Positions 1 through 64,000 of a DNA stretch of 64,000 nt are shown piece after piece. The notes under the pieces are model-generated. The model was not told the DNA's origin. It did not search any database and worked only from the letters and a program-made list of their open reading frames with translations. Source of the stretch: Spirosoma foliorum (GTDB lineage: Bacteria > Bacteroidota > Bacteroidia > Cytophagales > Spirosomataceae); assembly GCF_014117325.1 (NCBI RefSeq), contig NZ_CP059732.1, positions 2,803,001 through 2,867,000 on the forward strand, written 5' to 3'. How positions within the stretch are numbered: the stretch's first letter is position 1; the number at the start of each line of letters is the position of its first letter. Both the position numbers and the translations under genes were made by a program.

Positions 1-846
1 GAAACCGCTAATGGTGCCGAAATTCACATGAATATTTTTCATGTCGACTACGATTATATCCGCACATTAGGTATTCAATTGTTACGGGGACGAAATTTCT
101 CAAAAGACTTTCCAACCGACTCTACTTCTGGTGTAATTATTAATGAATCGGCCGTTCGGGAATTGGGTTGGAATCACGTCAATCCAATTGGCCGATCTAT
201 GGTCAGATCTGGTCAGCAAGAATACAAAGTCATCGGTGTTGTCAAGGATTTCAACTACGTATCTGTAAAACAGAAGGTGGCACCGCTTATGATGATGATG
301 GGGAGAAATTTCGGAGGGATCGTCATAAAAATAAAAACTACGGATGTAAACGGATTCCTTAGCGATTTGAAAAATCAGTGGGATGCGTTTAACCCAAATG
401 GACCTCTTGAATACCGATTCCTGGACGATCAGTTCGCGTCTTTTTACGCCAATGAGAAACGTACGCAGCAGCTATTTTCTGTTTTTGCGCTATTGGCTGT
501 TGTGATTGCCAGTCTGGGGTTGTTTGCCTTGTCGGCCTTTGTCATCGAGCGACGTACCAAAGAAATTGGTGTTCGTAAAGTGATGGGGGCCTCTGTGCCG
601 AGTATCACCCAGTTGCTTATCAAAGACTTTATAAAACTGGTGCTCATCGCCATCCTACTAGCGTGTCCGCTGGCCTGGTATGCCATGAATCAATGGTTAC
701 AGGATTTCGCCTACAAGATCGAGGTAGAATGGTGGATGCTCGGACTGGCGGGCTTATTCGCCATTGGCATAGCCTTACTAACGGTGAGTTTCCAGAGTGT
801 GAAAGCTGCCTTGATGGACCCGGTGAAATCGTTACGATCGGAATAG
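1..846 (+). CDS. ABC transporter permease, MacB/FtsX type (3' part)
   Basis: The reading frame is open from base 1, so this is the last 281 residues of a gene that starts before the window. It shows the end of a periplasmic MacB_PCD-like domain (the GRNFSKDF and VVKDFNY segments typical of the second copy) and then a C-terminal FtsX domain with membrane helices from about nt 475 on. The cytoplasmic motif EIGVRKVMGA and the ending DPVKSLRSE recur in the next two genes, so the three form a paralogous tandem set. By family these permeases work with an ABC ATPase in lipoprotein, peptide or drug export, or in envelope stress signalling. No ATPase gene is next to them here. Confidence 0.9.
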   Translation, partial: ETANGAEIHMNIFHVDYDYIRTLGIQLLRGRNFSKDFPTDSTSGVIINESAVRELGWNHVNPIGRSMVRSGQQEYKVIGVVKDFNYVSVKQKVAPLMMMMGRNFGGIVIKIKTTDVNGFLSDLKNQWDAFNPNGPLEYRFLDDQFASFYANEKRTQQLFSVFALLAVVIASLGLFALSAFVIERRTKEIGVRKVMGASVPSITQLLIKDFIKLVLIAILLACPLAWYAMNQWLQDFAYKIEVEWWMLGLAGLFAIGIALLTVSFQSVKAALMDPVKSLRSE

Positions 847-852
847 AATAGC

Positions 853-957
853 TAATGGATAATGATTAATAGACAATGGATAATTAATGCCAATCGCAAG
901 ATCTCATTATTCATTGCTCATTATCCATTGTTCATTAATCATTATCCATTATCCATT
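853..957. repeat. AT-rich inverted repeat directly before a start codon
   Basis: Arms at about 853-885 and 919-951 match at about 30 of 33 positions and consist of words such as AATGGATAATGATTAAT and their complement. The rest of the gap repeats the same words. The unit fills the whole space between the upstream stop codon and the ATG at 958. The purine-rich arm comes first. Confidence 0.75.
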
Positions 958-3651
958 ATGCCTCCACCCCGCCTAGCTGACCGCCTGTTAAACTGGTTCT
1001 GCGCTCCTCACCTTCGGGAAGAGGTGCTTGGGGACCTGCATGAACGCTATGCGTTGCGCGTAGCTCGAGAAGGGGAAACCCAGGCCCGACGGCGTTACTG
1101 GCGGGAAGTGATGGCCTATGTGCGGCCTTCGGTGATTAAACGACAACCAGCAAACCAGGGGCCTACTGAATATCAAGCTCCAACAACTACTGATATGATA
1201 CGAAATTATTTCAAAATTGCCTTTCGAACCTTAAGTCGGCACAAGCTGTATACCGCCCTAAATGTAGCTGGACTGACTCTTGGAATTACTTGTTTTTTGC
1301 TGATTGGCTTATACCTTTTCGATGAGCTGACGTTCGATCAGCAGCACAGTCGGGCAAACCGGATTTACCGGGCTATACAACATAAGAAAGCACCTGCCGA
1401 AGACTTGACGATTGCGGCAGCGAGCTATAAAGTGGCCGAGGCCGCAACGAAAAGTATTGGCGAAATTGAGAAGTCAGCCCGAATTGTCCGAACGGGAAGA
1501 GCTAATCTATCGAATCCAGAAAATAAGAACATGTTTCAGGAGACGATTGCATTTGGTTCGCCAAGTTTGTTAGAAATGTTTGATTTTGAGACTGTTGATG
1601 GGAGTGGTAGATCGGCGTTGAACGAGCCAAATTCGATCATAATCGTTGAAGAGTTGGCACAACGACTTTTCAATAGTACCCATGTTGTTGGCAAAACCGT
1701 TGATTTTGAAATCAATAAGCAGCTGAAAATAACGGCTGTTCTGAAAAACCATCCTCGAAATTCGAGTTTCGATTTCAACGCAATCATTTCCGAAGCGACC
1801 GTCAGCAACGATGAGGATTTTGCAGAATGGACAGCCAATTGGGATTCCCAAACCTTCATGACCTTCTTTCTTCTCAAGGAAAAAGCTAATCCGGAAATTG
1901 CGGCCAAAAAAATTACGGATTTGCTCAATGCCAACGCCAAGCTGGAGCCCGGAAACTCCATCAGCTATACATTGCAACCGCTGGCCGATATTCACCTGTT
2001 CTCAGATGCCATTACCGATGGTGCCCGAAACTCGAATGTAGAAGCAATGAGTCAGGGAAGCCTCCTGTATATCAAAATCTTTGCACTCGTTGCCCTGTTT
2101 GTTCTCCTCATTGCCTGCATTAATTACATGAATCTGGCCACGGCCCGAGCGTCTAATCGGGCGAAGGAAATTGGCGTTCGGAAAGCCAGTGGGGCATTCC
2201 GGTCTCACCTCATTCAGCAGTTTCTGACCGAATCGCTGCTTGTAACGATACTCTCGTTTCTGGTGGCCATCGTGTTCGTCAATCTATTACTCCCTGCCTT
2301 CAACAAATTTACCCATAAAGAACTCTCGTTGGATTTTAACAGCGATTACCGAATTTGGCTCTATAGCCTGCTTGCGGTTGGTATCGCTGGTTTTTTATCA
2401 GGCAGCTACCCCGCCTTTCTCCTGTCGGGGTTCAGCCCGCTTCTGTTGCTGAAGAACCTTAAACTTCAGAACCGGGGAGATTTGTCGTTGCGAAAAGGGT
2501 TGGTCGTTTTTCAATTTACGATATCGGTAGTCATGATGATTGCCACCATCGTGCTGTTCCAGCAGGTTCAATTTGCGAACGATAAAAATCTGGGTTTCAA
2601 TAAAAAATTACTGCTGGTTGTAGATATCAACAGTGGTAAAGTGCGCAGTAGTGCCGAAACTATAAAAACGGAATTTAGTCGAATACCAGGTGTCAATCAG
2701 GTGTCAGTTACGTCCAGAGTACCGGGCGAATGGAAGGTCATTCCAACGGTTCAGGTTAAAACTCAGGAAAGCACCAATGAGCCTAAAGTTGCCTACTGGA
2801 TTGGTGCCGACGAAAACTTTGCCAAAACCTTTGAGATTCAACTGCTGGCGGGTCGAAATTTTAAGGGAATGGATGATTCTACCTCCGTCATTCTCAACGA
2901 ATCGGCGGCCAAACTGCTCAATATTAAAGAGGTATCGGGTCAACAAATAGACATTCCTTCCCGAGCGATGGGCGGGAGTTATAGACCGCTGAATAAGGAA
3001 AATCAGCCTTTTCATGCACGGATTATTGGCATCGTAAAGGACTTCCATTTTCAATCGCTTCGCGAAAAAATTGCCCCGATGGTTTTGGCCTATCAGCGCA
3101 ATCCGGTGCATAATATTGATTATTTCACCGCACGAATTGAGGGCAAAGATATTCCAGCGACCTTGGTCCAAATGAGGGATGTGCTGGCTAAAATTGACCC
3201 TACGCATCTGCTGGAATATCATTTCCTGGATGAGCAACTGGCTCGCTTCTATGCCGAAGACCAACGACGGGAGACGTTGTTGATCTGGGTTGCCTTGGTT
3301 ACGATTTTCATTGCCTGTCTGGGGCTATTTGGTCTGGCAACCTATGCCGCCGAACAACGCATTAAGGAAATCGGGGTGCGGAAAGTACTGGGAGCGGGTG
3401 TGATGAATCTTACCGCTTTGCTCTCGAAAGATTTCCTGAAACTGGTTTTAATTGCCAATGGTATTGCCTTTCCGATAGCCTGGTGGGCCACCAATCAATG
3501 GCTGAACGAATTCGCCTATCACATTCAGGTTGAATGGTGGGTGTTTTTGCTGGCGGGTATTTTGGCGCTGGCCATTGCCCTGACAACTGTTAGTTATCAG
3601 GCAATTAAAGCCGCTTTAGTGAATCCGGTTAAATCGCTACGATCGGAATAA
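958..3651 (+). CDS. ABC transporter permease with permease prefix domain
   Basis: This is an 897-residue inner-membrane protein. Residues 1-60 form a soluble permease prefix domain (LADRLLNWFC...). The permease proper begins near residue 80 with MIRNYFKIAFRTL, where ordinary family members start. Two MacB_PCD/FtsX repeats follow: first helix about 100-120, FtsX helices from about 370, second periplasmic domain from about 515, last FtsX block from about 773 with EIGVRKVLGA. I chose ATG 958 over an in-frame upstream ATG at 862, because the extra 32 codons read through the inverted repeat and the paralogue at 3740 starts at the same MPPPRLADR. The transported substrate cannot be told from sequence. 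Confidence 0.92.
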   Translation: MPPPRLADRLLNWFCAPHLREEVLGDLHERYALRVAREGETQARRRYWREVMAYVRPSVIKRQPANQGPTEYQAPTTTDMIRNYFKIAFRTLSRHKLYTALNVAGLTLGITCFLLIGLYLFDELTFDQQHSRANRIYRAIQHKKAPAEDLTIAAASYKVAEAATKSIGEIEKSARIVRTGRANLSNPENKNMFQETIAFGSPSLLEMFDFETVDGSGRSALNEPNSIIIVEELAQRLFNSTHVVGKTVDFEINKQLKITAVLKNHPRNSSFDFNAIISEATVSNDEDFAEWTANWDSQTFMTFFLLKEKANPEIAAKKITDLLNANAKLEPGNSISYTLQPLADIHLFSDAITDGARNSNVEAMSQGSLLYIKIFALVALFVLLIACINYMNLATARASNRAKEIGVRKASGAFRSHLIQQFLTESLLVTILSFLVAIVFVNLLLPAFNKFTHKELSLDFNSDYRIWLYSLLAVGIAGFLSGSYPAFLLSGFSPLLLLKNLKLQNRGDLSLRKGLVVFQFTISVVMMIATIVLFQQVQFANDKNLGFNKKLLLVVDINSGKVRSSAETIKTEFSRIPGVNQVSVTSRVPGEWKVIPTVQVKTQESTNEPKVAYWIGADENFAKTFEIQLLAGRNFKGMDDSTSVILNESAAKLLNIKEVSGQQIDIPSRAMGGSYRPLNKENQPFHARIIGIVKDFHFQSLREKIAPMVLAYQRNPVHNIDYFTARIEGKDIPATLVQMRDVLAKIDPTHLLEYHFLDEQLARFYAEDQRRETLLIWVALVTIFIACLGLFGLATYAAEQRIKEIGVRKVLGAGVMNLTALLSKDFLKLVLIANGIAFPIAWWATNQWLNEFAYHIQVEWWVFLLAGILALAIALTTVSYQAIKAALVNPVKSLRSE

Positions 3652-3653
3652 AT

Positions 3654-3739
3654 AATGGATAATTTAGAATGAACAATTCTTCGGGCTAAAACAGACTCCC
3701 CACCATTCATTATTCATTATTCATTATTCATTATCCATT
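3654..3739. repeat. AT-rich inverted repeat directly before a start codon
   Basis: An AATGGATAAT-type arm at 3654-3677 is matched imperfectly (about 19 of 24) by repeated CATTATTCATTATCCATT words that end at 3739. The next base begins the ATG of the following permease. The word family is the same as at 853-957, 29650-29745 and 44364-44453. Confidence 0.65.
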
Positions 3740-6388
3740 ATGCCCCCGCCCCGCTTAGCTGATCGCCTGCTGAACTGGTTCTGCGCTCCTCACTTACGGG
3801 AAGAGGTGCTGGGTGACCTGCATGAACGCTATGTGTTACGGGTGGCGCGAGAAGGGGAGACCCAAGCCCGACGGCGTTACTGGCGGGAAGTGATGGCCTA
3901 TGTGCGGCCCTCAATTATTAAGAGACAATCCAATCAGTACCCAACCCCAACCACTACTGCCATGCTACGGAATTATTTAAAAATTGCGTTTCGAACCCTG
4001 GTCAAGAACAAAGGCTACTCATTCATCAATATTGGCGGCCTCGCCGTGGGTATGGCCGTGGCTATGCTGATTGGGTTGTGGGTGTATGACGAACTGTCGT
4101 TTAATACCTACCATAAAAACTACAGTCGTATTGCGCAGATCATGCAAAATCAGGTGGTACATGGTGAGACCCAGACCTCTCAGTCGTTACCCTATCCATT
4201 CATTCATGAATTGACAACGAACTACAAACGTCACTTTAAGCATATCGTAACAGCTACGCACCCAAGTGATCATATCCTGTCTGCTGGAAATAAGAAACTC
4301 TCGAAAAAAGGACAATACATTGGTGCCGAGGCCCCCGAAATGTTTACGTTACACATGCTCAAGGGAACCTGGGCAGGGTTGCGGGATCAACAGTCCATTT
4401 TGCTATCGGCATCCACGGCCAAAGCGCTGTTTGGGGATGCTGATCCAATAGGTAAGCTGGTGAAGATCAACACAGACAAAGATGTGAGCGTAACGGGTAT
4501 TTATGAGGATTTACCCCAAAATACGCAACTTCATGATGCTCAGTTCCTGGCTTCCTGGGATTATTTTGTGGCGACAAATGCCTACATGAGCCAGAAGAAA
4601 TGGGATAACCACGCGCTATATATTTACGTAGAGATTCAACCCAATACCGACTTCGATAAGGTTACGGCCAGTATAAAAGACTCGGAACTGAATGTGATCA
4701 AGCACCTGGAGAGCATGAAGGAAGAGGCTGCCACAAAGCCGCAAATGTGGTTGAATCCCATGAACAACTGGCATTTATACTCCGATTTTAAAAACGGAAT
4801 TGTCAGTGATGGCCCTATTCAATACGTATGGCTGGTGGGCATGATTGGCTTTTTTGTGTTATTGCTGGCCTGCATCAATTTCATGAATCTCTCGACCGCT
4901 CGCTCAGAGCAACGAGCGAGAGAAGTTGGTATTCGAAAGGCAATTGGTTCACTTCGTATTCAGTTGATTGGTCAGTTTTTTAGCGAATCATTTCTGGTCG
5001 TAGCGTTTGCTTTTGTGTTGGCAATTCTGGCTGTAGTAATGACCTTGCCCTGGTTCAATGAACTGGCTGCCAAACAAATGGTTATTCCCTGGGCAAATAG
5101 TTTCTTTTGGCTGTCTTGTCTCGGATTTATGCTGCTAACGGACTTGCTGGCAGGTAGTTATCCCGCTTTATATCTAACTTCTTTCCAACCTGTCAAGGTA
5201 TTAAAAGGGGCTGGGTTAGCGAAGGTGCAGATGGGTCGTTTTGCAGGCGTACCTCGAAAAGTACTGGTTATTACACAATTCACGGTTTCCATTTCGCTAA
5301 TCATTTGTACGTTAGTTATTTATCGCCAGATTCAGTTTGCGAAAAATCGTCCGGTTGGTTATTCGCGGGACGGCCTGTTGATGGTGCCAATGCAATCGGA
5401 CGATTTTTATGGCAAAACCGACTTGTTACGTACTGAATTGAAAAACACGGGAGCCGTAACCGAAGTGGCCGAATCGCAAAGCCCGATTACAGGAGTATGG
5501 TCGTCCAATGACGGCTTTCGGTGGAAAGGTCAACCCACACCATCGACCGACCAATTTGCTACCTTATCCGTTACGCCCGAGTACGCTGAGGCTGTAGGCT
5601 GGCAATTTGTAGCAGGGCGCAACTTTTCGAAGGAATTTGCCTCGGATTCCAGTGGTTTTGTCATCAATGAAACGGCCGCCAAACGGATGGGTTTGCTGAA
5701 GCCTGTAGGGGAAACGATTCACTGGAAAAGTCAATGGATGACGAACAACATAGAAAAGCCGTTCCGAATCCTGGGAGTGGTAAAAGATATGGTCATGGAG
5801 TCGCCGTTTCAGCCGATCAAACCAACAATCTTCTGTCTGTTTGGAAACCCCAACTGGATCAATATCAGGCTGAACCCGTCCATAAGTACCAGCGATGCGT
5901 TGCCCAAAATTGAAGCGGTCTTTAAAAAGATCATTCCATCCGCACCGTTCGACTACAAGTTTGCCGATGATGAATACGCGGCTAAGTTTCGTACGGAAGA
6001 GCGGATAGGAAAGCTGACTTCGTTCTTCGCTATTCTGGCCATTTTGATTAGCTGTCTGGGCCTGTTCGGACTAGCCTCGTACATGGCCGAGCAACGAACC
6101 AAAGAAATTGGCGTGCGGAAAGTATTAGGGGCATCTGTCCTGAATTTGTGGGGCATGTTATCGAAAGATTTCGTTGTGTTGGTCTGTATTGGATTCGGAA
6201 TCGCAACGCCCATTGCGTACTGTTTTCTCCATAACTGGCTTCAGAAATACCAATATCGTACAGAAATTTCGTGGTGGATTTTTGCCGCTTCGGGTGCGGG
6301 TGCCTTGTTCATTACCTTACTGACGGTGAGCTTTCAGAGTGTGAAAGCTGCCTTAATGAACCCCGTTAAATCTCTGCGATCAGAATAA
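3740..6388 (+). CDS. ABC transporter permease with permease prefix domain
   Basis: This is an 882-residue paralogue of the gene at 958. Residues 1-63 differ from that prefix at only two positions, while the permease part is clearly more diverged. The permease starts near residue 75 (MLRNYLKIAFRTL), FtsX helices begin near 361 with the cytoplasmic motif REVGIRKAIGS, a second periplasmic block follows from about 507, and the last FtsX domain starts near 757 with EIGVRKVLGAS. It ends in NPVKSLRSE like its neighbours. It probably acts in the same export or signalling complex as the two upstream permeases, perhaps as alternative subunits. That is inference from the tandem arrangement. Confidence 0.92.
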   Translation: MPPPRLADRLLNWFCAPHLREEVLGDLHERYVLRVAREGETQARRRYWREVMAYVRPSIIKRQSNQYPTPTTTAMLRNYLKIAFRTLVKNKGYSFINIGGLAVGMAVAMLIGLWVYDELSFNTYHKNYSRIAQIMQNQVVHGETQTSQSLPYPFIHELTTNYKRHFKHIVTATHPSDHILSAGNKKLSKKGQYIGAEAPEMFTLHMLKGTWAGLRDQQSILLSASTAKALFGDADPIGKLVKINTDKDVSVTGIYEDLPQNTQLHDAQFLASWDYFVATNAYMSQKKWDNHALYIYVEIQPNTDFDKVTASIKDSELNVIKHLESMKEEAATKPQMWLNPMNNWHLYSDFKNGIVSDGPIQYVWLVGMIGFFVLLLACINFMNLSTARSEQRAREVGIRKAIGSLRIQLIGQFFSESFLVVAFAFVLAILAVVMTLPWFNELAAKQMVIPWANSFFWLSCLGFMLLTDLLAGSYPALYLTSFQPVKVLKGAGLAKVQMGRFAGVPRKVLVITQFTVSISLIICTLVIYRQIQFAKNRPVGYSRDGLLMVPMQSDDFYGKTDLLRTELKNTGAVTEVAESQSPITGVWSSNDGFRWKGQPTPSTDQFATLSVTPEYAEAVGWQFVAGRNFSKEFASDSSGFVINETAAKRMGLLKPVGETIHWKSQWMTNNIEKPFRILGVVKDMVMESPFQPIKPTIFCLFGNPNWINIRLNPSISTSDALPKIEAVFKKIIPSAPFDYKFADDEYAAKFRTEERIGKLTSFFAILAILISCLGLFGLASYMAEQRTKEIGVRKVLGASVLNLWGMLSKDFVVLVCIGFGIATPIAYCFLHNWLQKYQYRTEISWWIFAASGAGALFITLLTVSFQSVKAALMNPVKSLRSE

Positions 6389-6398
6389 TCATTTCCCT

Positions 6399-6428
6399 CG
6401 TAGAGACAGGGTATGCCCTGTCTCTACG
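6399..6428. repeat. short perfect inverted repeat
   Basis: The 13-bp arms CGTAGAGACAGGG (6399-6411) and its complement (6416-6428) are perfect, with a 4-base loop, 10 bases after the permease stop codon. There is no T-run, so a standard intrinsic terminator is not certain. Read-through control between the permease and the kinase is possible. Confidence 0.7.
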
Positions 6429-6492
6429 AATTCATCCACTCCATTTCATCCCATTTTTCGGCTCGTTCAACCCATTTCCTCATATGGCTTGT

Positions 6493-6540
6493 GCGTCCCG
6501 CCTAGTTTTGGTCAAAAATCAACCAAACCTATGCGGGACG
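6493..6540. repeat. inverted repeat that contains the start codon of the kinase gene
   Basis: The arms start with CGTCCCGCCTAG (6493) and end with TATGCGGGACG (6540), matching at about 17 of 19 positions. The ATG of the following gene (6531) lies inside the 3' arm. Folding of the mRNA would bury the start codon. Confidence 0.6.
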
Positions 6541-8171
6541 TTCACCTTATTCGGCGCTATGAGCTTTATTTCGTACTAAGCGCAGCAGTTGTTTATGTCA
6601 TTCGTCGATTGATCAGAGAAGTGGATCGAATCGATGATATGGTAGAACTGACCCTACTTAATCGGATTCCTTCGTCGGTTGTCTGGCGAAATCTGAACCT
6701 ATATGACCACACGCTGAACAACAATGTTCCGTTGATTGCGGGCGTCTGTTTACTGCTAGGCGCCTGGTATGTGTTTCATAATCTGGCGTACCCGCTCATC
6801 AACGATCGTACCAATGACCAGCAAGCGTTTATCTATGTGGTAATTGCTGGTTTATTGCTACTGGCGAGTACGTTTATTTACTATTACTTCAAGTTACAGG
6901 TGCGTTTTCAGCAAGATGGCGTTGGCGATATCATTGGCCTGAAAGTTTATTCACTGTTTCGCAAACGGACAGTTTTGGCCGATGCTATTGGGTTCGGTAT
7001 TGTGTTTGGCATGTACGAAATCGGATTTCAGTATTACCAGTATCTGGTCCGCAAAATTGGACAGGAATCAGAGCCACATTTTCGCATGGTCAGCTATCTG
7101 TTAGCCTCTGGGCTGAGTGTGTTGGTGCTTAGCATGGCGTTTCGGGGCGATGATCCTGGAGTTTTATGGCAGCGGAGTACCCGGAGTGTATTGCTATTTT
7201 CAGGAATAGCGATTCAGATTCTGCTCTTACAGTCATTTTTTTATTCACACATCCTCCCGCTGCTAAGGGCTTCCTCAACTTCCGAAATATTTAGAGCTGG
7301 TCGTATTGCTACCTATATGCTGGTGGTCATGCCGTTTCTAAAGTCTTCGACAACGGAAGTGGCGCTGGCTAGTCGAATTGCTACTTTTCTACTGTTGATT
7401 ATTGTCGCCAACATGATCTTGTGGGGAGCCAGTACGGGCTTTCACTACGACAATCGCGACCCTATTCTGCTCATGTTCATTGTACTGACGGGAGCCGTTT
7501 CTATTGCGTTTCTTCGGCAGGCGCTGCAAAAAGAAAAAATTGTGCTCCAGACGCAGGTATCGGCAAAATCGGCTGAGCTATCGAGCCTTCAGGCGCAGAT
7601 TAACCCGCACTTTCTGTTTAATGCCTTGAATAGCCTGTATGCGACGGCGCTGAAAGAAAACAGCGAAAAAACCGCTGATGGTATCCAGAAACTGGGCGAC
7701 ATGATGCGGTTTATGTTGCAGGACAACAACCGCGACCGGATTCCACTCGACAAAGAGATTGAGTATCTGCGTAACTACATCGAGATTCAGCGAATGCGTA
7801 TCGATGACACGCATCCTATCGAAGTTCGAGTGACTATTCAGGAGCCAACCCGCCCGATTTATCTGGCACCCATGATGCTGACGCCCTTTGTTGAAAATGC
7901 CTTCAAACACGGCATCAGTCTCCGGTATCCGTCCTGGATTTACATCACCTTGACGCTGGACGATACCCGGCTGTATTTCAAAGTGCACAATTCCCTGCAC
8001 AACAAGCCGAGTGACTCCGTAGACCGTCACGATCCTGAAGAAGAGCATTCTGGCGTAGGGCTCGACAACGTTCGGAAGCGGCTGGCGTTGATTTATCCCG
8101 CTCGTCATCAGCTCGACATTCAACAATCGGAGCAGGATTATTTTGTGTCTTTGACGCTGATGTACTGGTGA
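6531..8171 (+). CDS. LytS-type sensor histidine kinase
   Basis: This is a 546-residue inner-membrane kinase of the His_kinase (LytS/YehU) family. The N-terminal 330 residues hold eight or nine predicted membrane helices, a short coiled linker follows, and the kinase domain begins near residue 350. The phospho-acceptor motif is NPHFLFNALNSL, the N-box is PFVENAFKHG and the G-box is GVGLDNVRKRL. An in-frame TTG lies upstream at 6489, but ATG 6531 is the better start because the first helix follows soon after it. The LytTR regulator at 8456 is the expected partner. The signal is unknown, and the many helices suggest a membrane or lipid-linked cue. Confidence 0.93.
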   Translation: MRDVHLIRRYELYFVLSAAVVYVIRRLIREVDRIDDMVELTLLNRIPSSVVWRNLNLYDHTLNNNVPLIAGVCLLLGAWYVFHNLAYPLINDRTNDQQAFIYVVIAGLLLLASTFIYYYFKLQVRFQQDGVGDIIGLKVYSLFRKRTVLADAIGFGIVFGMYEIGFQYYQYLVRKIGQESEPHFRMVSYLLASGLSVLVLSMAFRGDDPGVLWQRSTRSVLLFSGIAIQILLLQSFFYSHILPLLRASSTSEIFRAGRIATYMLVVMPFLKSSTTEVALASRIATFLLLIIVANMILWGASTGFHYDNRDPILLMFIVLTGAVSIAFLRQALQKEKIVLQTQVSAKSAELSSLQAQINPHFLFNALNSLYATALKENSEKTADGIQKLGDMMRFMLQDNNRDRIPLDKEIEYLRNYIEIQRMRIDDTHPIEVRVTIQEPTRPIYLAPMMLTPFVENAFKHGISLRYPSWIYITLTLDDTRLYFKVHNSLHNKPSDSVDRHDPEEEHSGVGLDNVRKRLALIYPARHQLDIQQSEQDYFVSLTLMYW

Positions 8172-8218
8172 GCAATTCTATTGATTCTGTAGATTCTTGG
8201 GATTCTATTAATGTTCTT

Positions 8219-8248
8219 GTGGTGTCAGGTTGAAGAACCTGACACCAC
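8219..8248. repeat. perfect 13-bp hairpin (GTGGTGTCAGGTT family)
   Basis: The arms GTGGTGTCAGGTT (8219-8231) and its complement (8236-8248) have a 4-base loop and lie between the kinase and the small ORF. Related GTGTCRGGT arms occur near 10300 and 23302. Confidence 0.7.
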
Positions 8249-8273
8249 TCATTGACATTCACTCATTTTCCTC

Positions 8274-8459
8274 ATGAAATACCTTATTACGATCCTGCTT
8301 CTTTTGTGGTTTATTCCGGTTGTATTCAGTCAAGTACAACCGCCGGACCTCGTCTCGTCTTTTTTGCGAAAAATGATGAGGCCTCGATTAAATTTGACCC
8401 AACTGCCGATTACATCCCGTATTGATGATTCTGCAAGCAAACGACTTAACCGACTATGA
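8274..8459 (+). CDS. small predicted secreted peptide between kinase and regulator
   Basis: This 61-residue ORF starts MKYLITILLLLWFIPVVFSQ, a good Sec signal peptide with likely cleavage after FSQ. A basic remainder of about 40 residues follows, with no domain I recognise. Its stop codon overlaps the start of the response regulator in an ATGA arrangement, which suggests translational coupling. It could be a small periplasmic accessory of the LytS kinase, or only a leader that couples translation. It is short, and no homology evidence is available here. Confidence 0.45.
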   Translation: MKYLITILLLLWFIPVVFSQVQPPDLVSSFLRKMMRPRLNLTQLPITSRIDDSASKRLNRL

Positions 8460-9151
8460 ACCTTACTGCTATCGCGATCGATGATGAGCCTCAGGCGCTG
8501 GAAGTAATCAGGCTTCATGCGGCTAAAGTCCCGTTTCTGGAGTTAAAAGCAACCTTTACGGATGCATTCGAAGCTATTTCGTGGTTGCAGATGAACCGGG
8601 TCGACCTGCTGTTTCTGGATATTAAAATGCCGGATATCTCGGGCGTGGACGTGGTGAAATCCCTGCACAAAGTACCGATGGTTGTTTTTACAACAGCTTA
8701 TTCGGATTTCGCCGTGCAGGGGTTTGAACTGGATGCGATCGATTATCTGTTGAAACCATTTTCGTTAGCCCGATTCCTGAAAGCCTGCACAAAAGCACTG
8801 GATATACAGACCTTGCGTGCCGAAAAAGGGGAGGAGTATATGTTTGTAAAAACGGGCTACGAAGAGGAAAAAGTGCTGCTCGATGATATCCTGTATATTG
8901 AAGCAGAAGGAAATTATCTGATATTCATGCTCAAAAATCGGAAGCTTTTAAGCCGTCAAACAATGACTGATCTGCTTCTAAGCTTACCCACCGACCGTTT
9001 CATTCGGGTGCATCGTTCGTACTGCGTCGCTGTGGCTAAAATAGAAAAAATGGCCCGTCAGGAAATTACGGTATCCGGACAAGCCATTCCCATTGGTGCA
9101 TCGTATGAAGAGTCGCTGGTAGCGATTCGGGCTCGGTTAATTGGTGCGTAA
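8456..9151 (+). CDS. LytTR-family response regulator
   Basis: This is a 231-residue cytoplasmic regulator. Residues 1-120 are a receiver domain with the acidic pair in AIDDEP, the phospho-acceptor aspartate in LLFLDIKMPD and the conserved lysine in YLLKPF. Residues about 135-230 are a LytTR DNA-binding domain (DILYIEAEGNY, RFIRVHRSYCV). It completes a two-component system with the LytS-type kinase at 6531. It ends five bases before the convergent stop at 9157. The three permeases upstream, in the same direction, are plausible targets, but no LytTR site was identified. Confidence 0.95.
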   Translation: MNLTAIAIDDEPQALEVIRLHAAKVPFLELKATFTDAFEAISWLQMNRVDLLFLDIKMPDISGVDVVKSLHKVPMVVFTTAYSDFAVQGFELDAIDYLLKPFSLARFLKACTKALDIQTLRAEKGEEYMFVKTGYEEEKVLLDDILYIEAEGNYLIFMLKNRKLLSRQTMTDLLLSLPTDRFIRVHRSYCVAVAKIEKMARQEITVSGQAIPIGASYEESLVAIRARLIGA

Positions 9152-9156
9152 TTTCG

Positions 9157-10257
9157 TTACGGTTTGATAGTAAGCCCCGATTGATCGGCAATCATACTCT
9201 GAATACCCCAGCCGCCAAAGTTTTCAGAAACTGCAATCCAGAGGTCGTTTGGTCCTTTCTTCAGGTCTAGATAAATCGCATCGTAATACCCAACGGTGCC
9301 CAGAAATCGGTAGTCGCGAGATAGAAATTCATCGTGACCAGCATACAACAAACGACTATTAAGGTACACTTTAGCACGGTCGCTGAAGCCGAGGTCTAGC
9401 TTCTTGACTTGTGGTTTATCGGAAACAATTGTGAGTTTGACAAAGACTGTATTGGCTTCCTCGTTGCGTTTGCGAATTCTGGATATATTCAGTTTGCCCG
9501 AGTTCTCAGCGGTTAAGTTGCTCCACGTCAGTCGGCTGGCTACTGCTTGAGGAAGGGTATAGTCGGTTTGCAGCAGCTTTTCGTCGAACGTGCTGGAGAC
9601 CTGCCAGTTCAAGAGCGTCCCCAGTTGCGGAGCGGCTTCGGGTTTGAATTTGCCCGCCATCGGTGGATTATCGGTTTTGGTATACTGAAAATTGGCAAAC
9701 CGAGTCGTAATTGGTGCTCCGTTTTCGAGGCTGATCCGCCCAGCTTTTGGCTCACGTTTTAGCTGATGAATCACCAGCGAGGGTTCCGTCGATTGGCCAA
9801 TGTAGATTTCTGCCTGACTTTCCCGAACGACCAGTTTAATGTGGACCCACTCATTCATAGGGTAGTTCACGGTTGTCGAGTAGCCGTCGCCATAATAAAA
9901 TTGCCAGGAATCCTGCCCATTAAAAATCGGGATGTATTGGATTGCATCGGGATTGCCTACCCGGTGAGGTCGAAGATAAATGTGTTCGAACTCATCTTTG
10001 TCCTGCATCCGAAATCCGAATCCGGGGAAGTCACGATCAGGTGAAAGCGTCATGTCGAACTCGATAATCCCATTTTTAAACGTGTTGTCTTTCAGCGTAA
10101 TCCGCCCATCCGTTAGCCGAATGCCGTCTTTACCCTGAAATGACTCTTTCGTGACTTTTCCTTCGTAAATCCAGGCTGAAGAATCGAAAGGTACCGTAGT
10201 TTGGGCAACTGCCTGACTGCCAATTACGGCTAATAAAGAAATCAGTAATGCTTTCAT
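9157..10257 (-). CDS. secreted LamG/DUF1080-like protein
   Basis: This 366-residue protein has a Sec signal peptide (MKALLISLLAVIGSQAVAQ). Residues about 25-200 read as a concanavalin-like beta-sandwich of the LamG/DUF1080 kind, with a gradual FDMTLSPDRDFPGFGFRMQD strand pattern and a later EWVHIKLVV. The remaining 160 residues are a second beta-rich region ending near a GGWGIQSMIAD segment. The neighbour at 10614 has the same first domain. DUF1080-type proteins often bind or cleave sugars, but no catalytic residues can be assigned. The location is probably periplasmic or extracellular. Confidence 0.75.
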   Translation of the reverse strand: MKALLISLLAVIGSQAVAQTTVPFDSSAWIYEGKVTKESFQGKDGIRLTDGRITLKDNTFKNGIIEFDMTLSPDRDFPGFGFRMQDKDEFEHIYLRPHRVGNPDAIQYIPIFNGQDSWQFYYGDGYSTTVNYPMNEWVHIKLVVRESQAEIYIGQSTEPSLVIHQLKREPKAGRISLENGAPITTRFANFQYTKTDNPPMAGKFKPEAAPQLGTLLNWQVSSTFDEKLLQTDYTLPQAVASRLTWSNLTAENSGKLNISRIRKRNEEANTVFVKLTIVSDKPQVKKLDLGFSDRAKVYLNSRLLYAGHDEFLSRDYRFLGTVGYYDAIYLDLKKGPNDLWIAVSENFGGWGIQSMIADQSGLTIKP

Positions 10258-10297
10258 TGTTGATTATCAATTGATTATTGATTTTTTGTGAATGAGT

Positions 10298-10408
10298 GTG
10301 GTGTCGGTTTCTAAAACCGACACAGGGAGGTTTCTCAAAACCTACTTTTGCCTTCTGACGAGTTTTTAAGAAACCTCGCCGTGGCAGATGCTTACATCTG
10401 ACGCCACA
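10298..10408. repeat. cluster of short inverted repeats
   Basis: Three nested or adjacent hairpins are visible: GTGTCGGTTT with its complement (about 10301-10323), a GAGGTTTCT / AGAAACCTC-type pair around 10328-10378, and GTGGCAGATG with CATCTGACGCCAC (about 10381-10408). The same kinds of arms (GTGTC-GGT and TTAGGTTTCT) reappear at 23302-23375. Together with the next element, the 356-base gap 10258-10613 holds only such repeats. Confidence 0.55.
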
Positions 10409-10433
10409 ATGGAAATCACGAAACGCTATTTAT

Positions 10434-10560
10434 CGTGAATTTTGGAGGATTTACGAATAGAATTATACTAGTTTTTTGTCATCCCGACATTAGGAGGGAT
10501 CTTCGGTAAATAACCAGTTGCCCAAGATCCCTCCTGACGTCGGTATGACAAAAAATAACA
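10434..10560. repeat. dispersed repeat element, copy A (36-bp flank plus hairpin)
   Basis: A 36-base flank at 10434-10469 is identical, in reverse complement, to 15014-15049. It is followed by a hairpin with arms about 10471-10503 and 10524-10556 (TTTTTTGTCATCCCGAC...GGAGGGATCTT) and a 20-base loop containing GTAAATAACCAGTTG. The second copy at 14917-15049 has nearly the same loop. The TCATCCCGAC..GGAGGGATC arm type is, as I recall, widespread in Bacteroidota genomes. Confidence 0.85.
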
Positions 10561-10613
10561 TTATAAATAACTGACAACCAGTTGATAATTTCAGGTTCTA
10601 TCTATTATTCACG

Positions 10614-11261
10614 CTATTTAATTACCGAAGCTTTCGTAACCCTGAAATTGGCAAAATACCCTTCTGGCGTATTACCCAACCAAAGGCCAACCGACCCTTT
10701 TGAACTGCCCCGAGCCAGATTTTTGATCTGGTACACTTGCTTACCGTCGACAAAAACGGTAGCCATCGGCCCTTTTACCTCGACTTTGACGTGAAACCAT
10801 TGCTGAGGTTTACAGATAGGAGCACCCTGATAAACAGCGGCCTGATAGTCGGGCCAGTTGACGAGGCCGTTGTTGATGGGCATGTACTGCATCGCTCCTG
10901 ATTGTCCCGACATGAACGGCCGGAAGTAAAAACACTCGTAACGCGGCTCATTGCCGACTTTGTTAAAATGAAAAAGCAAACCCAGAAAGGAAATCGTCGA
11001 CTTCGGCAGGGGAGTTGCTATATCCAGTTCGATGCTTCCATCCGAAAATATATAGTCATTGAGATAAGCGATGAAAGCTCCTGTTGCGGTCTCTTTCTCG
11101 CGGATGAGTTTAATGGCGGGTTTTCCCAGATAGTTTTCTTTGGTGTATTTACTACTAAAGGTCCATTGTTTGGGCGAAAAGTCGCCGTAATTCTCGACCG
11201 ACTGGGCAGTGGTCTTCAGCGTGACCAAGCTGATAATTGAAGCGAATAACAGGGTTTTCAT
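10614..11261 (-). CDS. secreted LamG/DUF1080-like protein
   Basis: This 215-residue protein begins with a signal peptide (MKTLLFASIISLVTLKTTAQS). The rest is a single beta-sandwich domain resembling the first domain of the protein at 9157: both have the series KENYLGKPAIKL / KESFQGKDGIRL, a YLRPH or YFRPF strand, an AMQYMPI or AIQYIPI strand and a WFHVKVEV or WVHIKLVV strand. It lies 12 bases after the hydrolase gene on the same strand, so the two are probably co-transcribed. Its role is unknown. Binding to an exported carbohydrate or polymer is a family-level guess. Confidence 0.75.
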   Translation of the reverse strand: MKTLLFASIISLVTLKTTAQSVENYGDFSPKQWTFSSKYTKENYLGKPAIKLIREKETATGAFIAYLNDYIFSDGSIELDIATPLPKSTISFLGLLFHFNKVGNEPRYECFYFRPFMSGQSGAMQYMPINNGLVNWPDYQAAVYQGAPICKPQQWFHVKVEVKGPMATVFVDGKQVYQIKNLARGSSKGSVGLWLGNTPEGYFANFRVTKASVIK

Positions 11262-11273
11262 GCGTAAAAGGGT

Positions 11274-12113
11274 TTATTTGATAAAGGGAACGATGGCTTC
11301 CCAAACCGCCGGGAAGTTGCAATAGAGGATAACATGCCCACAGCCGGGAATTATGGACAGCGTGCCATGTTGAAACAGATGAGCCGTTTCGACAACTTTT
11401 TCGGTTTTGAAATACAGGTCTTTATCACCCGCCATGACCAGAACTGGACAGTTGACTTGCCGCAATGCATCGTCCGTTATGAAGGTGGGTTGATTCCACA
11501 GAACATCCAGTTTGTCCAGAAATTCGCTCCATAGCTCCGGGTTGGGCATAATTGCTTTTCTACCTTTTACGAAGTCGGGCGCCATTTTGTCGAGCCGCTC
11601 GGCCGTCATTTTTCCTTCTGCCTCGTTGCTCAACACCCGATCCGTAGGGCGCCGGGGTGAGCCAATTGCGATGAATTTTCGAACCAGTTCAGGGTGAGTA
11701 GTAGTCAGGTTATAACCCGTTATGCCGCCATCGCTGAACCCCAGCACCAATACACTGTCTTGCGTTATACTTCTGATAACGGCATACGCATCGTTGGCGA
11801 GCTGCTGATACGAAAAGACCTTGGTCCCGATCTCCGATTTGCCGTGCCCTCGTGTGCCGATGGCAATAACCTGGTGCGTTTGGGCTAGTTTAGGAATTAG
11901 AAACTCGTATTCGTTGATATAACCGAACAACCCGCCATGCAGGAGCACAATAGGTTTACCTTTTCCATAAAGCTCATAGTAGATTTTAGCATCGCCAACG
12001 TTGTAGTAATGGCCAGCCAGCGGATTGTTGCCATAAGGAACATTGGGTTGTGCATGAACGAAGTGAGTCAGAATCAGGAGTAAAAAAGCTGGAATAGCTG
12101 ACCGTTTTTTCAT
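11274..12113 (-). CDS. secreted alpha/beta hydrolase
   Basis: This is a 279-residue hydrolase. ATG 12113 gives a clean signal peptide (MKKRSAIPAFLLLILTHFVHAQ). An ATG at 12158 would add 15 residues that hide it. The fold is alpha/beta hydrolase: oxyanion segment IVLLHGGLFG, nucleophile elbow LGFSDGG (serine), acid in VMAGDKDLYF and histidine in IPGCGHVILY. The substrate is probably an ester or lactone in the periplasm, not determinable here. It is first in a likely minus-strand unit with the two LamG-like proteins and is divergent from the putative membrane regulator at 12250. Confidence 0.88.
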   Translation of the reverse strand: MKKRSAIPAFLLLILTHFVHAQPNVPYGNNPLAGHYYNVGDAKIYYELYGKGKPIVLLHGGLFGYINEYEFLIPKLAQTHQVIAIGTRGHGKSEIGTKVFSYQQLANDAYAVIRSITQDSVLVLGFSDGGITGYNLTTTHPELVRKFIAIGSPRRPTDRVLSNEAEGKMTAERLDKMAPDFVKGRKAIMPNPELWSEFLDKLDVLWNQPTFITDDALRQVNCPVLVMAGDKDLYFKTEKVVETAHLFQHGTLSIIPGCGHVILYCNFPAVWEAIVPFIK

Positions 12114-12134
12114 TGTTTGTTTGAGTACATTTGG

Positions 12135-12180
12135 TTGATCGATCGCGAACAGAAACAAACTTGCGAAGTCGATCGATCAA
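12135..12180. promoter_or_regulatory. inverted repeat in divergent promoter region, possible operator
   Basis: TTGATCGATCG (12135-12145) and its complement CGATCGATCAA (12170-12180) flank 24 bases between the divergent hydrolase and HTH-membrane protein genes. The position would suit a regulator acting on both directions. It may equally be another member of the general intergenic inverted-repeat set. Confidence 0.35.
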
Positions 12181-12249
12181 GGACTATTCAACCGTGTTCA
12201 ATTTCTGTTCAAGTTTATACAAGCAGCTAACTGGCTGACGGATAGGTTT

Positions 12250-13629
12250 ATGATTGCTCAACAGGAAGATAAAGAACTCGCCCGCTGTCGTCGGTTAATT
12301 GAGGAGAAAATAGGCTGGGGGAGAAGCGACAACTGGTCAACTCAGGACTTTGAGCGATTGGGTGAACTGATTGCCGATGAAACGGGGATCTCGCTCAGCG
12401 TGACAACACTCAAGCGGGTGTGGGGGCGTGTGCGGTACGATTCGGCACCCACTGCCACGACCCTTAATGCGCTGGTTCAGTTTATCAACTATGAGAGTTG
12501 GTCGCGTTTTAAAGACGTTTCGATCCATGACGCACCACAGGATGCACAGGTATTTCAGCCGCCTGTTAGCCTGACCGAACATATTGATGAACGGGTAACG
12601 ACAGCCTCTAAATCAGCAGACAAAACACGTCGTTTATCGGGTAAAGGGTGGTGGATTGGCGCGGGATTGCTTGTTGGTTTACTGAGTGTTCTCGCGTTTT
12701 TTCTGAAAGATGCTACTCCTAAACCGCTCTCCCCCAAAGACTTTTCATTCAGTAGTCAACCAGTGGCGAAAGGGCTTCCCAATTCAGTCGTTTTTCATTA
12801 CAATGCCACCGCTTCGCCCACCGATTCGGTGTTTATTCAGCAATCGTGGGACCCTAGCCGACGCGACCTGGTACCTAAAAACGGCCACGAATACACGTCA
12901 ATTTATTACTCACCCGGCTACTATCGGGCCAAGCTGGTGATTGGCAAGCAGATTGTGAAGCAACACAACCTGTTGATTCCATCGGATGGCTGGCACGTGG
13001 CTGTTTTTTGGACACCGGTTCCAATCTATTTTAAACCCGATGACGTGACTCGAAAAGGAGTCCTGGGTTTGTCGGTTGAGGATATGAAGAAACGTAATAT
13101 TCCGGTGCAACCTCAGCCTCCAACGGTACTTTACCGGTATGTGCGGGAGTTTGAACAGCTTAATGCCAAAAATTTTGTATTCGAGACGCGGGTCAGAAAT
13201 GATTTTGAAAAAGGCTCCTCGGCTTGTCAGTATATACGGATAATGGTTCTGTGTAAGAACCAATATTTCTCCATTCCATTGTCGGCAAAAGGCTGCATTG
13301 GTAATCTGAATCTGTACTTGGCTGGTCATGAGGCAGAAGCCAAGACGACCGATTTATCTAATTTCGGAGCTGATTTGTCGAAATGGGTAGACGTTCGGTG
13401 TGAAGTCAGAAACAAGCGTGTACAGCTCTTTGTGGGTGATAAAAAAGCCTATGAAGCTATAGCGCCTAATGCCTTTACCGATGTTGTAGGCGTCAGCTAC
13501 GAATTTGAAGGCACCGGCTCCGTTGATTATGTTCGTTTTAAGCGATTGGACGGAACGATGGCTTTTGAAGATAATTTTGATTCATCAAAGGATTTAAACA
13601 CAGGGGCACAGGGGAATAAACAGCGCTGA
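12250..13629 (+). CDS. putative membrane-anchored regulator: HTH-like domain, TM helix, LamG-like domain
   Basis: This is a 459-residue protein. Residues 5-85 have the pattern FERLGELIADETG-x-SLSVTTLKRVWG...TLNALVQFINYESW, an N-terminal domain I have seen in Bacteroidota proteins and read as HTH-like. One membrane helix lies near 135-152 (WWIGAGLLVGLLSVLAFF). About 300 residues on the far side of the membrane end in a beta-sandwich resembling the LamG-like proteins encoded next door (VFETRVRNDF, SKWVDVRCEVRNKRVQLFVG). The layout recalls ToxR/CadC one-component regulators. DNA binding and control of the divergent operon are inference. Confidence 0.7.
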   Translation: MIAQQEDKELARCRRLIEEKIGWGRSDNWSTQDFERLGELIADETGISLSVTTLKRVWGRVRYDSAPTATTLNALVQFINYESWSRFKDVSIHDAPQDAQVFQPPVSLTEHIDERVTTASKSADKTRRLSGKGWWIGAGLLVGLLSVLAFFLKDATPKPLSPKDFSFSSQPVAKGLPNSVVFHYNATASPTDSVFIQQSWDPSRRDLVPKNGHEYTSIYYSPGYYRAKLVIGKQIVKQHNLLIPSDGWHVAVFWTPVPIYFKPDDVTRKGVLGLSVEDMKKRNIPVQPQPPTVLYRYVREFEQLNAKNFVFETRVRNDFEKGSSACQYIRIMVLCKNQYFSIPLSAKGCIGNLNLYLAGHEAEAKTTDLSNFGADLSKWVDVRCEVRNKRVQLFVGDKKAYEAIAPNAFTDVVGVSYEFEGTGSVDYVRFKRLDGTMAFEDNFDSSKDLNTGAQGNKQR

Positions 13630-13631
13630 TG

Positions 13632-13742
13632 GCGCGAACGTCTACGTTCGTGCCGACTATTCTCCGGCCTCTGGCTTGAGTAGTGAATGCATAAGTCGGC
13701 CAGAGGCCGGAGAATAATCAGCACGAACGTAGACGTTCGCGC
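13632..13742. repeat. long composite inverted repeat, 44-bp arms
   Basis: The arms at 13632-13675 and 13699-13742 match at 42 of 44 positions with a 23-base loop. The outer part reads GCGCGAACGTCTACGTTCG and the inner part CTCCGGCCTCTGGC. The inner part recurs in the inverted repeat at 32518-32675 while the outer part does not. It starts two bases after a stop codon. There is no T-run. Confidence 0.9.
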
Positions 13743-13772
13743 TATCCTAAACCATCATAACTGCGTTATAAA

Positions 13773-14747
13773 ATGAAAGCCATTCTCTGCCGCTCGTACG
13801 GCCTGCCTGATACCCTTACGCTGGAAGACATCCCTTCGCCTGTGCCCGGCCCCGGCGAAGTGTTGATCGAAACCAAAGCCTGTAGCCTGAATTTCCCAGA
13901 TACCCTGACGATACGTAATATGTATCAGTTCAAACCCCCGCTGCCGTTTTCGCCGGGGAGCGAGTCGTCGGGAATTGTGAAGCAGGTGGGCGAAGGCGTC
14001 AAACACGTCAAACCTGGCGACCGCGTTTTTACTTTCGGCTCGCACGGTGGACTAGCCGAAGAGCGCATTTCGGACGCCCGAACGACAATTCCTCTTCCCG
14101 ATGGCATGGACTTCATTACGGGGGCCTCGACTATGTATGCCTATGGTACCTCGTACCATGCGCTGAAAGATCGCGGGCAACTCCAGCCAGGAGAAACGCT
14201 TTTAGTGTTGGGCGCTGCTGGGGGCGTTGGGTTGGCTGCAGTAGAATTAGGGGATATGATGGGGGCCACGGTTATCGCGGCAGCGTCGTCCGACGAAAAA
14301 CTGGCGGTCTGCAATGAGAAAGGAGCGACCTACATGATTAACTACTCCAAAGAAGACCTTCGCGAACGGATTAAAGACATCACGCAGGGAAAAGGCGTCG
14401 ATGTGATTTATGATCCTGTGGGCGACAAGTGGGCTGAACCCGCCATCCGGTCATTGGCCTGGCGTGGACGGTATTTGGTTGTCGGTTTTGCAGGTGGTGA
14501 AATTCCCCGAATTCCCCTGAATCTGGCTTTGCTGAAAGGAAGCTCGCTGGTGGGCGTTTTCTGGGGGATGTTCACGCAGAAAGAGGCCGCTTTGAGTCGT
14601 CAAAACATGCAGGACATCGCCACCTGGGCCATGGAGGGCAAAATCTCGCCATATATCTCCCGGCACTATTCATTGGCCGAAGCTCCGAAGGCGTTGGCTG
14701 ATATGATGGAACGAAAGGTGATTGGCAAAGCCGTTGTTGTCCTCTAA
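13773..14747 (+). CDS. NADPH:quinone oxidoreductase family protein (zinc-free MDR)
   Basis: This is a 324-residue cytoplasmic medium-chain dehydrogenase. The N-terminal GroES-like domain (PVPGPGEVLIETKACSLNFPD, PGSESSGIV) lacks the catalytic and structural zinc cysteines. The nucleotide-binding motif LVLGAAGGVGLAAVELG lies near residue 147. It follows the QOR/p53-inducible PIG3-like pattern, which reduces quinones or enoyl substrates with NADPH. It stands alone between two large inverted repeats, so its context gives no pathway. Confidence 0.92.
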   Translation: MKAILCRSYGLPDTLTLEDIPSPVPGPGEVLIETKACSLNFPDTLTIRNMYQFKPPLPFSPGSESSGIVKQVGEGVKHVKPGDRVFTFGSHGGLAEERISDARTTIPLPDGMDFITGASTMYAYGTSYHALKDRGQLQPGETLLVLGAAGGVGLAAVELGDMMGATVIAAASSDEKLAVCNEKGATYMINYSKEDLRERIKDITQGKGVDVIYDPVGDKWAEPAIRSLAWRGRYLVVGFAGGEIPRIPLNLALLKGSSLVGVFWGMFTQKEAALSRQNMQDIATWAMEGKISPYISRHYSLAEAPKALADMMERKVIGKAVVVL

Positions 14748-14916
14748 AACATTCTCTAGTTTGCTCATGTTCAATAGAACGCTGATTTTATGATCAGTTA
14801 TGATTTAATCGCTTCGCGTTTTTTGTCCTTTAAGAAAAGTTTAAAAACAACTTTCATAACTAATCATAACGTGAATAATGGATTGATTCTGAAATTATTA
14901 ACTGATTTCCAGGTAT

Positions 14917-15049
14917 TTATACTGTATTTTCTGTCATCCCGACGTCAGGAGGGATCTTTTGTAAATAACCAGTTGCCGAAGATCCCTCCTGACGTCGGGA
15001 TGACAGAAAATACAGTATAATTCTATTCGTAAATCCTCCAAAATTCACG
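14917..15049. repeat. dispersed repeat element, copy B (perfect 42-bp hairpin plus 36-bp flank)
   Basis: The arms 14917-14958 and 14979-15020 are identical over all 42 bases. The 20-base loop shares AAATAACCAGTTGCC with copy A at 10434-10560. The flank 15014-15049 is the exact complement of the copy A flank, so the two copies face each other about 4.4 kb apart. The rest of the 365-base gap (14748-15112) shows nothing else I can name. Confidence 0.9.
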
Positions 15050-15112
15050 TTAATCATAAAAATCAGTCCGGGCCGCCGTCGCGGGTCTACGATAATTTCC
15101 TGTTTTTAGCGC

Positions 15113-16192
15113 ATGGGTAAAGTTTTACGGGGCAACTGGTTACTGCTTATCCTGCTGATCGGGAGTCACTTCGATGGTTATGGGCAGGGGCTTAGCTTTC
15201 TGGGAATTCCGCTGGATACCCTACTGAAAACCAAGATACCCCGAGTCGATCGTAATTATATAACAACCTACTACAGACAGCTTCATCTCTATGGAGTCAG
15301 TGATCGACAGGATTACACCTTGCGAGTGGTTGGGTCGCCTACTACATTAGTTTATAGGCCCAATTTAGCCTGGACGCTTGGGCCGGGAATCAACTACAAA
15401 TGGTTCGGAACGGAAATAACGGTTAAACTCCCCCTCTTCGGTTACAACAATGATCTGCGAGGAAAAACAAAGCCGTTTGGGCTGACCATCAACTTAAACA
15501 ATCGACGCTTCTGGTTATCGACCCAGTATCAGTTTTATCGGGGTTTTTATATCAGCAATCCCGACATCCTACAGTCGAACTGGTTTGATCATCATTCGTC
15601 TTATCCGTATCGCGACGACCTTCGGAGTCAGACCGTTTCGAGTCGATTGTTATACCAGTTCAATCCGCTCCAGCTCTCTACACCGGCAACGCTACTCCAG
15701 CGGGAAGAACAACGGAAAAGGGCAGGCTCCTGGAACGTCGGAGCCTCATTGACCTACCAGCTCATTCGGGCCGACTCATCAGTAGTGCCCACTTCACTGA
15801 AAGATGATTTTCGGCCGGAAGCTCGTTTGCTGAACCTGAAATCGCTGACTGCTGGTATCGATCTGGGTTATAGCCAGACCATCGTTTTTCGGAAACATTA
15901 CTTTGTCAGCGCTACCGTACGACCGGGCTTGACGGTTATGATCCAACAAACCAGTAACGAGCTAACGGGTATTGAAAGTCGAGTACAATTGGGATGGGAG
16001 GGAATCGCATCCGCAACTATTGGCTATAGTTCGAGCAGCTTTTATGGCGGTTTATATGGATCAACGATGTTGATGAATCGTACATTTTCGTCGGGATTGA
16101 TCAACACCAATATGGGCTATCTACGGCTGGTTTTTGGCAAGCGAATCCGCTATCAGCCCAAAGGTATAATCAAGCAGGTTCCGGGTTTGTAA
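15113..16192 (+). CDS. DUF4421-like outer-membrane protein
   Basis: This 359-residue protein has a signal peptide ending near GYGQ. It then alternates short aromatic-ended beta strands (TTLVYRPNLAWTLGPGINYKW, FYISNPDILQ, ending LRLVFGKR). The YRPN...GIGYKW pattern and the SYITTY-like start fit DUF4421, a Bacteroidota beta-barrel family of unknown function. It probably sits in the outer membrane. It converges on the T9SS cargo gene with a 69-base gap. No partner is obvious. Confidence 0.65.
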   Translation: MGKVLRGNWLLLILLIGSHFDGYGQGLSFLGIPLDTLLKTKIPRVDRNYITTYYRQLHLYGVSDRQDYTLRVVGSPTTLVYRPNLAWTLGPGINYKWFGTEITVKLPLFGYNNDLRGKTKPFGLTINLNNRRFWLSTQYQFYRGFYISNPDILQSNWFDHHSSYPYRDDLRSQTVSSRLLYQFNPLQLSTPATLLQREEQRKRAGSWNVGASLTYQLIRADSSVVPTSLKDDFRPEARLLNLKSLTAGIDLGYSQTIVFRKHYFVSATVRPGLTVMIQQTSNELTGIESRVQLGWEGIASATIGYSSSSFYGGLYGSTMLMNRTFSSGLINTNMGYLRLVFGKRIRYQPKGIIKQVPGL

Positions 16193-16261
16193 CCGTTACA
16201 TCTTTGTTGCGATTAAATGAATTTAGAGACCCTATTATCATGCTTGTCTTGTCATTCTTCC

Positions 16262-17998
16262 TTATTTAACAAGTCGATACACCTGTCGAGTTGCCCCGTT
16301 CTGTAGCCGTAACCAATAAGTGCCCGGAGCACTTGAGGGCAAGCTCAACTCACTCAGCGTACCCGCCTGCTCCACCGAGTGGATGATCTTGCCACTGCCG
16401 TCGATGAGTTCATAGCGCTCGAAGGCCTGGGGTGGCTCTAACCGGAGCACACCATTGCTGGGGGCAGGATTGGGAAACAGAACCGGAGTTTGGTCGTTGG
16501 AACGAATGGCGATGATGGCACTCAGGGTTTTTGTGCCGTCGAAGTCGGTTTGCACAAATCGGTAGTAGCTCAGTGCGGGCAGGGGGGCTGTATCCAGAAA
16601 GGAGTAGGTCAGGGGCTGGTGGGCGTTGCCACTTGTGGCTTGTGAAGCAACTTCCCCGATGGCTTCCAGGCTGGTGGGGTTAGCCCCTCGGAGGATAGTG
16701 AATCCGGCGTTGTCGATTTCCTGAGCGGTTTTCCACTCAATCAGGTTGCCGAGTGGGGTGTTTCGGCCATTGAAGTAGAGCAGGTTTACCGAGAGGGGAT
16801 TTTTGATTGGACTGACCAGGGCAGACGCGGTGACCGAGCAGGCTCCGGTAGTGGCCGTCACGGAGTAGGTGCCAGGGGCAGTCGTGGAGATGGTGGGGGT
16901 AGTCTCCCCGTTGCTCCAGGTGTAGGAAGTGGCCCCGGCAGTCGCGGTGAGGGTGGCACTTTGTCCCTGAGTAATGCTGAGGCTGGGGGTAGCGGTGATG
17001 GCGGTGGTCAGGCTGCTGGTCATTACCCGGTTTCCAGTGCCTGTTGCGGCCACTGCTACAAACTGACAATTGCCATAAGTGACCGATCTCCACTCATTAT
17101 TGACAGCAGAAGATTGACTGGTCCATGTGATACCATCGGGAGAAGTCATTACCCGGTTGCCAGTACCACTATCAGCCACGGCCACAAACAGACCATTGCC
17201 ATAGGTGATCGAACTCCAGTTATTATTGGCGGCCGAGGATCGGCTAGTCCAGGTGATGCCATCGGGGGAAGTCATTACCCGGTTGCCAGTACCCGAACTG
17301 GCCACGGCCACAAACAGGCCATTGCCGTAGGTCACCGATCTCCATTGATTATCGGCGGCCGAGGATCGGCTGGTCCATGTAATACCATCGGGGGATGTCA
17401 TCACCCGGTTGCCAGTGCCAGAATTGCCCACCGCTACAAATAGGCCATTGCCATAGGTGATTGAAAGCCAAAGATTATCGGCGGCTGAAGTTCGACTGGT
17501 CCATGTAATTCCATCGGGAGAGGTCATTATCCGGTTGCCAGTGCCACTCTCAGCCACCGCCACAAATAACCCATTGCCGTAGGTGATTGAAGCCCAGTAA
17601 TTATTGGTCGCTGACGTTCGGCTGGTCCAGGTGATGCCATCGGGGGAGGTCATCACCCGGTTGCCACTGCCATCACTCGACACAGCTACAAATAACCCAT
17701 TCCCATAGGTGATTTCACTCCAGCTATTATCGGTCGCTGGAGTCCGGCTAGTCCAGGTGATGCCATCGGGAGAGGTCATCACCCGGTTGCCAGTACCACT
17801 ACCTGCCACTGCCACAAACAGACCATTACCATAGGTAATTGAAAACCATTGGTTATCAGCGGCTGAGGCTTGGCTAGTCCAGGTAGTACCCTGGGCCAAT
17901 GCTGTCTGGCGAAACAGCGTCAATAACAGCCCCAGCAGAAGAACCAGGGTGCGAAGTGGGCCGCTGGTGACAGAGCGACGGTCAGTTAGGGTATTCAT
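16262..17998 (-). CDS. secreted T9SS cargo with seven 42-residue repeats
   Basis: The protein has about 578 residues from ATG 17998; ATG 18022 would add eight. A signal peptide ends near TALAQ. Seven near-identical 42-residue repeats follow, encoded at 17015-17884, each carrying ITYGNGLFVAV..GTGNRVMTSPDGITWTS. Seven such units would close a seven-bladed beta-propeller. Next come an Ig-like or PKD-like stretch (QGQSATLTATAG, YTWSNGETTP) and a C-terminal type IX sorting domain (VLFPNPAPSNG...GTYWLRL...VYRLVK). It is therefore probably exported across the outer membrane by PorSS. The ligand is unknown. Confidence 0.9.
   Translation of the reverse strand: MNTLTDRRSVTSGPLRTLVLLLGLLLTLFRQTALAQGTTWTSQASAADNQWFSITYGNGLFVAVAGSGTGNRVMTSPDGITWTSRTPATDNSWSEITYGNGLFVAVSSDGSGNRVMTSPDGITWTSRTSATNNYWASITYGNGLFVAVAESGTGNRIMTSPDGITWTSRTSAADNLWLSITYGNGLFVAVGNSGTGNRVMTSPDGITWTSRSSAADNQWRSVTYGNGLFVAVASSGTGNRVMTSPDGITWTSRSSAANNNWSSITYGNGLFVAVADSGTGNRVMTSPDGITWTSQSSAVNNEWRSVTYGNCQFVAVAATGTGNRVMTSSLTTAITATPSLSITQGQSATLTATAGATSYTWSNGETTPTISTTAPGTYSVTATTGACSVTASALVSPIKNPLSVNLLYFNGRNTPLGNLIEWKTAQEIDNAGFTILRGANPTSLEAIGEVASQATSGNAHQPLTYSFLDTAPLPALSYYRFVQTDFDGTKTLSAIIAIRSNDQTPVLFPNPAPSNGVLRLEPPQAFERYELIDGSGKIIHSVEQAGTLSELSLPSSAPGTYWLRLQNGATRQVYRLVK
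17015..17884 (-). repeat. tandem 126-bp coding repeats (seven units)
   Basis: These seven in-frame 126-bp units code the propeller-like part of the T9SS cargo. The GNGLFVAV and GNRVMTSPDGITWTS segments are almost invariant and the residues just after TSP..TWTS vary, as expected for recent internal duplication or recombination between units. The last unit is degraded (GNCQFVAV, ending at MTS). Confidence 0.92.
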
Positions 17999-18022
17999 AG
18001 TTGGTAAGTAGTGCGTAGGCAT

Positions 18023-18783
18023 AGGGAATAGATATATATCGATGGAATAGGCTCATAAGTGCTGGAAACGTTTCATACTGTCCAAGGCATCCTTCAGGGA
18101 GGCCTTTACTGCCATCTGGTCTGAAATGCCACTCCGGTTTGTTTGAGATTTATTGGTTATCTCTTCATATTATGGAAATATGGATAGTAATTGAGATGTT
18201 CTTTGACGAGTAATGTATTAAATAGTCACCAGCACACTTGTCTATAAAAGTCTCGAGTATCGCCTTTGACTCGCTTTAACGCACCGACCTATGGAAATAT
18301 TAAGAAGATTCTGAGGAACCAACAGTCTAAAACACCCCTGTTATAGATATTAGTTGTCATTCGTAACTTGGGTAAGGCGTCAGAACGGCCAGCTATTGTC
18401 GGATTTTGTACGAACCTGTAAAACATTCCGTAGAGGATATTGGGGCATGTTTTAACGGTATTCCTTCAGTTTAAGAGACTGCCTAAATTTCATAAAAATA
18501 GTCTCGGTTTTACCCCTCCCCCCTGAATGGGGCTTAGTTCATCGTGGAAATAAGCCCCATTCAGGGGGGGGGGAGGGTAGGGTAAATAAATGAAAAACTA
18601 ATTTTTAGACAGTCTCTAAAATTGAGCGAAAGGCGATTTGGCATAAAAATAGCTCTATGATTAAGTGTAGACTTAGTTTATGAAGAAGTTACCCATCGTG
18701 GAATTTGGCTTGATTGGAACTGTGATAGCTGCTAATTCTGGGACGTTGTCTGAATTATTTATTGGGCCAAATGGTCATTTCTT
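18023..18783. other. long gene-poor stretch with one composite inverted repeat
   Basis: This interval of about 760 bases between the T9SS cargo and the HPP gene holds no ORF I can support. From 18471 to 18620 there is a composite inverted repeat: outer arms AGAGACTGCCTAAA / TTTAGACAGTCTCT and inner arms CCCTGAATGGGGCTTA / TAAGCCCCATTCAGGG. The pyrimidine-rich CCCCTCCCCCC run of the first arm has a counterpart G-run in the second. A 46-codon ORF at 18680 overlaps the HPP start in another frame and looks spurious. Confidence 0.6.
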
Positions 18784-19272
18784 ATGCAGACCGCGATTCG
18801 CTGGGCGTTATGTATCATAGGGATCGAAATCCTTTTTTTAGTGGCTTTTCGGGCTGGGCTTTTAGCTATTGTGCCGCCTTTAGCAGCTTCCTGCATCTTA
18901 TTGGCTGCCAATCCGCAGGGAATGTTTGCGCGGCCTGTAACTGTACTGACTGCCTATATAGTGGTGGGACACCTGGGGTTGATCAATAGCGTTTTTTGGG
19001 GTAATGATCTGTTTTGTCTGTTTGTGATGACGCTGCTTGTGGTCGGAATTATGGCGGCTGTTCCTTGTATTCATCCCCCAGCGGTGGCCTTGTTATTTCA
19101 TTTGGCTAATTCTTCTCACCCTTTTCAGTCATATTTAGTTACTTTGTGTCTGATGGGTGGCTTGTTAGCCCTACACCTGGCTGGCCAATGGTTTATAAAG
19201 CAATTATTTCGAACAGCCCCAGTAATACCCAGACCACAGGTGGCTACAAACTTCTTCGAAACAGTAAGGTAA
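18784..19272 (+). CDS. HPP family membrane protein
   Basis: This is a 162-residue inner-membrane protein with four or five predicted helices. The defining features are PPLAASCILLAANPQG near residue 31 and the HPPA motif in CIHPPAVALLF. HPP proteins are small integral membrane proteins, some linked to nitrite or other anion transport. The exact role here is unknown. It is followed after 20 bases by a Crp/Fnr regulator on the same strand, so it may be part of the same transcript or regulon. Confidence 0.85.
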   Translation: MQTAIRWALCIIGIEILFLVAFRAGLLAIVPPLAASCILLAANPQGMFARPVTVLTAYIVVGHLGLINSVFWGNDLFCLFVMTLLVVGIMAAVPCIHPPAVALLFHLANSSHPFQSYLVTLCLMGGLLALHLAGQWFIKQLFRTAPVIPRPQVATNFFETVR

Positions 19273-19292
19273 ACGAAACGTTACGTTTCAAT

Positions 19293-19901
19293 ATGGATAA
19301 TCAATCTCCCATAGCGGGCGATAATACTGCCCTGTTTAATCCGCTATTCAGTTATCTGCGTCTCTTTAAGGCTATTCCATCGGCTGATGTTGAGGTGATT
19401 AAACGAGAGTTAGGGTATCGCAACGTAGCGGAAGGAGAATATCTACTGAAAGAGGGGACTGTGGCGACGAATCTGTTTTTTATTTGTGATGGCGTTGTTC
19501 GTATTGTCACCCAGAATGAACAGGGGCGGGAACTAACGCATTATTTCCTGAAGGAAAACCAATTGGTAACCATTCTGGATAGTTTTAACCGGGCTGTTCC
19601 GGCTAACGAAAGCATTCTGGCGGCTTGTCCCACCCAGGTGATTGTGCTGCCTAAACGCAGTTTACTGGTCCTCTACGAACGCTTTCCCTACCTGAAAGAA
19701 CTAATTGAAAAACTGACCCAGCAGACGCTCCTCTACAAAATTCAAATCCGGAATGCCTATTTAGGTGAAGATGCCATGACGCGTTACCAACAGTTTTTGA
19801 TTCGTCAGCCAGAGATCGCTTTACGAGTATCCTTGCAAAGTATTGCTTCCTATTTAGGAATTACGCAACAATCGCTGAGCCGAATTCGGAGGAATAGTTG
19901 A
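19293..19901 (+). CDS. Crp/Fnr family transcriptional regulator
   Basis: This is a 202-residue regulator. ATG 19293 is chosen because the upstream in-frame extension to 19146 overlaps the HPP gene. Residues about 25-130 are a cyclic-nucleotide-binding-like beta-roll (EGEYLLKEGTVATNLFFICDGVVRI). The C-terminus is a short winged helix (SLQSIASYLGITQQSLSRIRR). There are no clustered cysteines, so it is not an iron-sulfur FNR. The last five codons lie inside a perfect 31-bp hairpin. The ligand is unknown. Confidence 0.92.
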   Translation: MDNQSPIAGDNTALFNPLFSYLRLFKAIPSADVEVIKRELGYRNVAEGEYLLKEGTVATNLFFICDGVVRIVTQNEQGRELTHYFLKENQLVTILDSFNRAVPANESILAACPTQVIVLPKRSLLVLYERFPYLKELIEKLTQQTLLYKIQIRNAYLGEDAMTRYQQFLIRQPEIALRVSLQSIASYLGITQQSLSRIRRNS

Positions 19902-19957
19902 TACATACGCCATATCTCCAAAGATATGGCGTATGTATCAACTATTCCTCCGTTTTT
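19887..19957 (+). terminator. perfect 31-bp hairpin with T-run, overlapping the Crp/Fnr 3' end
   Basis: The arms 19887-19917 and 19922-19952 are perfectly complementary with a 4-base loop (CCAA), followed by TTTTT at 19953-19957. The form is that of a very strong intrinsic terminator. The first arm includes the last four sense codons and the stop codon of the regulator. Confidence 0.85.
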
Positions 19958-20015
19958 ACCATTTGGTAAATGACAGCTCCGTTTGCTGACGGAACTTTGC
20001 TTCGTCAAAAAGCAA

Positions 20016-20768
20016 ATGAATCAAGTTATGAATCAGCAAACAGTAAACGGTGTTTTAGGCGGGAAACGAATCATTCTACTCGGAGGAAGTTCAGGCATTG
20101 GATTGGCCACGGCTAAAGCCGCAGCCGCCGAAGGAGCACAAGTCGTTATCGTTTCCAGTAACCAACAACGTATCGATCAGGCTCTTACCGAACTACCTAC
20201 AGGTAGCGAAGGCTATCAGGTCGATTTAACGAACGAGAACCAGATAGCCAGTTTTTTTAATCAGATTGGCGGATTTGACCATCTGGTGTATACGGCCGGA
20301 GAAGGAATTAAGCTAAGTAATCTCGCAGATACACAGCTCGACGAGGCTCGAACGTACTTCAATATCCGGTATTGGGGTGCCTTTCTGGCGGTCAAATACG
20401 GCTATCCGCATATCAGCCAAACCGGTTCCATTGTGCTCACCAGCGGTATTGCTAGTCAACGGCCCAATGCAGGCTGGTCGTTGGGAGCCAGCATCTGTGC
20501 GGCAATGGAAGGCTTTACGCGAGCAATGGCAATGGAGCTTGCTCCTGTACGAGTGAATGCCGTTTCACCGGGAGTTGTAAAAACCAATCTTTGGGCGGGA
20601 ATGTCAGAGGCCGACCGGGAAGGTATGTACTCCCAGATTGGCAATTCGCTGCCCGTTAAGCGCGTGGGCGAAGCCGAAGATATTGCACAAACCTATCTGT
20701 ATTTATTGCGTCAGCCGTTCAGCACCGGGCAGATCATTACGGTCGATGGTGGAGCAGTGTTGGTTTAG
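20016..20768 (+). CDS. SDR-family protein lacking the usual catalytic Tyr/Lys
   Basis: This is a Rossmann-fold protein of 250 residues. The cofactor motif GGSSGIG lies near residue 22, an NNAG-like YTAGEG near 93, and the late motif PVRVNAVSPGVVKT near 180. Where classical SDRs have YxxxK, this protein reads GWSLGASICAAMEG, with neither the tyrosine nor the lysine in register. It ends in the usual QIITVDGGAVLV. Start 20016 avoids a TTG extension. It may be a distinct SDR subfamily with altered chemistry or a binding role. Confidence 0.85.
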   Translation: MNQVMNQQTVNGVLGGKRIILLGGSSGIGLATAKAAAAEGAQVVIVSSNQQRIDQALTELPTGSEGYQVDLTNENQIASFFNQIGGFDHLVYTAGEGIKLSNLADTQLDEARTYFNIRYWGAFLAVKYGYPHISQTGSIVLTSGIASQRPNAGWSLGASICAAMEGFTRAMAMELAPVRVNAVSPGVVKTNLWAGMSEADREGMYSQIGNSLPVKRVGEAEDIAQTYLYLLRQPFSTGQIITVDGGAVLV

Positions 20769-20791
20769 GAAATAGTTTGACATTGATCTTT

Positions 20792-20880
20792 ATTTTTTGT
20801 CATTCCGACGCCAGGAGGAATCTCAAGCTTGACTGATACAGGGCTTCGAGATTCCTTCTAGCGTCGGAATGACAAAAAAT
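20792..20880. terminator. inverted repeat between convergent genes, likely bidirectional terminator
   Basis: The arms 20792-20824 and 20848-20880 match at 31 of 33 positions (ATTTTTTGTCATTCCGACG...). The A- and T-rich outer ends give a T-run in both directions between the SDR and GH92 genes. The arms are diverged relatives of the GTCATCCCGAC element at 10434 and 14917, but the loop and flank are different. Confidence 0.8.
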
Positions 20881-20910
20881 GAGTGGCAAATTTCAAAGTT
20901 AATAGCAGCT

Positions 20911-23199
20911 CTACTTTTTCGTCGGCTTGGCGCTCATGTAAAACGTTAGTTTACCGCCTTTCATAATATCCGAATGGGAAATTACGGGCTGAGTCAACTC
21001 CTTTCCATTCAACAGCACCTTTTGTACATAGACATTTTTGTCGCTCTGATTAATGGCTTCGATGGTGAACGTCTGACCATTTTCGAGGTTCAGGCGGGCA
21101 CTTTTAACCGAAGGACTTCCCAACGAGTACGCTTCTGAACCCGGAGCAACTGGATAAAAACCCATCGACGAAAACATATACCAGGCACTCATCTGGCCAC
21201 AGTCATCATTGCCGCCCAAACCGTCGGGGGCCGATTTATACTGCATGTTGAGAATCATGCGGATACGCGCCTGTGTTTTCCAGGGTTGCCCGGCCCAGTT
21301 GTACAGATAGGCAATGTGGTGGGCGGGCTCGTTGCCATGAATGTACCCACCAATGATGCCTTCGCGAGTAATGTCTTCGGTTTCGGCAAAAAACTCGTCG
21401 GGCAAATGCATCGAGAAAAGTGTATCGAGTCGGGCAGTAAATTTCTTGGGGCCACCCATCGCCTGCATCAGAGCGGCTGGATCTTGCGGGACGAAAAAGC
21501 TGAAGTTCCAGGAGTTACCTTCAATAAAACCCTGTCCTTCCGTTTTATACACGTCGAATTCTTTTTTGAACGATCCATCAGCCAACCGGGGGCGCATGAA
21601 CCCAATGGATGTATCATACACGTTTTTCCAGTTTTCGGAGCGTTTCAGGTAGGTAGCATACACATCGGTTCGGTTTAGTTTTTTCGCCATCTGGGCAATG
21701 CACCAGTCGTCGTAGGCGTATTCCAACGTGTTCGATACGGAGGTTCTATTGGATGTTGAAGGGATAAAACCTTTATCGATATATTCGCCAATACCTTCAT
21801 AATCACGATGATTGGAAGTGGCAATACACGCATCCATCGCTTTCTGAGCATCCCCTTTGTAGGTTCCCTTGATCACCGCATCGGCCAGCACCGAAACGCT
21901 GTGGTAGCCACTCATACACCAGTTGTCGTTCGCATAGTGCGACCAGATCGGCAGCATTTTGAGCGTGCTCTGCTCATAGTGGGCCATCATGGATTGCACC
22001 ATGTCGTTGTTTCGGCCAGGCTGAATCAGATTGAAAAACGGATGGAGTGCTCGGTACGTATCCCAGAGCGAGAAGGTGGTGTAATTCGTAAAACCGGTTG
22101 CCGAGTGAACGCCCTGATCCAGTCCTTTATACTGACCGTTGACGTCCATGTAGGTCGTTGGGTTGATAAACGAGTGGTATAGCGACGTATAGAAGTTCAC
22201 CTTGTCGGTTTCCGACGCGTCGATCTGGATTTTATTTAACTCTTTGTTCCAATCGGCCTGGGCACGAGCCTTCGTTTGGTCGAAATCCCAATGTGGAATT
22301 TCAGCCTGCATATTGGCCAGTGCATTCTCCTGACTTACCGGCGACAGTGCCATTTTCAGCTTTATCTTTTCGCCTTCGTTCGTGTCGAAATCAAAGTACA
22401 TCCGCATCTTCTTGCCCGCCAGCTCGGGGAAATTCTTCGTCTGATCGAATTTTCGCCAGAAACCCTTGTACACCTGTGCTTTATCCAGATTCTGTTGCCC
22501 ATAGGATTTAAATGGTTTCGAGAACGAGAGTGCGAAATAAACGGTTCTGGTGCGTGCCCAGCCGTTGGTTTGCCGGTAGCCGGTAATCAGGGTATCGTTT
22601 ACAACGCGCACATACGTCCAGACAACCTTATCCTCGAAATTGTAAATACCATGGATCAAATCCAGAATAATGTGCGACTGGTCGGACTTTGGAAAGGTGT
22701 ACTGGTGAAAGCCAACTCGGTTAGAGGCCGTCAACTCAGCCGTAATCGCATGATCGTCGAGTTTGACTTTGTAATATCCGGCTTCGGCAACTTCGTTTGC
22801 GTGCGAAAACGCTGACCGATAGCCGCTTTTGGGATTTAAGGCCACCCCTGGGTTCAATTGCAACGCGCCCTGCGTAGGCATGATCAGAAAATCACCCAAG
22901 TCGGAATGGCCGGTACCGCTGAAATGCGTGTGACTAAACCCGACAATCGTTTTGTCTTCGTATTTGTAGCCAGCACAATAGCGGTAGACATCCCCATTGT
23001 ACTTACCGTTAAATTCATACGAGAGGGTGTCCGTATCAGGACTTAATTGAACCGAACCAAACGGCACCGTAGCACCAGGAAAGGTATGCCCCATTTTTTC
23101 GGTGCCAATCAACGGGTGGACATAGGGAACGAGGTTCTGCTGGGCGAAGGAAAGAAAAGCGAGAAATTGGAAGAGGATTGTAAAGCTAACTTTTGTCAT
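20911..23199 (-). CDS. GH92 alpha-mannosidase family protein
   Basis: This is a 762-residue secreted glycoside hydrolase. ATG 23199 gives a signal peptide (MTKVSFTILFQFLAFLSFAQ). An upstream in-frame ATG at 23316 would add 39 residues and hide it. The N-terminal beta-sandwich starts with YVHPLIGTEKMGHTFPGATVPFG, and the C-terminal (alpha/alpha)6 domain holds the GH92 signature GGNDDCGQMSAWYMFSSMG. The family removes exo-acting alpha-mannose from N-glycans or mannans, with calcium. No SusC/SusD pair is adjacent, so it is not part of a polysaccharide utilisation locus in this window. Confidence 0.95.
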   Translation of the reverse strand: MTKVSFTILFQFLAFLSFAQQNLVPYVHPLIGTEKMGHTFPGATVPFGSVQLSPDTDTLSYEFNGKYNGDVYRYCAGYKYEDKTIVGFSHTHFSGTGHSDLGDFLIMPTQGALQLNPGVALNPKSGYRSAFSHANEVAEAGYYKVKLDDHAITAELTASNRVGFHQYTFPKSDQSHIILDLIHGIYNFEDKVVWTYVRVVNDTLITGYRQTNGWARTRTVYFALSFSKPFKSYGQQNLDKAQVYKGFWRKFDQTKNFPELAGKKMRMYFDFDTNEGEKIKLKMALSPVSQENALANMQAEIPHWDFDQTKARAQADWNKELNKIQIDASETDKVNFYTSLYHSFINPTTYMDVNGQYKGLDQGVHSATGFTNYTTFSLWDTYRALHPFFNLIQPGRNNDMVQSMMAHYEQSTLKMLPIWSHYANDNWCMSGYHSVSVLADAVIKGTYKGDAQKAMDACIATSNHRDYEGIGEYIDKGFIPSTSNRTSVSNTLEYAYDDWCIAQMAKKLNRTDVYATYLKRSENWKNVYDTSIGFMRPRLADGSFKKEFDVYKTEGQGFIEGNSWNFSFFVPQDPAALMQAMGGPKKFTARLDTLFSMHLPDEFFAETEDITREGIIGGYIHGNEPAHHIAYLYNWAGQPWKTQARIRMILNMQYKSAPDGLGGNDDCGQMSAWYMFSSMGFYPVAPGSEAYSLGSPSVKSARLNLENGQTFTIEAINQSDKNVYVQKVLLNGKELTQPVISHSDIMKGGKLTFYMSAKPTKK

Positions 23200-23301
23200 T
23201 TTTTGAAGGAAAATCCATTGACTCTGATACTGGGGTAAAAAGGTACGAAAACCTTTCGGAAAGCTAAGCGGGAAGCACATGTTGGTGATGTTTGACGTGG
23301 T

Positions 23302-23375
23302 GTCAGGTGCTAACACCTGACATTTTAGGTTTCTAAAAACCTACTGTTAATACCTATAGGTTTTAAGAAACCTAA
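23302..23375. repeat. two short inverted repeats upstream of the GH92 gene
   Basis: GTCAGGTG with CACCTGAC (23302-23321) is followed by TTAGGTTTCTAAAAACCT (23325-23342) paired with 23358-23375 at about 17 of 18 positions. Both arm types also occur near 10300-10380. They lie in the 350-base divergent gap between the GH92 and efflux operons. Confidence 0.6.
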
Positions 23376-23417
23376 GGTGTCGGTTATGAGTAATCGACAT
23401 CACTTAAGCGACTAGAC

Positions 23418-23452
23418 GTGCGAAATTGCAATAATCTGTGCGATTTCGCACA
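23418..23452 (+). promoter_or_regulatory. paired operator-like sites upstream of a sigma-54 promoter
   Basis: TGTGCGATTTCGCACA (23437-23452) is a perfect interrupted palindrome. GTGCGAAATTGCA at 23418-23430 is an imperfect version of the same half-sites. Their centres are 20 bp apart, about two helical turns, and lie about 87 and 107 bp upstream of the predicted start at 23532. That is a typical distance for enhancer sites of NtrC-type activators, and one is encoded at 29754. Confidence 0.6.
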
Positions 23453-23505
23453 GTTTTCCTATAGTTAACTTTAAGCAACGAGTTGACTGTTAGTGTATTA
23501 CCTAG

Positions 23506-23520
23506 TGGCACGTTGTTTGG
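23506..23520 (+). promoter_or_regulatory. probable sigma-54 (-24/-12) promoter of the efflux operon
   Basis: TGGCACG (23506-23512), four bases, then TTGG (23517-23520) fits the -24/-12 consensus TGGCACG-N4-TTGC with one mismatch, the final C. The predicted start near 23532 would leave an 18-base leader before ATG 23550. The presence of an NtrC-type activator at the end of the same gene series supports the call. Confidence 0.65.
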
Positions 23521-23549
23521 CCTTCTATCTGTGAATTACAATATAGAAG

Positions 23550-24809
23550 ATGGACAAAGAACTTGCCCCAGAAATTGCCAATCGTGGCCGCAACCGGAAC
23601 CTGCTCATTGGGGTGACTGTCGTTGTGGCACTGGCTTTGGTCATTCTCTGGACGAGAAATGCGCTCAAAACCTCTGTCGAAGGGGAGCGAATCCGAACCA
23701 CAATCGCTGAAATTGGCCCAGTCGAAAACTCGTTAAATGCAACGGGTGAAGTTATTCCGGCTTACGAACAGATTTATACCAGCCCCATTCGGGCCAGTAT
23801 CCGGCGTGTTTTGCTTATGCCCGGCACAGCCGTAAAAGCCGGTCAGCCCATAATGGACCTCGATAAGTCAATTACGGAAATTGAACTCGAAAAACTCAAT
23901 GACCAACTGGCACTTAAACGCAACGGCATCGATCAGTTGCGGATGAAACTCAATAAGAGCTTGTACGATGCCGAGGTGAATGATCAAATAAAGCTGCTCA
24001 ACATCAATCGATTACGGGCTGACCTGGAAGGTGCGAAACGGCTTCAGAAAGTAGGAGGGAGCACGGGCGAAGACGTAACCCGCGCCGAAAATTCCCTCCG
24101 TGTTGCCGAGCTGGAGAAGAAGCAACTCGAAAATGATCTCACATACAATCGTCAGTCGATGAGTGCCAGCTTGCGCGAAACGACCTTACAGGCGCAGATC
24201 GAAGAGAAAAACCTGAAAGAGTTGACCCATAAACTAAAGCAGGCCGACATCATAGCCGACCGGCCCGGAGTACTAACCTGGGTAAATGAAAACATTGGCT
24301 CGGCCGTCAATGAGGGGGAAATGCTGGCGAAGCTGGCTGATCTGGCTAGTTTCCGGGTCGAAGGTTCCTGTTCAGATGTTTATGCTGATCAGGTTAAAGT
24401 CGGACTTCCGGTTGCGATTAAAGTAAACGAAACCAATCTGCGCGGACTGATTACACAGGTAAAGCCAGCCGTGAAAAACGGGATCGTGCAATTTGTGATT
24501 CAACTGGACAACAGCCACCACGCGTCCCTCCGTCCTAATATGAAAGTGGAAGTGTTCGTCATTACCGATCGGGTAGCAAAGGCGGTTCGGGTAGCGAACG
24601 GACCAGCGTTCAAAGGCAAGCGGACGCAGTACATATATGTGTTGCCAAAAGGAAGCCAGGTAGCACATCGTCGCGAGATCGCACTTGGGTTGTCGAACTT
24701 CGACTTTGTGGAAATAAAGTCAGGTGTGCAAGCGGGCGAACAAGTAATCCTGACGGATCTGAGTCAATACGAGCATCTGGAAGAACTCACCATCGAGCCA
24801 AAACACTAA
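23550..24809 (+). CDS. efflux periplasmic adaptor (HlyD/MFP family)
   Basis: This is a 419-residue adaptor anchored by one N-terminal helix (NLLIGVTVVVALALVILW). The beta-barrel/lipoyl region starts near residue 65 (GEVIPAYEQIYTSPIRASIRRVLLMPGTAVKAGQP). A coiled-coil hairpin spans about 110-225, the second lipoyl half (VLTWVNENIGSAVNEGEML) lies near 245, and the membrane-proximal domain follows. It should link the ABC permeases at 27157 and 28491 to the TolC-like channel at 24821. It is the first gene after the sigma-54-type promoter. Confidence 0.93.
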   Translation: MDKELAPEIANRGRNRNLLIGVTVVVALALVILWTRNALKTSVEGERIRTTIAEIGPVENSLNATGEVIPAYEQIYTSPIRASIRRVLLMPGTAVKAGQPIMDLDKSITEIELEKLNDQLALKRNGIDQLRMKLNKSLYDAEVNDQIKLLNINRLRADLEGAKRLQKVGGSTGEDVTRAENSLRVAELEKKQLENDLTYNRQSMSASLRETTLQAQIEEKNLKELTHKLKQADIIADRPGVLTWVNENIGSAVNEGEMLAKLADLASFRVEGSCSDVYADQVKVGLPVAIKVNETNLRGLITQVKPAVKNGIVQFVIQLDNSHHASLRPNMKVEVFVITDRVAKAVRVANGPAFKGKRTQYIYVLPKGSQVAHRREIALGLSNFDFVEIKSGVQAGEQVILTDLSQYEHLEELTIEPKH

Positions 24810-24820
24810 CCCAGACCGCT

Positions 24821-26290
24821 ATGAACCGCTTTTATTTAGTCATATTTGGTTTGCTTGGTATCGTTGGGCAAACATCGGCACAAACCACTACCTTAAACGA
24901 GGTTTTGCAACTGGCGCAGGCGCAGTCGGTGTCGGCAAAACGGGCTAATACGCAACAGCGTACCAACATCTGGGCTTTTCGATCGTTTTTGGCGCAGTAT
25001 AAACCACAACTCAGTCTGGATGGGTCGCTGCCTAATTTTACTCGCTCGTATGTACAGGTAACTCAACCTGATGGAAACATTCAGTTTGAACCTGTATCCT
25101 ATAATAACTCGATTCTGAATTTGTCGCTAAGCCAGACAATTGCCCCGACGGGTGGGACCATTTTTGTGCAGAAGCAACTTCAGCGATTCGATAACTTTAT
25201 TCAGGATACAAAACTTTATAATGGAATTCCGTTTGGGATTGGGTTGTCGCAACCGCTCTTTCAATTCAATCCAATGCGGTGGGATCGGAAAATTCAGCCG
25301 CTCTTGTATGCCGAAGGAAATCAGCAACTGATTGAATCACTGGAACAGGTTTCCCTGACGGCCACAAATTTGTATTTCGATCTGTTGGTATCGCAGGTCA
25401 ATCTGCAAATTGCCGAAACCAACCGGGTCAATAATGATACGCTTTACCGAATTGCCTTACACAAGCTTGATCTCGGCAAGATTTCGCAGAACGACCTGTT
25501 ACAGTTGCAGTTGAGCGTGCTCAATGCCGAAAAAGATCTGGCCTCGGCCCGGCAAACAGCAGCCGTAGCGTCGTTAAAACTGAAAACGTTTATAGGCTAC
25601 CGCAATGAAGGGAACGATCGGGCTGTTATTGGTCAGACGCGCCCGCTAGAGCTGGCTATTCCGAACCAGATTCCCGATTTAACCGTCGATGTGAATCGGG
25701 CGATCAACGAAGCCACTGCCAATCGGGCGGCCGCCATTGCGTTTAAACGACGACTATTGGAGGCTGAGCGGGATCTGGAAAAAGCCCGAAAAAACAACGG
25801 CCTCAATGCGACACTCACCGCAGGCTTTGGTTTATCGAATCAAGGTCCTAACCTTATCGATGTGTACATCCGGCCGCAGAACCGCGAGTACGTATCGCTC
25901 CAGTTCACACTGCCCATTATGACCTGGGGGCGGGCACAGGCCATTGTCGAAACCGCCAGAGCAAACCGCGAACTGGCGCAGCAAACCGTTGAGCAGGACA
26001 AGCTAACTTTCGAACAGGAGATTTTTACGCAGGTGACGCTCTTACAGATGCTTCGCCAGCAAGTGACATTGACTGCCAAAGCCGACGAGATTGGCCAGAA
26101 TCGATACCAGATTGCCCAGGATCGCTTCAAGTTAAGTGACCTGAGTGTTACGGATTTAGGCATTGCAACCCAGGAAAAAGACCGCGCCCGTCGCGATGCC
26201 ATCCTGGCCCTGCGCGACTATTGGCAGGCGTATTACACGCTACGATTATTAACCTTATATGATTTTGACACAAACCAGAAAATAAAATGA
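24821..26290 (+). CDS. TolC family outer-membrane efflux channel
   Basis: This 489-residue protein has a signal peptide ending at TSAQ. It contains two long helical repeat halves of the OEP family (ANTQQRTNIWAFRSFLAQYKP; NRAAAIAFKRRLLEAERDLEKAR), with strand regions between such as ILNLSLSQTI. It forms a trimeric outer-membrane channel and starts 11 bases after the adaptor gene. The family pattern and gene order give a complete tripartite MacAB-TolC-like pump with the genes that follow. Confidence 0.93.
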   Translation: MNRFYLVIFGLLGIVGQTSAQTTTLNEVLQLAQAQSVSAKRANTQQRTNIWAFRSFLAQYKPQLSLDGSLPNFTRSYVQVTQPDGNIQFEPVSYNNSILNLSLSQTIAPTGGTIFVQKQLQRFDNFIQDTKLYNGIPFGIGLSQPLFQFNPMRWDRKIQPLLYAEGNQQLIESLEQVSLTATNLYFDLLVSQVNLQIAETNRVNNDTLYRIALHKLDLGKISQNDLLQLQLSVLNAEKDLASARQTAAVASLKLKTFIGYRNEGNDRAVIGQTRPLELAIPNQIPDLTVDVNRAINEATANRAAAIAFKRRLLEAERDLEKARKNNGLNATLTAGFGLSNQGPNLIDVYIRPQNREYVSLQFTLPIMTWGRAQAIVETARANRELAQQTVEQDKLTFEQEIFTQVTLLQMLRQQVTLTAKADEIGQNRYQIAQDRFKLSDLSVTDLGIATQEKDRARRDAILALRDYWQAYYTLRLLTLYDFDTNQKIK

Positions 26291-26399
26291 AGGAGAAAAG
26301 GGAGGAAGGGGTAGAAAGGGAGGAGGATTAAAAAAATGTTCTTTCACCTATCTCCTTAATTCTTCCTCCCTCTCGTCCCTTTTCTCCTTCCTCCTTTAA
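26283..26399. repeat. purine/pyrimidine inverted repeat before an ATG
   Basis: A purine-only-like arm (GAAGGAGAAAAGGGAGGAAGG, from about 26289) pairs imperfectly with the pyrimidine arm ending at about 26397. The ATG of the ATPase follows at 26404. The first arm begins in the TolC stop codon region. The word family is related to 45525-45631. Confidence 0.6.
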
Positions 26400-26403
26400 A
26401 ACT

Positions 26404-27066
26404 ATGATCTCTCTCCAAAACATCGAAAAAGTTTACCGGACCAGCACCATTGAGACGCTGGCTTTGAACAACATCAACCTGGAAATCAAGAAAGGTGAGT
26501 TCGTCTCTATTATGGGGCCATCGGGTTGTGGTAAGAGTACGCTCCTGAACGTGATGGGCTTGCTGGATGAACCCTCTAAAGGTACGGTGCAACTGGATGG
26601 TCAGCCAGTGACGAAGTATACCGACAAAGAATTGGCACGACTGCGGAACCAGAAAATCGGCTTCATCTTCCAAAGCTTTCACCTCATTAACGACCTGTCG
26701 GTGCTCGACAATGTGGAGATTCCGTTGCTCTACCGCGCTACTAATGGCAAGCCGCGTCAGGATTATGCGAAAGAAGCGCTAACGAAAGTAGGGTTAAGTA
26801 ACCGGATGAAGCACTTCCCGAAGCAACTATCGGGTGGGCAGAAGCAACGGGTGGCCATCGCCCGCGCCATAGTCGGCAACCCCGACATTATTCTGGCCGA
26901 TGAGCCAACCGGTAACCTCGACAGTGCAATGGGCAACGAAATCATGAACATTCTCCAGCAACTCAACGACGAAGGAGCCACCATCGTAATGGTTACCCAC
27001 GATGAACAAATGGCCAAACGCACCCACCGACTGGTGAGGTTGTTCGACGGAACGCAAGTTTTATAA
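26404..27066 (+). CDS. ABC transporter ATP-binding protein (MacB/LolD type)
   Basis: This is a 220-residue ATPase with Walker A GPSGCGKST near residue 40, Q-loop in IFQSFHLI, signature LSGGQKQR, Walker B IILADEPTGNLDS and the H-loop in MVTHDEQMA. NLDS after the Walker B is typical of LolD/MacB-type exporters. It is the motor for the two permeases at 27157 and 28491. Hairpins separate it from both neighbouring genes. Confidence 0.96.
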   Translation: MISLQNIEKVYRTSTIETLALNNINLEIKKGEFVSIMGPSGCGKSTLLNVMGLLDEPSKGTVQLDGQPVTKYTDKELARLRNQKIGFIFQSFHLINDLSVLDNVEIPLLYRATNGKPRQDYAKEALTKVGLSNRMKHFPKQLSGGQKQRVAIARAIVGNPDIILADEPTGNLDSAMGNEIMNILQQLNDEGATIVMVTHDEQMAKRTHRLVRLFDGTQVL

Positions 27067-27152
27067 AGAGCGAGAGAATGAATGAGAGAAAGAGCGAAAA
27101 TCAGGCGCCAACCACTCATTCACTCTTTCGCCCATTCACTCATTCGCTCTTT
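27065..27152. repeat. inverted repeat of GAGCGAAAGAGTGAATGA words before an ATG
   Basis: A purine-rich arm from 27065 (AAAGAGCGAGAGAATGAATG) and a pyrimidine arm ending at 27152 (CATTCACTCATTCGCTCTTT) fill the gap. The stop codon of the ATPase lies at the first base of the unit and ATG 27157 starts four bases after it. The unit at 28403-28486 uses the same words. Confidence 0.75.
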
Positions 27153-27156
27153 AATT

Positions 27157-28404
27157 ATGTTAGCCAACTACATCAAAATCGCCTGGAAGGTGTTGCTTCG
27201 GCATCCGTTCTTCACCTTTATTACCCTTTTCGGCATTAGCCTGACACTGACTGTGTTGATGGTGCTGACCTCGTTTCTGGATCACTTGATTGGCAGTCAT
27301 TATCCTGAAACGAAGCGGGATCGATCGCTCTACATCATGACCATGGAGCAACGGGATTCCAGTATGACATCCCGCAGTTCGGGACCTATGAGTTTTAAGT
27401 TTCTGACGGAACATGCCAAGTCACTGAAAACGCCGGAGCGGGTTGCCATCAGTACACTGATCAATAGTTCGAACGCCTATGTAGGCTCGCAGAAAATCAA
27501 ACTCAATACCAAATTTACCGATGCCGATTTCTGGCGAGTCGCCGACTTTGAATTTCTGGAAGGTAAGCCCTACAATGAACAGAATATGGCCAATGGCGAC
27601 AACGTGGCCGTCATTACCGATGATTTTAAAAAGCACTATTTTGGCAATGTTACCGAGCCCGTTGTTGGTAAGACTGTTGAAATCGAAAACATTCATTACA
27701 AGATAATTGGCGTCGTAAAGGCCAGTCCCGTTACCCGCCCGTTTACCTATGCCGATGTTTTCTTTCCGTATACATCTCCCAAAAGCAATTACCAGAACAC
27801 CAGTATGCGGGGTGGCTATGTGGCAATGATCCTGGCTAAGGATAAATCGGATTTTAAAGCCATTCAGGATGAGTTTCAGGGGCACATTAATCGCATTCCG
27901 TTACCCGGTATTCAGGACGGATTTAAGTATGCCACATTGAATGTGAAGAGCGAGCCCTATTTGCAGAATTTTCTGGGCAGTATTCTGGACGGTAATCCGG
28001 GCATAAAGGCTATCTTTTTTGGGGTAATTGGGTTTGTGCTGTTTATGCTGATGGGCCTTCCGGCCATCAATCTGGTAAACATCAATGTCAGTCGCATTAT
28101 GGAAAGAGCCTCCGAAATCGGTATCCGAAAGGCATTTGGTGCACCTGTACGAACGCTGGTCTGGCAGTTTATTATCGAGAACGTCTTCATTACGTTCATT
28201 GGCGGGGCCATCGCTTTAGTCCTGACACTGATTGTTATTCATCTGATCAACACCAGTGGCATGATCGCCTACGCCGACCTGACCATCAACCTGAGTGTGT
28301 TCCTGATCAGCCTCCTGGTATGCCTGATTTTCGGGCTTTTATCAGGCGTACTACCCGCTCTCCGCATGTCGAAACTAAGCATTGCTGAAGCGCTCAAATC
28401 TTAA
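27157..28404 (+). CDS. ABC transporter permease (FtsX/MacB type)
   Basis: This is a 415-residue inner-membrane permease with one N-terminal helix (PFFTFITLFGISLTLTVLMVL), a periplasmic MacB_PCD domain at about 45-270 and three C-terminal FtsX helices. The motif GIRKAFGA lies in the cytoplasmic loop. ATG 27157 is preferred, because an upstream in-frame ATG at 27082 would only read through the inverted repeat. It is half the length of the permeases at 958 and 3740 and probably dimerises with the next permease. Confidence 0.93.
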   Translation: MLANYIKIAWKVLLRHPFFTFITLFGISLTLTVLMVLTSFLDHLIGSHYPETKRDRSLYIMTMEQRDSSMTSRSSGPMSFKFLTEHAKSLKTPERVAISTLINSSNAYVGSQKIKLNTKFTDADFWRVADFEFLEGKPYNEQNMANGDNVAVITDDFKKHYFGNVTEPVVGKTVEIENIHYKIIGVVKASPVTRPFTYADVFFPYTSPKSNYQNTSMRGGYVAMILAKDKSDFKAIQDEFQGHINRIPLPGIQDGFKYATLNVKSEPYLQNFLGSILDGNPGIKAIFFGVIGFVLFMLMGLPAINLVNINVSRIMERASEIGIRKAFGAPVRTLVWQFIIENVFITFIGGAIALVLTLIVIHLINTSGMIAYADLTINLSVFLISLLVCLIFGLLSGVLPALRMSKLSIAEALKS

Positions 28405-28486
28405 AGAGCGAAAGAGTGAATGAGTGAAAGAGCGAAAAGGCTGGATCACTTGGCCACTCTTTCGCTCATTCACTCTTTCACTCTTT
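28403..28486. repeat. inverted repeat of GAGCGAAAGAGTGAATGA words before an ATG
   Basis: The arms 28403-28435 and 28454-28486 match at about 30 of 33 positions. The first arm begins in the stop codon of the upstream permease and ATG 28491 starts four bases after the second arm. It is a close sequence relative of 27065-27152. Confidence 0.8.
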
Positions 28487-28490
28487 AATT

Positions 28491-29645
28491 ATGATCTCTC
28501 ACCTGTTTAAATTAATCTGGAATAAGAAGAAGACGCATGCTTTATTGATTGTCGAAATCTGGGCGTCGTTTATGGTCCTTTTCGGGCTGGCCACATTGAT
28601 CGTTGTGAATGTGGGCAACTATCGGGAGCCGTTAGGCTTTCACTACGATAACGTTTGGGCCATCAGCCTGAAGGCAAACCAGGACACGACGGGAATTGCC
28701 GAAAAATTACAACGGGTTCAACAGCGTCTGAGGGCGTACCCTGAAGTAGAGTCGGTTTCCCGAATGGGCAGTAATTTCCCGTTTTCGGCCAATCAAACCA
28801 ATAACGGCATTGAGTACAACAAGCATAAGGTACTAGCTGAATCGTACACAACTGATGAGAATTATGCCAAAGCACTCGACATTCCCGTAGTCGCTGGTCG
28901 TTGGTATCGGAACGCTGATAGTGTCGGGAAATTCACACCGGTAGTCATCAATCGAAAGGCGAAAGAAGCGTTGTTTGGCGACGAAAATCCACTGGGAAAG
29001 ATCATCAGTGAGCGGTTTCGGGTTGTTGGCGTGATCGACAACTTCAAAGCAAAAGGGGAATTTATGTCGAATAAACCAACTCTCTTTGAGTTGGCAAAAG
29101 TTGATGCGACCTGGATTGATACGATGATAATTAAAGTGAAGCCCGGCACCGACGCGGTGTTTGAAGCTAAAATTGTGAAAGACGTTGCGTCGATGATGAC
29201 GGGCTGGAGCGTTGAAGTCGACTACCTGACCGATTCGCGCAAAAATCAGCATAACCTGGTGCTGGTTCCCATTATCATTGCGCTGATTGTAAGTAGCTTT
29301 TTGCTGATCAACGTGGCGCTCGGCTTATTTGGGGTCCTGAACCTGAGCATTGCCAAACGCCGGGGAGAGATTGGTCTACGTCGGGCATTAGGAGCTACTG
29401 GGAACGGAATTTCTACCCAATTTATCAGCGAAATCTGGGTACTGGCTACCTTTGCCATGCTGATCGGGCTTCTGTTTGCGGCTCAATTTCCGTTGCTGAA
29501 TGTATTCGACTTGTCGTCAGGCGTTTATGTTACGGCTATTCTGATTGCCGTGGCGATCATCTACGGCATCGTCACCCTCTGCGCCCTATTCCCCAGCCGA
29601 CAAGCCGCCATGATTCAACCGGCGGTAGCGTTGCATGAGGAGTAA
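28491..29645 (+). CDS. ABC transporter permease (FtsX/MacB type)
   Basis: This 384-residue permease has an N-terminal helix (HALLIVEIWASFMVLFGLATLIVV), a MacB_PCD-like periplasmic part and C-terminal FtsX helices (LVPIIIALIVSSFLLINVALGLFG; the last near LIAVAIIYGIVTLCALFPS). The cytoplasmic loop motif is GEIGLRRALGA. It is the second transmembrane subunit of the pump with 27157 and the ATPase at 26404. It ends PAVALHEE, unlike the SLRSE ending of the 1-6388 permeases. Confidence 0.93.
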   Translation: MISHLFKLIWNKKKTHALLIVEIWASFMVLFGLATLIVVNVGNYREPLGFHYDNVWAISLKANQDTTGIAEKLQRVQQRLRAYPEVESVSRMGSNFPFSANQTNNGIEYNKHKVLAESYTTDENYAKALDIPVVAGRWYRNADSVGKFTPVVINRKAKEALFGDENPLGKIISERFRVVGVIDNFKAKGEFMSNKPTLFELAKVDATWIDTMIIKVKPGTDAVFEAKIVKDVASMMTGWSVEVDYLTDSRKNQHNLVLVPIIIALIVSSFLLINVALGLFGVLNLSIAKRRGEIGLRRALGATGNGISTQFISEIWVLATFAMLIGLLFAAQFPLLNVFDLSSGVYVTAILIAVAIIYGIVTLCALFPSRQAAMIQPAVALHEE

Positions 29646-29649
29646 GATT

Positions 29650-29745
29650 AATGGATAATGAATAATGTAAAATGGATAACGAATGATGAAAATGAATAAT
29701 AGACTGCTCTCCGCCATTATCCATTGTTCATTTTAAATTATTCAT
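29650..29745. repeat. AT-rich inverted repeat before the response regulator
   Basis: AATGGATAATGAATAATG-type words (29650-29700) are followed by CATTATCCATTGTTCATTTT-type words (29714-29745). Pairing is imperfect, but the same word family is used at 853, 3654 and 44364. ATG 29754 follows eight bases later. Confidence 0.6.
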
Positions 29746-29753
29746 TAAAAAGT

Positions 29754-31127
29754 ATGCTCCTCATCATCGACGACGATATTGCTATTCAGACTTCACTTTC
29801 CTTGTTGTTTCGGAAAGAAGGATTCACCGTGCGACTGGCCGATGGGCCGTTTGAAGCCTTTGAAGTTCTGAATGAAGAAGTGCCGGAATTGATACTGCTG
29901 GATATGAATTTCTCGGTCGATACCTCTGGCGATGATGGCCTTCGGTTACTGCGCCGGATTCGGGAGCGGCTGCCTAACGTGCCGGTAATTCTGATTACCG
30001 GCTGGGGAAGTATCGACCTGGCGGTAGAAGGCATGAAGTCGGGAGCGAAAGATTTCATTACCAAACCCTGGCAGAATGACCACCTGCTGCAATCGGTTCG
30101 GACGGCGCTGAATCTGGCCCAGTCTGTAGCCGCATCGCCCAATCGACGAAAGCTTGATCAGCAGTTCCGGTTCGATAATATCGTTGGGGAGGACCCGAAT
30201 TTACTGGATATTCTGACCACCATCGGGCGTGTGGCCCCAACCGACGCGCCTGTACTGATTACGGGTGAAAGTGGTACGGGGAAAGAACTCATTGCTGAGG
30301 CCATTCACCAAAATAGTCGCCGGAAACGCCACCCATTCGTGAAAGTCAATTTGGGCGGTATATCATCCACTTTGTTTGAGAGTGAACTGTTTGGCCATGT
30401 ACGCGGGGCATTTACGGATGCCAAAACCGATCGGATAGGACGCTTTGAACTGGCCAACAAAGGCTCCATTTTTCTGGACGAAATTGGCGACCTTGACCCT
30501 GCCAGCCAGGTTAAGCTGTTGCGTGTTTTACAGGATCGGACGTTTGAGCCACTCGGAAGCAGCAAATCCCGAACGGTTGATGTACGGGTCATTTGTGCCA
30601 CCAACCGCAATCTGGAAGAGATGGTCAGTAAAGGTCAGTTTCGGGAAGATTTGTTTTATCGAATCAACCTCATTACGGTTCGGCTGCCTGCCTTGCGGGA
30701 GCGGCCTGGGGATATCCCGTTGCTGGTCAATTACTTTGTCGACAACTTAAAAACCATTTACAATCGCCCAGACTTGCGAGTGGGTGCCGTGGCGCAGAAG
30801 TGGTTGAAAAACCTGGCTTTGCCGGGTAATATCCGTCAGTTAAAGAATGTGGTTGAGCGAACCGTTCTACTCTCAGCCAACGACGAGTTACAGGTTGAGG
30901 ACTTTGAGCGCAACCTGACCTCCGCGCCTAACCCAATGCCCTCTTCCCAAACCTCTTTGCCACAAATAGGCACGATGACGCTGGAAGAGATGGAATACCA
31001 GATGATTCACCGGGCAATGGCTTTTCATCAGAATCGGGTTGCCAAAGTAGCCAGGGCATTAGGCATCACCCGTTTTGCACTCTACCGTCGATTAGAGAAA
31101 TTTGGAATTCCGTATGCGGAAGAGTAG
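29754..31127 (+). CDS. NtrC-type sigma-54-dependent response regulator
   Basis: This is a 457-residue activator. The receiver is at 1-125 (IIDDDI; phospho-acceptor in LILLDMNFS; TGWGS; KPW). The AAA+ domain is at about 145-375 with Walker A GESGTGKE, a loop reading GAFTDA where GAFTGA is usual, and Walker B GSIFLDEIGD. A Fis-type HTH closes the protein (ARALGITRFALYRRL). It activates RNA polymerase carrying RpoN. It lies at the end of the efflux gene series, whose first gene has a -24/-12-like promoter, so self-regulation of the operon is likely. Confidence 0.95.
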   Translation: MLLIIDDDIAIQTSLSLLFRKEGFTVRLADGPFEAFEVLNEEVPELILLDMNFSVDTSGDDGLRLLRRIRERLPNVPVILITGWGSIDLAVEGMKSGAKDFITKPWQNDHLLQSVRTALNLAQSVAASPNRRKLDQQFRFDNIVGEDPNLLDILTTIGRVAPTDAPVLITGESGTGKELIAEAIHQNSRRKRHPFVKVNLGGISSTLFESELFGHVRGAFTDAKTDRIGRFELANKGSIFLDEIGDLDPASQVKLLRVLQDRTFEPLGSSKSRTVDVRVICATNRNLEEMVSKGQFREDLFYRINLITVRLPALRERPGDIPLLVNYFVDNLKTIYNRPDLRVGAVAQKWLKNLALPGNIRQLKNVVERTVLLSANDELQVEDFERNLTSAPNPMPSSQTSLPQIGTMTLEEMEYQMIHRAMAFHQNRVAKVARALGITRFALYRRLEKFGIPYAEE

Positions 31128-31230
31128 CCTGGACGGCCACGTCCGGGTAAACGCTCACAGGATGCACTGCTTGCAAAAGTGAGCTAAGTGCAAATCTCAC
31201 AAATTCACCCGGACGTGGCCGTCCAGGCTA
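31125..31230. repeat. inverted repeat, TAGCCTGGACG family, copy 1
   Basis: The arms 31125-31151 and 31204-31230 match at about 25 of 27 positions (CTGGACGGCCACGTCCGGG). The regulator's TAG stop codon is the first three bases of the unit, and the kinase ATG at 31235 follows four bases after it. A related unit lies at 44701-44780. Confidence 0.85.
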
Positions 31231-31234
31231 CCTG

Positions 31235-32515
31235 ATGAAGCTAACCTTTCGTACCCGATACTTAGTTTACATTATCGCTATTCACATAGCGATGGCTGGT
31301 TTGTTGTTTTTGGCTTTACGGGAGAATAAACTTGTTTTTATCGCTAGCGAAGCTGGGTTACTGATTTCGATTATCATGGCCATCAGCATTTATCGGGCGT
31401 TTCAGCAACCGTCAGAATTCATAGCGTCGGGTATCGAAGCCATTCGGGATAAGGACTTTACGGTCAAATTTGTGCCGACGGGAAATCAGGAAGTAGACGA
31501 ATTGATAACGGTTTATAACCTGATGATCGATCAACTTCGGCAGGAGCGGACCCGACAGGTTGAGCAGCAGTTTTTTCTGGAAAAACTCATCGAAGCAGCG
31601 CCCATTGCGATCCTGATTTTTGATTTCGATGGGAATGTGGCGTCGGTTAACCCTAGAGCCAGTCAGCTGTTGACCATAAAACCCGGTGATGTTGTAGGGA
31701 AACAACTGGCGGAGCTTGGGTTTTCGTTGCTCGCCCAGATTGCTGATCTGGCCGATGGGGAATCCCGGATTATGAAACCCAATGGGCTCGAAACCTACAA
31801 GGTGTTGCGATCGAATTTCATGGATCGGGGTTTCCGACGTTCGTTTCTGATCATTGAAGAACTTACTCCCGAGATTCTAGCCAGCGAAAAGAAAGCCTAT
31901 AGCAAGGTAATTCGGATGATGGCACACGAGGTGAATAATTCCATCGGAGCCGTCAATTCCATTCTCGACGTTAGCAAAACCTATGTAAATGACCCCGATG
32001 TTCAGCATGCCGTGGGTATCGCCATCGAGCGCAACAACCGACTAAATCGCTTTATGCGTCGGTTTGCCGATGTGGTACGATTACCTCAACCTCAAAAACG
32101 GGCTGTCGACATTAGTGAAATTGCTCAAAGTGTCGTTCGATTGATGCAGCCGCAGGCCGAACTGCGCGGAGTTAGTCTGCAACTTGCCACGAAGGAGATT
32201 AACGTTCAGGTAGTTGACGTTGAGCAGATGGAGCAGGTGCTAGTCAATATCGTCAAAAATGCCCTCGAAGCCTGCGAATCGGGTCAGCGCGTGGAGATCA
32301 TCAGCACTGCTCGCCATCTGATTATCCGCGACAATGGAGCGCCGATTCTGCATGACATTGAAGCCAATCTGTTCAACCCATTTTACAGCACCAAACCTGA
32401 AGGTCAGGGCATTGGCCTAACGCTCACCCGAGAAATTCTCCTCAATCACCAATTTCCCTTTTCGCTCAAAACCAACGAAGACGGCTGGACCGAATTCTTA
32501 ATTGAGTTTTCGTGA
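31235..32515 (+). CDS. sensor histidine kinase (NtrY/AtoS-like)
   Basis: This is a 426-residue membrane kinase. Two N-terminal helices (residues about 8-50) with almost no periplasmic loop are followed by a HAMP-like region (FTVKFVPTGNQEVDELI), a PAS domain (APIAILIFDFDGNVASVNPRA), the H-box MMAHEVNNSIGAV, N-box VNIVKNALEA and G-box GQGIGLTLTRE. It directly follows the NtrC-type regulator and should phosphorylate it. With so small an outer loop, it may sense the membrane or an internal signal. Confidence 0.93.
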   Translation: MKLTFRTRYLVYIIAIHIAMAGLLFLALRENKLVFIASEAGLLISIIMAISIYRAFQQPSEFIASGIEAIRDKDFTVKFVPTGNQEVDELITVYNLMIDQLRQERTRQVEQQFFLEKLIEAAPIAILIFDFDGNVASVNPRASQLLTIKPGDVVGKQLAELGFSLLAQIADLADGESRIMKPNGLETYKVLRSNFMDRGFRRSFLIIEELTPEILASEKKAYSKVIRMMAHEVNNSIGAVNSILDVSKTYVNDPDVQHAVGIAIERNNRLNRFMRRFADVVRLPQPQKRAVDISEIAQSVVRLMQPQAELRGVSLQLATKEINVQVVDVEQMEQVLVNIVKNALEACESGQRVEIISTARHLIIRDNGAPILHDIEANLFNPFYSTKPEGQGIGLTLTREILLNHQFPFSLKTNEDGWTEFLIEFS

Positions 32516-32517
32516 CG

Positions 32518-32675
32518 ATGATGGCGCGAGGCCGGGCCACGTTGGCTCTGGCCTCGTGTCTACTATTCATCAGCCTCTGGCTGAGTTATCAACTGTATCT
32601 TTGTGATACTGGCCAGAGGCCGGAGAATAATAGACACAAGGCCAGAGCCAACGTGGCCCGGCCTTGCGCCATCAT
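32518..32675. repeat. long composite inverted repeat, 64-bp arms
   Basis: The arms 32518-32581 and 32612-32675 match at about 58 of 64 positions. The outer part is ATGATGGCGC...GGCCGGGCCACGTTGGC and the inner part ends in GCCTCTGGC, the core shared with 13632-13742. The 30-base loop contains TATCTTTG (32596-32603), which fits the Bacteroidota -7 box TAnnTTTG. It begins two bases after the kinase stop codon. Confidence 0.9.
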
Positions 32676-32730
32676 GCCATCTATGATCAGGTTTTAACCG
32701 TACATAGTCAGTAAACAGTGATTTTTTTCA

Positions 32731-33555
32731 ATGATGAATGCACGAATTGAACAGATTAAAAAAGGAATTGAACCTTTGCGGCAAGAGATTATAAACCACA
32801 AGGTATATGCTGAAATACAGACTATTGAGGACGTGAAAGTCTTTATGCAATACCATGTGTTTGCCGTTTGGGACTTCATGTCGTTACTCAAGGCGCTACA
32901 GCTTAAATTGACCTGTACGTCGGTTCCCTGGTTCCCAAAGGGTTCGGCGGAGACTCGCTATTTGATCAATGAAATCGTAGCTGGGGAAGAATCGGATGTG
33001 GATGGGGAGGGAATTCGGAAAAGCCACTTCGAGCTGTATCTGGATGCCATGCAGCAATGCGGAGCCGATACGTCGGCCATTGAAACATTTGTAGCCGTGC
33101 TACAGGAAACGGGCGATTTCAATCAGGCGTTTACGGTCTCAGCGACTCCTGAAGCCGTCAAAGACTTTGTCGAGTTTACATTCGATGTGATTTCCAGTGA
33201 TCGGGAACATCGGCAATCGGCGGTATTTACGTTTGGGCGTGAAGACCTGATTCCCGGTATGTTCATTTCGATCATCAACGATTTGCACAAGAAATTCCCC
33301 GACAGCCTATCGATCTTCAAATATTATCTCGAACGCCACATTGAAGTAGATGGCGATCACCATAGCCAGCTTGCCTTGCAAATGACCTCGAACTTGTGCG
33401 GGGATAACGAACAAAACTGGCTGGAAGCTGAACAAGCCATTCGGCAGGCTCTGCAGAAACGCATCGATCTCTGGGATGGTGTGTATGATGCGATCATGCA
33501 GATGCGAAAGAGTAGTAGTCAAAAACAGGAAGCAGAAGTGATTGACTTGGTTTAA
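32731..33555 (+). CDS. DUF3050 domain protein
   Basis: This is a 274-residue, mostly helical, cytoplasmic protein. The segments HKVYAEIQTIEDVKVFMQYHVFAVWDFMSLLK near residue 22 and DGDHHSQLALQM near residue 207 are characteristic of DUF3050, which has a haem-oxygenase/TENA-like helical fold. Conserved histidines suggest metal or cofactor binding, but the function is unknown. ATG 32731 is followed by a second ATG at 32734. A loop of the preceding inverted repeat contains a possible promoter. Confidence 0.85.
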   Translation: MMNARIEQIKKGIEPLRQEIINHKVYAEIQTIEDVKVFMQYHVFAVWDFMSLLKALQLKLTCTSVPWFPKGSAETRYLINEIVAGEESDVDGEGIRKSHFELYLDAMQQCGADTSAIETFVAVLQETGDFNQAFTVSATPEAVKDFVEFTFDVISSDREHRQSAVFTFGREDLIPGMFISIINDLHKKFPDSLSIFKYYLERHIEVDGDHHSQLALQMTSNLCGDNEQNWLEAEQAIRQALQKRIDLWDGVYDAIMQMRKSSSQKQEAEVIDLV

Positions 33556-33619
33556 TCGTCAACTAACGCAGTCAGTTAAGCTCAATAAACGTAGAGCGAT
33601 CCTAGAGTGACCTAATTTG

Positions 33620-33662
33620 TCCGCTACGTCTACTTGTGAAAGGTAGATGTAGCGGATTTTTT
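33620..33662 (+). terminator. intrinsic terminator
   Basis: TCCGCTACGTCTAC (33620-33633) pairs with GTAGATGTAGCGGA (33643-33656) apart from one mismatch, followed by TTTTTT. It is placed 64 bases after the DUF3050 stop codon. Confidence 0.75.
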
Positions 33663-33733
33663 GTGGACTAAAGGAGTATATTTTTAAATGGTTGTTTCTT
33701 GATGAGGAAACTTTTAGCTTTGGAGAAATAAGT

Positions 33734-34069
33734 ATGGACGAAAAATTTGTTGTTGAGTTATTGCCAGATGCAGTTGATTTTTTGGAAAACCTTGATGATA
33801 AAGCGCGGGAGAAAATCTATTACAACATCAGAAAAGCCCAGCATATTAATGATAATGAGCTCTTCAAAAAACTAAACGACCATATATGGGAGTTCAGAAC
33901 TTTATACCAAGGTAAAGCTTATCGGCTTTTTGCGTTTTGGGATAAGACTGGCAATGTAGATACGTTAGTTTTGGCCACGCATGGAATACTAAAAAAGACA
34001 AACAAGACGCCATCGAAAGAAATTGAAAAAGCCGAAAATATCCGAAGACAATATTTGAACGAAAAATAA
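33734..34069 (+). CDS. higB: HigB/RelE-family toxin
   Basis: This is a 111-residue protein of the phage-derived Gp49-like (DUF891) RelE superfamily. Helix KAREKIYYNIRKAQ, strand HIWEFRTLYQGKAYRLFAFWDK and a later LATHGILKKTNKTPSKEIEKAE are typical of this group. It should be a ribosome-dependent mRNA endonuclease. The ATG at 33734 gives the common length, and an in-frame start at 33692 adds an uncharacteristic tail. It overlaps the antitoxin by one base (TAATG). The local DNA is more AT-rich than the flanks, which suggests acquisition. Confidence 0.88.
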   Translation: MDEKFVVELLPDAVDFLENLDDKAREKIYYNIRKAQHINDNELFKKLNDHIWEFRTLYQGKAYRLFAFWDKTGNVDTLVLATHGILKKTNKTPSKEIEKAENIRRQYLNEK

Positions 34070-34401
34070 TGAAAGACACAAAAAAAAAGCTAAAGACGGT
34101 GTCGCTTGACACAATGATTGATAAACACATCGGTAAAGTCGGTTCGGAACGGCGCGATGCTTTTGAGCATGAATTGAAAATTGAATTAGTTGGGAATGCC
34201 ATTAGACAGGCAAGAAAAGAGCGTCATTTAACACAAGAGCAACTGGGTGAGTTGGTTGGCGTTCAGAAAGCACAGATATCGAAATTAGAAAACAGCGTAA
34301 CGAACGCCCGGTTTGAAACAATTCTAAAAGTGTTTTCTGCTTTGGGGGCAAAAGTGAATTTTAATGTGGAGTTGGATGATAAGCAAATGACTCTTTCCTG
34401 A
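34069..34401 (+). CDS. higA: HigA-family antitoxin with XRE-type HTH
   Basis: This is a 110-residue protein. The N-terminal basic helical region of about 45 residues precedes an XRE HTH (HLTQEQLGELVGVQKAQISKLE, residues about 54-75), followed by a short dimer segment (TILKVFSALGAKV). It is translationally coupled to the toxin at 34069. It should neutralise HigB and repress the shared promoter. Toxin-first order is usual for this family. The frame stays open for another 49 codons after its stop. Confidence 0.9.
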   Translation: MKDTKKKLKTVSLDTMIDKHIGKVGSERRDAFEHELKIELVGNAIRQARKERHLTQEQLGELVGVQKAQISKLENSVTNARFETILKVFSALGAKVNFNVELDDKQMTLS

Positions 34402-34551
34402 ATAGGTCAGCTGCCAGCACTGGGAATCGTAAAGATCATCTGCGATCATGTAGAGCCGTTAAAACCGTATGGCTTTCTGATCGGTAGAGTTGGGTCAAAG
34501 AAAGAGTATAGCCTTAGCGATAAGCTGAAAAAGGTTTTTGAGAGGAAGTGA
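34402..34551 (+). pseudogene. possible gene remnant in the antitoxin frame
   Basis: Directly after the antitoxin stop, the same frame stays open for 49 codons to a TGA at 34549 and reads GQLPALGIVKIICDHVEPLKP, then KKEYSLSDKLKKVFERK at the end. Composition is protein-like, but there is no start codon of its own near its beginning. It may be the 3' end of a lost gene joined to the antitoxin. I do not recognise the family. Confidence 0.3.
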
Positions 34552-34612
34552 AGGCGCTTGGTTCATTCGTGCTTATCTTACAGTTGCGAATGCAACCGCT
34601 AAAAATCTTCCT

Positions 34613-35695
34613 ATGCAAACACGAAAGCAGTTTTTGAAAAATGCCTGCACCATCGCGGCTGGGGCATCCTGGCTATCCGTCGATAAACTGGCCGCCTTTT
34701 CCATGCCTGCCCCCAAAAAATCAATCTATTTTGATTTTCATTGTCATCCGGGATGGTCGATGACCGAGCGCAACTTTGCCAATAATGCGGAAACAAAGTT
34801 GCCCGAGACGGTAAGCGAGATGAAAGAAGGCCATTTGACGAGCGGGTTTCTGGCGTTGGTAGCCGATGCTCCTTTGATAAAACCAGGCCCCAAAGGAATC
34901 ATTATTACTCGCAAATATTCGCCGGGTGACGGCTGGACGGAATATAAACGCCAGCTTCAGCGACTTAAAGAGGTTTTTACGCAGGTAGGTATGCCGTTTT
35001 CTACCGATCTGAATGATCTGAGTACCAAAGCCAGCGGACCAATTGGCTACCTGGCTGTGGAAGGGGGCGATTTTTTAGATGACCAGCTGAGCCGAATCGA
35101 AGAAGCGTATCAGGATGGCGTTCGTTCCATTCAGTTGGTTCACTACGCACCCAATAACCTGGGCGATCTTCAGACGGCCGAAGCAACCTTTAATGGTTTA
35201 TCGCCTTTTGGGAAAGATGTGGTCAGGAAGATGAATGAACTGGGTATGGCAATTGACTTGGCCCATGCTTCATTTCAAACGGCGAAAGATGTGGCCAATC
35301 TGACCAAAGCGCCGATCATTTTATCACATAGTATTCTGCAAATGGAGGCCGATCGACCCATTGCGCTCAGAGCTATCTCAAAAGAGCATGCGAAAGTTGT
35401 GGCCGATACGGGTGGCGTTATCGGGGCCTGGCCGTCAGGATTCAATAAAAGCTTCGATGAATACGTCGATAATATTAAGCGCCTGGTCGATGTGGTAGGT
35501 ATCGATCACGTCGGGATTGGGACCGACATGTCGGCTAATTTTCAGCCGGTACTGACTAATTATATGCAATATCCTCAGGTAGCCGAAACCTTGGCATCGA
35601 AAGGGTTTACCAGTCAGGAGGTTGATAAAATTATGGGCGAAAACGCCAGGATTGTGTTGGGAAAGATCGCGAAGTCAAGATCCAGGAAAGGGTAG
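34613..35695 (+). CDS. membrane-dipeptidase family protein (peptidase M19)
   Basis: This is a 360-residue predicted periplasmic metallopeptidase. The N-terminus MQTRKQFLKNACTIAAG resembles a Tat signal but has RK in place of RR, so the export route is uncertain. Zinc ligands can be seen in FDFHCHPG near residue 40, in VEGGDFL (glutamate) near 145 and in LSHS near 235. DLAHAS and IDHVGIGTDM are family motifs. The family cleaves dipeptides, D-amino-acid peptides or beta-lactams. ATG 34613 is chosen, because the upstream extension to 34538 overlaps the remnant frame. Confidence 0.9.
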   Translation: MQTRKQFLKNACTIAAGASWLSVDKLAAFSMPAPKKSIYFDFHCHPGWSMTERNFANNAETKLPETVSEMKEGHLTSGFLALVADAPLIKPGPKGIIITRKYSPGDGWTEYKRQLQRLKEVFTQVGMPFSTDLNDLSTKASGPIGYLAVEGGDFLDDQLSRIEEAYQDGVRSIQLVHYAPNNLGDLQTAEATFNGLSPFGKDVVRKMNELGMAIDLAHASFQTAKDVANLTKAPIILSHSILQMEADRPIALRAISKEHAKVVADTGGVIGAWPSGFNKSFDEYVDNIKRLVDVVGIDHVGIGTDMSANFQPVLTNYMQYPQVAETLASKGFTSQEVDKIMGENARIVLGKIAKSRSRKG

Positions 35696-35904
35696 GATAC
35701 CATTTAACAGAAAAGAAAAACCTTTTACCCCCTAATAAGGTAGAGTACAATACGAAAGCTCATCTCGGTATGACTCCATCGAAGTCATAAGCCCACAGAA
35801 ATTGCGATTTCTATACCTATACGCCCCGGATAGAGGCATACCGGGATTATTGTCATTAGCTAAGACCTTATCGCATTGCGTATTGATTTTTATACTTTTA
35901 CTGA

Positions 35905-36810
35905 ATGACTTCTGTACTCGATCTTCGCTCATTTTATGCTAATACAGGTGGTATTATTGAACCGCCTGCAACGGAAACTGGCCATTTTAATATCATTAAA
36001 GTTGAAGAGCTGGCGCTTCCCAGGCATAAACCGGTTAGCTATAGCCGCCGGTCGTATTTCAAGGTGAGCCTTGTTTTTGGCCAGAGTAAAATTCATTACG
36101 CCGATCAGTGTATGGAGATTAAGGAAAGCGCATTGGTCTTTACTAACCCGATGATTCCATATAGTTGGGAACGGATTAGCGAAGAGCAAACAGGTTTTAT
36201 CTGTCTATTTACCGAGGACTTTTTCAGCCGATTTGGGAAAGTCAGCGACTACCCGGTTTTTACATCGGCAGCCAGCGCGGTCGTTCCGTTAAATACACAC
36301 GAAGCTGGCCAGTTTCATGTCCTCTTTTTACGAATGATTGCTGAACTTAATGGTCAGTATACGTTCAAATATGACCTCTTACGGTGTCTTTTGCTGGAAA
36401 TCATTCTCGAATCGCAGAAGAAACAGCCTGCTGCTGGGAAACCCTCCATTGGCTCAACTGCCTATGAGCGAATTGTACTTCTGTTTACGGAACTACTGGA
36501 ACGTCAATTCCCGATTGAGGTAGCTACGCAACGGTTGAAACTGAGTTCGCCTTCAGCCTTTGCCAATCAATTAAACATTCATGTCAACCACCTCAATAAA
36601 GCGCTTAAAGAAATTACGGGGCAAACCACGTCGCAGTTAATCAACCGACGAATGATTCAGGAGGCAAAGAGTCTTCTCAAAACCACAAATTGGTCGGTTA
36701 ATGAAATAGCCTGGAGCCTGGGCTTCGATGAACCCAATCATTTTTCGAGCTTTTACAAGCATAATACCGGCCTAACAGCCAAACAGTTTCGCGTTTTAAC
36801 TATTGATTGA
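35905..36810 (+). CDS. AraC-family transcriptional regulator
   Basis: This is a 301-residue regulator. The N-terminal 160 residues form a cupin-like sensing region (HKPVSYSRRSYFKVSLVFGQS). The C-terminal AraC HTH pair is at about 205-300 (INRRMIQEAKSLLKTTNWSVNEIAWSLGFDEPNHFSSFYKHNTG). It stands upstream of and on the same strand as the SDR at 36887, a common layout where the regulator controls the downstream gene. The effector is unknown. Confidence 0.93.
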   Translation: MTSVLDLRSFYANTGGIIEPPATETGHFNIIKVEELALPRHKPVSYSRRSYFKVSLVFGQSKIHYADQCMEIKESALVFTNPMIPYSWERISEEQTGFICLFTEDFFSRFGKVSDYPVFTSAASAVVPLNTHEAGQFHVLFLRMIAELNGQYTFKYDLLRCLLLEIILESQKKQPAAGKPSIGSTAYERIVLLFTELLERQFPIEVATQRLKLSSPSAFANQLNIHVNHLNKALKEITGQTTSQLINRRMIQEAKSLLKTTNWSVNEIAWSLGFDEPNHFSSFYKHNTGLTAKQFRVLTID

Positions 36811-36886
36811 TTTTTGTACTTACTGGTTTCGTTTTGGTAGCGTATTCCTGACGCATACACTGAAATTTGTCCCATAAAAAAACGCT

Positions 36887-37792
36887 ATGTGGACAATCGA
36901 AAACATCCCCGGCCAAACGGGAAAAACGGCGCTCGTAACGGGGGCAACAAGTGGAATAGGGTATGAAACAGCACAGGCTTTATATACTGCCGGAGCACAT
37001 GTCATCCTGGCTGCCAGAGATGCCATCAAAGCCGAACAGGCGGCTTCCACGATTCAGGCAAAAGGAGGAAAGGGTACACTTGAAGTCGGTGTTCTGGATT
37101 TAGCCAGCCTTCGTCAAATAAACCAATTCGCGGAGTCGATCCGGAAAAAGCATGATCAGCTCCAGATTCTCATTAATAATGCCGGGGTGATGGTGCCACC
37201 CGCCAGTAAGACCGAGGATGGTTTTGAACTTCAGTTTGGAGTTAATTTCCTGGGTCATTTTGCGCTGACGGGTCATTTGTATCCAGTACTAAAACAAACG
37301 GCCGGTGCCCGAATTGTGACCTTAAGCAGTGGCGCCCACCGGTTTGTGGCTGCGATCGACTTTGCTAATGTACGATCCGAAAAATCGTATAATCCGAATC
37401 GGGAGTACGCAGTCAGTAAACTCGCCGATTTACAATTTACCCTCGAATTACAACGGCGATTTGAGCGGGTAGGCGATAAACTTATTTCGGTAGCTGCCCA
37501 CCCTGGTGTAACCCGAACAGCCTTATCACGCCATATGCCCGATGCTGTTTATCAGGCAGCCATTACCCAATTTGGTGAACTAATGCCTGCCTGGCAGGGC
37601 GCTTTGCCAACGCTGTTTGCCGCGACGTCCCCAACCGTAAACGGTGGTGACTATTACGGACCTGATGGCGAAAGTGAGCTGCACGGTTATCCAGCATTAG
37701 TCAAGATCAGTGATGCGGCCCGAACTGTAGAGGCTGCTAAACAGCTCTGGGAATTTGCCGAACATGCGACGGGAGTCCGATTTCCTAAATAA
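36887..37792 (+). CDS. SDR-family oxidoreductase (retinol dehydrogenase-like)
   Basis: This is a 301-residue short-chain dehydrogenase with the cofactor motif TGATSGIG near residue 19, NNAGVM near 97, the serine in LSSGAHR and the catalytic YAVSK near 177. The order IENIPGQTGKTALVTGATSGIGYETA is typical of the RDH/WW-domain oxidoreductase-like group. It probably reduces or oxidises a small ketone or alcohol with NADP(H). It begins the series 36887-40671, in which all genes share one strand. Confidence 0.94.
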   Translation: MWTIENIPGQTGKTALVTGATSGIGYETAQALYTAGAHVILAARDAIKAEQAASTIQAKGGKGTLEVGVLDLASLRQINQFAESIRKKHDQLQILINNAGVMVPPASKTEDGFELQFGVNFLGHFALTGHLYPVLKQTAGARIVTLSSGAHRFVAAIDFANVRSEKSYNPNREYAVSKLADLQFTLELQRRFERVGDKLISVAAHPGVTRTALSRHMPDAVYQAAITQFGELMPAWQGALPTLFAATSPTVNGGDYYGPDGESELHGYPALVKISDAARTVEAAKQLWEFAEHATGVRFPK

Positions 37793-37869
37793 AATTTAAA
37801 AAAGTTTTGTCAGTTTGTCCAATCTGGGAAGTTCGATTGTCAATGGGGCGTAAAACAAAAACGTAAACC

Positions 37870-38319
37870 ATGGAACAACGACTGAACGTCCACGAAAAAG
37901 GGCAGGCTGCCCTGAAAACACTTTTTGGAATCGGAGGCTATCTGAGGAAATCTTCGGTTGAACCGGCCCTTCAGCATTTGATTTATTTTCGGGTATCGCA
38001 GATCAATAGTTGCGCGTATTGCCTGGATATGCATTACAAAGACGCCCGCGCTAACGGCGAAACCGAGCAGCGATTATATGGCCTGAGTGCCTGGCGGGAA
38101 TCTCCCTATTATACCGACCGGGAACGGGCCGCTTTCGCCTGGGCCGAAGCAGTCACGGCCTGTCATGTGCCGGATGACGTGTATAGTCTGGCAAAAAGCC
38201 AATTTTCCGACGAAGAATTAATTGACCTGACGCTGGCCGTTACGACCATTAATACCTGGAATCGAATGAATCATGCGTTTGAAAACACGCCTGGAAGCTA
38301 TCAGGTCGGCCAATTTTGA
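37870..38319 (+). CDS. carboxymuconolactone decarboxylase/AhpD-like protein
   Basis: This is a 149-residue protein with the AhpD core motif CAYCLDMH at about residues 44-51 (two cysteines and a histidine), and TERERAAF-like RERAAFAWAEAVT further on. This group carries a redox-active CxxC used in peroxide reduction. The start at 37870 follows a 77-base gap after the SDR. It is followed within 17 bases by the cytochrome b gene, so a shared transcript is likely. Confidence 0.93.
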   Translation: MEQRLNVHEKGQAALKTLFGIGGYLRKSSVEPALQHLIYFRVSQINSCAYCLDMHYKDARANGETEQRLYGLSAWRESPYYTDRERAAFAWAEAVTACHVPDDVYSLAKSQFSDEELIDLTLAVTTINTWNRMNHAFENTPGSYQVGQF

Positions 38320-38336
38320 TGCGCTTGTGACAGACA

Positions 38337-39011
38337 ATGGCAGCATCAACACTCCTAAACTCATCCATTGGTCGAAAAGTGACTATGGCACTCTCGGGTG
38401 TTTTCCTGATCTCGTTTTTGGCGCTACATGTCTCGCTGAATATGACATCGGTAATCGACAGGGATACGTTCAATAGCGTCTCTCATTTCATGGGGTATAA
38501 TCCTGTTGTTCAGTACCTGTTGCAACCCATCCTCGCCTTTGGCGTGTTTTTTCACTTCATCGCCGGAATAGCCCTCGAGTTGAAAAATAGGCGTGCCAGA
38601 CCAATCGGTTATGTCGTCAATAACGGTTCCGCCAATTCAACCTGGGCCTCCCGGAATATGATTGTTTCGGGGTTGGTGATTCTGGCATATTTCGGCCTGC
38701 ACTGGTACGACTTCTGGTTCAGGGAACTCGATTACAAGTTTCTGGAACAGCAGGCACCCAATGCCACGAGGTACTATGATGAACTCGTCCATAAGTTTAA
38801 AAGTCCGATACGTACAGGCTTGTATTGTGTGGCCTTCGTGCTATTAGGGGTTCATTTATGGCACGGCGTTGTTTCATCCCTGCAATCGATTGGGTTTAAC
38901 AATCAGTATGCACGAGCCTTAAGCAAACTAGGCAGGGGATTTGCCATTGTTGTACCTGCCGGTTTTATCGTTATCGCTTTGTATCATCATTTCGGTCATT
39001 TAAATTTCTAA
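38337..39011 (+). CDS. succinate dehydrogenase cytochrome b558-like subunit, orphan
   Basis: This is a 224-residue inner-membrane protein with five predicted helices of the SdhC type found in Bacteroidota (GRKVTMALSGVFLISFLALHV; VHLWHGVVSSLQSIG). Several histidines in helices (ALHVS, FFHFIAG, GLHWYD, VHLWHG) could bind two haems. There are no sdhA or sdhB genes nearby, which is unusual because this subunit normally anchors the flavoprotein and iron-sulfur subunits. It may be a second copy serving another redox role. Confidence 0.88.
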   Translation: MAASTLLNSSIGRKVTMALSGVFLISFLALHVSLNMTSVIDRDTFNSVSHFMGYNPVVQYLLQPILAFGVFFHFIAGIALELKNRRARPIGYVVNNGSANSTWASRNMIVSGLVILAYFGLHWYDFWFRELDYKFLEQQAPNATRYYDELVHKFKSPIRTGLYCVAFVLLGVHLWHGVVSSLQSIGFNNQYARALSKLGRGFAIVVPAGFIVIALYHHFGHLNF

Positions 39012-39024
39012 ATTAAAACACGCC

Positions 39025-39363
39025 ATGAACGAATTCTTGTTAGTGATCCATCGGGACCTGATCAGCAAAGATGCCAGCCCGTCGCCCGAACAAATGCAGG
39101 CTTCCATCAAGCCTTTCCAGGATTGGATTGGCGGTATTGCTGCCCAAAACAAACTAGTCAGTCAACCTAAACGCTGGGACGGCGGTGGTCGGGTTATCAA
39201 ACAAAATAATACAGTTATCAACGGGCCATATGCCGAAATTAAGGAATCAGTAGGCGGTTTGTTCCTGATTCGGGCCGCCGACTACGATGAAGCCGTCGAA
39301 ATAGCCAAGGGCTGCCCCGTTCTGGAATGGGGAGCCGTTGTGGAAGTGCGTATGGCTTTATGA
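39025..39363 (+). CDS. YCII-related (DGPF) protein
   Basis: This is a 112-residue cytoplasmic alpha/beta protein (ferredoxin-like fold, YciI family). The segment KQNNTVINGPYAEIKESVGGLFLIRAADYDEAVEIAKGCP carries the NGPYAE variant of the DGPF motif. Established literature links DGPF/YCII proteins with ECF42 sigma factors, and one follows here at 39427. The molecular function is not known. Confidence 0.93.
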   Translation: MNEFLLVIHRDLISKDASPSPEQMQASIKPFQDWIGGIAAQNKLVSQPKRWDGGGRVIKQNNTVINGPYAEIKESVGGLFLIRAADYDEAVEIAKGCPVLEWGAVVEVRMAL

Positions 39364-39426
39364 ACTATGCCGTAAATTTTACCCAAATGGCCTCTGCCAA
39401 CTGGTGGAGGTCGTTTTATCAACGCT

Positions 39427-40671
39427 ATGGAAAACAGTGACCTGTTGCCACATTTATTCAGAACAGAGTACCGAAAGCTGGTTTCGGTACTCTGTTATTT
39501 GTTTGGGATTGAGCATATTGAAATTGCAGAAGATATTGTCAGCGATACGTTTCTGTCGGCAACTGAACTATGGAGTTTCAATAAAGTGCCCGAAAATCCA
39601 ACCGGCTGGCTGTATACGGTTGCGAAAAACAAGACCAAAAATTACTTAAAACGGAATGCCCTTTTTGATCAGAAACTTTCGACCGATCTAACATACAATG
39701 CGCACAAAGGCGAAGAACTGGATCTGGATTTATCGACAAAGAACATCGCTGACAGTCAGTTAGCCATGATTTTTACTGTCTGTAACCCATGCATTTCGGG
39801 CGAATCGCAAATTGCCTTAGCCTTAAATTTGCTTTGTGGCTTTGGTATTCAGGAAATAGCAGATGCCTTTTTGACCAGTAAAGACGTCATTTATAAACGA
39901 ATAAATCGGGCGAAATCAGCGCTAAAAGAAGCTCAGATAAAAATTGAGCAACCTACAGTAACGGAAATCAGCAATCGGCTGGATACTGTTCTGACAACCC
40001 TATACTTACTGTTTTCTGAGGGCTATTTTTCGACGGCTCAAAACATACTTCTTCGTAAAGATCTGTGTGCCGAAGCCATGCGCCTGACCTATTTGTTGAT
40101 CGAGAATGAAGCGACCAACAAGCCCTCTGTTAATGCCCTGTTTGCGCTGATGAGTTTTCATGCGTCTCGATTTGATACCCGGACGGACGACCAGGGCGAC
40201 ATTATTCTGTATCAGGATCAGGATGAAACACGCTGGAATCAGGAGTTGATTGAACAGGGTACCTATTATTTAAACCAGGCGTCAACCGGTACTAGACTGA
40301 CCAAATTTCATTTGGAAGCGGGCATCGCCTATTGGCATACGCATAAAGAAGATACCCCCGAAAAATGGGAGAGTATTTTGCAGCTTTATAACCAATTGCT
40401 TATGCTGGACTATTCACCGTTAGCGGCATTAAACCGAACGTTTGCATTGGCCAAAGCAAACGGAAAGCAGGAAGCCATTCGCGAAGCCGAAAAGCTAAAA
40501 CTCACCGATAACCACTATTACTACGCCTTGCTAGGCTATCTATACACTGATATTGACAGTACAAAGGCAGTACGTCATTTTGAAACAGCCTTAACTTTGA
40601 CTGATTCAATCACTGTTAAAACGGCTCTACTTAAAAATATTGATCGATTGATGAACCCAGTAGCCTTATAG
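39427..40671 (+). CDS. ECF sigma factor with C-terminal TPR-like extension (ECF42-like)
   Basis: This is a 414-residue protein. Sigma2 lies at about 10-75 (FRTEYRKLVSVLCYLFGIEHIEIAEDIVSDTF), sigma4 at about 120-175 (LLCGFGIQEIADAFLTSKDVIYKRINRAKSAL) and a helical C-terminal half of about 235 residues holds TPR-like repeats. Such an extension together with an adjacent DGPF gene defines the ECF42 group. In that group the extension is needed for activity and there is no classical anti-sigma factor, and none is seen here. Confidence 0.92.
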   Translation: MENSDLLPHLFRTEYRKLVSVLCYLFGIEHIEIAEDIVSDTFLSATELWSFNKVPENPTGWLYTVAKNKTKNYLKRNALFDQKLSTDLTYNAHKGEELDLDLSTKNIADSQLAMIFTVCNPCISGESQIALALNLLCGFGIQEIADAFLTSKDVIYKRINRAKSALKEAQIKIEQPTVTEISNRLDTVLTTLYLLFSEGYFSTAQNILLRKDLCAEAMRLTYLLIENEATNKPSVNALFALMSFHASRFDTRTDDQGDIILYQDQDETRWNQELIEQGTYYLNQASTGTRLTKFHLEAGIAYWHTHKEDTPEKWESILQLYNQLLMLDYSPLAALNRTFALAKANGKQEAIREAEKLKLTDNHYYYALLGYLYTDIDSTKAVRHFETALTLTDSITVKTALLKNIDRLMNPVAL

Positions 40672-40743
40672 CAAGTGGCTGTTTATTAGATTGATTAGTA
40701 AGTGATTGGACTTATGATTAATCCAAATTGAGTAATGATCGAT

Positions 40744-40897
40744 AGTCGCGTAGCGACGAAATGTTTATAGAAATTTGTGAAGAGAACTGGTTCGCGCGCC
40801 GTCAGGTACGCAATGTTCACCTCAAGTTGCGTACCTAACGGCACGCTCAGCACCCAATTTAGCATGTTCCTATAAACATCACGTCGCTAACGCGACT
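40744..40897. repeat. nested inverted repeat after the sigma-factor gene
   Basis: Outer arms AGTCGCGTAGCGACG...TTTATAGAA (40744-40772) and its approximate complement (40867-40897) enclose inner arms of CGTCAGGTACGCAA type (40794-40813 and 40827-40846). There is no T-run. Apart from this unit, the 358-base gap 40672-41029 shows nothing I can name. Confidence 0.7.
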
Positions 40898-41029
40898 TGT
40901 TCTCAATTTAGACTAGAAATGCCTTCACTTAAAGTTTAGTTTTCCTACAACGAACCTCGATTTGGATACATTTTTCTGGGGATGATGTTCGAGTTTTGCG
41001 GTATTTTTAAGCCCAAACTCACCCATTCT

Positions 41030-41575
41030 ATGTCTTACTGCCGTGCCATCGACTTTATGCCCGAAGAGCGTAAAGCTTTACACAAAGCCTACCACGATCA
41101 CCTCTATGGTTTCCCCATCCATGATGACAATGAATTGTTCTGTCGTCTGGTATTGGAAATCAACCAGGCTGGTTTGAGTTGGGAAACCATTCTGAAAAAG
41201 GAAGTCACCTTCCGGAAAGCCTATGATAATTTTGACCTGCCAACTGTAGCCGCCTACACCGATGCTGACCGGGAACGTCTGCTGGCTGATCCGGGTATCA
41301 TACGTAATCGACTGAAAGTGAATGCTGCCATTGACAATGCCAAAACCATCCTGCGGCTGCAAGAAGAGTACGGATCGTTTGAAAAATGGCTGGAATCGAA
41401 TCACCCAAAAACCAAGGCCGAGTGGGTGAAGCTGTTTAAAAAGACGTTCCGGTTTACAGGCGGTGAAATTGTGAACGAGTTCTTAATGAGCATTGGCTAC
41501 CTGCCCGGTGCCCATACCGAAGACTGTGCGATTTATGGCAAGGTAGTGGAGGCTAAACCAGTATGGGCCCAATAG
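41030..41575 (+). CDS. tag: DNA-3-methyladenine glycosylase I
   Basis: This is a 181-residue base-excision repair enzyme. MSYCRAIDF holds the first zinc cysteine, AYHDHLYG the histidine, and GAHTEDC near the end the second histidine and cysteine. The NQAGLSWETIL motif near residue 45 is the family's substrate-pocket segment. It removes 3-methyladenine from alkylated DNA. ATG 41030 is chosen, since an upstream ATG at 40982 adds residues not seen in the family. Its 3' end converges with the gene at 41623. Confidence 0.95.
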   Translation: MSYCRAIDFMPEERKALHKAYHDHLYGFPIHDDNELFCRLVLEINQAGLSWETILKKEVTFRKAYDNFDLPTVAAYTDADRERLLADPGIIRNRLKVNAAIDNAKTILRLQEEYGSFEKWLESNHPKTKAEWVKLFKKTFRFTGGEIVNEFLMSIGYLPGAHTEDCAIYGKVVEAKPVWAQ

Positions 41576-41660
41576 TTTTTTCTGACAGGATTTACAGGAT
41601 AAAACAGGATTTTTTTCTGCAATTATGATCCTGTTAATTCTGTAAATCCTGTCGAAAAAA
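41576..41660. terminator. inverted repeat between convergent genes, overlapping a coding end
   Basis: The arm 41576-41610 (TTTTTCTGACAGGATTTACAGG) pairs with about 41628-41660. Each outer end is T- or A-rich, so it could stop transcription in both directions. The last codons of the minus-strand membrane protein lie within the second arm, so its C-terminal STGFTELTGS is encoded by the repeat. Confidence 0.75.
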
Positions 41661-43029
41661 CCTTAATCCGGTCTGACAACCAGTGAAATAGGCTGGTCGT
41701 GCCGAGATAGAAATACATTAGAAAAAGGAGCTTGAAGAAACCACGCCGGAACGTAAAGGGGACATTCGCGCCATCGACATGCTGAATAATCAGGCCAAAG
41801 AGTAGGTAAATGCTTACAATCCAGATAAGCGTGAAAAGACCCTGCTTATCTCTGAAAACCAGGATATTAACCACGCTTACTAGTAGAAAAAACCATACTG
41901 CGTAGCCCCAATATACATTGTGGAAGACCACCTCCTTACCCATGTTGGCGTATGTTCGCATAAGTTGAGCTAGATAGTCGTCGGTGATGCCATGAAGTAA
42001 ACCCGGCTTTGCATTGGCGGGTAGGGGAAGATACCCGCGTAAAAAGATATAATTCCAGAAAATGACTGGCAGCAAACAGGCAATTGATAAAGCAATTGCC
42101 CGAAGAATAGCTTTGTTTCTGGGAATGCCGGGGGATTGGATTAGTACTAATAACGCCCCAATTGGCACGAAGAAAATCGTTTCGGTGCGTGTCCAGCAGG
42201 CAAAGGCCAGAAATAGTGCACTCCCTATAAATGGACCTCGCTGCCCTGATTCACAATAGCGTTGTAGTAAAATAACCCCCGTCGCAAAGAAGGCTGCATT
42301 CGCCCAATCGGTTTGAACCAGAAATGTGTAGGCAAATAACTCTGGGGAGCAGGCCAGAATTGTGAGAAGTATACCTGCCAGAATTGGATGAATACGCTCG
42401 CGTAGCTCGGCGTAGAAAAACAGACCAAAGGAAACGACCAATATCGTAAGCCAGCTTTTCCCGAATGCAAAAGGTCCCACACCGTCGGCAGCCAGTAAAT
42501 AGATTATCTGTTGCATCGCCGTAAACGGCGCATAAAATGGCTGGTTGCTAAAGGTCGACACCGAGGAGAGGTGTTGCGTAAAGACAGATGATACCAAGGT
42601 ATGTTCACGAACGGCGTAGGTGGCAACCAGATCGGGCCCGACAATGGTATCGAAGGGTAGATTTGAGAACCACGCACATTTCCAGGCGCTTATGAACAAC
42701 AGGTAACCCCAGAATCCCAGAAAAGGCAATTCGTAGAGCTGTATCTTAAGTTGCTCTGAGCTAAAGGCTTCGCACAGATATAGCCATTGCCCTCGTAGCA
42801 GTACGAGCGAGAACGCAGCCAGCAAACCCAGACCAATAAATAGGGGCGTGGTGGCTATGGGTAGGTGTAAAAATTGCAACAGAAGAGGGAGTATCGAACT
42901 AAGTCCAAGCCCTGTTAGCATCGCCAGCCCCAGCAGACTATACCCACTTTTTACGGCTCTAAGTCGGGTTATTGGCCCGAAACCAATTAGGAATTGGGTT
43001 AGCACAACAAATATGGTAGCTGAACTCAT
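41623..43029 (-). CDS. polytopic membrane protein, possible GT-C type glycosyltransferase
   Basis: This is a 468-residue inner-membrane protein with about 11 predicted helices. The segment WTRTETIFFVPIGALLVLIQ and a large loop between the first and second helix groups (PFDTIVGPDLVATYAVREHTL) recall PMT/GT39-like enzymes, but the family cannot be fixed. The final ten residues come from the inverted repeat. It overlaps the gene at 43026 by four bases, so the two are probably co-translated. Confidence 0.6.
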   Translation of the reverse strand: MSSATIFVVLTQFLIGFGPITRLRAVKSGYSLLGLAMLTGLGLSSILPLLLQFLHLPIATTPLFIGLGLLAAFSLVLLRGQWLYLCEAFSSEQLKIQLYELPFLGFWGYLLFISAWKCAWFSNLPFDTIVGPDLVATYAVREHTLVSSVFTQHLSSVSTFSNQPFYAPFTAMQQIIYLLAADGVGPFAFGKSWLTILVVSFGLFFYAELRERIHPILAGILLTILACSPELFAYTFLVQTDWANAAFFATGVILLQRYCESGQRGPFIGSALFLAFACWTRTETIFFVPIGALLVLIQSPGIPRNKAILRAIALSIACLLPVIFWNYIFLRGYLPLPANAKPGLLHGITDDYLAQLMRTYANMGKEVVFHNVYWGYAVWFFLLVSVVNILVFRDKQGLFTLIWIVSIYLLFGLIIQHVDGANVPFTFRRGFFKLLFLMYFYLGTTSLFHWLSDRIKVFSTGFTELTGS

Positions 43030-43613
43030 GGCTTCGATTGGTAGTAGGCCCGTGCCTGTTCAGGGGTATAGGCAAAAAAATGAGGGTCGTATTTTTTGAA
43101 TTCAGCCATCACTAAAGGACGATTATGATCCTTGAATGTCAGTAGGAAAACCTTGTTCTCGTACACCCAAAACGTATGCGTTGCCCGCTGTAACAGCGAA
43201 TCGGGTGCCGTCATTTCCAGCAGGTGAACCGACTTGCCCAAGAGATAATAGAGCACGCTGGGGTACAGCCAGTTATAGCCATTCGCTTTGCCTTGCTGCC
43301 AGGCGTTCCGAATAAGATAGCGTTGTGGAGGAATCAGAAAGTAATCAGTTGGTTGACAACGTTTTCGGATTAATTCAGTATAGGTGTAGGCGTCTTTATA
43401 ACCTTCCTGTTTTCGAATCGAAATATCGCTTTGCTGCCCAAGCGTTTGGCGTTGTTTATAAAACCGATCAATGGTTGTCGTCAGCCATTTCTGATTCCTG
43501 GGCAAGAGGAGAAAGATCAGCAAAAAAAGACCACTTGCTACCAGATAAATAACCTGCATCTTCCAGAATTGCCTGCGTGCTGCCGGGCCTGGAAATTTGT
43601 GAAGAGTTGCCAT
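43026..43613 (-). CDS. hypothetical single-span membrane protein
   Basis: This 195-residue protein has one N-terminal helix (VIYLVASGLFLLIFLLL near residue 25). The mixed alpha/beta remainder is probably periplasmic (DYFLIPPQRYLIRNAWQQGKANGYN). I do not recognise a domain. Its stop overlaps the start of the membrane protein by four bases (ATGA type), so they likely function together, for example in surface-polymer assembly. That last point is inference. Confidence 0.65.
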   Translation of the reverse strand: MATLHKFPGPAARRQFWKMQVIYLVASGLFLLIFLLLPRNQKWLTTTIDRFYKQRQTLGQQSDISIRKQEGYKDAYTYTELIRKRCQPTDYFLIPPQRYLIRNAWQQGKANGYNWLYPSVLYYLLGKSVHLLEMTAPDSLLQRATHTFWVYENKVFLLTFKDHNRPLVMAEFKKYDPHFFAYTPEQARAYYQSKP

Positions 43614-43695
43614 ACCACAAAATCAATCGGCGAAGATAAAGCGCAAAGTCAGGATAGATAGTATCAAACGGTTTATCTAAGCTGATTTATCGCGT

Positions 43696-43703
43696 TATAT
43701 TTG
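43696..43703 (+). promoter_or_regulatory. possible -7 promoter box
   Basis: TATATTTG fits the Bacteroidota -7 consensus TAnnTTTG, about 140 bases before the gene at 43843. No matching -33 TTG at the normal distance is seen, so this is weak. Confidence 0.2.
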
Positions 43704-43842
43704 TTGAACTATAGCGACCTGGTTTTTGCTCAACTTTACATAGGTAGCTCTTTGGTCGGAACTATGTGCTGGCAGAAGGTTTCCCAGGGGCGGGGCGAAA
43801 TTTCTTTGTTCACCTAGTAATCACCAATTTATAAGACGTGTC

Positions 43843-44358
43843 ATGAACCAACCGAAATCCCGAAATCAGTCTGCCAATCGCTTATTCATTGCCATAACAC
43901 TTTCCTTTTTCTTTTCGACATTGGTTAGTCGGGCCCAGACCGTGTTGACTATCTCCGGTGAAGTAACAAAACCTTTGACTCTCCAGGCGGCTGATTTGAA
44001 AGCGATGCCGCATGCCGAAGTAACGGGGAATGACCGGGATGGCAAAGAACATAAGTACTCGGGCATACCTCTTTCCGAATTGCTCAAGCAAGCGGGCGCT
44101 ACGCTGGGGAGCGCACTTCGGGGTGAAAACCTGACGAAATATGTGGCTATAAAAGCCATCGACGGCTATGAAGTCATCTTCGCGCTCGCTGAAATCGATC
44201 CTGAATTTGCAACCCGGACCATTATCTTAGCCGATGCCGTTGATGGAGCGCCACTGCCTCAGGGTGTTAGACCTTACCGAGTAGTGGTTCCCGGTGAGAA
44301 AAAGCCAGCTCGTTGGATTCGGGAGGTGAAATCGATCGAAGTGCGGTTTGCGAAATAA
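43843..44358 (+). CDS. molybdopterin-dependent oxidoreductase-fold protein without cysteine
   Basis: This 171-residue protein has a signal peptide ending near VSRAQ. The Oxidored_molyb (sulfite oxidase-like) core pattern is clear: LTISGEVTKPLTLQAADLKAMP, YSGIPLSELLKQAG, VAIKAIDGYEVIFALAEIDP and PYRVVVPGEKKPARWIREVKSIE. It is much shorter than full sulfite oxidases and contains no cysteine at all, so the usual Mo-coordinating thiolate is absent. ModABC lies just downstream after a broken gene. It may bind a cofactor differently or be a non-catalytic relative. Confidence 0.85.
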   Translation: MNQPKSRNQSANRLFIAITLSFFFSTLVSRAQTVLTISGEVTKPLTLQAADLKAMPHAEVTGNDRDGKEHKYSGIPLSELLKQAGATLGSALRGENLTKYVAIKAIDGYEVIFALAEIDPEFATRTIILADAVDGAPLPQGVRPYRVVVPGEKKPARWIREVKSIEVRFAK

Positions 44359-44363
44359 TTATT

Positions 44364-44453
44364 AATGGATAATGTAAAATGAAGAATGGATAATGTGTAA
44401 TGTATTTTGCTGGTAATCATTCATTTTACATTATCCATTTTACATTATCTATT
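44364..44453. repeat. AT-rich inverted repeat
   Basis: AATGGATAATGTAAAATGAA-type words (44364-44398) are matched by ATTCATTTTACATTATCC-type words (44419-44453). The truncated peroxidase ATG follows at 44469. It belongs to the same word family as 853, 3654 and 29650. Confidence 0.7.
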
Positions 44454-44468
44454 CAAGCGAAACACATA

Positions 44469-44741
44469 ATGCGAAAGGGGTATATCGGTCTTGGTTTGGC
44501 ATTTGTTGCTGTTTGGGTTTCGGCCTGGACGGCTGCCGATGGACCTGTGCCAACTGGGCCATATATGCTGCATTACCCTGCGTCGTTTGGTGGGCGGTTT
44601 ACTATCCCTGCTGATAATCCAACAACACAGGAAGGGGTTTATCTGGGGCGACTATTGTTCTATGAACCCCGGTTGTCTTCTACCAAAACCATTATTTATA
44701 GTAGCCTGGACGTCCACGTCCGGGTGAGTAATTGTTCTTAG
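44469..44741 (+). pseudogene. N-terminal fragment of a di-haem cytochrome c peroxidase
   Basis: This ORF encodes a 90-residue fragment: signal peptide (GLAFVAVWVSAW) followed by PADNPTTQEGVYLGRLLFYEPRLSSTKTI, the conserved lead-in to the first haem-binding CxxCH of the MauG/CCP family. Instead of the expected CASCH, the frame runs into the arm of the inverted repeat at 44701 and stops at 44741. The rest of the gene is missing. It is probably non-functional. Confidence 0.8.
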
Positions 44742-44780
44742 TAATCTTAATTTTCACCCGGACGTGGACGTCCAGGCTAC
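44701..44780. repeat. inverted repeat, TAGCCTGGACG family, copy 2
   Basis: The arms 44701-44727 and 44754-44780 are perfect over 27 bases (GTAGCCTGGACGTCCACGTC...). The unit differs from copy 1 at 31125 by a G/T change in the centre of the arm and by a much shorter, unrelated loop (26 against 52 bases). It lies precisely at the break of the peroxidase gene and ends one base before the modA start at 44782. Confidence 0.92.
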
Positions 44781-44781
44781 A

Positions 44782-45525
44782 ATGGATATGAAAAGACTAA
44801 CCCTTCTCCTTCTTCTGCTTCCCATAACTCTGTTCGTTCAGGCACAACCGCTGCGGGTGGCGGTGGCGGCTAATGCACAGTTTGTGATGGTGCAATTGAA
44901 AACGGCGTTCCAGAAAAAGACGGGCATTGAGGTAGAATCGATCGTCAATTCGTCAGGCAAATTGACAACCCAAATTCAACAGGGTGCTCCTTACGATATC
45001 TTTTTGTCGGCGGATATGGAGTATCCGCAAACACTCCACAAAGCCGGACTCACGGTGGCAGCGCCGGTAATCTACGCCTATGGATCGCTGGTGTTGTGGA
45101 CGCTGACGGATTTACCGCTATCGACCAATTTGAAAATACTCTCCGATCCGGCGGTTCGGCATGTTGCCATCGCCAATCCAGCCACGGCTCCCTATGGCGA
45201 AGCGGCTGTTTCGTTGCTGAAACATAAAGCGTTACTGGATCAGGTGCAACCTAAAGTTGTATACGGTGAAAGCATTGCGCAAGTGAATCAATACATTCTG
45301 TCGGGAGCGGCAGAGGTAGGCTTCACGGCCAAATCGGTAGTGCTCGACCCTAGTTTGACGAAGCGCGGTCACTGGATTGATTTGCCGACAACGGGTTATT
45401 CGCCCATTGCGCAGGGCGTAGTCGTGTTGAAACGGACTACAATCCCTAAAGAGGCTGAGCAGTTCATGGCGTTTTTGCGTAGCCCACAGGCCCGGCGTAT
45501 TTTGCAACAGTTTGGGTATCATTGA
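44782..45525 (+). CDS. modA: molybdate-binding periplasmic protein ModA
   Basis: This 247-residue solute-binding protein has a signal peptide ending near VQAQP. The class II binding fold carries VAVAANAQFVMVQL, GIEVESIVNSSGKLTTQIQQGAPYDIFLSAD and VKPQ-like QPKVVYGESIAQVNQYI. The SSGKL and SADM segments surround the oxyanion site. ATG 44782 lies one base after an inverted repeat arm; 44788 is an alternative. It delivers molybdate to ModB (45638) and ModC (46300). Confidence 0.95.
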   Translation: MDMKRLTLLLLLLPITLFVQAQPLRVAVAANAQFVMVQLKTAFQKKTGIEVESIVNSSGKLTTQIQQGAPYDIFLSADMEYPQTLHKAGLTVAAPVIYAYGSLVLWTLTDLPLSTNLKILSDPAVRHVAIANPATAPYGEAAVSLLKHKALLDQVQPKVVYGESIAQVNQYILSGAAEVGFTAKSVVLDPSLTKRGHWIDLPTTGYSPIAQGVVVLKRTTIPKEAEQFMAFLRSPQARRILQQFGYH

Positions 45526-45631
45526 AAAGGAAGAAAGGAGGAGAGGGAGGAAGGGGAGGAAAGGGCAAGTCGATAGTTTTTTGCTCTTTCCTCTCTTCCC
45601 CTTCTTCCCTTTCATCCCCCTTATCCCTTTT
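45525..45631. repeat. purine/pyrimidine inverted repeat before modB
   Basis: A purine run arm (AAAAGGAAGAAAGGAGGAGAG, from 45525) is followed by pyrimidine arm words (CTCTTTCCTCTCTTCCCC...) ending about 45631. ATG 45638 comes six bases later. A related unit lies at 26283-26399. Confidence 0.6.
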
Positions 45632-45637
45632 ATATAT

Positions 45638-46303
45638 ATGCCCATCGATTGGGAGCCCATCTGGCTAACGTTGCGCTTAGCGGGTATCACGACCTTCATT
45701 CTACTCCTGATTGGCGTTCCGCTGGCGGGGTGGCTGGCACTTAGTAAATTTCGACTAAAACCAGTCATTGAGGCTATCATCAGCCTTCCGCTGGTGTTGC
45801 CTCCTTCGGTAGTTGGTTTCTATTTGCTGCTCGCGTTCAGCCCAACGAGTGCGTTCGGGGCCTGGCTATTGAAAACGGTCAATCTACAACTCGTCTTTTC
45901 GTTTCAGGGCTTAGTGGTGGCTTCACTGTTGTATAGCTTGCCGTTTATGGTGCACCCGATTCAGGCCGGATTGGAAAATTTGCCGGTTTCCTGGCGAGAA
46001 GCGTCTTACACACTAGGTCAATCGCGTAGGCGAACCTTGTGGCGGGTACTTTTACCCAATTGTAAACCTGCCTTGCTCACCGGAATTGTCCTCACATTCG
46101 CCCATACCATTGGTGAATTTGGTCTGGTGCTAATGATTGGCGGCAACCTGCCCGGTCAGACAAGAGTCGCGTCAATTGCTATCTATGATGAAGTCGAATT
46201 GCTTCATTTCGAAACAGCTCATGCCTATGCAGCGCTCTTGCTGGGTCTCTCGTTTGCTATTTTGTTGCTGGTCTATGCGATCAATAAACGCGTAACGGTA
46301 TGA
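45638..46303 (+). CDS. modB: molybdate ABC transporter permease ModB
   Basis: This is a 221-residue inner-membrane permease with five predicted helices. The EAA-type loop reads EASYTLGQSRRRTLWRVLLPNCKPALLTG near residue 130. ATG 45638 is used, because the longer frame from 45512 reads through the purine/pyrimidine repeat. ModC overlaps its 3' end by four bases (ATGA), so they are coupled. Confidence 0.95.
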   Translation: MPIDWEPIWLTLRLAGITTFILLLIGVPLAGWLALSKFRLKPVIEAIISLPLVLPPSVVGFYLLLAFSPTSAFGAWLLKTVNLQLVFSFQGLVVASLLYSLPFMVHPIQAGLENLPVSWREASYTLGQSRRRTLWRVLLPNCKPALLTGIVLTFAHTIGEFGLVLMIGGNLPGQTRVASIAIYDEVELLHFETAHAYAALLLGLSFAILLLVYAINKRVTV

Positions 46304-47118
46304 TCCACATCGACGTTGTAATGCCGCGCTTGTTTGTTGAAGGAGCCAGTGACCTTCACGTACAACTTGAGATAGCATCGGGTACTTTAACGGCAATCGT
46401 TGGGCCTTCTGGTTCGGGGAAGACGACTTTGCTTCGATTGCTGGCTGGTCTGGAGAATCCGAAACAGGGTCGAATTGTGTTTGGGGATGAGGTCTGGTTA
46501 GACAAAAAGCAGGGAATAAATTGGAAACCTCAACAACGATCGATTGGCTATGTGTTTCAGGACACAGCCCTCTTCCCAAATATGACCGTTCGGGAAAATA
46601 TGCAATACGCTGCCCCAGCAGGCCAGCAAACGCTACTGTATGAATTGATTGAGGCTACGGGTCTAAACGCATTGGTCAACCAGAAACCTGAGCGTTTGTC
46701 GGGAGGGCAACGTCAGCGAGTGGCGTTGGCCCGTGCGTTGGTGCGTCGGCCGCAGCTCTTGCTGCTGGATGAACCGTTTGCCGCGTTGGATGCTGAGGCC
46801 AGCCAAACGCTTCGGCAAGTATTATTGACGCTTCATCAGACGTGGGGAACAACGACGTTACTGGTGAGCCATCACGAGGTAGATGTGCGGACACTCGCCG
46901 ACCGGGTCGTTCGTCTGGTACAAGGTCGTATTCAACTAGATGAGTTTATGGCCAACCGAATTGCTGACAAAAGTGAACTGGAAGAAATTCTTCATATTGT
47001 CTATGATGACGTCCGACAACAATGGGTGGTTGAAACCGCGACGACACAAATTCAATCGTCTAATCCGAACTGGGCAAATCGACGCGTGGGCGATTTAATT
47101 CGGATCGGGGGAGAATAG
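46300..47118 (+). CDS. modC: molybdate ABC transporter ATPase ModC
   Basis: This is a 272-residue ATPase with Walker A GPSGSGKTT near residue 35, Q-loop VFQDTALFPNMTV, signature LSGGQRQR, Walker B LLLLDEPFAALD and switch histidine LLVSHHEVD. The C-terminal 60 residues are short compared with ModC proteins that carry a full MOP/TOBE domain, so molybdate feedback through that domain is probably reduced or absent. It completes the ModABC importer. Confidence 0.93.
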   Translation: MIHIDVVMPRLFVEGASDLHVQLEIASGTLTAIVGPSGSGKTTLLRLLAGLENPKQGRIVFGDEVWLDKKQGINWKPQQRSIGYVFQDTALFPNMTVRENMQYAAPAGQQTLLYELIEATGLNALVNQKPERLSGGQRQRVALARALVRRPQLLLLDEPFAALDAEASQTLRQVLLTLHQTWGTTTLLVSHHEVDVRTLADRVVRLVQGRIQLDEFMANRIADKSELEEILHIVYDDVRQQWVVETATTQIQSSNPNWANRRVGDLIRIGGE

Positions 47119-47144
47119 ACCAACGTGAATCAGCTTAGGTGGAA

Positions 47145-47672
47145 TTATGATCCCTCGCCCATTTTAACCCGAATGCTGACCGTTACATCATCAGCTAAAA
47201 CTAGACTGGATTTGCCGATATTAAAATCCAGTCGATTGACTTTCAGGCTACCGACAAATTCGTTTTTGGCAGATACGGAAAATGGCATCTTTACCTCTCG
47301 ATGAATGCCTTTCATGGTCAGTTCAAAAATGCCTTCGTACGTGTTAGGACTGATTTTTTGGATGCTCTTCGACTGTAACGTAATCAATGGATTCTTTTCG
47401 GCGTCGAAATAATCCGGTTTCTGTAAATGCTTATCTCGTAGAGCCAACCCCGTTTTGATGGTATTGACCGGAACCGATGCTGAAATTTGAGCCTGCTCAG
47501 GGTGTTCAGGATTAAACTGAATGGTTGTCTCCAGGCCTGTAAACGAGCCATTTACAGTTAATCCCGCATTGGTGATCTGAAAACGGATTTCCGATTCGTC
47601 AATTTTGGTGCGCGAAAAAGTAGCGCCGATAAACAGGCAAAGCAGCAAACAAAGCCGTGAACGTGAGTACAT
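47145..47672 (-). CDS. YceI-family periplasmic protein
   Basis: This 175-residue protein has a signal peptide ending near GATFSR. It forms a lipocalin-like beta-barrel: SEIRFQITNAGLTVNGSFTGLETTIQFNPE, SVPVNTIKTGLALRDKHLQKPDYFDAEKNPLITLQSKSI and a closing VSIRVKMGEGS. Such proteins bind isoprenoid or quinone-like lipids. It lies five bases after the cytochrome gene, and co-occurrence of the two suggests a shared redox or electron-transfer function. Confidence 0.93.
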   Translation of the reverse strand: MYSRSRLCLLLCLFIGATFSRTKIDESEIRFQITNAGLTVNGSFTGLETTIQFNPEHPEQAQISASVPVNTIKTGLALRDKHLQKPDYFDAEKNPLITLQSKSIQKISPNTYEGIFELTMKGIHREVKMPFSVSAKNEFVGSLKVNRLDFNIGKSSLVLADDVTVSIRVKMGEGS

Positions 47673-47677
47673 ACTAG

Positions 47678-49225
47678 TTAAAGCGTTTTTAGGAAAGCCA
47701 GTAACGCACTTCGATCGGTTGCTGATAGCTCAAGCCCAAACTCATGTCCCCGAACGGCTCTCGTTTTAACATCGGCTCCTTTAAATCCTGTTGGTACATA
47801 ATTGTCCTGTAGCCGATTTGGGTCGAGCATATCAGGTAGGGTGGCTAACGAACCATCGTGTAAAAAAGGCCCCCGATACCAGACGCCTTTCAACGATGGC
47901 ACTTTATAATAGCCTGTTCCACGTCGTGTTTTCATCGTATAACCCGGATCTGTCCCGATCGAAATATCGAAAATGTCGTATTTTTTCAGATGGTCATCCG
48001 GCACGGTAAAACCATCGGCAGGAGTTAGCATATTGTTCGTATAGAGCGGTGGCGTATGGCAACTAACACAGCCTTGCTCAATGAAAATGGTTTCGCCACG
48101 CTTCGACAGCGCACTGGATTTATTGGGATTGACGGGTGGTTTCAGTGAATAAACGTACCTGGATATGGCATACAACTGGGCTTCGCTATGCCGATCGAAT
48201 GTGCCTGTAAACTGACTTTTGCCGGCTTCGGGTCGCGTTTTATGCTGATCGCCAACGGGAATGTATCCGTCATAATCGCCTAAAAAATCCAGCGCCTGAT
48301 TGAGAGCAATGTAACGCATCATATCACCAATATTCCGATGACGGGATAATCCGCCGTGATCCAGATAGGTGCGTTCCTGAACGCCAATTAAATCGGGCAC
48401 CGAAGGAGGGAACAAAATACTGGTACCCTGACGCCCAAATGCGCCAGGCGGTACGGCTTCGAAAGCTTTAACAATAGCCGCTTTTGAGCTATGGCTAAGT
48501 TGACTATTGGGATCGTCTTTGACAAAGGGTGCATCGAACAAAACACCCGTTAAAAATTGGGCGCCTGCTTCCGGGAAATTAGGATTACGGATCAACCAGG
48601 CGGTGGCCAGATCGCCAGGGAAATTGCCCTGAGCGCCTTTGAGTACCGTACCGTTCGACTCAACACGCGTATGGCACATACTACAGGCAAGATTTCCCGT
48701 GAGGACTTTCCCTTTTTCTGCAATAACGTAGCGTGCATAGGGCATTATGCCCTCTTTCGTTACCGGCATTTTGGTATACGCATAAAAAGCCGGATCGCGA
48801 ACGTCCTCGTTCGATAGGATAGCTCCGTCGGTGTCAATAGGCGTATCGAAAAGCACCTCGCCCGCCTTGATCCAGTCCGCTTCGGTTTTGAGCTTTGCTG
48901 GATCGAAAACAACCTGAGGCTCCTGTTTCTTCAGCCATTCCCAATAGCCTTTGGGTTCACGCCCTGGTGCGTAAACCGGATAGCTTTTATAAATAACCCG
49001 TTCGGGCAGTTTATAATAATAATCACTCGACACGTGTTTGGGAGAAGCCTTTGAGGTAGCTAAAGGCAGTTCAACGGTCGCCATTGCAGTACTGTCCCAA
49101 GTGCGTGGAATATCGGGAGTGAAGGGAGTGGATAAGTTGGCTTTATCGCCTTTTTCCTGAGTCGTGTAGCTAAGAATACCCAGAAATAAACAGCTTAGTA
49201 AGAGGATAGATAGAACCTGCTTCAT
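47678..49225 (-). CDS. di-haem cytochrome c peroxidase-superfamily protein
   Basis: This is a 515-residue exported protein. ATG 49225 gives a signal peptide with a hydrophobic core LSILLLSCLFLGIL and a cysteine that could be a lipobox, so it may be a lipoprotein. Two haem motifs are visible: CSMCH near residue 190 and CVSCH near 395. It is longer than typical MauG/CCP proteins of 330-380 residues. It ends six bases before YceI. A peroxidase or electron-carrier role is likely, but the specific reaction cannot be assigned. Confidence 0.88.
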   Translation of the reverse strand: MKQVLSILLLSCLFLGILSYTTQEKGDKANLSTPFTPDIPRTWDSTAMATVELPLATSKASPKHVSSDYYYKLPERVIYKSYPVYAPGREPKGYWEWLKKQEPQVVFDPAKLKTEADWIKAGEVLFDTPIDTDGAILSNEDVRDPAFYAYTKMPVTKEGIMPYARYVIAEKGKVLTGNLACSMCHTRVESNGTVLKGAQGNFPGDLATAWLIRNPNFPEAGAQFLTGVLFDAPFVKDDPNSQLSHSSKAAIVKAFEAVPPGAFGRQGTSILFPPSVPDLIGVQERTYLDHGGLSRHRNIGDMMRYIALNQALDFLGDYDGYIPVGDQHKTRPEAGKSQFTGTFDRHSEAQLYAISRYVYSLKPPVNPNKSSALSKRGETIFIEQGCVSCHTPPLYTNNMLTPADGFTVPDDHLKKYDIFDISIGTDPGYTMKTRRGTGYYKVPSLKGVWYRGPFLHDGSLATLPDMLDPNRLQDNYVPTGFKGADVKTRAVRGHEFGLELSATDRSALLAFLKTL

Positions 49226-49468
49226 GCGGTATAACCGGTTTTTTAGCAAAATATAACATCAGGCATTGGCTTTAACAACTCTTTGAGCGTGCGGTCAAGG
49301 TTGTAAGAAGGTAAGGCTATGAGTGATTACTCCAGAGAAGTATAAAATACGACTGTTTTGCTTTTGGTGAACTGGTATTTGATTGTAAATCAGCATGTTG
49401 AGATTAGTTTATTTTGAACTTAGCCATGCAATAAGGCGTTTAGTTACTAGACACTCAACCGCTGATTA

Positions 49469-50521
49469 ATGCCTGATTTCAATCCATCGATTATCCTGTA
49501 TACAGCCGATTCGCTCAACGAACGGGGTGAAGCTGTGCTGGCCCAATTCCCGAATGCCGAGACGCTCGAATTGAAGCAGCATAACCGACTACCCGAGTTG
49601 GGTATGAATCATTTTAAGGTTAAGTCCGATGTGCTGGTGCTGGGTAAGTTAAAGGCCCAGGATATTAAATGGAGCGGGCGTAGTGCCGATTATATTGCGC
49701 CGAGTCTGGCGAATGGATGTTTTGGAGCCTGTACGTACTGTTACGTCGATCGGCATAAAAATGTCAATCCAATTACCTTGTTTACCAACATTCATGAGAA
49801 TCTGGCCAGCGTTGATCAGCATGTTCATTCACTGGCCTGGCCCAAACCCGCCAACCAGACCGATTCAACTTTCTGGACGTACGACATCGGTTGTAACTCG
49901 GATATCTCGATTGATTATGATCTGATGGATGGTATACAGCAGGTATTTGCTTTTTACCGCGATCATCCGCGTGCCAAGGCCACCTTTGCTACCAAATTTG
50001 TCAATCCTGCACTATTGAACTTCGACCCAAAACGAAAAATACGGATTCGGTTTAGCCTGATGCCCAGCCATGTTAGTAAGCTCGTGGATGTTCGGACAGA
50101 TAGTATCGAAAAGCGGATTTCAGCCATTAATGACTTTTATGATGCGGGCTACGAGGTTCACGTTAATTTCTCGCCCGTTATCGTTTACAGTGGCCCCGAC
50201 GGCGACAAAAAGGCCTGGCGGAATGACTATCGGGAGCTATTTCGCCAGCTCAACGCGGCTGTTCGTCCTGAGGTCCGGCAGCAGCTCAACTGCGAGGTTA
50301 TTTTCCTGACCCATAACCAATGGCAGCATCAGGCCAATTTAACCATTAACCCAAAAGCCGAAGAATTGCTATGGGTGCCTGAATTACAGGAGAGTAAAGT
50401 CAGTCAATTTGGCGGGTGGAATATCCGTTACCAACATCAGTTGAAACGGAAAATGATTGCCATTTTTGAGCAGTTGGTGCAAGAGGAGATTCCGTGGTGT
50501 GGAATTCGGTACATTTTCTGA
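49469..50521 (+). CDS. spore photoproduct lyase family radical SAM protein
   Basis: This is a 350-residue cytoplasmic enzyme. The radical SAM motif CFGACTYC (CxxxCxxC) lies near residue 87. A further cysteine in GCNSDISIDY near 142 sits where the hydrogen-donor cysteine of SPL is found, and RFSLMPSHVSK and AGYEVHVNFSPVIVYSG are family segments. SPL reverses the thymine dimer called spore photoproduct. Cytophagales form no endospores, so the substrate may be photoproduct in dry or dormant cells, or a different lesion. Confidence 0.9.
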   Translation: MPDFNPSIILYTADSLNERGEAVLAQFPNAETLELKQHNRLPELGMNHFKVKSDVLVLGKLKAQDIKWSGRSADYIAPSLANGCFGACTYCYVDRHKNVNPITLFTNIHENLASVDQHVHSLAWPKPANQTDSTFWTYDIGCNSDISIDYDLMDGIQQVFAFYRDHPRAKATFATKFVNPALLNFDPKRKIRIRFSLMPSHVSKLVDVRTDSIEKRISAINDFYDAGYEVHVNFSPVIVYSGPDGDKKAWRNDYRELFRQLNAAVRPEVRQQLNCEVIFLTHNQWQHQANLTINPKAEELLWVPELQESKVSQFGGWNIRYQHQLKRKMIAIFEQLVQEEIPWCGIRYIF

Positions 50522-50540
50522 CCGCACGGGCGGCCCCGCG

Positions 50541-50647
50541 GGATTTTTGTGATTTTACTGACCGACTATGATTTTAATAACATGAAAAAGCTTTCAAAGA
50601 AAGCGAAGCAAAGAAATCATAGTCGGTCAGTAAAATCATAAAAATCC
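50541..50647. terminator. inverted repeat between convergent genes
   Basis: The arms 50541-50574 and 50614-50647 match at 33 of 34 positions (GGATTTTTGTGATTTTACTG...), with a 39-base loop. It sits between the photoproduct lyase and DoxX genes, which converge. The T-rich and A-rich ends suit bidirectional termination. Confidence 0.85.
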
Positions 50648-50651
50648 AGGT

Positions 50652-51086
50652 TCAATGACTATGCTGCTTCACATATTCATCCATTGAAAACCGGCCTGAG
50701 CCGATGACGAGGAATAAGAGAAGAAGCAGTAAGACGATAACGGACAACCAAAGTTCAGAATTCATGGGAGAGAACCCCTGACGAATGTTGACGAAGAAGA
50801 GCGCACCCACCAGAATGGGTAATTGGAGAATGACCATTAAACGGGTCAGGCAACCGAGTGCAATTAGAAAACCGCCCATGAGGTGGGCAAACGCTACATA
50901 GTGGACCAGCATAACTGGCCAGAGGCTAAAGTGCAAACCACCGACCAAACGGGTCAGGTAGGCCGTATCACTAATAAAACTGACGCCTTTCAGCACCAGT
51001 ATAATGCCCAACATAATGCGTAGGGCGTCGGTCCAGGCTGGGTGATGCGTATCACCCCAGTTTTCAATTCGATTTAAAACATTCAT
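50652..51086 (-). CDS. DoxX family membrane protein
   Basis: This is a 144-residue inner-membrane protein with four helices (ALRIMLGIILVLKGVSFI; FAHLMGGFLIALGCLTRL; LPILVGALFFVN; LWLSVIVLLLLLLFLVIG). DoxX proteins are small quinone-associated membrane proteins. ATG 51086 is used over an ATG four codons upstream. The family link to thiosulfate:quinone oxidation is known only for some members. Confidence 0.88.
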   Translation of the reverse strand: MNVLNRIENWGDTHHPAWTDALRIMLGIILVLKGVSFISDTAYLTRLVGGLHFSLWPVMLVHYVAFAHLMGGFLIALGCLTRLMVILQLPILVGALFFVNIRQGFSPMNSELWLSVIVLLLLLLFLVIGSGRFSMDEYVKQHSH

Positions 51087-51157
51087 ACCTGTAAGCATTT
51101 AGTGAAAACTAATCGAATCTACAGATATGGTAACTGAAAAACAAGCTGATTGTTAGT

Positions 51158-51259
51158 GGTTTAAGGTATTCGGTTTGCGGTCTTTGGTATACGATAAAAT
51201 GAGTTGTTTCGGCTTAATTAGTTCTGACGGTAGTCACCGTAAACCGAATACCTTAAACC
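51158..51259. repeat. inverted repeat near DUF779 3' end
   Basis: The arms 51158-51181 and 51236-51259 match at 23 of 24 positions (GGTTTAAGGTATTCGG...), with a 54-base loop. It lies between the DoxX and DUF779 genes, with the DUF779 stop codon at 51263 just beyond the second arm. Confidence 0.75.
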
Positions 51260-51262
51260 GTT

Positions 51263-51643
51263 TTAAACTTCCTCCAAAGGCCCAACATGAACGGGCAGCA
51301 GCTTCGCATATTCATCGTCGTCAAAGAGTCTTGACCGAATCAGAAACCGAACGCCCAGTGGAATTTCGAGCGAAAAACTTGCTCCCCGTCCACGGGTCAC
51401 ATCGACGGTTAAGTGGGTATGTTGCCAATACTCAAACTGGTCGCTCGACATCCAGAAGTCGCAACCATCAATTTGCCCGAGCAACACATCCGACGAACCA
51501 ATAATAAATTCGCCCACGGCATAACACATGGGGGAGGAACCGTCGCAACAACCGCCACTCTGATGAAACATGAGCGGTCCATTTTCAGCGCGGAGTTTAC
51601 TGATAATCTCGGCAGCCGCCGGAGTGAGGTCTATTCTGTTCAT
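51263..51643 (-). CDS. DUF779 domain protein
   Basis: This is a 126-residue protein of DUF779 with the conserved cysteine-rich segment FHQSGGCCDGSSPMCY near residue 27 and an H-containing WQHTHLTVDVTRGRGASFSLE motif near 75. Members commonly sit beside aldehyde dehydrogenases, as here. A role in dealing with aldehydes or the enzyme's cysteine is possible, but the function is unknown. It is probably co-transcribed with the dehydrogenase through an 89-bp gap that is wholly an inverted repeat. Confidence 0.9.
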   Translation of the reverse strand: MNRIDLTPAAAEIISKLRAENGPLMFHQSGGCCDGSSPMCYAVGEFIIGSSDVLLGQIDGCDFWMSSDQFEYWQHTHLTVDVTRGRGASFSLEIPLGVRFLIRSRLFDDDEYAKLLPVHVGPLEEV

Positions 51644-51644
51644 A

Positions 51645-51733
51645 GTTAATGAGTGATTGAATGACTAAGTGATTGAATGATTGAATAGACACATGCGCCA
51701 GCCATTCAATCACTTAGTCATTCAGTCATTAAT
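51645..51733. repeat. inverted repeat filling the gap between aldehyde dehydrogenase and DUF779
   Basis: Words of GAGTGATTGAATGACTAAG type (51645-51686) pair with ATTCAATCACTTAGTCATTC (51704-51733). The unit starts two bases from the DUF779 ATG (51643) on the minus strand and reaches the first base of the dehydrogenase stop codon. Purine-first order is seen on either strand, as in the others. Confidence 0.75.
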
Positions 51734-53247
51734 CAAAAGAACCCAAGTTTGTTTTTGCTGTACGAAATCAGGAGGTTTTTGACCTGACGATAGTGATTTA
51801 ACATCATCAGGTGGTTTTCTCGTCCGAAGCCCGACTTCTTGTAGCCACCAAACGGTGCGTGAGCGGGGTAATCATGATAGCAGTTCACCCACACGCGACC
51901 CGCCTGAATCTGCCGGGGAATGGTGTACAGCTCATGCGCATCCCGCGACCAGAAACCAGCACCTAAGCCATAAAGTGTATCATTGGCAATGGCAACGGCT
52001 TCGTCGGCATCTTTAAACGTCGTAACCGACAAAACAGGTCCGAAGATTTCTTCCTGGAAGATCCGCATCTTGTTATTGCCCTTGAAAATGGTTGGTTGAA
52101 TATAGAATCCACCTTCCACGCTGTTGGCTGGGCCGCCACCTGTCAATACTTCGGCACCTTCCTGCTTGCCAATGTTGATGTACGACAGAATTTTCTCGTA
52201 CTGATCGTTACTGGCCTGCGCACCCATCATGGTTTCTGGATCGAGCGGGTGGCCTAGTTTGATGGCTTTGGTCCGTTCGATCACGCGCTCGATAAACTTG
52301 TCGTAAATGTCTTCGTGAACCAGCAGACGTGATGGACAGGTGCAGATTTCGCCCTGGTTCAAGGCAAACATCACCGCACCTTCCACACATTTATCGAAGA
52401 ACTCATCGTCGGCATCGGCAATGGATTTCATGAAGATGTTCGGTGACTTACCCCCCAGCTCCATCGTAACAGGAACCAGGTTTTCGGAAGCGTACTGCAT
52501 AATCAGTCGGCCAGTGGTGGTTTCGCCCGTGAACGCCACTTTGTTCACCCGCTTATGCTGCGCCAATGGCTTACCCGCTTCGGGGCCAAATCCCTGAATG
52601 ATGTTCACCACGCCAGGAGGTATGATACCTTCCAGCAATTCAATCATGATGGCCAGCGACGTAGGTGTTTGCTCGGCTGGTTTAATCACGACGCAACAAC
52701 CAGCGGCCAAAGCAGGCGCCAGTTTCCAGGTTGCCATCAATAACGGGAAGTTCCAGGGAATAATCTGGCCAACTACCCCAACTGGCTCCTTGATAATCAG
52801 CGACAGTGTGTCGGCATTCAGTTCAGTTGCCGAACCTTCTTCGGCACGAATAACTCCCGCAAAATAACGGAAGTGATCAACCACTAAAGGCAGGTCAGCC
52901 GCCATTGTTTCACGAAGAGCCTTACCATTTTCAACCGTTTCAACGCGGGCCAGAAACTCCAGATTCTGTTCAATCACATCGGCAATCTGGAGCAATACTT
53001 TACTGCGTTCCGTAGCCGACGTTTTCCCCCAGGTTTCAAACGCTTTATGAGCCGCATCAACGGCTAGATCGACATCAGCTGCTTTTGAACGAGGCATTTT
53101 TGCAATCAGGCTGCCATCCACCGGCGATTCGTTGTCGAAATATTCGCCACCAACGGGAGGCACCCATTTACCGCCAATGTAGTTTTCATATTGGGTCTTG
53201 AACATTGGCCGGGGCATAATTTTGCTCGGTGCTTCAACAGTTTGCAT
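51733..53247 (-). CDS. aldehyde dehydrogenase
   Basis: This is a 504-residue NAD(P)-dependent enzyme. It has the typical segments [22 protein letters not shown] near residue 165, ELGGKSPN (glutamate) near 268 and the catalytic cysteine in [11 protein letters not shown] near 302. It resembles the acetaldehyde or ExaC-like group that is often found next to DUF779. A divergent AraC gene at 53363 is a likely controller. An aliphatic aldehyde substrate is inferred from the family. Confidence 0.95.
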
Positions 53248-53362
53248 GGTTTAAAAGGATTTATGTGATTTAATTAGCTTCTTCACAAATTTTGCCGAAA
53301 TTGTACAATTATAATTGCGTTATAATCTCAAATACTTACGGAATCGTCCCATCCTCAAACGC

Positions 53363-54298
53363 ATGAAAAGTATAGGAAAAGGTAGTACGAATGGAGCCGT
53401 CAGCGCGTGGGGAGCACGGTTGGATACGCTGGTAGAGAATAAGTTAACCCTTAGTCATGACGAAGCCGAGCTGCATTTATACGAGACATTTCAGCAAGCC
53501 GATCTGATTCAACTACGGTTCAATGCGCCCGTAATGACCAGCATGTTGAGCGGCCGGAAAGTGATGCATCTGCGCGAAATGGACCCGTTCGATTATCAAC
53601 CCGGAGAATCATTGCTGTTACCTTCCGATCGGCTGATGCAGATCGATTTTCCGGATGCAACCACCGACGATCCGACACGTTGCCTGGCCCTAACGATATC
53701 CGACGAGTTTATCCGGGAAACCATTGCGGAGTTGAATGAGAACATTCCGCGGGTAGAAACAGTGGATCAATGGCAGCTGAGTACGGATAATTATCTATTA
53801 CAAAACGACCCGGAAATCAGCTCGTTACGGGATAAACTCATTCGGTTATTTCGGGAGAACAACCCATTCAAAACGTTTTTTATTAAGAATACCCTGCGCG
53901 AACTGATTGTCCGACTTTCACAAACGCAGGTACGAACCGGCTTGCTGTTGCATACGAATCAGCATATAAATACGAATCGGCTGGCGTATATCGTGACGTA
54001 TATTCGGGAGAATATCACGCGTAATTTATCGGTAGAGGAATTGTGCGATAAAGCCTGTCTTTCAAAATCTCACTTTTTCCGACTTTTCAAAAGCGAACTG
54101 GGTGTCTCTCCGGCTCAATTCATTCTAACGGAGCGTATTCGTCGGGCTAAAACTATCCTCAGCAATCCAGCTAAAACCATTACAGATGCCTGCTACGAAT
54201 CGGGCTTTAACAGTGTGACGCATTTCAGTAGCGCGTTTCGGTCCGTAGAGAACATATGCCCCCGCCAATTCAAACGGCAACTCTCAGGGCTGAACTAG
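53363..54298 (+). CDS. AraC-family transcriptional regulator
   Basis: This is a 311-residue regulator. The N-terminal region about 10-180 matches the AraC_N-type ligand-binding pattern (LREMDPFDYQPGESLLLPSDRLMQIDFPDA). The C-terminal HTH pair is at about 220-305 (EELCDKACLSKSHFFRLFKSELGVSPAQFILTERIRRAKTILSNP). Divergent to the aldehyde dehydrogenase with a 115-base gap, it probably controls that operon in response to an alcohol or aldehyde. A TTG start at 53315 would add 16 residues. Confidence 0.92.
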   Translation: MKSIGKGSTNGAVSAWGARLDTLVENKLTLSHDEAELHLYETFQQADLIQLRFNAPVMTSMLSGRKVMHLREMDPFDYQPGESLLLPSDRLMQIDFPDATTDDPTRCLALTISDEFIRETIAELNENIPRVETVDQWQLSTDNYLLQNDPEISSLRDKLIRLFRENNPFKTFFIKNTLRELIVRLSQTQVRTGLLLHTNQHINTNRLAYIVTYIRENITRNLSVEELCDKACLSKSHFFRLFKSELGVSPAQFILTERIRRAKTILSNPAKTITDACYESGFNSVTHFSSAFRSVENICPRQFKRQLSGLN

Positions 54299-54299
54299 G

Positions 54300-54390
54300 A
54301 ATGAAGTATGTAGGATGTATGATGTAGAATATAGGATGTACTGATTCCGCGTCAACTATATCATACATCATACATCATACATACTTCATT
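54300..54390. terminator. inverted repeat between convergent genes
   Basis: GAAGTATGTAGGATGTATGATG-type arm words (54300-54332) pair at about 30 of 33 positions with 54358-54390. The stop codon of the minus-strand gene (54386-54388) lies within the second arm. No T-run is present. Confidence 0.75.
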
Positions 54391-55426
54391 GACAACCCGT
54401 GTAAGTATAGCTAATGGTAGTCAGGTCAGGCTGTTGCGACCCATTGGTTAAAATTTGGTTAGCTTGTTTTGTGCTCAGAATGTAACCTCCTGCGTTGAGT
54501 TGATTCTCGAACGTCTGATCCGTATACTGGACGACTTGGTGTTGATTATTTACCGAATAAGCGCGGTAGCGCGTTAATAAACCTGACTCTCCGAAGAGTG
54601 AAAGCACAGTAGGATGTCCTTTAAAAGCCGGTAAGCTTGATTCCGCCGGCTGACCCGTTTGCCATTCTTGTGTGTAGTAGGTGCTTAGGCTATCATTGAT
54701 GTATTCCTGGTGCTTGATTAGGCGTCGGTTCGTATCGTACTCGTTGACTTGCACCAGCGTGTGGGCTGCTCCACTGCCATCCGTTCCTGGAAAAGTCGCT
54801 TTAACCACCAGGCCATCTTGTAGCTCGAACGCATAACCACTGGTCAGTGTAAGGGCCTTACCATTCTGATAGGTAATACTTTCCCCATTGCTGCTGGTTT
54901 GTTTGGTAAGCTGGCCGGAGCCGTCATAGGTGTACGAAGTAGTAGTGACACTCGTTTGTTGCTGAGGGCCGCTGGTGATATGGGAATCATAGATGACATC
55001 CGTCTGGATGTAGTTAGTTAACCGCTCATTGGCGTAGGAATAGGTCTTAGTCGATACGTAATGATACTCGGATAGCTTTCCGGCAAACATGTATTGTTGA
55101 TGAAGGTCCGTCACCGAACGGGTCAGAAAACCAGCGGCATCGTAGGTATAAGTGTCTGTGGTGGTCGTTTTGTCGCTGGCGACCGTTGAGGAGTTGCTCT
55201 GACTAATCTTGGTTTTGTTAGTCAGATTCCCCTGGGCATCGTAGGCATAATCGAGTTGAATAGTCCCATCGTTACCTTGGCTATGGAAAGTGCTCGCTGA
55301 ATGCTGAATGCGGCAGCCATTGGCAGCTGTCACTTCGTTATCCTTTTGCTTGCCGCAGCCCGCGCTCAGCCAGTTGAGACCAACCCCTATGAGTATTAGT
55401 CGGATAATAACCTGGATCGTTTTCAT
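54386..55426 (-). CDS. lipoprotein with YD-type repeats
   Basis: This 346-residue protein has a lipoprotein signal: helix VIIRLILIGVGLNWL followed by LSAGC. The rest contains YD/RHS-like strands (LDYAYDAQGNLTNKTKI, TYTYDAAGFLTR, SYTYDGSGQLTK, VNEYDTNRRLIKH). It should be anchored in the outer membrane or exported to the surface. RHS-like strands here may only form a small beta structure. No toxin tip or T6SS gene is next to it. Confidence 0.75.
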   Translation of the reverse strand: MKTIQVIIRLILIGVGLNWLSAGCGKQKDNEVTAANGCRIQHSASTFHSQGNDGTIQLDYAYDAQGNLTNKTKISQSNSSTVASDKTTTTDTYTYDAAGFLTRSVTDLHQQYMFAGKLSEYHYVSTKTYSYANERLTNYIQTDVIYDSHITSGPQQQTSVTTTSYTYDGSGQLTKQTSSNGESITYQNGKALTLTSGYAFELQDGLVVKATFPGTDGSGAAHTLVQVNEYDTNRRLIKHQEYINDSLSTYYTQEWQTGQPAESSLPAFKGHPTVLSLFGESGLLTRYRAYSVNNQHQVVQYTDQTFENQLNAGGYILSTKQANQILTNGSQQPDLTTISYTYTGCQ

Positions 55427-55537
55427 GCTTAGTTAAGTAAGGTTTTCTGACTAAGACGTAAAAGCGTATCCAAACGCTGGCCGCTAGGGCTGTAATACAG
55501 CGAAAAAATAGAATCCAGGGATAACCGTGTATCTGCA

Positions 55538-55753
55538 TTATCTCAACTTATCCCGTAGCTGCCTGAGTTGATGGATTCTGTTAATACAATTGCATATATT
55601 ATCATTAGCTATATCCAGTAGAAGTCTATCCGTTTGGGAAGACTCTTCGCCGGGCTGGGTAACACTAACCAGCATTCGCTCAAACCCCACCTGTATCTGA
55701 CCATATTTATCAATCTGATGGTCAATCTCCTCAATTGTCCTGATCTTGTGCAT
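55538..55753 (-). CDS. small hypothetical helical protein
   Basis: This is a 71-residue soluble protein, predicted to be helical and charged (IEEIDHQIDKYGQIQVGFERM; NCINRIHQLRQLRDKLR), perhaps coiled coil. It has no recognised domain. It lies 11 bases after the small membrane protein gene at 55765 on the same strand, which supports a two-gene unit. Confidence 0.45.
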   Translation of the reverse strand: MHKIRTIEEIDHQIDKYGQIQVGFERMLVSVTQPGEESSQTDRLLLDIANDNICNCINRIHQLRQLRDKLR

Positions 55754-55764
55754 AACTTGATGAC

Positions 55765-55992
55765 TTATTGTTGGGTTAGTATCAACTCTCTTACCCGTTT
55801 AAGAAACAGCGAATCCGAGTGATGAAGTGAATCCGCGGTAACTTGAAATGGTCCCTGCGCCAGTTTGTCATTATAATCCAGTATGTTATGGACCTGAAAG
55901 CCACCTAACATCAGGGCAATCCCTATGACCGTCCATCGAATAAACTCCCCGACTCCCTTGATTCCCAACACCCACAAAATCTCCGTTCGCAT
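55765..55992 (-). CDS. small hypothetical membrane protein
   Basis: This is a 75-residue protein with one predicted helix (FIRWTVIGIALMLGGFQV) and a polar C-terminus (DSLHHSDSLFLKRVRELILTQQ). No family is recognised. It is the first of a likely two-gene minus-strand unit with 55538. Confidence 0.45.
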   Translation of the reverse strand: MRTEILWVLGIKGVGEFIRWTVIGIALMLGGFQVHNILDYNDKLAQGPFQVTADSLHHSDSLFLKRVRELILTQQ

Positions 55993-56776
55993 GTCCTTTT
56001 TCTCAGTCTATATTTCAACCAACTAGCTGCTTATTTCTAGCTAACTTTCTGTCTGTCATACGCTGCCACTAATTCACTTGCTTTGATAAGGAATAAGTGG
56101 CAGCATTTACTTTTCTAGTCTCAAGAGCAGTTTTTCATTCACCTTCACTAGATATATACCTTCCTTGATCACCTGTGTTTACCCCAAGAAGCACCTGAAA
56201 ATCTATGGTTGGAAGAACTAGCTGAACACATTGGAAAGTATGTCCAACGGAAACGTATTGGCTGTTTTTAGTGAATTTCGGAGAACGCTGAGGGGGCAGG
56301 AGGCTACGAAGTTTACTTACCTATTTGAGACGGAAAATTCCTGTTCTTGATCCGCGCGTAAAGTCTTTACAGTTATTCACTCCAGGTCTGGATGCACTAT
56401 GGAAGAATTATTGGGCTCGTTGCTCCCTGGTCAACTTGCACAAGTGGTTAAAGCGGTTATAAGGGAAATTTGTTCAATTATAATTCTGCGCTTGTCAAAC
56501 TAGTACTGACACCTCGCCGAAAACTAATTGATTTATTTTTAAGCGTTTCCGCGCCAGCCGTGTTATCATACTACCAGCCTTGCACCCCGTTTGCTTTCCA
56601 GCAGGCAAACACAGTAAATCATAATTGATCTTTACCGAATTAGACTAATCAATCTCTTTTTCGTATTGAGCCAACGCTTTCTCTGTTACGTCCTGAAATA
56701 GATTTAGGACCCAGTTGGATGCGCTTTTTAATTCACGTTTACCTCTAAATAACAACACATTTAACTGATTTTTCTC
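55993..56776. other. gene-poor stretch
   Basis: This interval of about 780 bases has no ORF I would call a gene. Around 56163-56271 an open frame reads LDHLCLPQEAPENLWLEEL and then YVQRKRIGCF before a stop; it looks protein-like but is cut by stops on the upstream side and may be the tail of a decayed gene. It is unrelated to any neighbour I can name. Confidence 0.4.
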
Positions 56777-56920
56777 ATGGCTAACGATTCGAAAAATTCT
56801 AAAAAAATAGCAACCAAGGCAGCTAAAGTAGCAGGTGTAGCTAAAGTACCTAAATATGCCCAGCGCGAAGCAGATTCGGCTCCAACGCCCCTCAAGCCCA
56901 GCACTAAATCCAATAAATAA
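56777..56920 (+). CDS. small lysine/alanine-rich protein
   Basis: This 47-residue ORF starts ATG 56777 and reads MANDSKNSKKIATKAAKVAG followed by VAKVPKYAQREADS. It is rich in lysine and alanine in a KKxATKAAK pattern that recalls DNA-binding histone H1-like tails, though that resemblance may be only composition. A terminator-like hairpin at 56941 follows the stop by about 20 bases. A 99-residue minus-strand frame overlaps it, and the true coding strand is not certain. Confidence 0.4.
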   Translation: MANDSKNSKKIATKAAKVAGVAKVPKYAQREADSAPTPLKPSTKSNK

Positions 56921-56940
56921 GCTATTCACAAATAGAGTAG

Positions 56941-56999
56941 TCAAAAACTATCTGTTTAACAGGATAAGGATATCTCTGTGTCAAACAGATAGTTTTTGG
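56941..56999. terminator. 16-bp inverted repeat
   Basis: CAAAAACTATCTGTTT (56942-56957) and its complement (about 56983-56998) flank 25 bases. The complementary TTTTT end allows a terminator in the plus direction after the small ORF at 56777. Confidence 0.6.
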
Positions 57000-57054
57000 C
57001 AAATGTGAGTTGCCAGTACTAGAGTAAGATAGTTATCATACATACACTACGCTC

Positions 57055-57240
57055 ATGATAAGTCACAAACAATTATTGGCAGACCATATTCTTATTCTGC
57101 AGGAAGCCATCACAAAACTCTCTGATGTAGAAACCCAGACATGGAATACCATACAAGCAGACCTAAATACAGAGAAGCTAGCTAAAAACCAGATTCGGTT
57201 AACGAGCCTGCGCCGATATTATCGCAGTTTATATAGCTAA
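57055..57240 (+). CDS. small hypothetical protein
   Basis: This is a 61-residue predicted soluble helical protein (LLADHILILQEAITKLSDVETQ; a basic C-terminus RLTSLRRYYRSLY). It has no domain I recognise. It belongs to a row of four short plus-strand ORFs at 57055-58114, each separated by 56-116 bases. Confidence 0.45.
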   Translation: MISHKQLLADHILILQEAITKLSDVETQTWNTIQADLNTEKLAKNQIRLTSLRRYYRSLYS

Positions 57241-57356
57241 TAGTGACAAAATACACGTCGACAATTCTATGGAACGTTCGTTTGGGCTCACGATCGATTT
57301 GTAATAAAGGTCGATTTTAGTTACTTTAGAGATGATTAAATCAGAGATTAGTACGT

Positions 57357-57539
57357 ATGAGAGTTATAAATCAATCAACCGATTTTAAGAAAGGCGACCG
57401 TGTGCGTTATACTGGTTCCGGCTACCCAGATCTGGGAACGGGAACTGTGACCAGCCTGAATGCGAATTTTGTGTTTGTTGATTATTATGGCACGGGTATA
57501 GGAATCGCTACACCTGCCAAAGAGTTGGCCAAAGTGTAA
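57357..57539 (+). CDS. small hypothetical protein, SH3-like
   Basis: This 60-residue beta-rich protein reads FKKGDRVRYTGSGYPDLGTG, then TVTSLNANFVFVDYYG. The GDRVRY..G...GTGTV pattern resembles a KOW or SH3-like fold that binds RNA, DNA or protein. The exact family was not identified. Confidence 0.5.
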   Translation: MRVINQSTDFKKGDRVRYTGSGYPDLGTGTVTSLNANFVFVDYYGTGIGIATPAKELAKV

Positions 57540-57620
57540 ACATAACTAGCAGCAGAGCACGCCCTATCACTGGCACACTAGGGTAAGCACCTTGTTCACT
57601 TACGGTTAAGTTATTCAACT

Positions 57621-57851
57621 ATGGAAGCCCTTGTCCTTATTGTTGTGGTTGTGGCCGCCATTCTGTTTATCAACTATTCCAACCGGCATAACCGAGCGAA
57701 TAAGTTGCGATTAGCCTATGAGAATGCGCTCCGCAGCGGGGATAAAGACCAGGCGTTGATAGCGGGAAGAGCCTATTATACCTGGATAAGGAAGGGAAAG
57801 TTAACCCATCAGGATGAGCTTTCGGTCAAAAATAAGGTCTCCACAATGTAA
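57621..57851 (+). CDS. small hypothetical membrane protein
   Basis: This 76-residue protein has an N-terminal helix (ALVLIVVVVAAILFINY) followed by a basic helical tail (LAYENALRSGDKDQALIAGRAYY). The tail, with KDQALIAGRAYY, looks like a single TPR-like helix pair. It has no recognised family. It could be a membrane anchor or small regulatory protein. Confidence 0.5.
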   Translation: MEALVLIVVVVAAILFINYSNRHNRANKLRLAYENALRSGDKDQALIAGRAYYTWIRKGKLTHQDELSVKNKVSTM

Positions 57852-57907
57852 GAGTAAACGAGTCATAGGCAAGGGTCTACATTAAACCAATCTAATTTTT
57901 TTTACTT

Positions 57908-58114
57908 ATGACCACGAACACATTAGTTATTGTCACCGGATACGGCTCTGTTGCACCCAAACCTTGGCGGACAGCCTATTTAAATAGTAGTGAAGAAAGT
58001 GCGAGTCAACGTTTTCGGGAGGAGCATCCTGGAGCCCGAGACATCTCTGTTGAGAGCATTGGTTTCAACGACCAATTTTCAATCGGTAGCCGCGGTGAGG
58101 TTTCATCAAATTAG
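57908..58114 (+). CDS. small hypothetical protein
   Basis: This 68-residue ORF has a beta-like N-terminus (NTLVIVTGYGSVAPKPW) and a polar C-terminus with FREEHPGARDISVESIGFND. I recognise no family. Its pattern of alternating polarity suggests it is a true protein, but the evidence is weak. Confidence 0.45.
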   Translation: MTTNTLVIVTGYGSVAPKPWRTAYLNSSEESASQRFREEHPGARDISVESIGFNDQFSIGSRGEVSSN

Positions 58115-58354
58115 GAATAGGTATTGGGTCGGGCTTATTTGCACTAGTTGAGCAAAAAGGTAAGAGTAATGCGGCCTGTTCATTTATTTTTCATTTTTGA
58201 CCAATACAGCTAATTGTGCCGTATTTTTGAGTAGCAGTATAGTAAGTCCGTTCTTACTAAATGATTTACTGCTTTTTGATCATTTTTGGTGCCTTTTTAA
58301 TTATTTATTGATGTAAGTGGCTGGTCGATAGTTAGTTACATGTAGTGTTTAGTG

Positions 58355-59065
58355 ATGAAAGCAAAAACTGCCGCAAAAGCTGTCTTTACAGCACCTACGT
58401 TAGAGTTCATGAGCGAACTCGTTCAAAACAACAATCGGGAATGGTTTCAGGCGAATCGGCCTCGCTACGATGCAGCTAAAGCCGAGCTTTGTGGGGTGGT
58501 GGAACGCGTGTTGGCAGGTCTCAGCCCGTTTGAACCACTGGCGAATACCAGCGTAAAAGATTGTATTTTCCGGATCAACCGCGACATCCGCTTCTCGAAA
58601 GATAAAGCGCCCTATAAATCAAATCTTGCCTTTGCCATTGGTCCCGGCGGACGGCATTCGGGCCGTATTGATTATTACGTACATATTCAACCGGGCAACC
58701 AATCGTTTTTGGGCGCGGGTATGTGGCAGCCCACACCGGCTAATCTAGCCAAGTTTCGGCAGGAGGTAGATTACAATGTTCAGGAGTTGAAAGACATTAT
58801 TGAAGCCGACGAATTCAAAACGTATTTCCCGGAAGCACATGGCGAAACGTTAAAAGTGATGCCCAAAGGTTACCCCGCCGATCATCCTGAAATTGACTTA
58901 CTGCGCCGGAAGGAGTTATTCTTCATGCATCGCTACACCGATAAAGAGGTATTGAAACCTACTTTCGCCGATGAAATCGTACGCGGTTGCCGTATCATCA
59001 AACCCTACTGCGACTTATTGAATTATCTGTTTTACGACGAGAAGGAAGAGCAGGTGACGTTGTAG
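58355..59065 (+). CDS. DUF2461 family protein
   Basis: This is a 236-residue cytoplasmic protein of the DUF2461/TIGR02453 family. Diagnostic segments are NNNREWFQANRPRYDAAK near residue 25, CIFRINRDIRFSKDKAPYKSN near 71 and YVHIQPGNQSFLGAGMWQP near 108. The function of the family is not known. ATG 58355 is used instead of the GTG three bases before. It sits between the row of small ORFs and the RlaP-KptA pair. Confidence 0.92.
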   Translation: MKAKTAAKAVFTAPTLEFMSELVQNNNREWFQANRPRYDAAKAELCGVVERVLAGLSPFEPLANTSVKDCIFRINRDIRFSKDKAPYKSNLAFAIGPGGRHSGRIDYYVHIQPGNQSFLGAGMWQPTPANLAKFRQEVDYNVQELKDIIEADEFKTYFPEAHGETLKVMPKGYPADHPEIDLLRRKELFFMHRYTDKEVLKPTFADEIVRGCRIIKPYCDLLNYLFYDEKEEQVTL

Positions 59066-59176
59066 GAGGGGGGGGAGAGCTAACGAACAAAGTATTGTCA
59101 TAGGTTGGGTTTCGGCTTCAGTACAAATAACTGCCGTTTAGTTTTGTATCGAAGCCTGCCTGACATAAAACCTGAG

Positions 59177-59962
59177 TTAGTAGCTGCCGTTCTCGGGCCA
59201 CGCTTCATAAATTGTTTGTCTAAACAGTTCGTTAAGTTTCTCGGTTTCTGGTTGTAATATCTGTCCTAATGATTTGACATAGTCGCTGTAAAACTGAATT
59301 TTCTGTTCAAGGAAGTCGTTAAGAATTTTTATTTTAGGTTCTTCATTAAGTTCTTCTCCTGCCATTTTTCTTGTTAATAGGTTTTGAATTTCACTCTTTA
59401 TTTTTGGGTCTGTTACTTGGCTGTCGAGGAGTTTATGAAACTCCATTGGAGCCATCGTATTTGTCTGTTTAATCCAGTCGCAAGCTAGTATTGGTCGTAG
59501 AACATAAAAGTACTTCTTGACTCTTACGTTGTCCTTTTGTAAATACTCTCTGTAATTACCTTCTGCCATATGTAAGTAATGATGAAGGCAAGATTTTGGA
59601 TTAAAATATTCTTTTGTCAGGTCACGAAGTTTGTCTGCTATCGAAAACTGTTGTAGATACACAATCGGACTTCTTAACCACTCTAACATAGGTGGATTAG
59701 ATTTTCTAAAAAGCCGTAGCGCTTTTTTTAGCTCCCAACCCGCAAGGTCAATTTCGTTCGGCAAAATTTCTTCTTGATTATCTTTTCTGCCGTCAATTTC
59801 CAAATACCAATCAAGTCGATGAATATAAATGTATCTCACGTCCCAGTCGCTATCAGTAGAAGCAAAACCCCAGGCACGACTGCCACTTTCAACTGCATAT
59901 AAAATTTTGATGTCGTGCTGAAGTTCAAGTCTTAAAAGTTCGTTTTTTATTTCGTCTGTCAT
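59177..59962 (-). CDS. RlaP-type nucleotidyltransferase (DNA polymerase beta fold)
   Basis: This is a 261-residue protein. The N-terminal catalytic motif reads AVESGSRAWGFASTDSDWDVR near residue 25, the GS..D.D pattern of polymerase-beta-type nucleotidyltransferases, and a further acidic EIDLAGWEL follows near 90. The family (RlaP, COG3541) has been tied in published surveys to RNA ligase and RNA repair genes. Here it is downstream of and on the same strand as a KptA gene with a 33-base gap. The exact reaction is unproven. The DNA is markedly AT-rich. Confidence 0.88.
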   Translation of the reverse strand: MTDEIKNELLRLELQHDIKILYAVESGSRAWGFASTDSDWDVRYIYIHRLDWYLEIDGRKDNQEEILPNEIDLAGWELKKALRLFRKSNPPMLEWLRSPIVYLQQFSIADKLRDLTKEYFNPKSCLHHYLHMAEGNYREYLQKDNVRVKKYFYVLRPILACDWIKQTNTMAPMEFHKLLDSQVTDPKIKSEIQNLLTRKMAGEELNEEPKIKILNDFLEQKIQFYSDYVKSLGQILQPETEKLNELFRQTIYEAWPENGSY

Positions 59963-59995
59963 TATTTACTGTACTGTATTTAAAATTGCTATTTT

Positions 59996-60544
59996 TCATT
60001 CATCATTTCGTTTTAAATAATTTATCGGCACATTGTCTGTCAACCAGACGCCATTGTCTGAAATAAAAAACTCAAATTTGTCATTATACATTTGTTCTGC
60101 AAATACTTTAAATACAAACGGTTTTCCATGTCGTTGCCCAACTTTAATGGCTGTATTAATATCACTACTTAAATGAACGTGTTGTCTGCTTCCTTTTTCG
60201 AGTCCTGTGTCCAAAATTGATTGAACCGATTTTTCGCCTGTTCCGTGAAAAAGTATCTCTGGTGGTTTTTGGTTTTTATAGCCTAATTCAATTGCTACAG
60301 AATGTCCTTGGCTGGCTCTAATCTTGTCAAGAGTTTCATTAAAGGCAAATCGTTTTTTTGAGTTGGTTGCGACAATATGGTTTAAAATTTCTCTGTCAAA
60401 CTTAATTCCGTAATTATTTGATCTTTCAATTAATTCATTAACATCTGTCCAGCCATTTTGATCTAGTTGAATGCCAATTATTTCAGGCTGGTGTCGTAAC
60501 ACCAAACTCAAAAATCTGCTAATATTTGTTTCGTTATTACTCAT
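59996..60544 (-). CDS. kptA: RNA 2'-phosphotransferase KptA/Tpt1
   Basis: This is a 182-residue enzyme that transfers the 2'-phosphate at an RNA splice junction to NAD. All the family landmarks are visible: SRFLSLVLRHQPEIIG near residue 10, IRASQGHSVAI near 80, the FHGTGEKSVQSI segment near 103 and RQHVHLSSD near 121. It acts after a ligase that leaves a 2'-phosphate, which is uncommon in bacteria. It forms a likely operon with RlaP at 59177, both AT-rich compared with neighbours. No ligase gene is seen in the window. Confidence 0.95.
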   Translation of the reverse strand: MSNNETNISRFLSLVLRHQPEIIGIQLDQNGWTDVNELIERSNNYGIKFDREILNHIVATNSKKRFAFNETLDKIRASQGHSVAIELGYKNQKPPEILFHGTGEKSVQSILDTGLEKGSRQHVHLSSDINTAIKVGQRHGKPFVFKVFAEQMYNDKFEFFISDNGVWLTDNVPINYLKRNDE

Positions 60545-60853
60545 AAATTCTGGCCATTTTTAGCGATTCTCATAAAGTGTGCTGGCTTACAGTAAAACCT
60601 TCTTCACTATCTAAAAGGCATTTTATACCAAACTCTAACTTTCCTGCTGAATCAAAATTATATCATTTTAGAGTTAGTGCCATAATAACTTATTTCAGTG
60701 TAGGTTATATAGCGATGTGCAGACTATGGAAGATCGCGTGATTCAAAATTCTAGTGAGAACTTTAGCCAGTTTTAATTACTGTGAATAGTAGAGATTATC
60801 AAATGTTTGTAGACTTGATATTAGTTAACGTGATTGAAGAAACGTCACCAACA
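60545..60853. other. gene-free AT-rich stretch
   Basis: I see no ORF, repeat or RNA gene here. It would contain the promoter of the KptA-RlaP pair, but I cannot point to a clear box. Confidence 0.5.
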
Positions 60854-60888
60854 AAAAAGCCTGCCGTTGAGTAAACGGCAGGCTTTTT
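60854..60888 (-). terminator. intrinsic terminator of the gltBD operon
   Basis: AAAAAGCCTGCCGTT (60854-60868) and its perfect complement (60874-60888) have a 5-base loop. Read on the minus strand, the stem ends in a T-run. It lies 22 bases after the gltD stop, so it is the operon's terminator. Confidence 0.92.
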
Positions 60889-60910
60889 ATATAAATAAAG
60901 AATCTAAATT

Positions 60911-62401
60911 TTACTCCACAGCTATCAACGAGACAGCTTTTGCTTCGAGCAGACTTTCACCCATCAGGTAGCAATCAGCAGCGCGGGCGGCCTCACGACC
61001 TTCCGAGATGGCCCATACCACCAGCGATTGTCCCCGACGCATATCGCCCGCAGCGAATACTTTCGGATTGGTCGTTGTCTGGTAGTTGGCCGCTTTTACG
61101 TTACCTCGTTCGTCGTACTCAACGCCGAGATCATCTAGCAAACCGTTGTGTTGTGGGTGGAGGAAGCCAGCGGCCAGCAACGCCAGTTCGCAGGGAACGT
61201 CGCGCTCAGAACCAGGTAGCTCAACCATCTGCATCCGGCCGTTTTCGTTTTTCCAGGTCAGATCAACAATACGGAGTGCTTTCAGATTGCCGTTCTCGTC
61301 ACCAATGAATTCTTTGGTGTTGATGGACCAATGCCGATCGCAACCTTCCTCGTGCGAGGTACTGGTGCGGAGCATCATTGGCCAGTTCGGCCAGGGCGTA
61401 TTTTCAGCCCGGTCTTTCGGCGGCATCGGCATCAGCTCGATTTGCGTCACACTGGTCGCTCCGTGCCGGTTCGAGGTACCCACGCAGTCGGAACCTGTGT
61501 CACCACCACCAATAACGACCACGTTTTTATCCGTTGCGAGCAGTTCACCATCACCGTATTTTTCACCCCGATGATCGACCAGCACAGGAATGTTCGCATT
61601 CCGCTTATTCTGCTGGCTCAGGAATTCCATAGCCGGATAAATCCCTTTCAGGTTACGACCGGGAATTGGCAGATCGCGTGGAACGGTGGAACCGCCCGTT
61701 AACATCACTAAATCGAAATCGTTTAGTAGGTCTTTCGCTTTCACGTCAACCCCTACGTTAACCCCCGTTTTGAACGTAATCCCTTCTGCTTCCATGACCG
61801 CTATTCGGCGGTCGATGGTCCATTTTTCGAGTTTGAAATCAGGGATACCGTACCGAAGCAAGCCGCCAATCTGATCGGCCCGTTCGAAGAGCGTAACCGT
61901 ATGGCCCGCTTTGTTCAATTGAGCAGCAGCGGCCATTCCGGCTGGACCGGAACCAACAACGGCTACTTTTTTGCCCGTGCGCTCTTTGGGTATTTTCGGC
62001 GTTACATAGCCATGCTCGAAAGCCGCTTCTATAATTGATTTTTCGATGAACTCAATGGCAACGGGCGGCTTGTTGATGCCCAATACACACGAAGCTTCGC
62101 AGGGAGCAGGGCAAATACGGCCCGTAAACTCCGGGAAGTTGTTCGTCGAACTCAGAATCTCATAGGCATACGCCCAGTTCTGTTCGTATACGGCATCATT
62201 AAATTCAGGAATGATGTTGCCAAGTGGACACCCGCTGTGGCAGAACGGCGTACCGCAGTCCATGCAACGGGCAGCCTGCCGCTGAGAATCCTGCTCAGAG
62301 TGCGGCATTTCAATTTCCTTGTAATCATGAATCCGCTGTTGCGGGTCGCGCTTTTTGGGTAGTTCACGCGTAAATTCTAAAAATCCAGTAGGTTTTCCCA
62401 T
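60911..62401 (-). CDS. gltD: glutamate synthase small subunit
   Basis: This is a 496-residue flavoprotein. The N-terminal cysteines for two [4Fe-4S] clusters are visible (CMDCGTPFCHSGCPLG near residue 43; CPAPCEASC near 96). The FAD motif GSGPAGMAAAAQL lies near 150, and a second nucleotide motif GGGDTGSDC near 300. It passes electrons from NADPH to GltB, which makes glutamate from glutamine and 2-oxoglutarate. It follows gltB after a 6-base gap. Confidence 0.97.
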   Translation of the reverse strand: MGKPTGFLEFTRELPKKRDPQQRIHDYKEIEMPHSEQDSQRQAARCMDCGTPFCHSGCPLGNIIPEFNDAVYEQNWAYAYEILSSTNNFPEFTGRICPAPCEASCVLGINKPPVAIEFIEKSIIEAAFEHGYVTPKIPKERTGKKVAVVGSGPAGMAAAAQLNKAGHTVTLFERADQIGGLLRYGIPDFKLEKWTIDRRIAVMEAEGITFKTGVNVGVDVKAKDLLNDFDLVMLTGGSTVPRDLPIPGRNLKGIYPAMEFLSQQNKRNANIPVLVDHRGEKYGDGELLATDKNVVVIGGGDTGSDCVGTSNRHGATSVTQIELMPMPPKDRAENTPWPNWPMMLRTSTSHEEGCDRHWSINTKEFIGDENGNLKALRIVDLTWKNENGRMQMVELPGSERDVPCELALLAAGFLHPQHNGLLDDLGVEYDERGNVKAANYQTTTNPKVFAAGDMRRGQSLVVWAISEGREAARAADCYLMGESLLEAKAVSLIAVE

Positions 62402-62407
62402 CGTATT

Positions 62408-64000
62408 TTACCCCTGCGTCACGTCTACGGTTATGTCCTGATAAACAATGTTTTTGTCGCGAATCTGGTCAGCGAGCGAGATACCCCGACCAGCTAGTGC
62501 CTGCCGGAAGTCACTTGGCATTACCTTCACAAACTTACTCATCTGATTGTCCCAGTCCTGAATCAGGGCCAAGGCAACGTTACTGGTTGTGTATTGGAAA
62601 TGCTTATCGATGTACTCGCGGATGATGCCCTGATCTTCGCCGTTTAAAGCCTCCAGTGTTACCATTTCTGGGTTTACTTTTGAGGCAAATGTGCCGTCCT
62701 GATCATAGACGTAAGCCACACCACCCGACATACCAGCCGCGAAGTTTTTGCCGGTTTGACCCAGAATGACTACCAAGCCACCCGTCATGTATTCCAGGCC
62801 GTGATCACCCACGCCTTCAACAACGACTTTAGCGCCTGAGTTACGAACACAGAACCGCTCACCGGCCATCCCACGAATGAACGCTTCGCCCGATGTTGCT
62901 CCGTAGAACGATACGTTACCAACGATGCTGTTTTCGTCAGGCTTAAACTGAGCGGTGCGATCTGGATACACAATCAATTGTGCCCCACAGAGACCTTTGC
63001 CGAAGTAGTCATTCGCATCGCCTTCGAGTTCGAGTTTAATACCACTCGTGCTGAATGCGCCGAAGCTCTGACCCGCTGTGCCGCGGAGTTTGATATGAAT
63101 CGAGCTATCAGGCAGTCCCGGACCACCGTACACTTTCGAGATCTCGTTCGACAGCATCGTGCCGATACTCCGGTCGATATTCTGTACGGTGAATTCTCCG
63201 TAAACGGACTCTACGGTACCGTCTATAGCAGGCTGGGCCAGCTCAATTAACTTACGGTCGAGTACGTCATCCAGGTGGTGGTTTTGTTCTTCCTGTTTGT
63301 ACAGGGCCACGTCCAGATTAGTTGGCTCTTTATAGATCAGCGCGTCGAGGTTGACTTTCTTATATTTCCAGTGCGCCAGGTTATTCCGTAGTTCAAGCAT
63401 TTGCGACTGTCCAACCATCTCGTTGATCGTGCGGAAGCCTAGTTCAGCCATGATCTCCCGCAACTCCATCGCCAGGAAGGTGAACATGTTCACGACGTGT
63501 TCTGGCTTACCCGTAAACAGCGCGCGGAGTTCCTTATTCTGCGTGGCCACGCCCACCGGGCAGGTGTTCAGGTGACACTTCCGCATCATGATACAACCCG
63601 TAGCTACCAGCGCAGCCGTAGCCACCCCAAATTCTTCGGCACCGAGCAAAGCAGCAATCGCTAAGTCACGACCGGTACGCATCTGCCCATCAGCCTGTAC
63701 CGTTACGCGACCGCGTAGTTTGTTTTTAACCAGTGTCTGGTGCGCTTCGGCCAAGCCAAGCTCCCAGGGAAGACCTGCGTGGCGAATCGACGAAAGGGGA
63801 GAGGCTCCCGTTCCGCCATCGTGTCCTGAAATCAGGATGTGGTCGGCATGGGCTTTGGCAACCCCAGTGGCAATTGTACCAACCCCGGCTTCCGACACGA
63901 GCTTAACGCTGATTCGGGCGGCCCGGTTAGCATTTTTAAGGTCAGAAATCAACTGCGCTAAATCCTCGATCGAATAAATATCGTGGTGAGGTGGGGGCGA
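62408..64000 (-). CDS. gltB: glutamate synthase large subunit (C-terminal part)
   Basis: The reading frame stays open to the edge at 64000, so the N-terminal part of the gene lies outside the window. Visible are the end of the FMN-binding barrel ([29 protein letters not shown]), the [3Fe-4S] cysteine region ([17 protein letters not shown]) and the C-terminal beta-helix ([35 protein letters not shown]). It is the alpha subunit that partners GltD. Confidence 0.97.

Follow-up and report, generated by a model that had tools for sequence, protein, structure and literature searches.

In Coxiella, the 23S rRNA IVS is described as having terminal inverted repeats that form a 28-bp stem, with an S23p ORF in the loop and tandem degenerate heptamers ahead of that ORF. 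The four-helix protein, for which the same report cites a homopentameric crystal structure, is presented there as probably not made in vivo, and the function of its family, PF05635, is stated as unknown (PMC4990558). REP/REPIN repeats are described as extragenic hairpins of convergent and co-directional gaps, near gene 3' ends, that flank the gene of their partner RAYT and are dispersed non-autonomously (PMC3116915, PMC3733652). In the survey that lists GTAG repeats, these come from phyla other than Bacteroidetes, and Y1 genes with unrelated terminal repeats also appear (PMC3733652). TAACTGA heptamer direct repeats, intergenic and often just 5' of starts, are reported as patchy across Beggiatoaceae, Cyanobacteria, and five Bacteroidetes, with no mechanism evident in that account (PMC4679880).

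We analyzed a stretch of 64,000 nt of Spirosoma foliorum (NZ_CP059732.1, positions 2,803,001–2,867,000), hereafter the window, to which all coordinates below are relative. Over half of its intergenic hairpins look like copies of small mobile repeats of two kinds. Our main reading, to which we give a probability of about 0.7, is that at least 15 of its 27 strong hairpins are dispersed non-autonomous mobile repeats tolerated at gene ends, one class (R) going with Y1 genes and the other (V) with PF05635 genes.

Hairpins of the Window

A scan for ungapped inverted repeats (score ≥14) found 27 strong ones in the window, near the figure of about 32 given by a first-pass annotation. Across 464 kb of the S. 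foliorum genome there were 111, versus 1.0 in shuffles, and the eight hairpins picked for folding had RNA z-scores of −4.4 to −12.4. Among the 27 we counted 10 word-type hairpins (class V), 5 of REP/REPIN type (class R), and 10 left unassigned; an 11th class V hairpin (45537..45617) scores 13, under the scan threshold, and is not among the 27. Class V arms consist of degenerate tandem 7- or 8-base words, with the G-rich arm 5', and the loops in the window (∼20–72 nt) hold no ORF, unlike that of the 23S rRNA IVS. That the purine-rich arm comes first had been noticed before and is better put as an excess of G over C in the 5' arm, which holds for 20 of the 20 word-type arms in the 464 kb, sorted blind to the sign of G/C skew. 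The other hairpins of that sample differ both in this and in the period of 7 or 8. The class V hairpins, none with an assigned strand, are as follows.

847..957, word-type hairpin TAATGGATAATG with a period of 7, separating two FtsX/MacB permease genes (scan, folding)
3652..3741, word-type hairpin ATAATGGATAATTTAG (scan, word-arm sorting)
26289..26390, word-type hairpin GGAGGAAGGGG, between an outer-membrane efflux gene and an ABC ATPase gene; its word is that of the flanks of PF05635 locus L102 in the same genome; assigned by eye, the arm being shorter than the sorting rule requires
27064..27153, word-type hairpin GAGCGAGAGAATGAATGAG, period 4/8, ABC to macB1 gap (scan, folding)
28401..28488, word-type hairpin GAGCGAAAGAGTGAATGAG, period 8, macB1 to macB2 gap; weak match to PF05635 locus L103 (folding)
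29648..29748, word-type hairpin ATGGATAATGTAAAATG, period 7, between the macB2 and response regulator genes (word-arm sorting)
44355..44453, word-type hairpin ATGGATAATGTAAAATG, upstream of a small ORF preceding modA (scan, folding)
45537..45617, word-type hairpin GGAGGAGAGGGAGGAAGG, modA to modB gap; word matches PF05635 locus L102; assigned by eye
51158..51259, word-type hairpin GGTTTAAGGTATTCGGTTTGCGGT, at one of the genome's 35 sites with the word GGTNTNN; cognate PF05635 locus L101 (scan)
51646..51736, word-type hairpin TGAATGACTAAGTGATTGAATG, period 8, in the gap of a minus-strand gene pair; its word agrees with that of PF05635 locus L105 (folding)
54300..54390, word-type hairpin ATGTAGGATGTATGATGTAG, period 7, convergent gap; weak match to PF05635 locus L104 (folding)

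A cognate PF05635 gene was not found in the same genome for 5 of these 11 (847, 3652, 27064, 29648, and 44355), and the match is weak for two further ones (28401 and 54300).

There are 10 Y1_Tnp matches in the genome, and 6 of the 14 window hairpins compared match the flanks of these loci at E < 0.01. Five of the six matches are to palindromes or their neighbors at loci L262 (25–26 nt, 96–100%), L264, and L258. The hairpin at 847–957 has a single short match to a flank of L260, beyond that locus's own palindromes. By these matches, the five class R hairpins are REP/REPIN-type repeats whose putative partners are the Y1 (RAYT-like) genes L262, L264, and L258 elsewhere in the genome.

13628..13746, no strand, REP/REPIN-type GATGGCGCGAACG...GGCCTCTGGC; flanks of Y1_Tnp locus L264, E 0.003
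31124..31231, no strand, REPIN-type, two inverted GTAGCCTGGACG...CCGGGT copies plus spacer, response regulator to kinase gap; Y1_Tnp locus L262 (folding)
32518..32675, no strand, REP/REPIN-type GATGGCGCGAGGCCGGG...; Y1_Tnp locus L264, E 3e-10
40751..40889, no strand, REP-type TCGCGTAGCGACGAAATGTTTATAG; Y1_Tnp locus L258, E 1e-5
44693..44788, no strand, REPIN-type, second copy of the GTAGCCTGGACG family, an inverted doublet with spacer (comparison with Y1_Tnp flanks)

The last overlaps the end of a putative small ORF (44469–44741), and the first is missing from congener G016, where the gap is 18 nt. The GTAGCCTGGACG family has 25 half-sites in the genome. GTAGCCTGGACG itself opens with GTAG, and no GTAG or CGTC tag was assigned to either of the other class R families. 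Class R fits the REP/REPIN description, and Y1 genes with unrelated terminal repeats may be the better fit for part of it.

Placement at Gene Ends

The first-pass annotation had stressed 3' arms ending 0–15 nt from start codons. They do so at 958, 3740 (where the arm overlaps the ATG), 26404, 27157, 28491, 29754, 31235, 44469, 44782, and 51643 (minus strand), but at 45638 the arm ends ∼20 nt off. An ATG said to lie inside an arm at 6531 was not recovered, there being no inverted repeat of score ≥14 at that position (the closest is at 6398–6429). The same annotation would have given up start-codon proximity as special if arms were no closer than gap length alone predicts, and this is what the 464 kb show: the arm-to-start distance is ≤15 nt for 20 of 63 hairpins in co-directional gaps, versus 25.7 expected with uniform placement in the gap (5 of 68 co-directional rows, with gaps of ≥1000 nt that arise partly because the window gene list omits some ORFs, were left out). 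When there is slack of at least 30 nt, 33 of 43 such hairpins are nearer the stop than the start. Hairpins number 68 per 226 co-directional gaps, 30 per 54 convergent gaps, and 4 per 49 divergent gaps, with ORF calls that are crude outside the window and more than one hairpin per gap possible; two hairpins in the sample are intragenic.

Orthologous Junctions in Congeners

Five gaps followed through 21 genomes, that of S. foliorum included, gave 105 cells, of which 40 have a hairpin of score ≥13, 9 one of 10–12, and 56 score <10 (3 of these 56 contain an ORF-bearing element too long for the scan). At the response regulator-kinase junction, 15 cells fall below 10, and in 11 of the 21 genomes, all among these 15, the two genes overlap by 4 bp. 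Between modA and modB, 7 of 27 readable loci have a hairpin of ≥13 (gaps of 76–159 nt); at 15 of the remaining 20 loci the gap measures 7–18 nt and is hairpin-free. Median arm similarity is 0.88 within one hairpin, 0.33 for the same gap in other species, and 0.23 for shuffled arms. The first-pass annotation would also have been contradicted by relatives keeping the same arms in the same gaps, as ordinary conserved terminators do; this is not borne out, because orthologous gaps usually hold different arms. Arms are even exchanged for another word family between close congeners: the ABC-macB1 gap, for example, carries a different word in G014 and G009, with the families swapped between G000 and G014. 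That a junction can be a 4-bp overlap, a gap of 7–18 nt, or a hairpin with another word family, in up to 27 genomes, suggests insertion and turnover. Some hairpins are nevertheless old and vertically kept, since the word theme of 28401..28488 is still visible in the macB1-macB2 gap of many congeners. In four genomes (G003, G009, G015, and G018), PF05635 matches sit in the macB2-response regulator gap.

PF05635 Genes and Their Words

We compiled 135 distinct PF05635 loci from several phyla, chosen by domain or by homology. Inverted arms of ≥12 flank 85 of them (and are absent at that threshold from 50) versus 4 of 263 shifted controls; at ≥14 the figures are 70 loci and one control. The arm with G>C comes first in 66 of these 70, and arms of at least 20 nt (n = 60) have a best period of 7 in 43 cases and 8 in 14, which is the build of class V. 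The PF05635/S23p ORF for a four-helix protein, the terminal inverted repeats around it, and tandem degenerate heptamers are shared with the 23S rRNA IVS. The differences are that the elements here lie between protein-coding genes (0 of 20 loci tested had an rRNA match), that one genome can hold several PF05635 genes with different words, and that hairpins without an ORF are scattered over gene ends.

The arm word tends to follow the PF05635 protein lineage, as judged by sequence comparison: word similarity is ≥0.5 in 13 of 17 pairs with protein identity of ≥60% and no homologous neighbors, versus 62 of 2260 pairs below 60%, the pairs not being mutually independent. In S. foliorum, a 12-mer in common with PF05635 flanks of the same genome was found for 6 of 19 class V arms, a modest excess over random gene-end sets (mean 1.3, maximum 5). 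With Y1 flanks, only 1 of the 19 has a 12-mer in common and none has a 13-mer; for 11-mers the counts are 9 arms with PF05635 flanks and 5 with Y1 flanks.

In genomes carrying the PF05635 gene, its word is dispersed as gene-less hairpins, which we observed for two words. Three successive TGAGANN words have 158 matches (overlaps counted) in the Mucilaginibacter genome with that PF05635 gene and 0 in six others. The arrays are long and perfect there; 11 of 19 stretches examined outside the gene contain 14 hairpins (loops of 13–107 nt), several between adjacent ORFs, and the gene itself is flanked by two hairpins. For GGTNTNN, at least 16 matches were found in all 6 genus genomes whose cognate protein has ≥50% identity versus 4 of 30 others (G043, G024, G020, and G048); this identity line is post hoc, and at ≥45% the counts are 7 of 10 versus 3 of 26. 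The cognate copies of G014 and G044 (52–55%) have weaker GTTTGTAG-type arms, similar but not identical to the GGTNTNN counted. Genomes of other orders with several PF05635 genes did not show dense hairpins (G033 has 8 genes and 0 hairpins in 60 kb), and in one cyanobacterial genome neither of the two PF05635 matches, one of which is on a short record, was flanked by arms.

Discussion

Several readings had been offered in the first-pass annotation, and the last of them, residue from an element at gene borders, is supported. It is favored by presence/absence and arm swaps at congener junctions, by transposase genes cognate to class R, and by PF05635 genes with the build of class V. By analogy with REPINs, we read PF05635 genes and word hairpins as a two-component mobile repeat system, whose mobility we infer; no target-site duplication was recognized, and no movement was observed. 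Word-type hairpins may thus be an overlooked family of bacterial mobile DNA. They differ from REPs in their partner (PF05635, not Y1) and in having low-complexity 7/8-mer arms rather than GTAG/CGTC palindromes. They also differ from the TAACTGA repeats, which are direct, with one indirect set, and consist of one fixed heptamer, no linked protein being mentioned where these are described (PMC4679880).

The PF05635 protein would recognize its own word within the arm, in either DNA or RNA form, and would aid the spread of hairpins in trans, much as has been proposed for RAYTs and REPINs. Operon junctions of near 0 nt would thereby gain a hairpin spanning stop to start, which RNase III might cut in the mRNA. 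We know of no catalytic activity for PF05635. A bolder version, to which we would give slightly less than an even chance, is that four-helix PF05635 proteins and word-armed hairpins form such a system both in and outside Bacteroidota, as a counterpart of RAYT/REPIN and as the ancestor or sister of the rRNA IVS, and that each subunit of a pentameric ring reads a single word of 7 or 8 bases. TRAP, which reads repeated triplets, is an analog. The target could be the G-rich 5' arm, as nascent RNA or single-stranded DNA; five words of 7 would span 35 nt, and the observed median arm is 28 nt. If each subunit reads one word, each lineage would therefore evolve its own word.

The hairpins might instead be inter-cistronic RNA structures under selection (RNase III sites, 3'-end stabilizers, or attenuators), with arms that diverge through compensatory change and intra-hairpin correction. 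Strong folds, scarcity in divergent gaps, anchoring near stops, and the high similarity of arms within a hairpin relative to orthologous ones all agree with this. We nonetheless consider it unlikely, because more than half of the junction cells (56 of 105) score <10, often as 4-bp overlaps, 15 of 27 modA-modB gaps are only 7–18 nt, close relatives have one word family exchanged for another, one cognate word occurs in one of seven genomes only, and the same placement is described for REPs elsewhere (PMC3733652). Similarity within hairpins, tandem degenerate words, and the long perfect arrays of one genome would also be expected if word arrays grew in place through slippage and template switching (quasi-palindrome correction) and no mobile element were involved. 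This we find improbable, as it does not account for one word that occurs at tens of sites in one genome but is missing from six others, or for the link to protein lineage.

That everything is ordinary REP/REPIN mobilized through RAYT transposases, with word-type hairpins as degenerate REPs, has in its favor the ten Y1_Tnp matches, the five window hairpins matching their flanks, and the similar gene-end placement. It has little to recommend it for class V, with its sharing of 12-mers mainly with PF05635 flanks, its period and G>C order not seen in other hairpins, and similar arms enclosing PF05635 genes in several phyla, and we rate it a poor prospect overall. Ordinary intrinsic terminators would suit the many hairpins of convergent gaps, and terminator-like sites do exist. 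They are few (33619, 39462, and 60854), at least 6 T within 10 nt outside the arm occur on only 7% of 170 arm sides, class V arms are long with loops of 20–72 nt, and many hairpins lie inside operon-like gene runs, which makes this explanation very improbable.

Dispersed mobile repeats as the main reading would have several implications. A hairpin that fills an operon gap does not have to be regulatory and can be an insertion into a junction of nearly zero length. A possible role emerges for the conserved PF05635 protein family, and our comparison suggests that the 23S rRNA IVS is one particular form of a broader family found between genes. Word hairpins might also explain puzzling heptamer repeats near start codons. 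The cyanobacterial STRR heptanucleotide repeats, degenerate 7-mers in gene gaps, resemble class V by description alone.

Some window hairpins belong to neither class, including the following, which have no assigned strand.

10472..10555, palindromic repeat TTTTTTGTCATCCCGAC...AGGAGGGATCTT, with further copies at 14917–15020 and 20792–20880; no match among the ten Y1_Tnp loci
50541..50647, hairpin GGATTTTTGTGATTTTACTGACC, convergent gap
60854..60888, intrinsic-terminator-like hairpin, GCCTGCCGTTGAGTAAACGGCAGGC then a T run (scan, sequence)

The convergent gap at 50541..50647 has hairpins in 8 of 8 genomes examined, with arms that are partly alike.

Abundance, classes and placement of the hairpins

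We scanned a 464-kb sample, made up of the window (bases 2803001-2867000) and 20 evenly spaced 20-kb stretches of the 8.85-Mb single-contig Spirosoma foliorum genome, for inverted repeats without gaps (match +1, mismatch -2, loop 3-80). This yielded 111 hairpins with a score of at least 14, 27 of them in the window; two dinucleotide shuffles gave 1.0 on average. The RNA folds of eight example hairpins have energies between -29 and -71 kcal/mol, with z-scores from -4.4 to -12.4, and searches of the window returned neither an Rfam family at gathering score nor a tRNA. The 27 comprise ten word-type hairpins, whose arms consist of degenerate 7-8-base words (class V), five that match Y1 transposase flanks (class R, probably of REP/REPIN type), two terminator-like hairpins and ten in no assigned class; nine of the class V members were sorted by rule, i.e., self-match at lag 7 or 8 plus GC skew of either sign, and one by eye. 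Among the 85 hairpins of the sample with arms of at least 18 nt, 20 were sorted as word-type, and in all 20 the 5′ arm has more G than C, an order independent of gene direction because an inverted repeat keeps its arm order on either strand. Their lag-7 self-match is 0.54 vs 0.28 in other hairpins, a difference partly due to selection.

The first-pass annotation had these hairpins specially close to start codons, a claim that did not withstand a gap-length control: the arm lies within 15 nt of the start in 20 of 63 co-directional hairpins, below the 25.7 expected under uniform placement, and start-codon targeting was rejected. Hairpins abut starts because they fill short gaps. On the stop side, 37 of the 63 begin at most 15 nt after the stop codon, and 33 of the 43 with at least 30 nt of slack are nearer the stop than the start. 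By gap type, 68 of the 111 are co-directional, 30 convergent and 4 divergent (the rest being 2 intragenic, 6 at stretch ends and 1 overlapping a small ORF), while the sample offers 226, 54 and 49 such gaps, respectively, on a gene list that omits some ORFs in the window and rests on crude calls (at least 90 aa) outside it. The same pattern is described for REPs of other bacteria in PMC3733652: they sit close to the 3′ ends of genes, in gaps of the convergent and the unidirectional kind.

Word-type arms flank PF05635 genes

Arms of the same build surround genes of PF05635, the four-helix S23p/IVP protein of 23S rRNA intervening sequences (IVS), of which the S. foliorum genome has eight matches, seven above the curated cut-off. 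We compiled 135 distinct ORFs with usable flanks from genome searches and one scan of named genomes, which contributed the best 80 of its 576 matches; these remained from 148 loci after 8 duplicates had been removed, together with 3 loci excluded on length and 2 whose flanks were too short (13 in all). Left and right flanks are complementary at a score of at least 12 in 85/135 loci vs 4/263 control windows shifted 1 kb within the same loci, and at a score of at least 14 in 70/135 vs 1/263. At the lower threshold, this holds for 14 of 27 loci in the genus and 71 of 108 elsewhere; loci with arms include Bacteroidota and single or few cases in Chlorobiota, Ignavibacteria, Desulfobacterota, KSB1 and Omnitrophica; two PF05635 matches in one cyanobacterial genome have no arms. 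The best period of the 60 arms of at least 20 nt is 7 in 43, 8 in 14 and 9 in 3, lag-7 self-match is 0.63 vs 0.31 after shuffling, and the arm richer in G than C comes first in 66/70 (median length 28 nt). None of 20 arm-flanked loci submitted to Rfam matched rRNA; one of them, L219, contains a Flavo-1 sRNA. Structures are available for two relatives of the protein, 2gsc and 2rld, each containing five chains.

Several hairpins of the window carry the words of these genes (L101 to L105) or the repeats of Y1_Tnp loci (L258, L262, L264).

Hairpins of the window and their matches in the S. foliorum genome
26289 and 45537: clear word match to PF05635 locus L102; the latter (45537-45617), an eleventh word-type hairpin, scores 13, below the set of at least 14
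51158: clear word match to PF05635 locus L101
51646: clear word match to PF05635 locus L105
54300: weak word match to PF05635 locus L104
28401: weak word match to PF05635 locus L103
847, 3652, 27064, 29648 and 44355: class V, no word match among the PF05635 genes of the genome
31124-31231 and 44693-44788: identical or nearly so to repeats beside L262
13628-13746 and 32518-32675: match repeats beside L264
40751-40889: matches L258
39462 and 60854: terminator-like

None of nine other window hairpins tested matches a PF05635 word. Shared 12-mers link 6 of 19 class V arms to PF05635 flanks (random gene-end sets: mean 1.3, maximum 5) and 1 of 19 to Y1_Tnp flanks, the corresponding numbers for 64 other arms being 0 and 7.

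Words tend to follow protein lineages, and two are dispersed

Copies of PF05635 within one genome mostly have different words (Mucilaginibacter, Flavilitoribacter, Adhaeribacter), and words tend to go with protein lineage. Among pairs without homologous neighbours, which are not independent, arm similarity reaches at least 0.5 in 13/17 pairs at 60% protein identity or more and in 62/2260 below; the Mantel r is 0.14, with 3 of 2000 permutations as high.

Two words are dispersed away from their genes. Three consecutive TGAGANN units match 158 times, overlaps included, in the Mucilaginibacter genome where the cognate gene lies, vs no match in six others; three consecutive TTAGANN units are less exclusive, with matches in 4/7 genomes and control hits in some. 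In 20 stretches selected from the match positions, a choice that passed over a pair of long arrays and a few further sites, the cognate gene is itself flanked by two hairpins, and 11 of the 19 stretches outside it hold 14 hairpins (score at least 13, loops 13-107 nt), several of them between neighbouring ORFs, while eight hold none. The same genome has long perfect TGAGATG tandem arrays of about 16 units (C9:176423-176539 and C17:2-118), the word that forms hairpins elsewhere. For GGTNTNN, at least 16 matches occur in 6/6 genus genomes with an L101-type protein of at least 50% identity vs 4/30 others, a line drawn after the table was seen (at 45% or more, 7/10 vs 3/26); the association has a hypergeometric p of 1e-4 and a Mann-Whitney p of 2e-4, statistics that ignore kinship. 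Two congeners with copies at 52-55% identity (G014, G044) have weak arms and a similar but not identical word. In S. foliorum, GGTNTNN occurs at 35 places, 12 with both orientations, G-rich first in 12/12, one being window 51158-51259.

Turnover at orthologous junctions

Hairpins turn over between species. Five junctions of the hlyD-oep-abc-macB1-macB2-regulator-kinase operon, with genes assigned by Pfam, were read in 21 genomes (S. foliorum included), giving 105 cells: a hairpin scores at least 13 in 40, 10-12 in 9 and below 10 in 56. The last two counts include the macB2-regulator gaps of four congeners (459-568 nt), each of which carries a PF05635 match and, by eye only, G-rich and C-rich ends; with a maximum scan span of 260 nt, these gaps scored as hairpin-free (G003, G015, G018) or intermediate (G009). 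Regulator and kinase overlap by 4 bp in 11 cells, and the hairpins there in S. foliorum, G014, G004, G024 and G017 have five different kinds of arm. At modA-modB (27 of 29 loci readable, S. foliorum included), seven loci have a hairpin of at least 13, in gaps of 76-159 nt; among the remaining 20, the gap measures 7-18 nt in 15. Median arm similarity is 0.88 within a hairpin and 0.33 for the same gap in other species, vs 0.23 for other gaps and for shuffled arms. One exception speaks against free turnover: at macB1-macB2, many congeners share a recognisable word theme, GAGCGAAAGAGTGAATG, although the left arm has decayed in several of them.

What often remains of a decayed hairpin in this gap is the right arm, rich in C and preceding the start codon, the left arm being lost. 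No target-site duplication was recognised by eye at the orthologous junctions compared, operon and modA-modB gaps included. At hlyD-oep, G016 and G024 have CCCC-type palindromes inserted just past the start-codon position of S. foliorum, and the downstream gene therefore starts elsewhere or is altered.

Relation to known systems

Architecture, the link between word and lineage, dispersal of two words and turnover are observed; beyond them, we propose that the PF05635 protein would read its word and might help the hairpin to spread, and that RNase III may cleave the class V stem within mRNAs. Against this we count orphan words, the fact that no movement was seen, and hairpin density in other orders, which shows no simple dose relation to PF05635 gene number (20-60 kb per genome). 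A reverse transcriptase was rejected as mover: RVT_1 was not found in 17/36 genus genomes, including the hairpin-bearing G014, G016 and G004, and no resident enzyme is therefore needed now.

The Coxiella IVS, as portrayed in the sections of PMC4990558 dealing with it, has terminal inverted repeats (28-bp stem) whose loop contains the S23p ORF; heptamers in tandem precede this ORF, and RNase III excises the element; its function is called unclear and the protein thought not to be made there. Class V with an ORF is built alike, but IVS lie in rRNA, whereas 0/20 class V loci had an rRNA match. Class V would work like REP/REPIN elements, but the Y1 partner is a REPIN feature not found in class V. 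We therefore group class V with REPINs by its proposed mode of action and with IVS by its build, yet as a member of neither, because both rRNA site and Y1 partner were sought and not found. Searches of the open-access literature yielded no account of intergenic PF05635 elements, of an IVS-like build located among protein-coding genes and accompanied by copies that lack the gene, or of Spirosoma inverted repeats.

Class R and other repeats

S. foliorum has ten Y1_Tnp matches, and 6/14 window hairpins compared match these loci at E<0.01. From these sequence matches, we take the hairpins matching L262, L264 and L258 repeats to be probable REP/REPIN-type elements; the sixth match, 847-957, is to a stretch near L260 distinct from the palindrome of that locus itself. 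Allowing one mismatch, we counted 25 copies of the TAGCCTGGACG half-site in the S. foliorum genome, and it is present in 18/36 genus genomes.

The palindrome TTTTTTGTCATYCCGAC...AGGAGGRATCT is abundant and had no match at the ten Y1_Tnp loci; its 5′ arm has a T-tract at the outer end, and its 3′ arm an A-tract. It lies at 10472-10555, 14917-15020 and 20792-20880 and in sampled stretches L056, L058-L060, L062 and L063. Clustered repeats of the GTGGTGTCAGGT...ACCTGACACCAC and AGGTTTCTAAAAACCT types lie at 8219-8248, about 10290-10420 and 23297-23403, and an ORF with a cyclic-nucleotide-binding domain (19146-19901) has at its end an inverted repeat of 31 bp without mismatch and with a loop of 4 nt (19887-19952).
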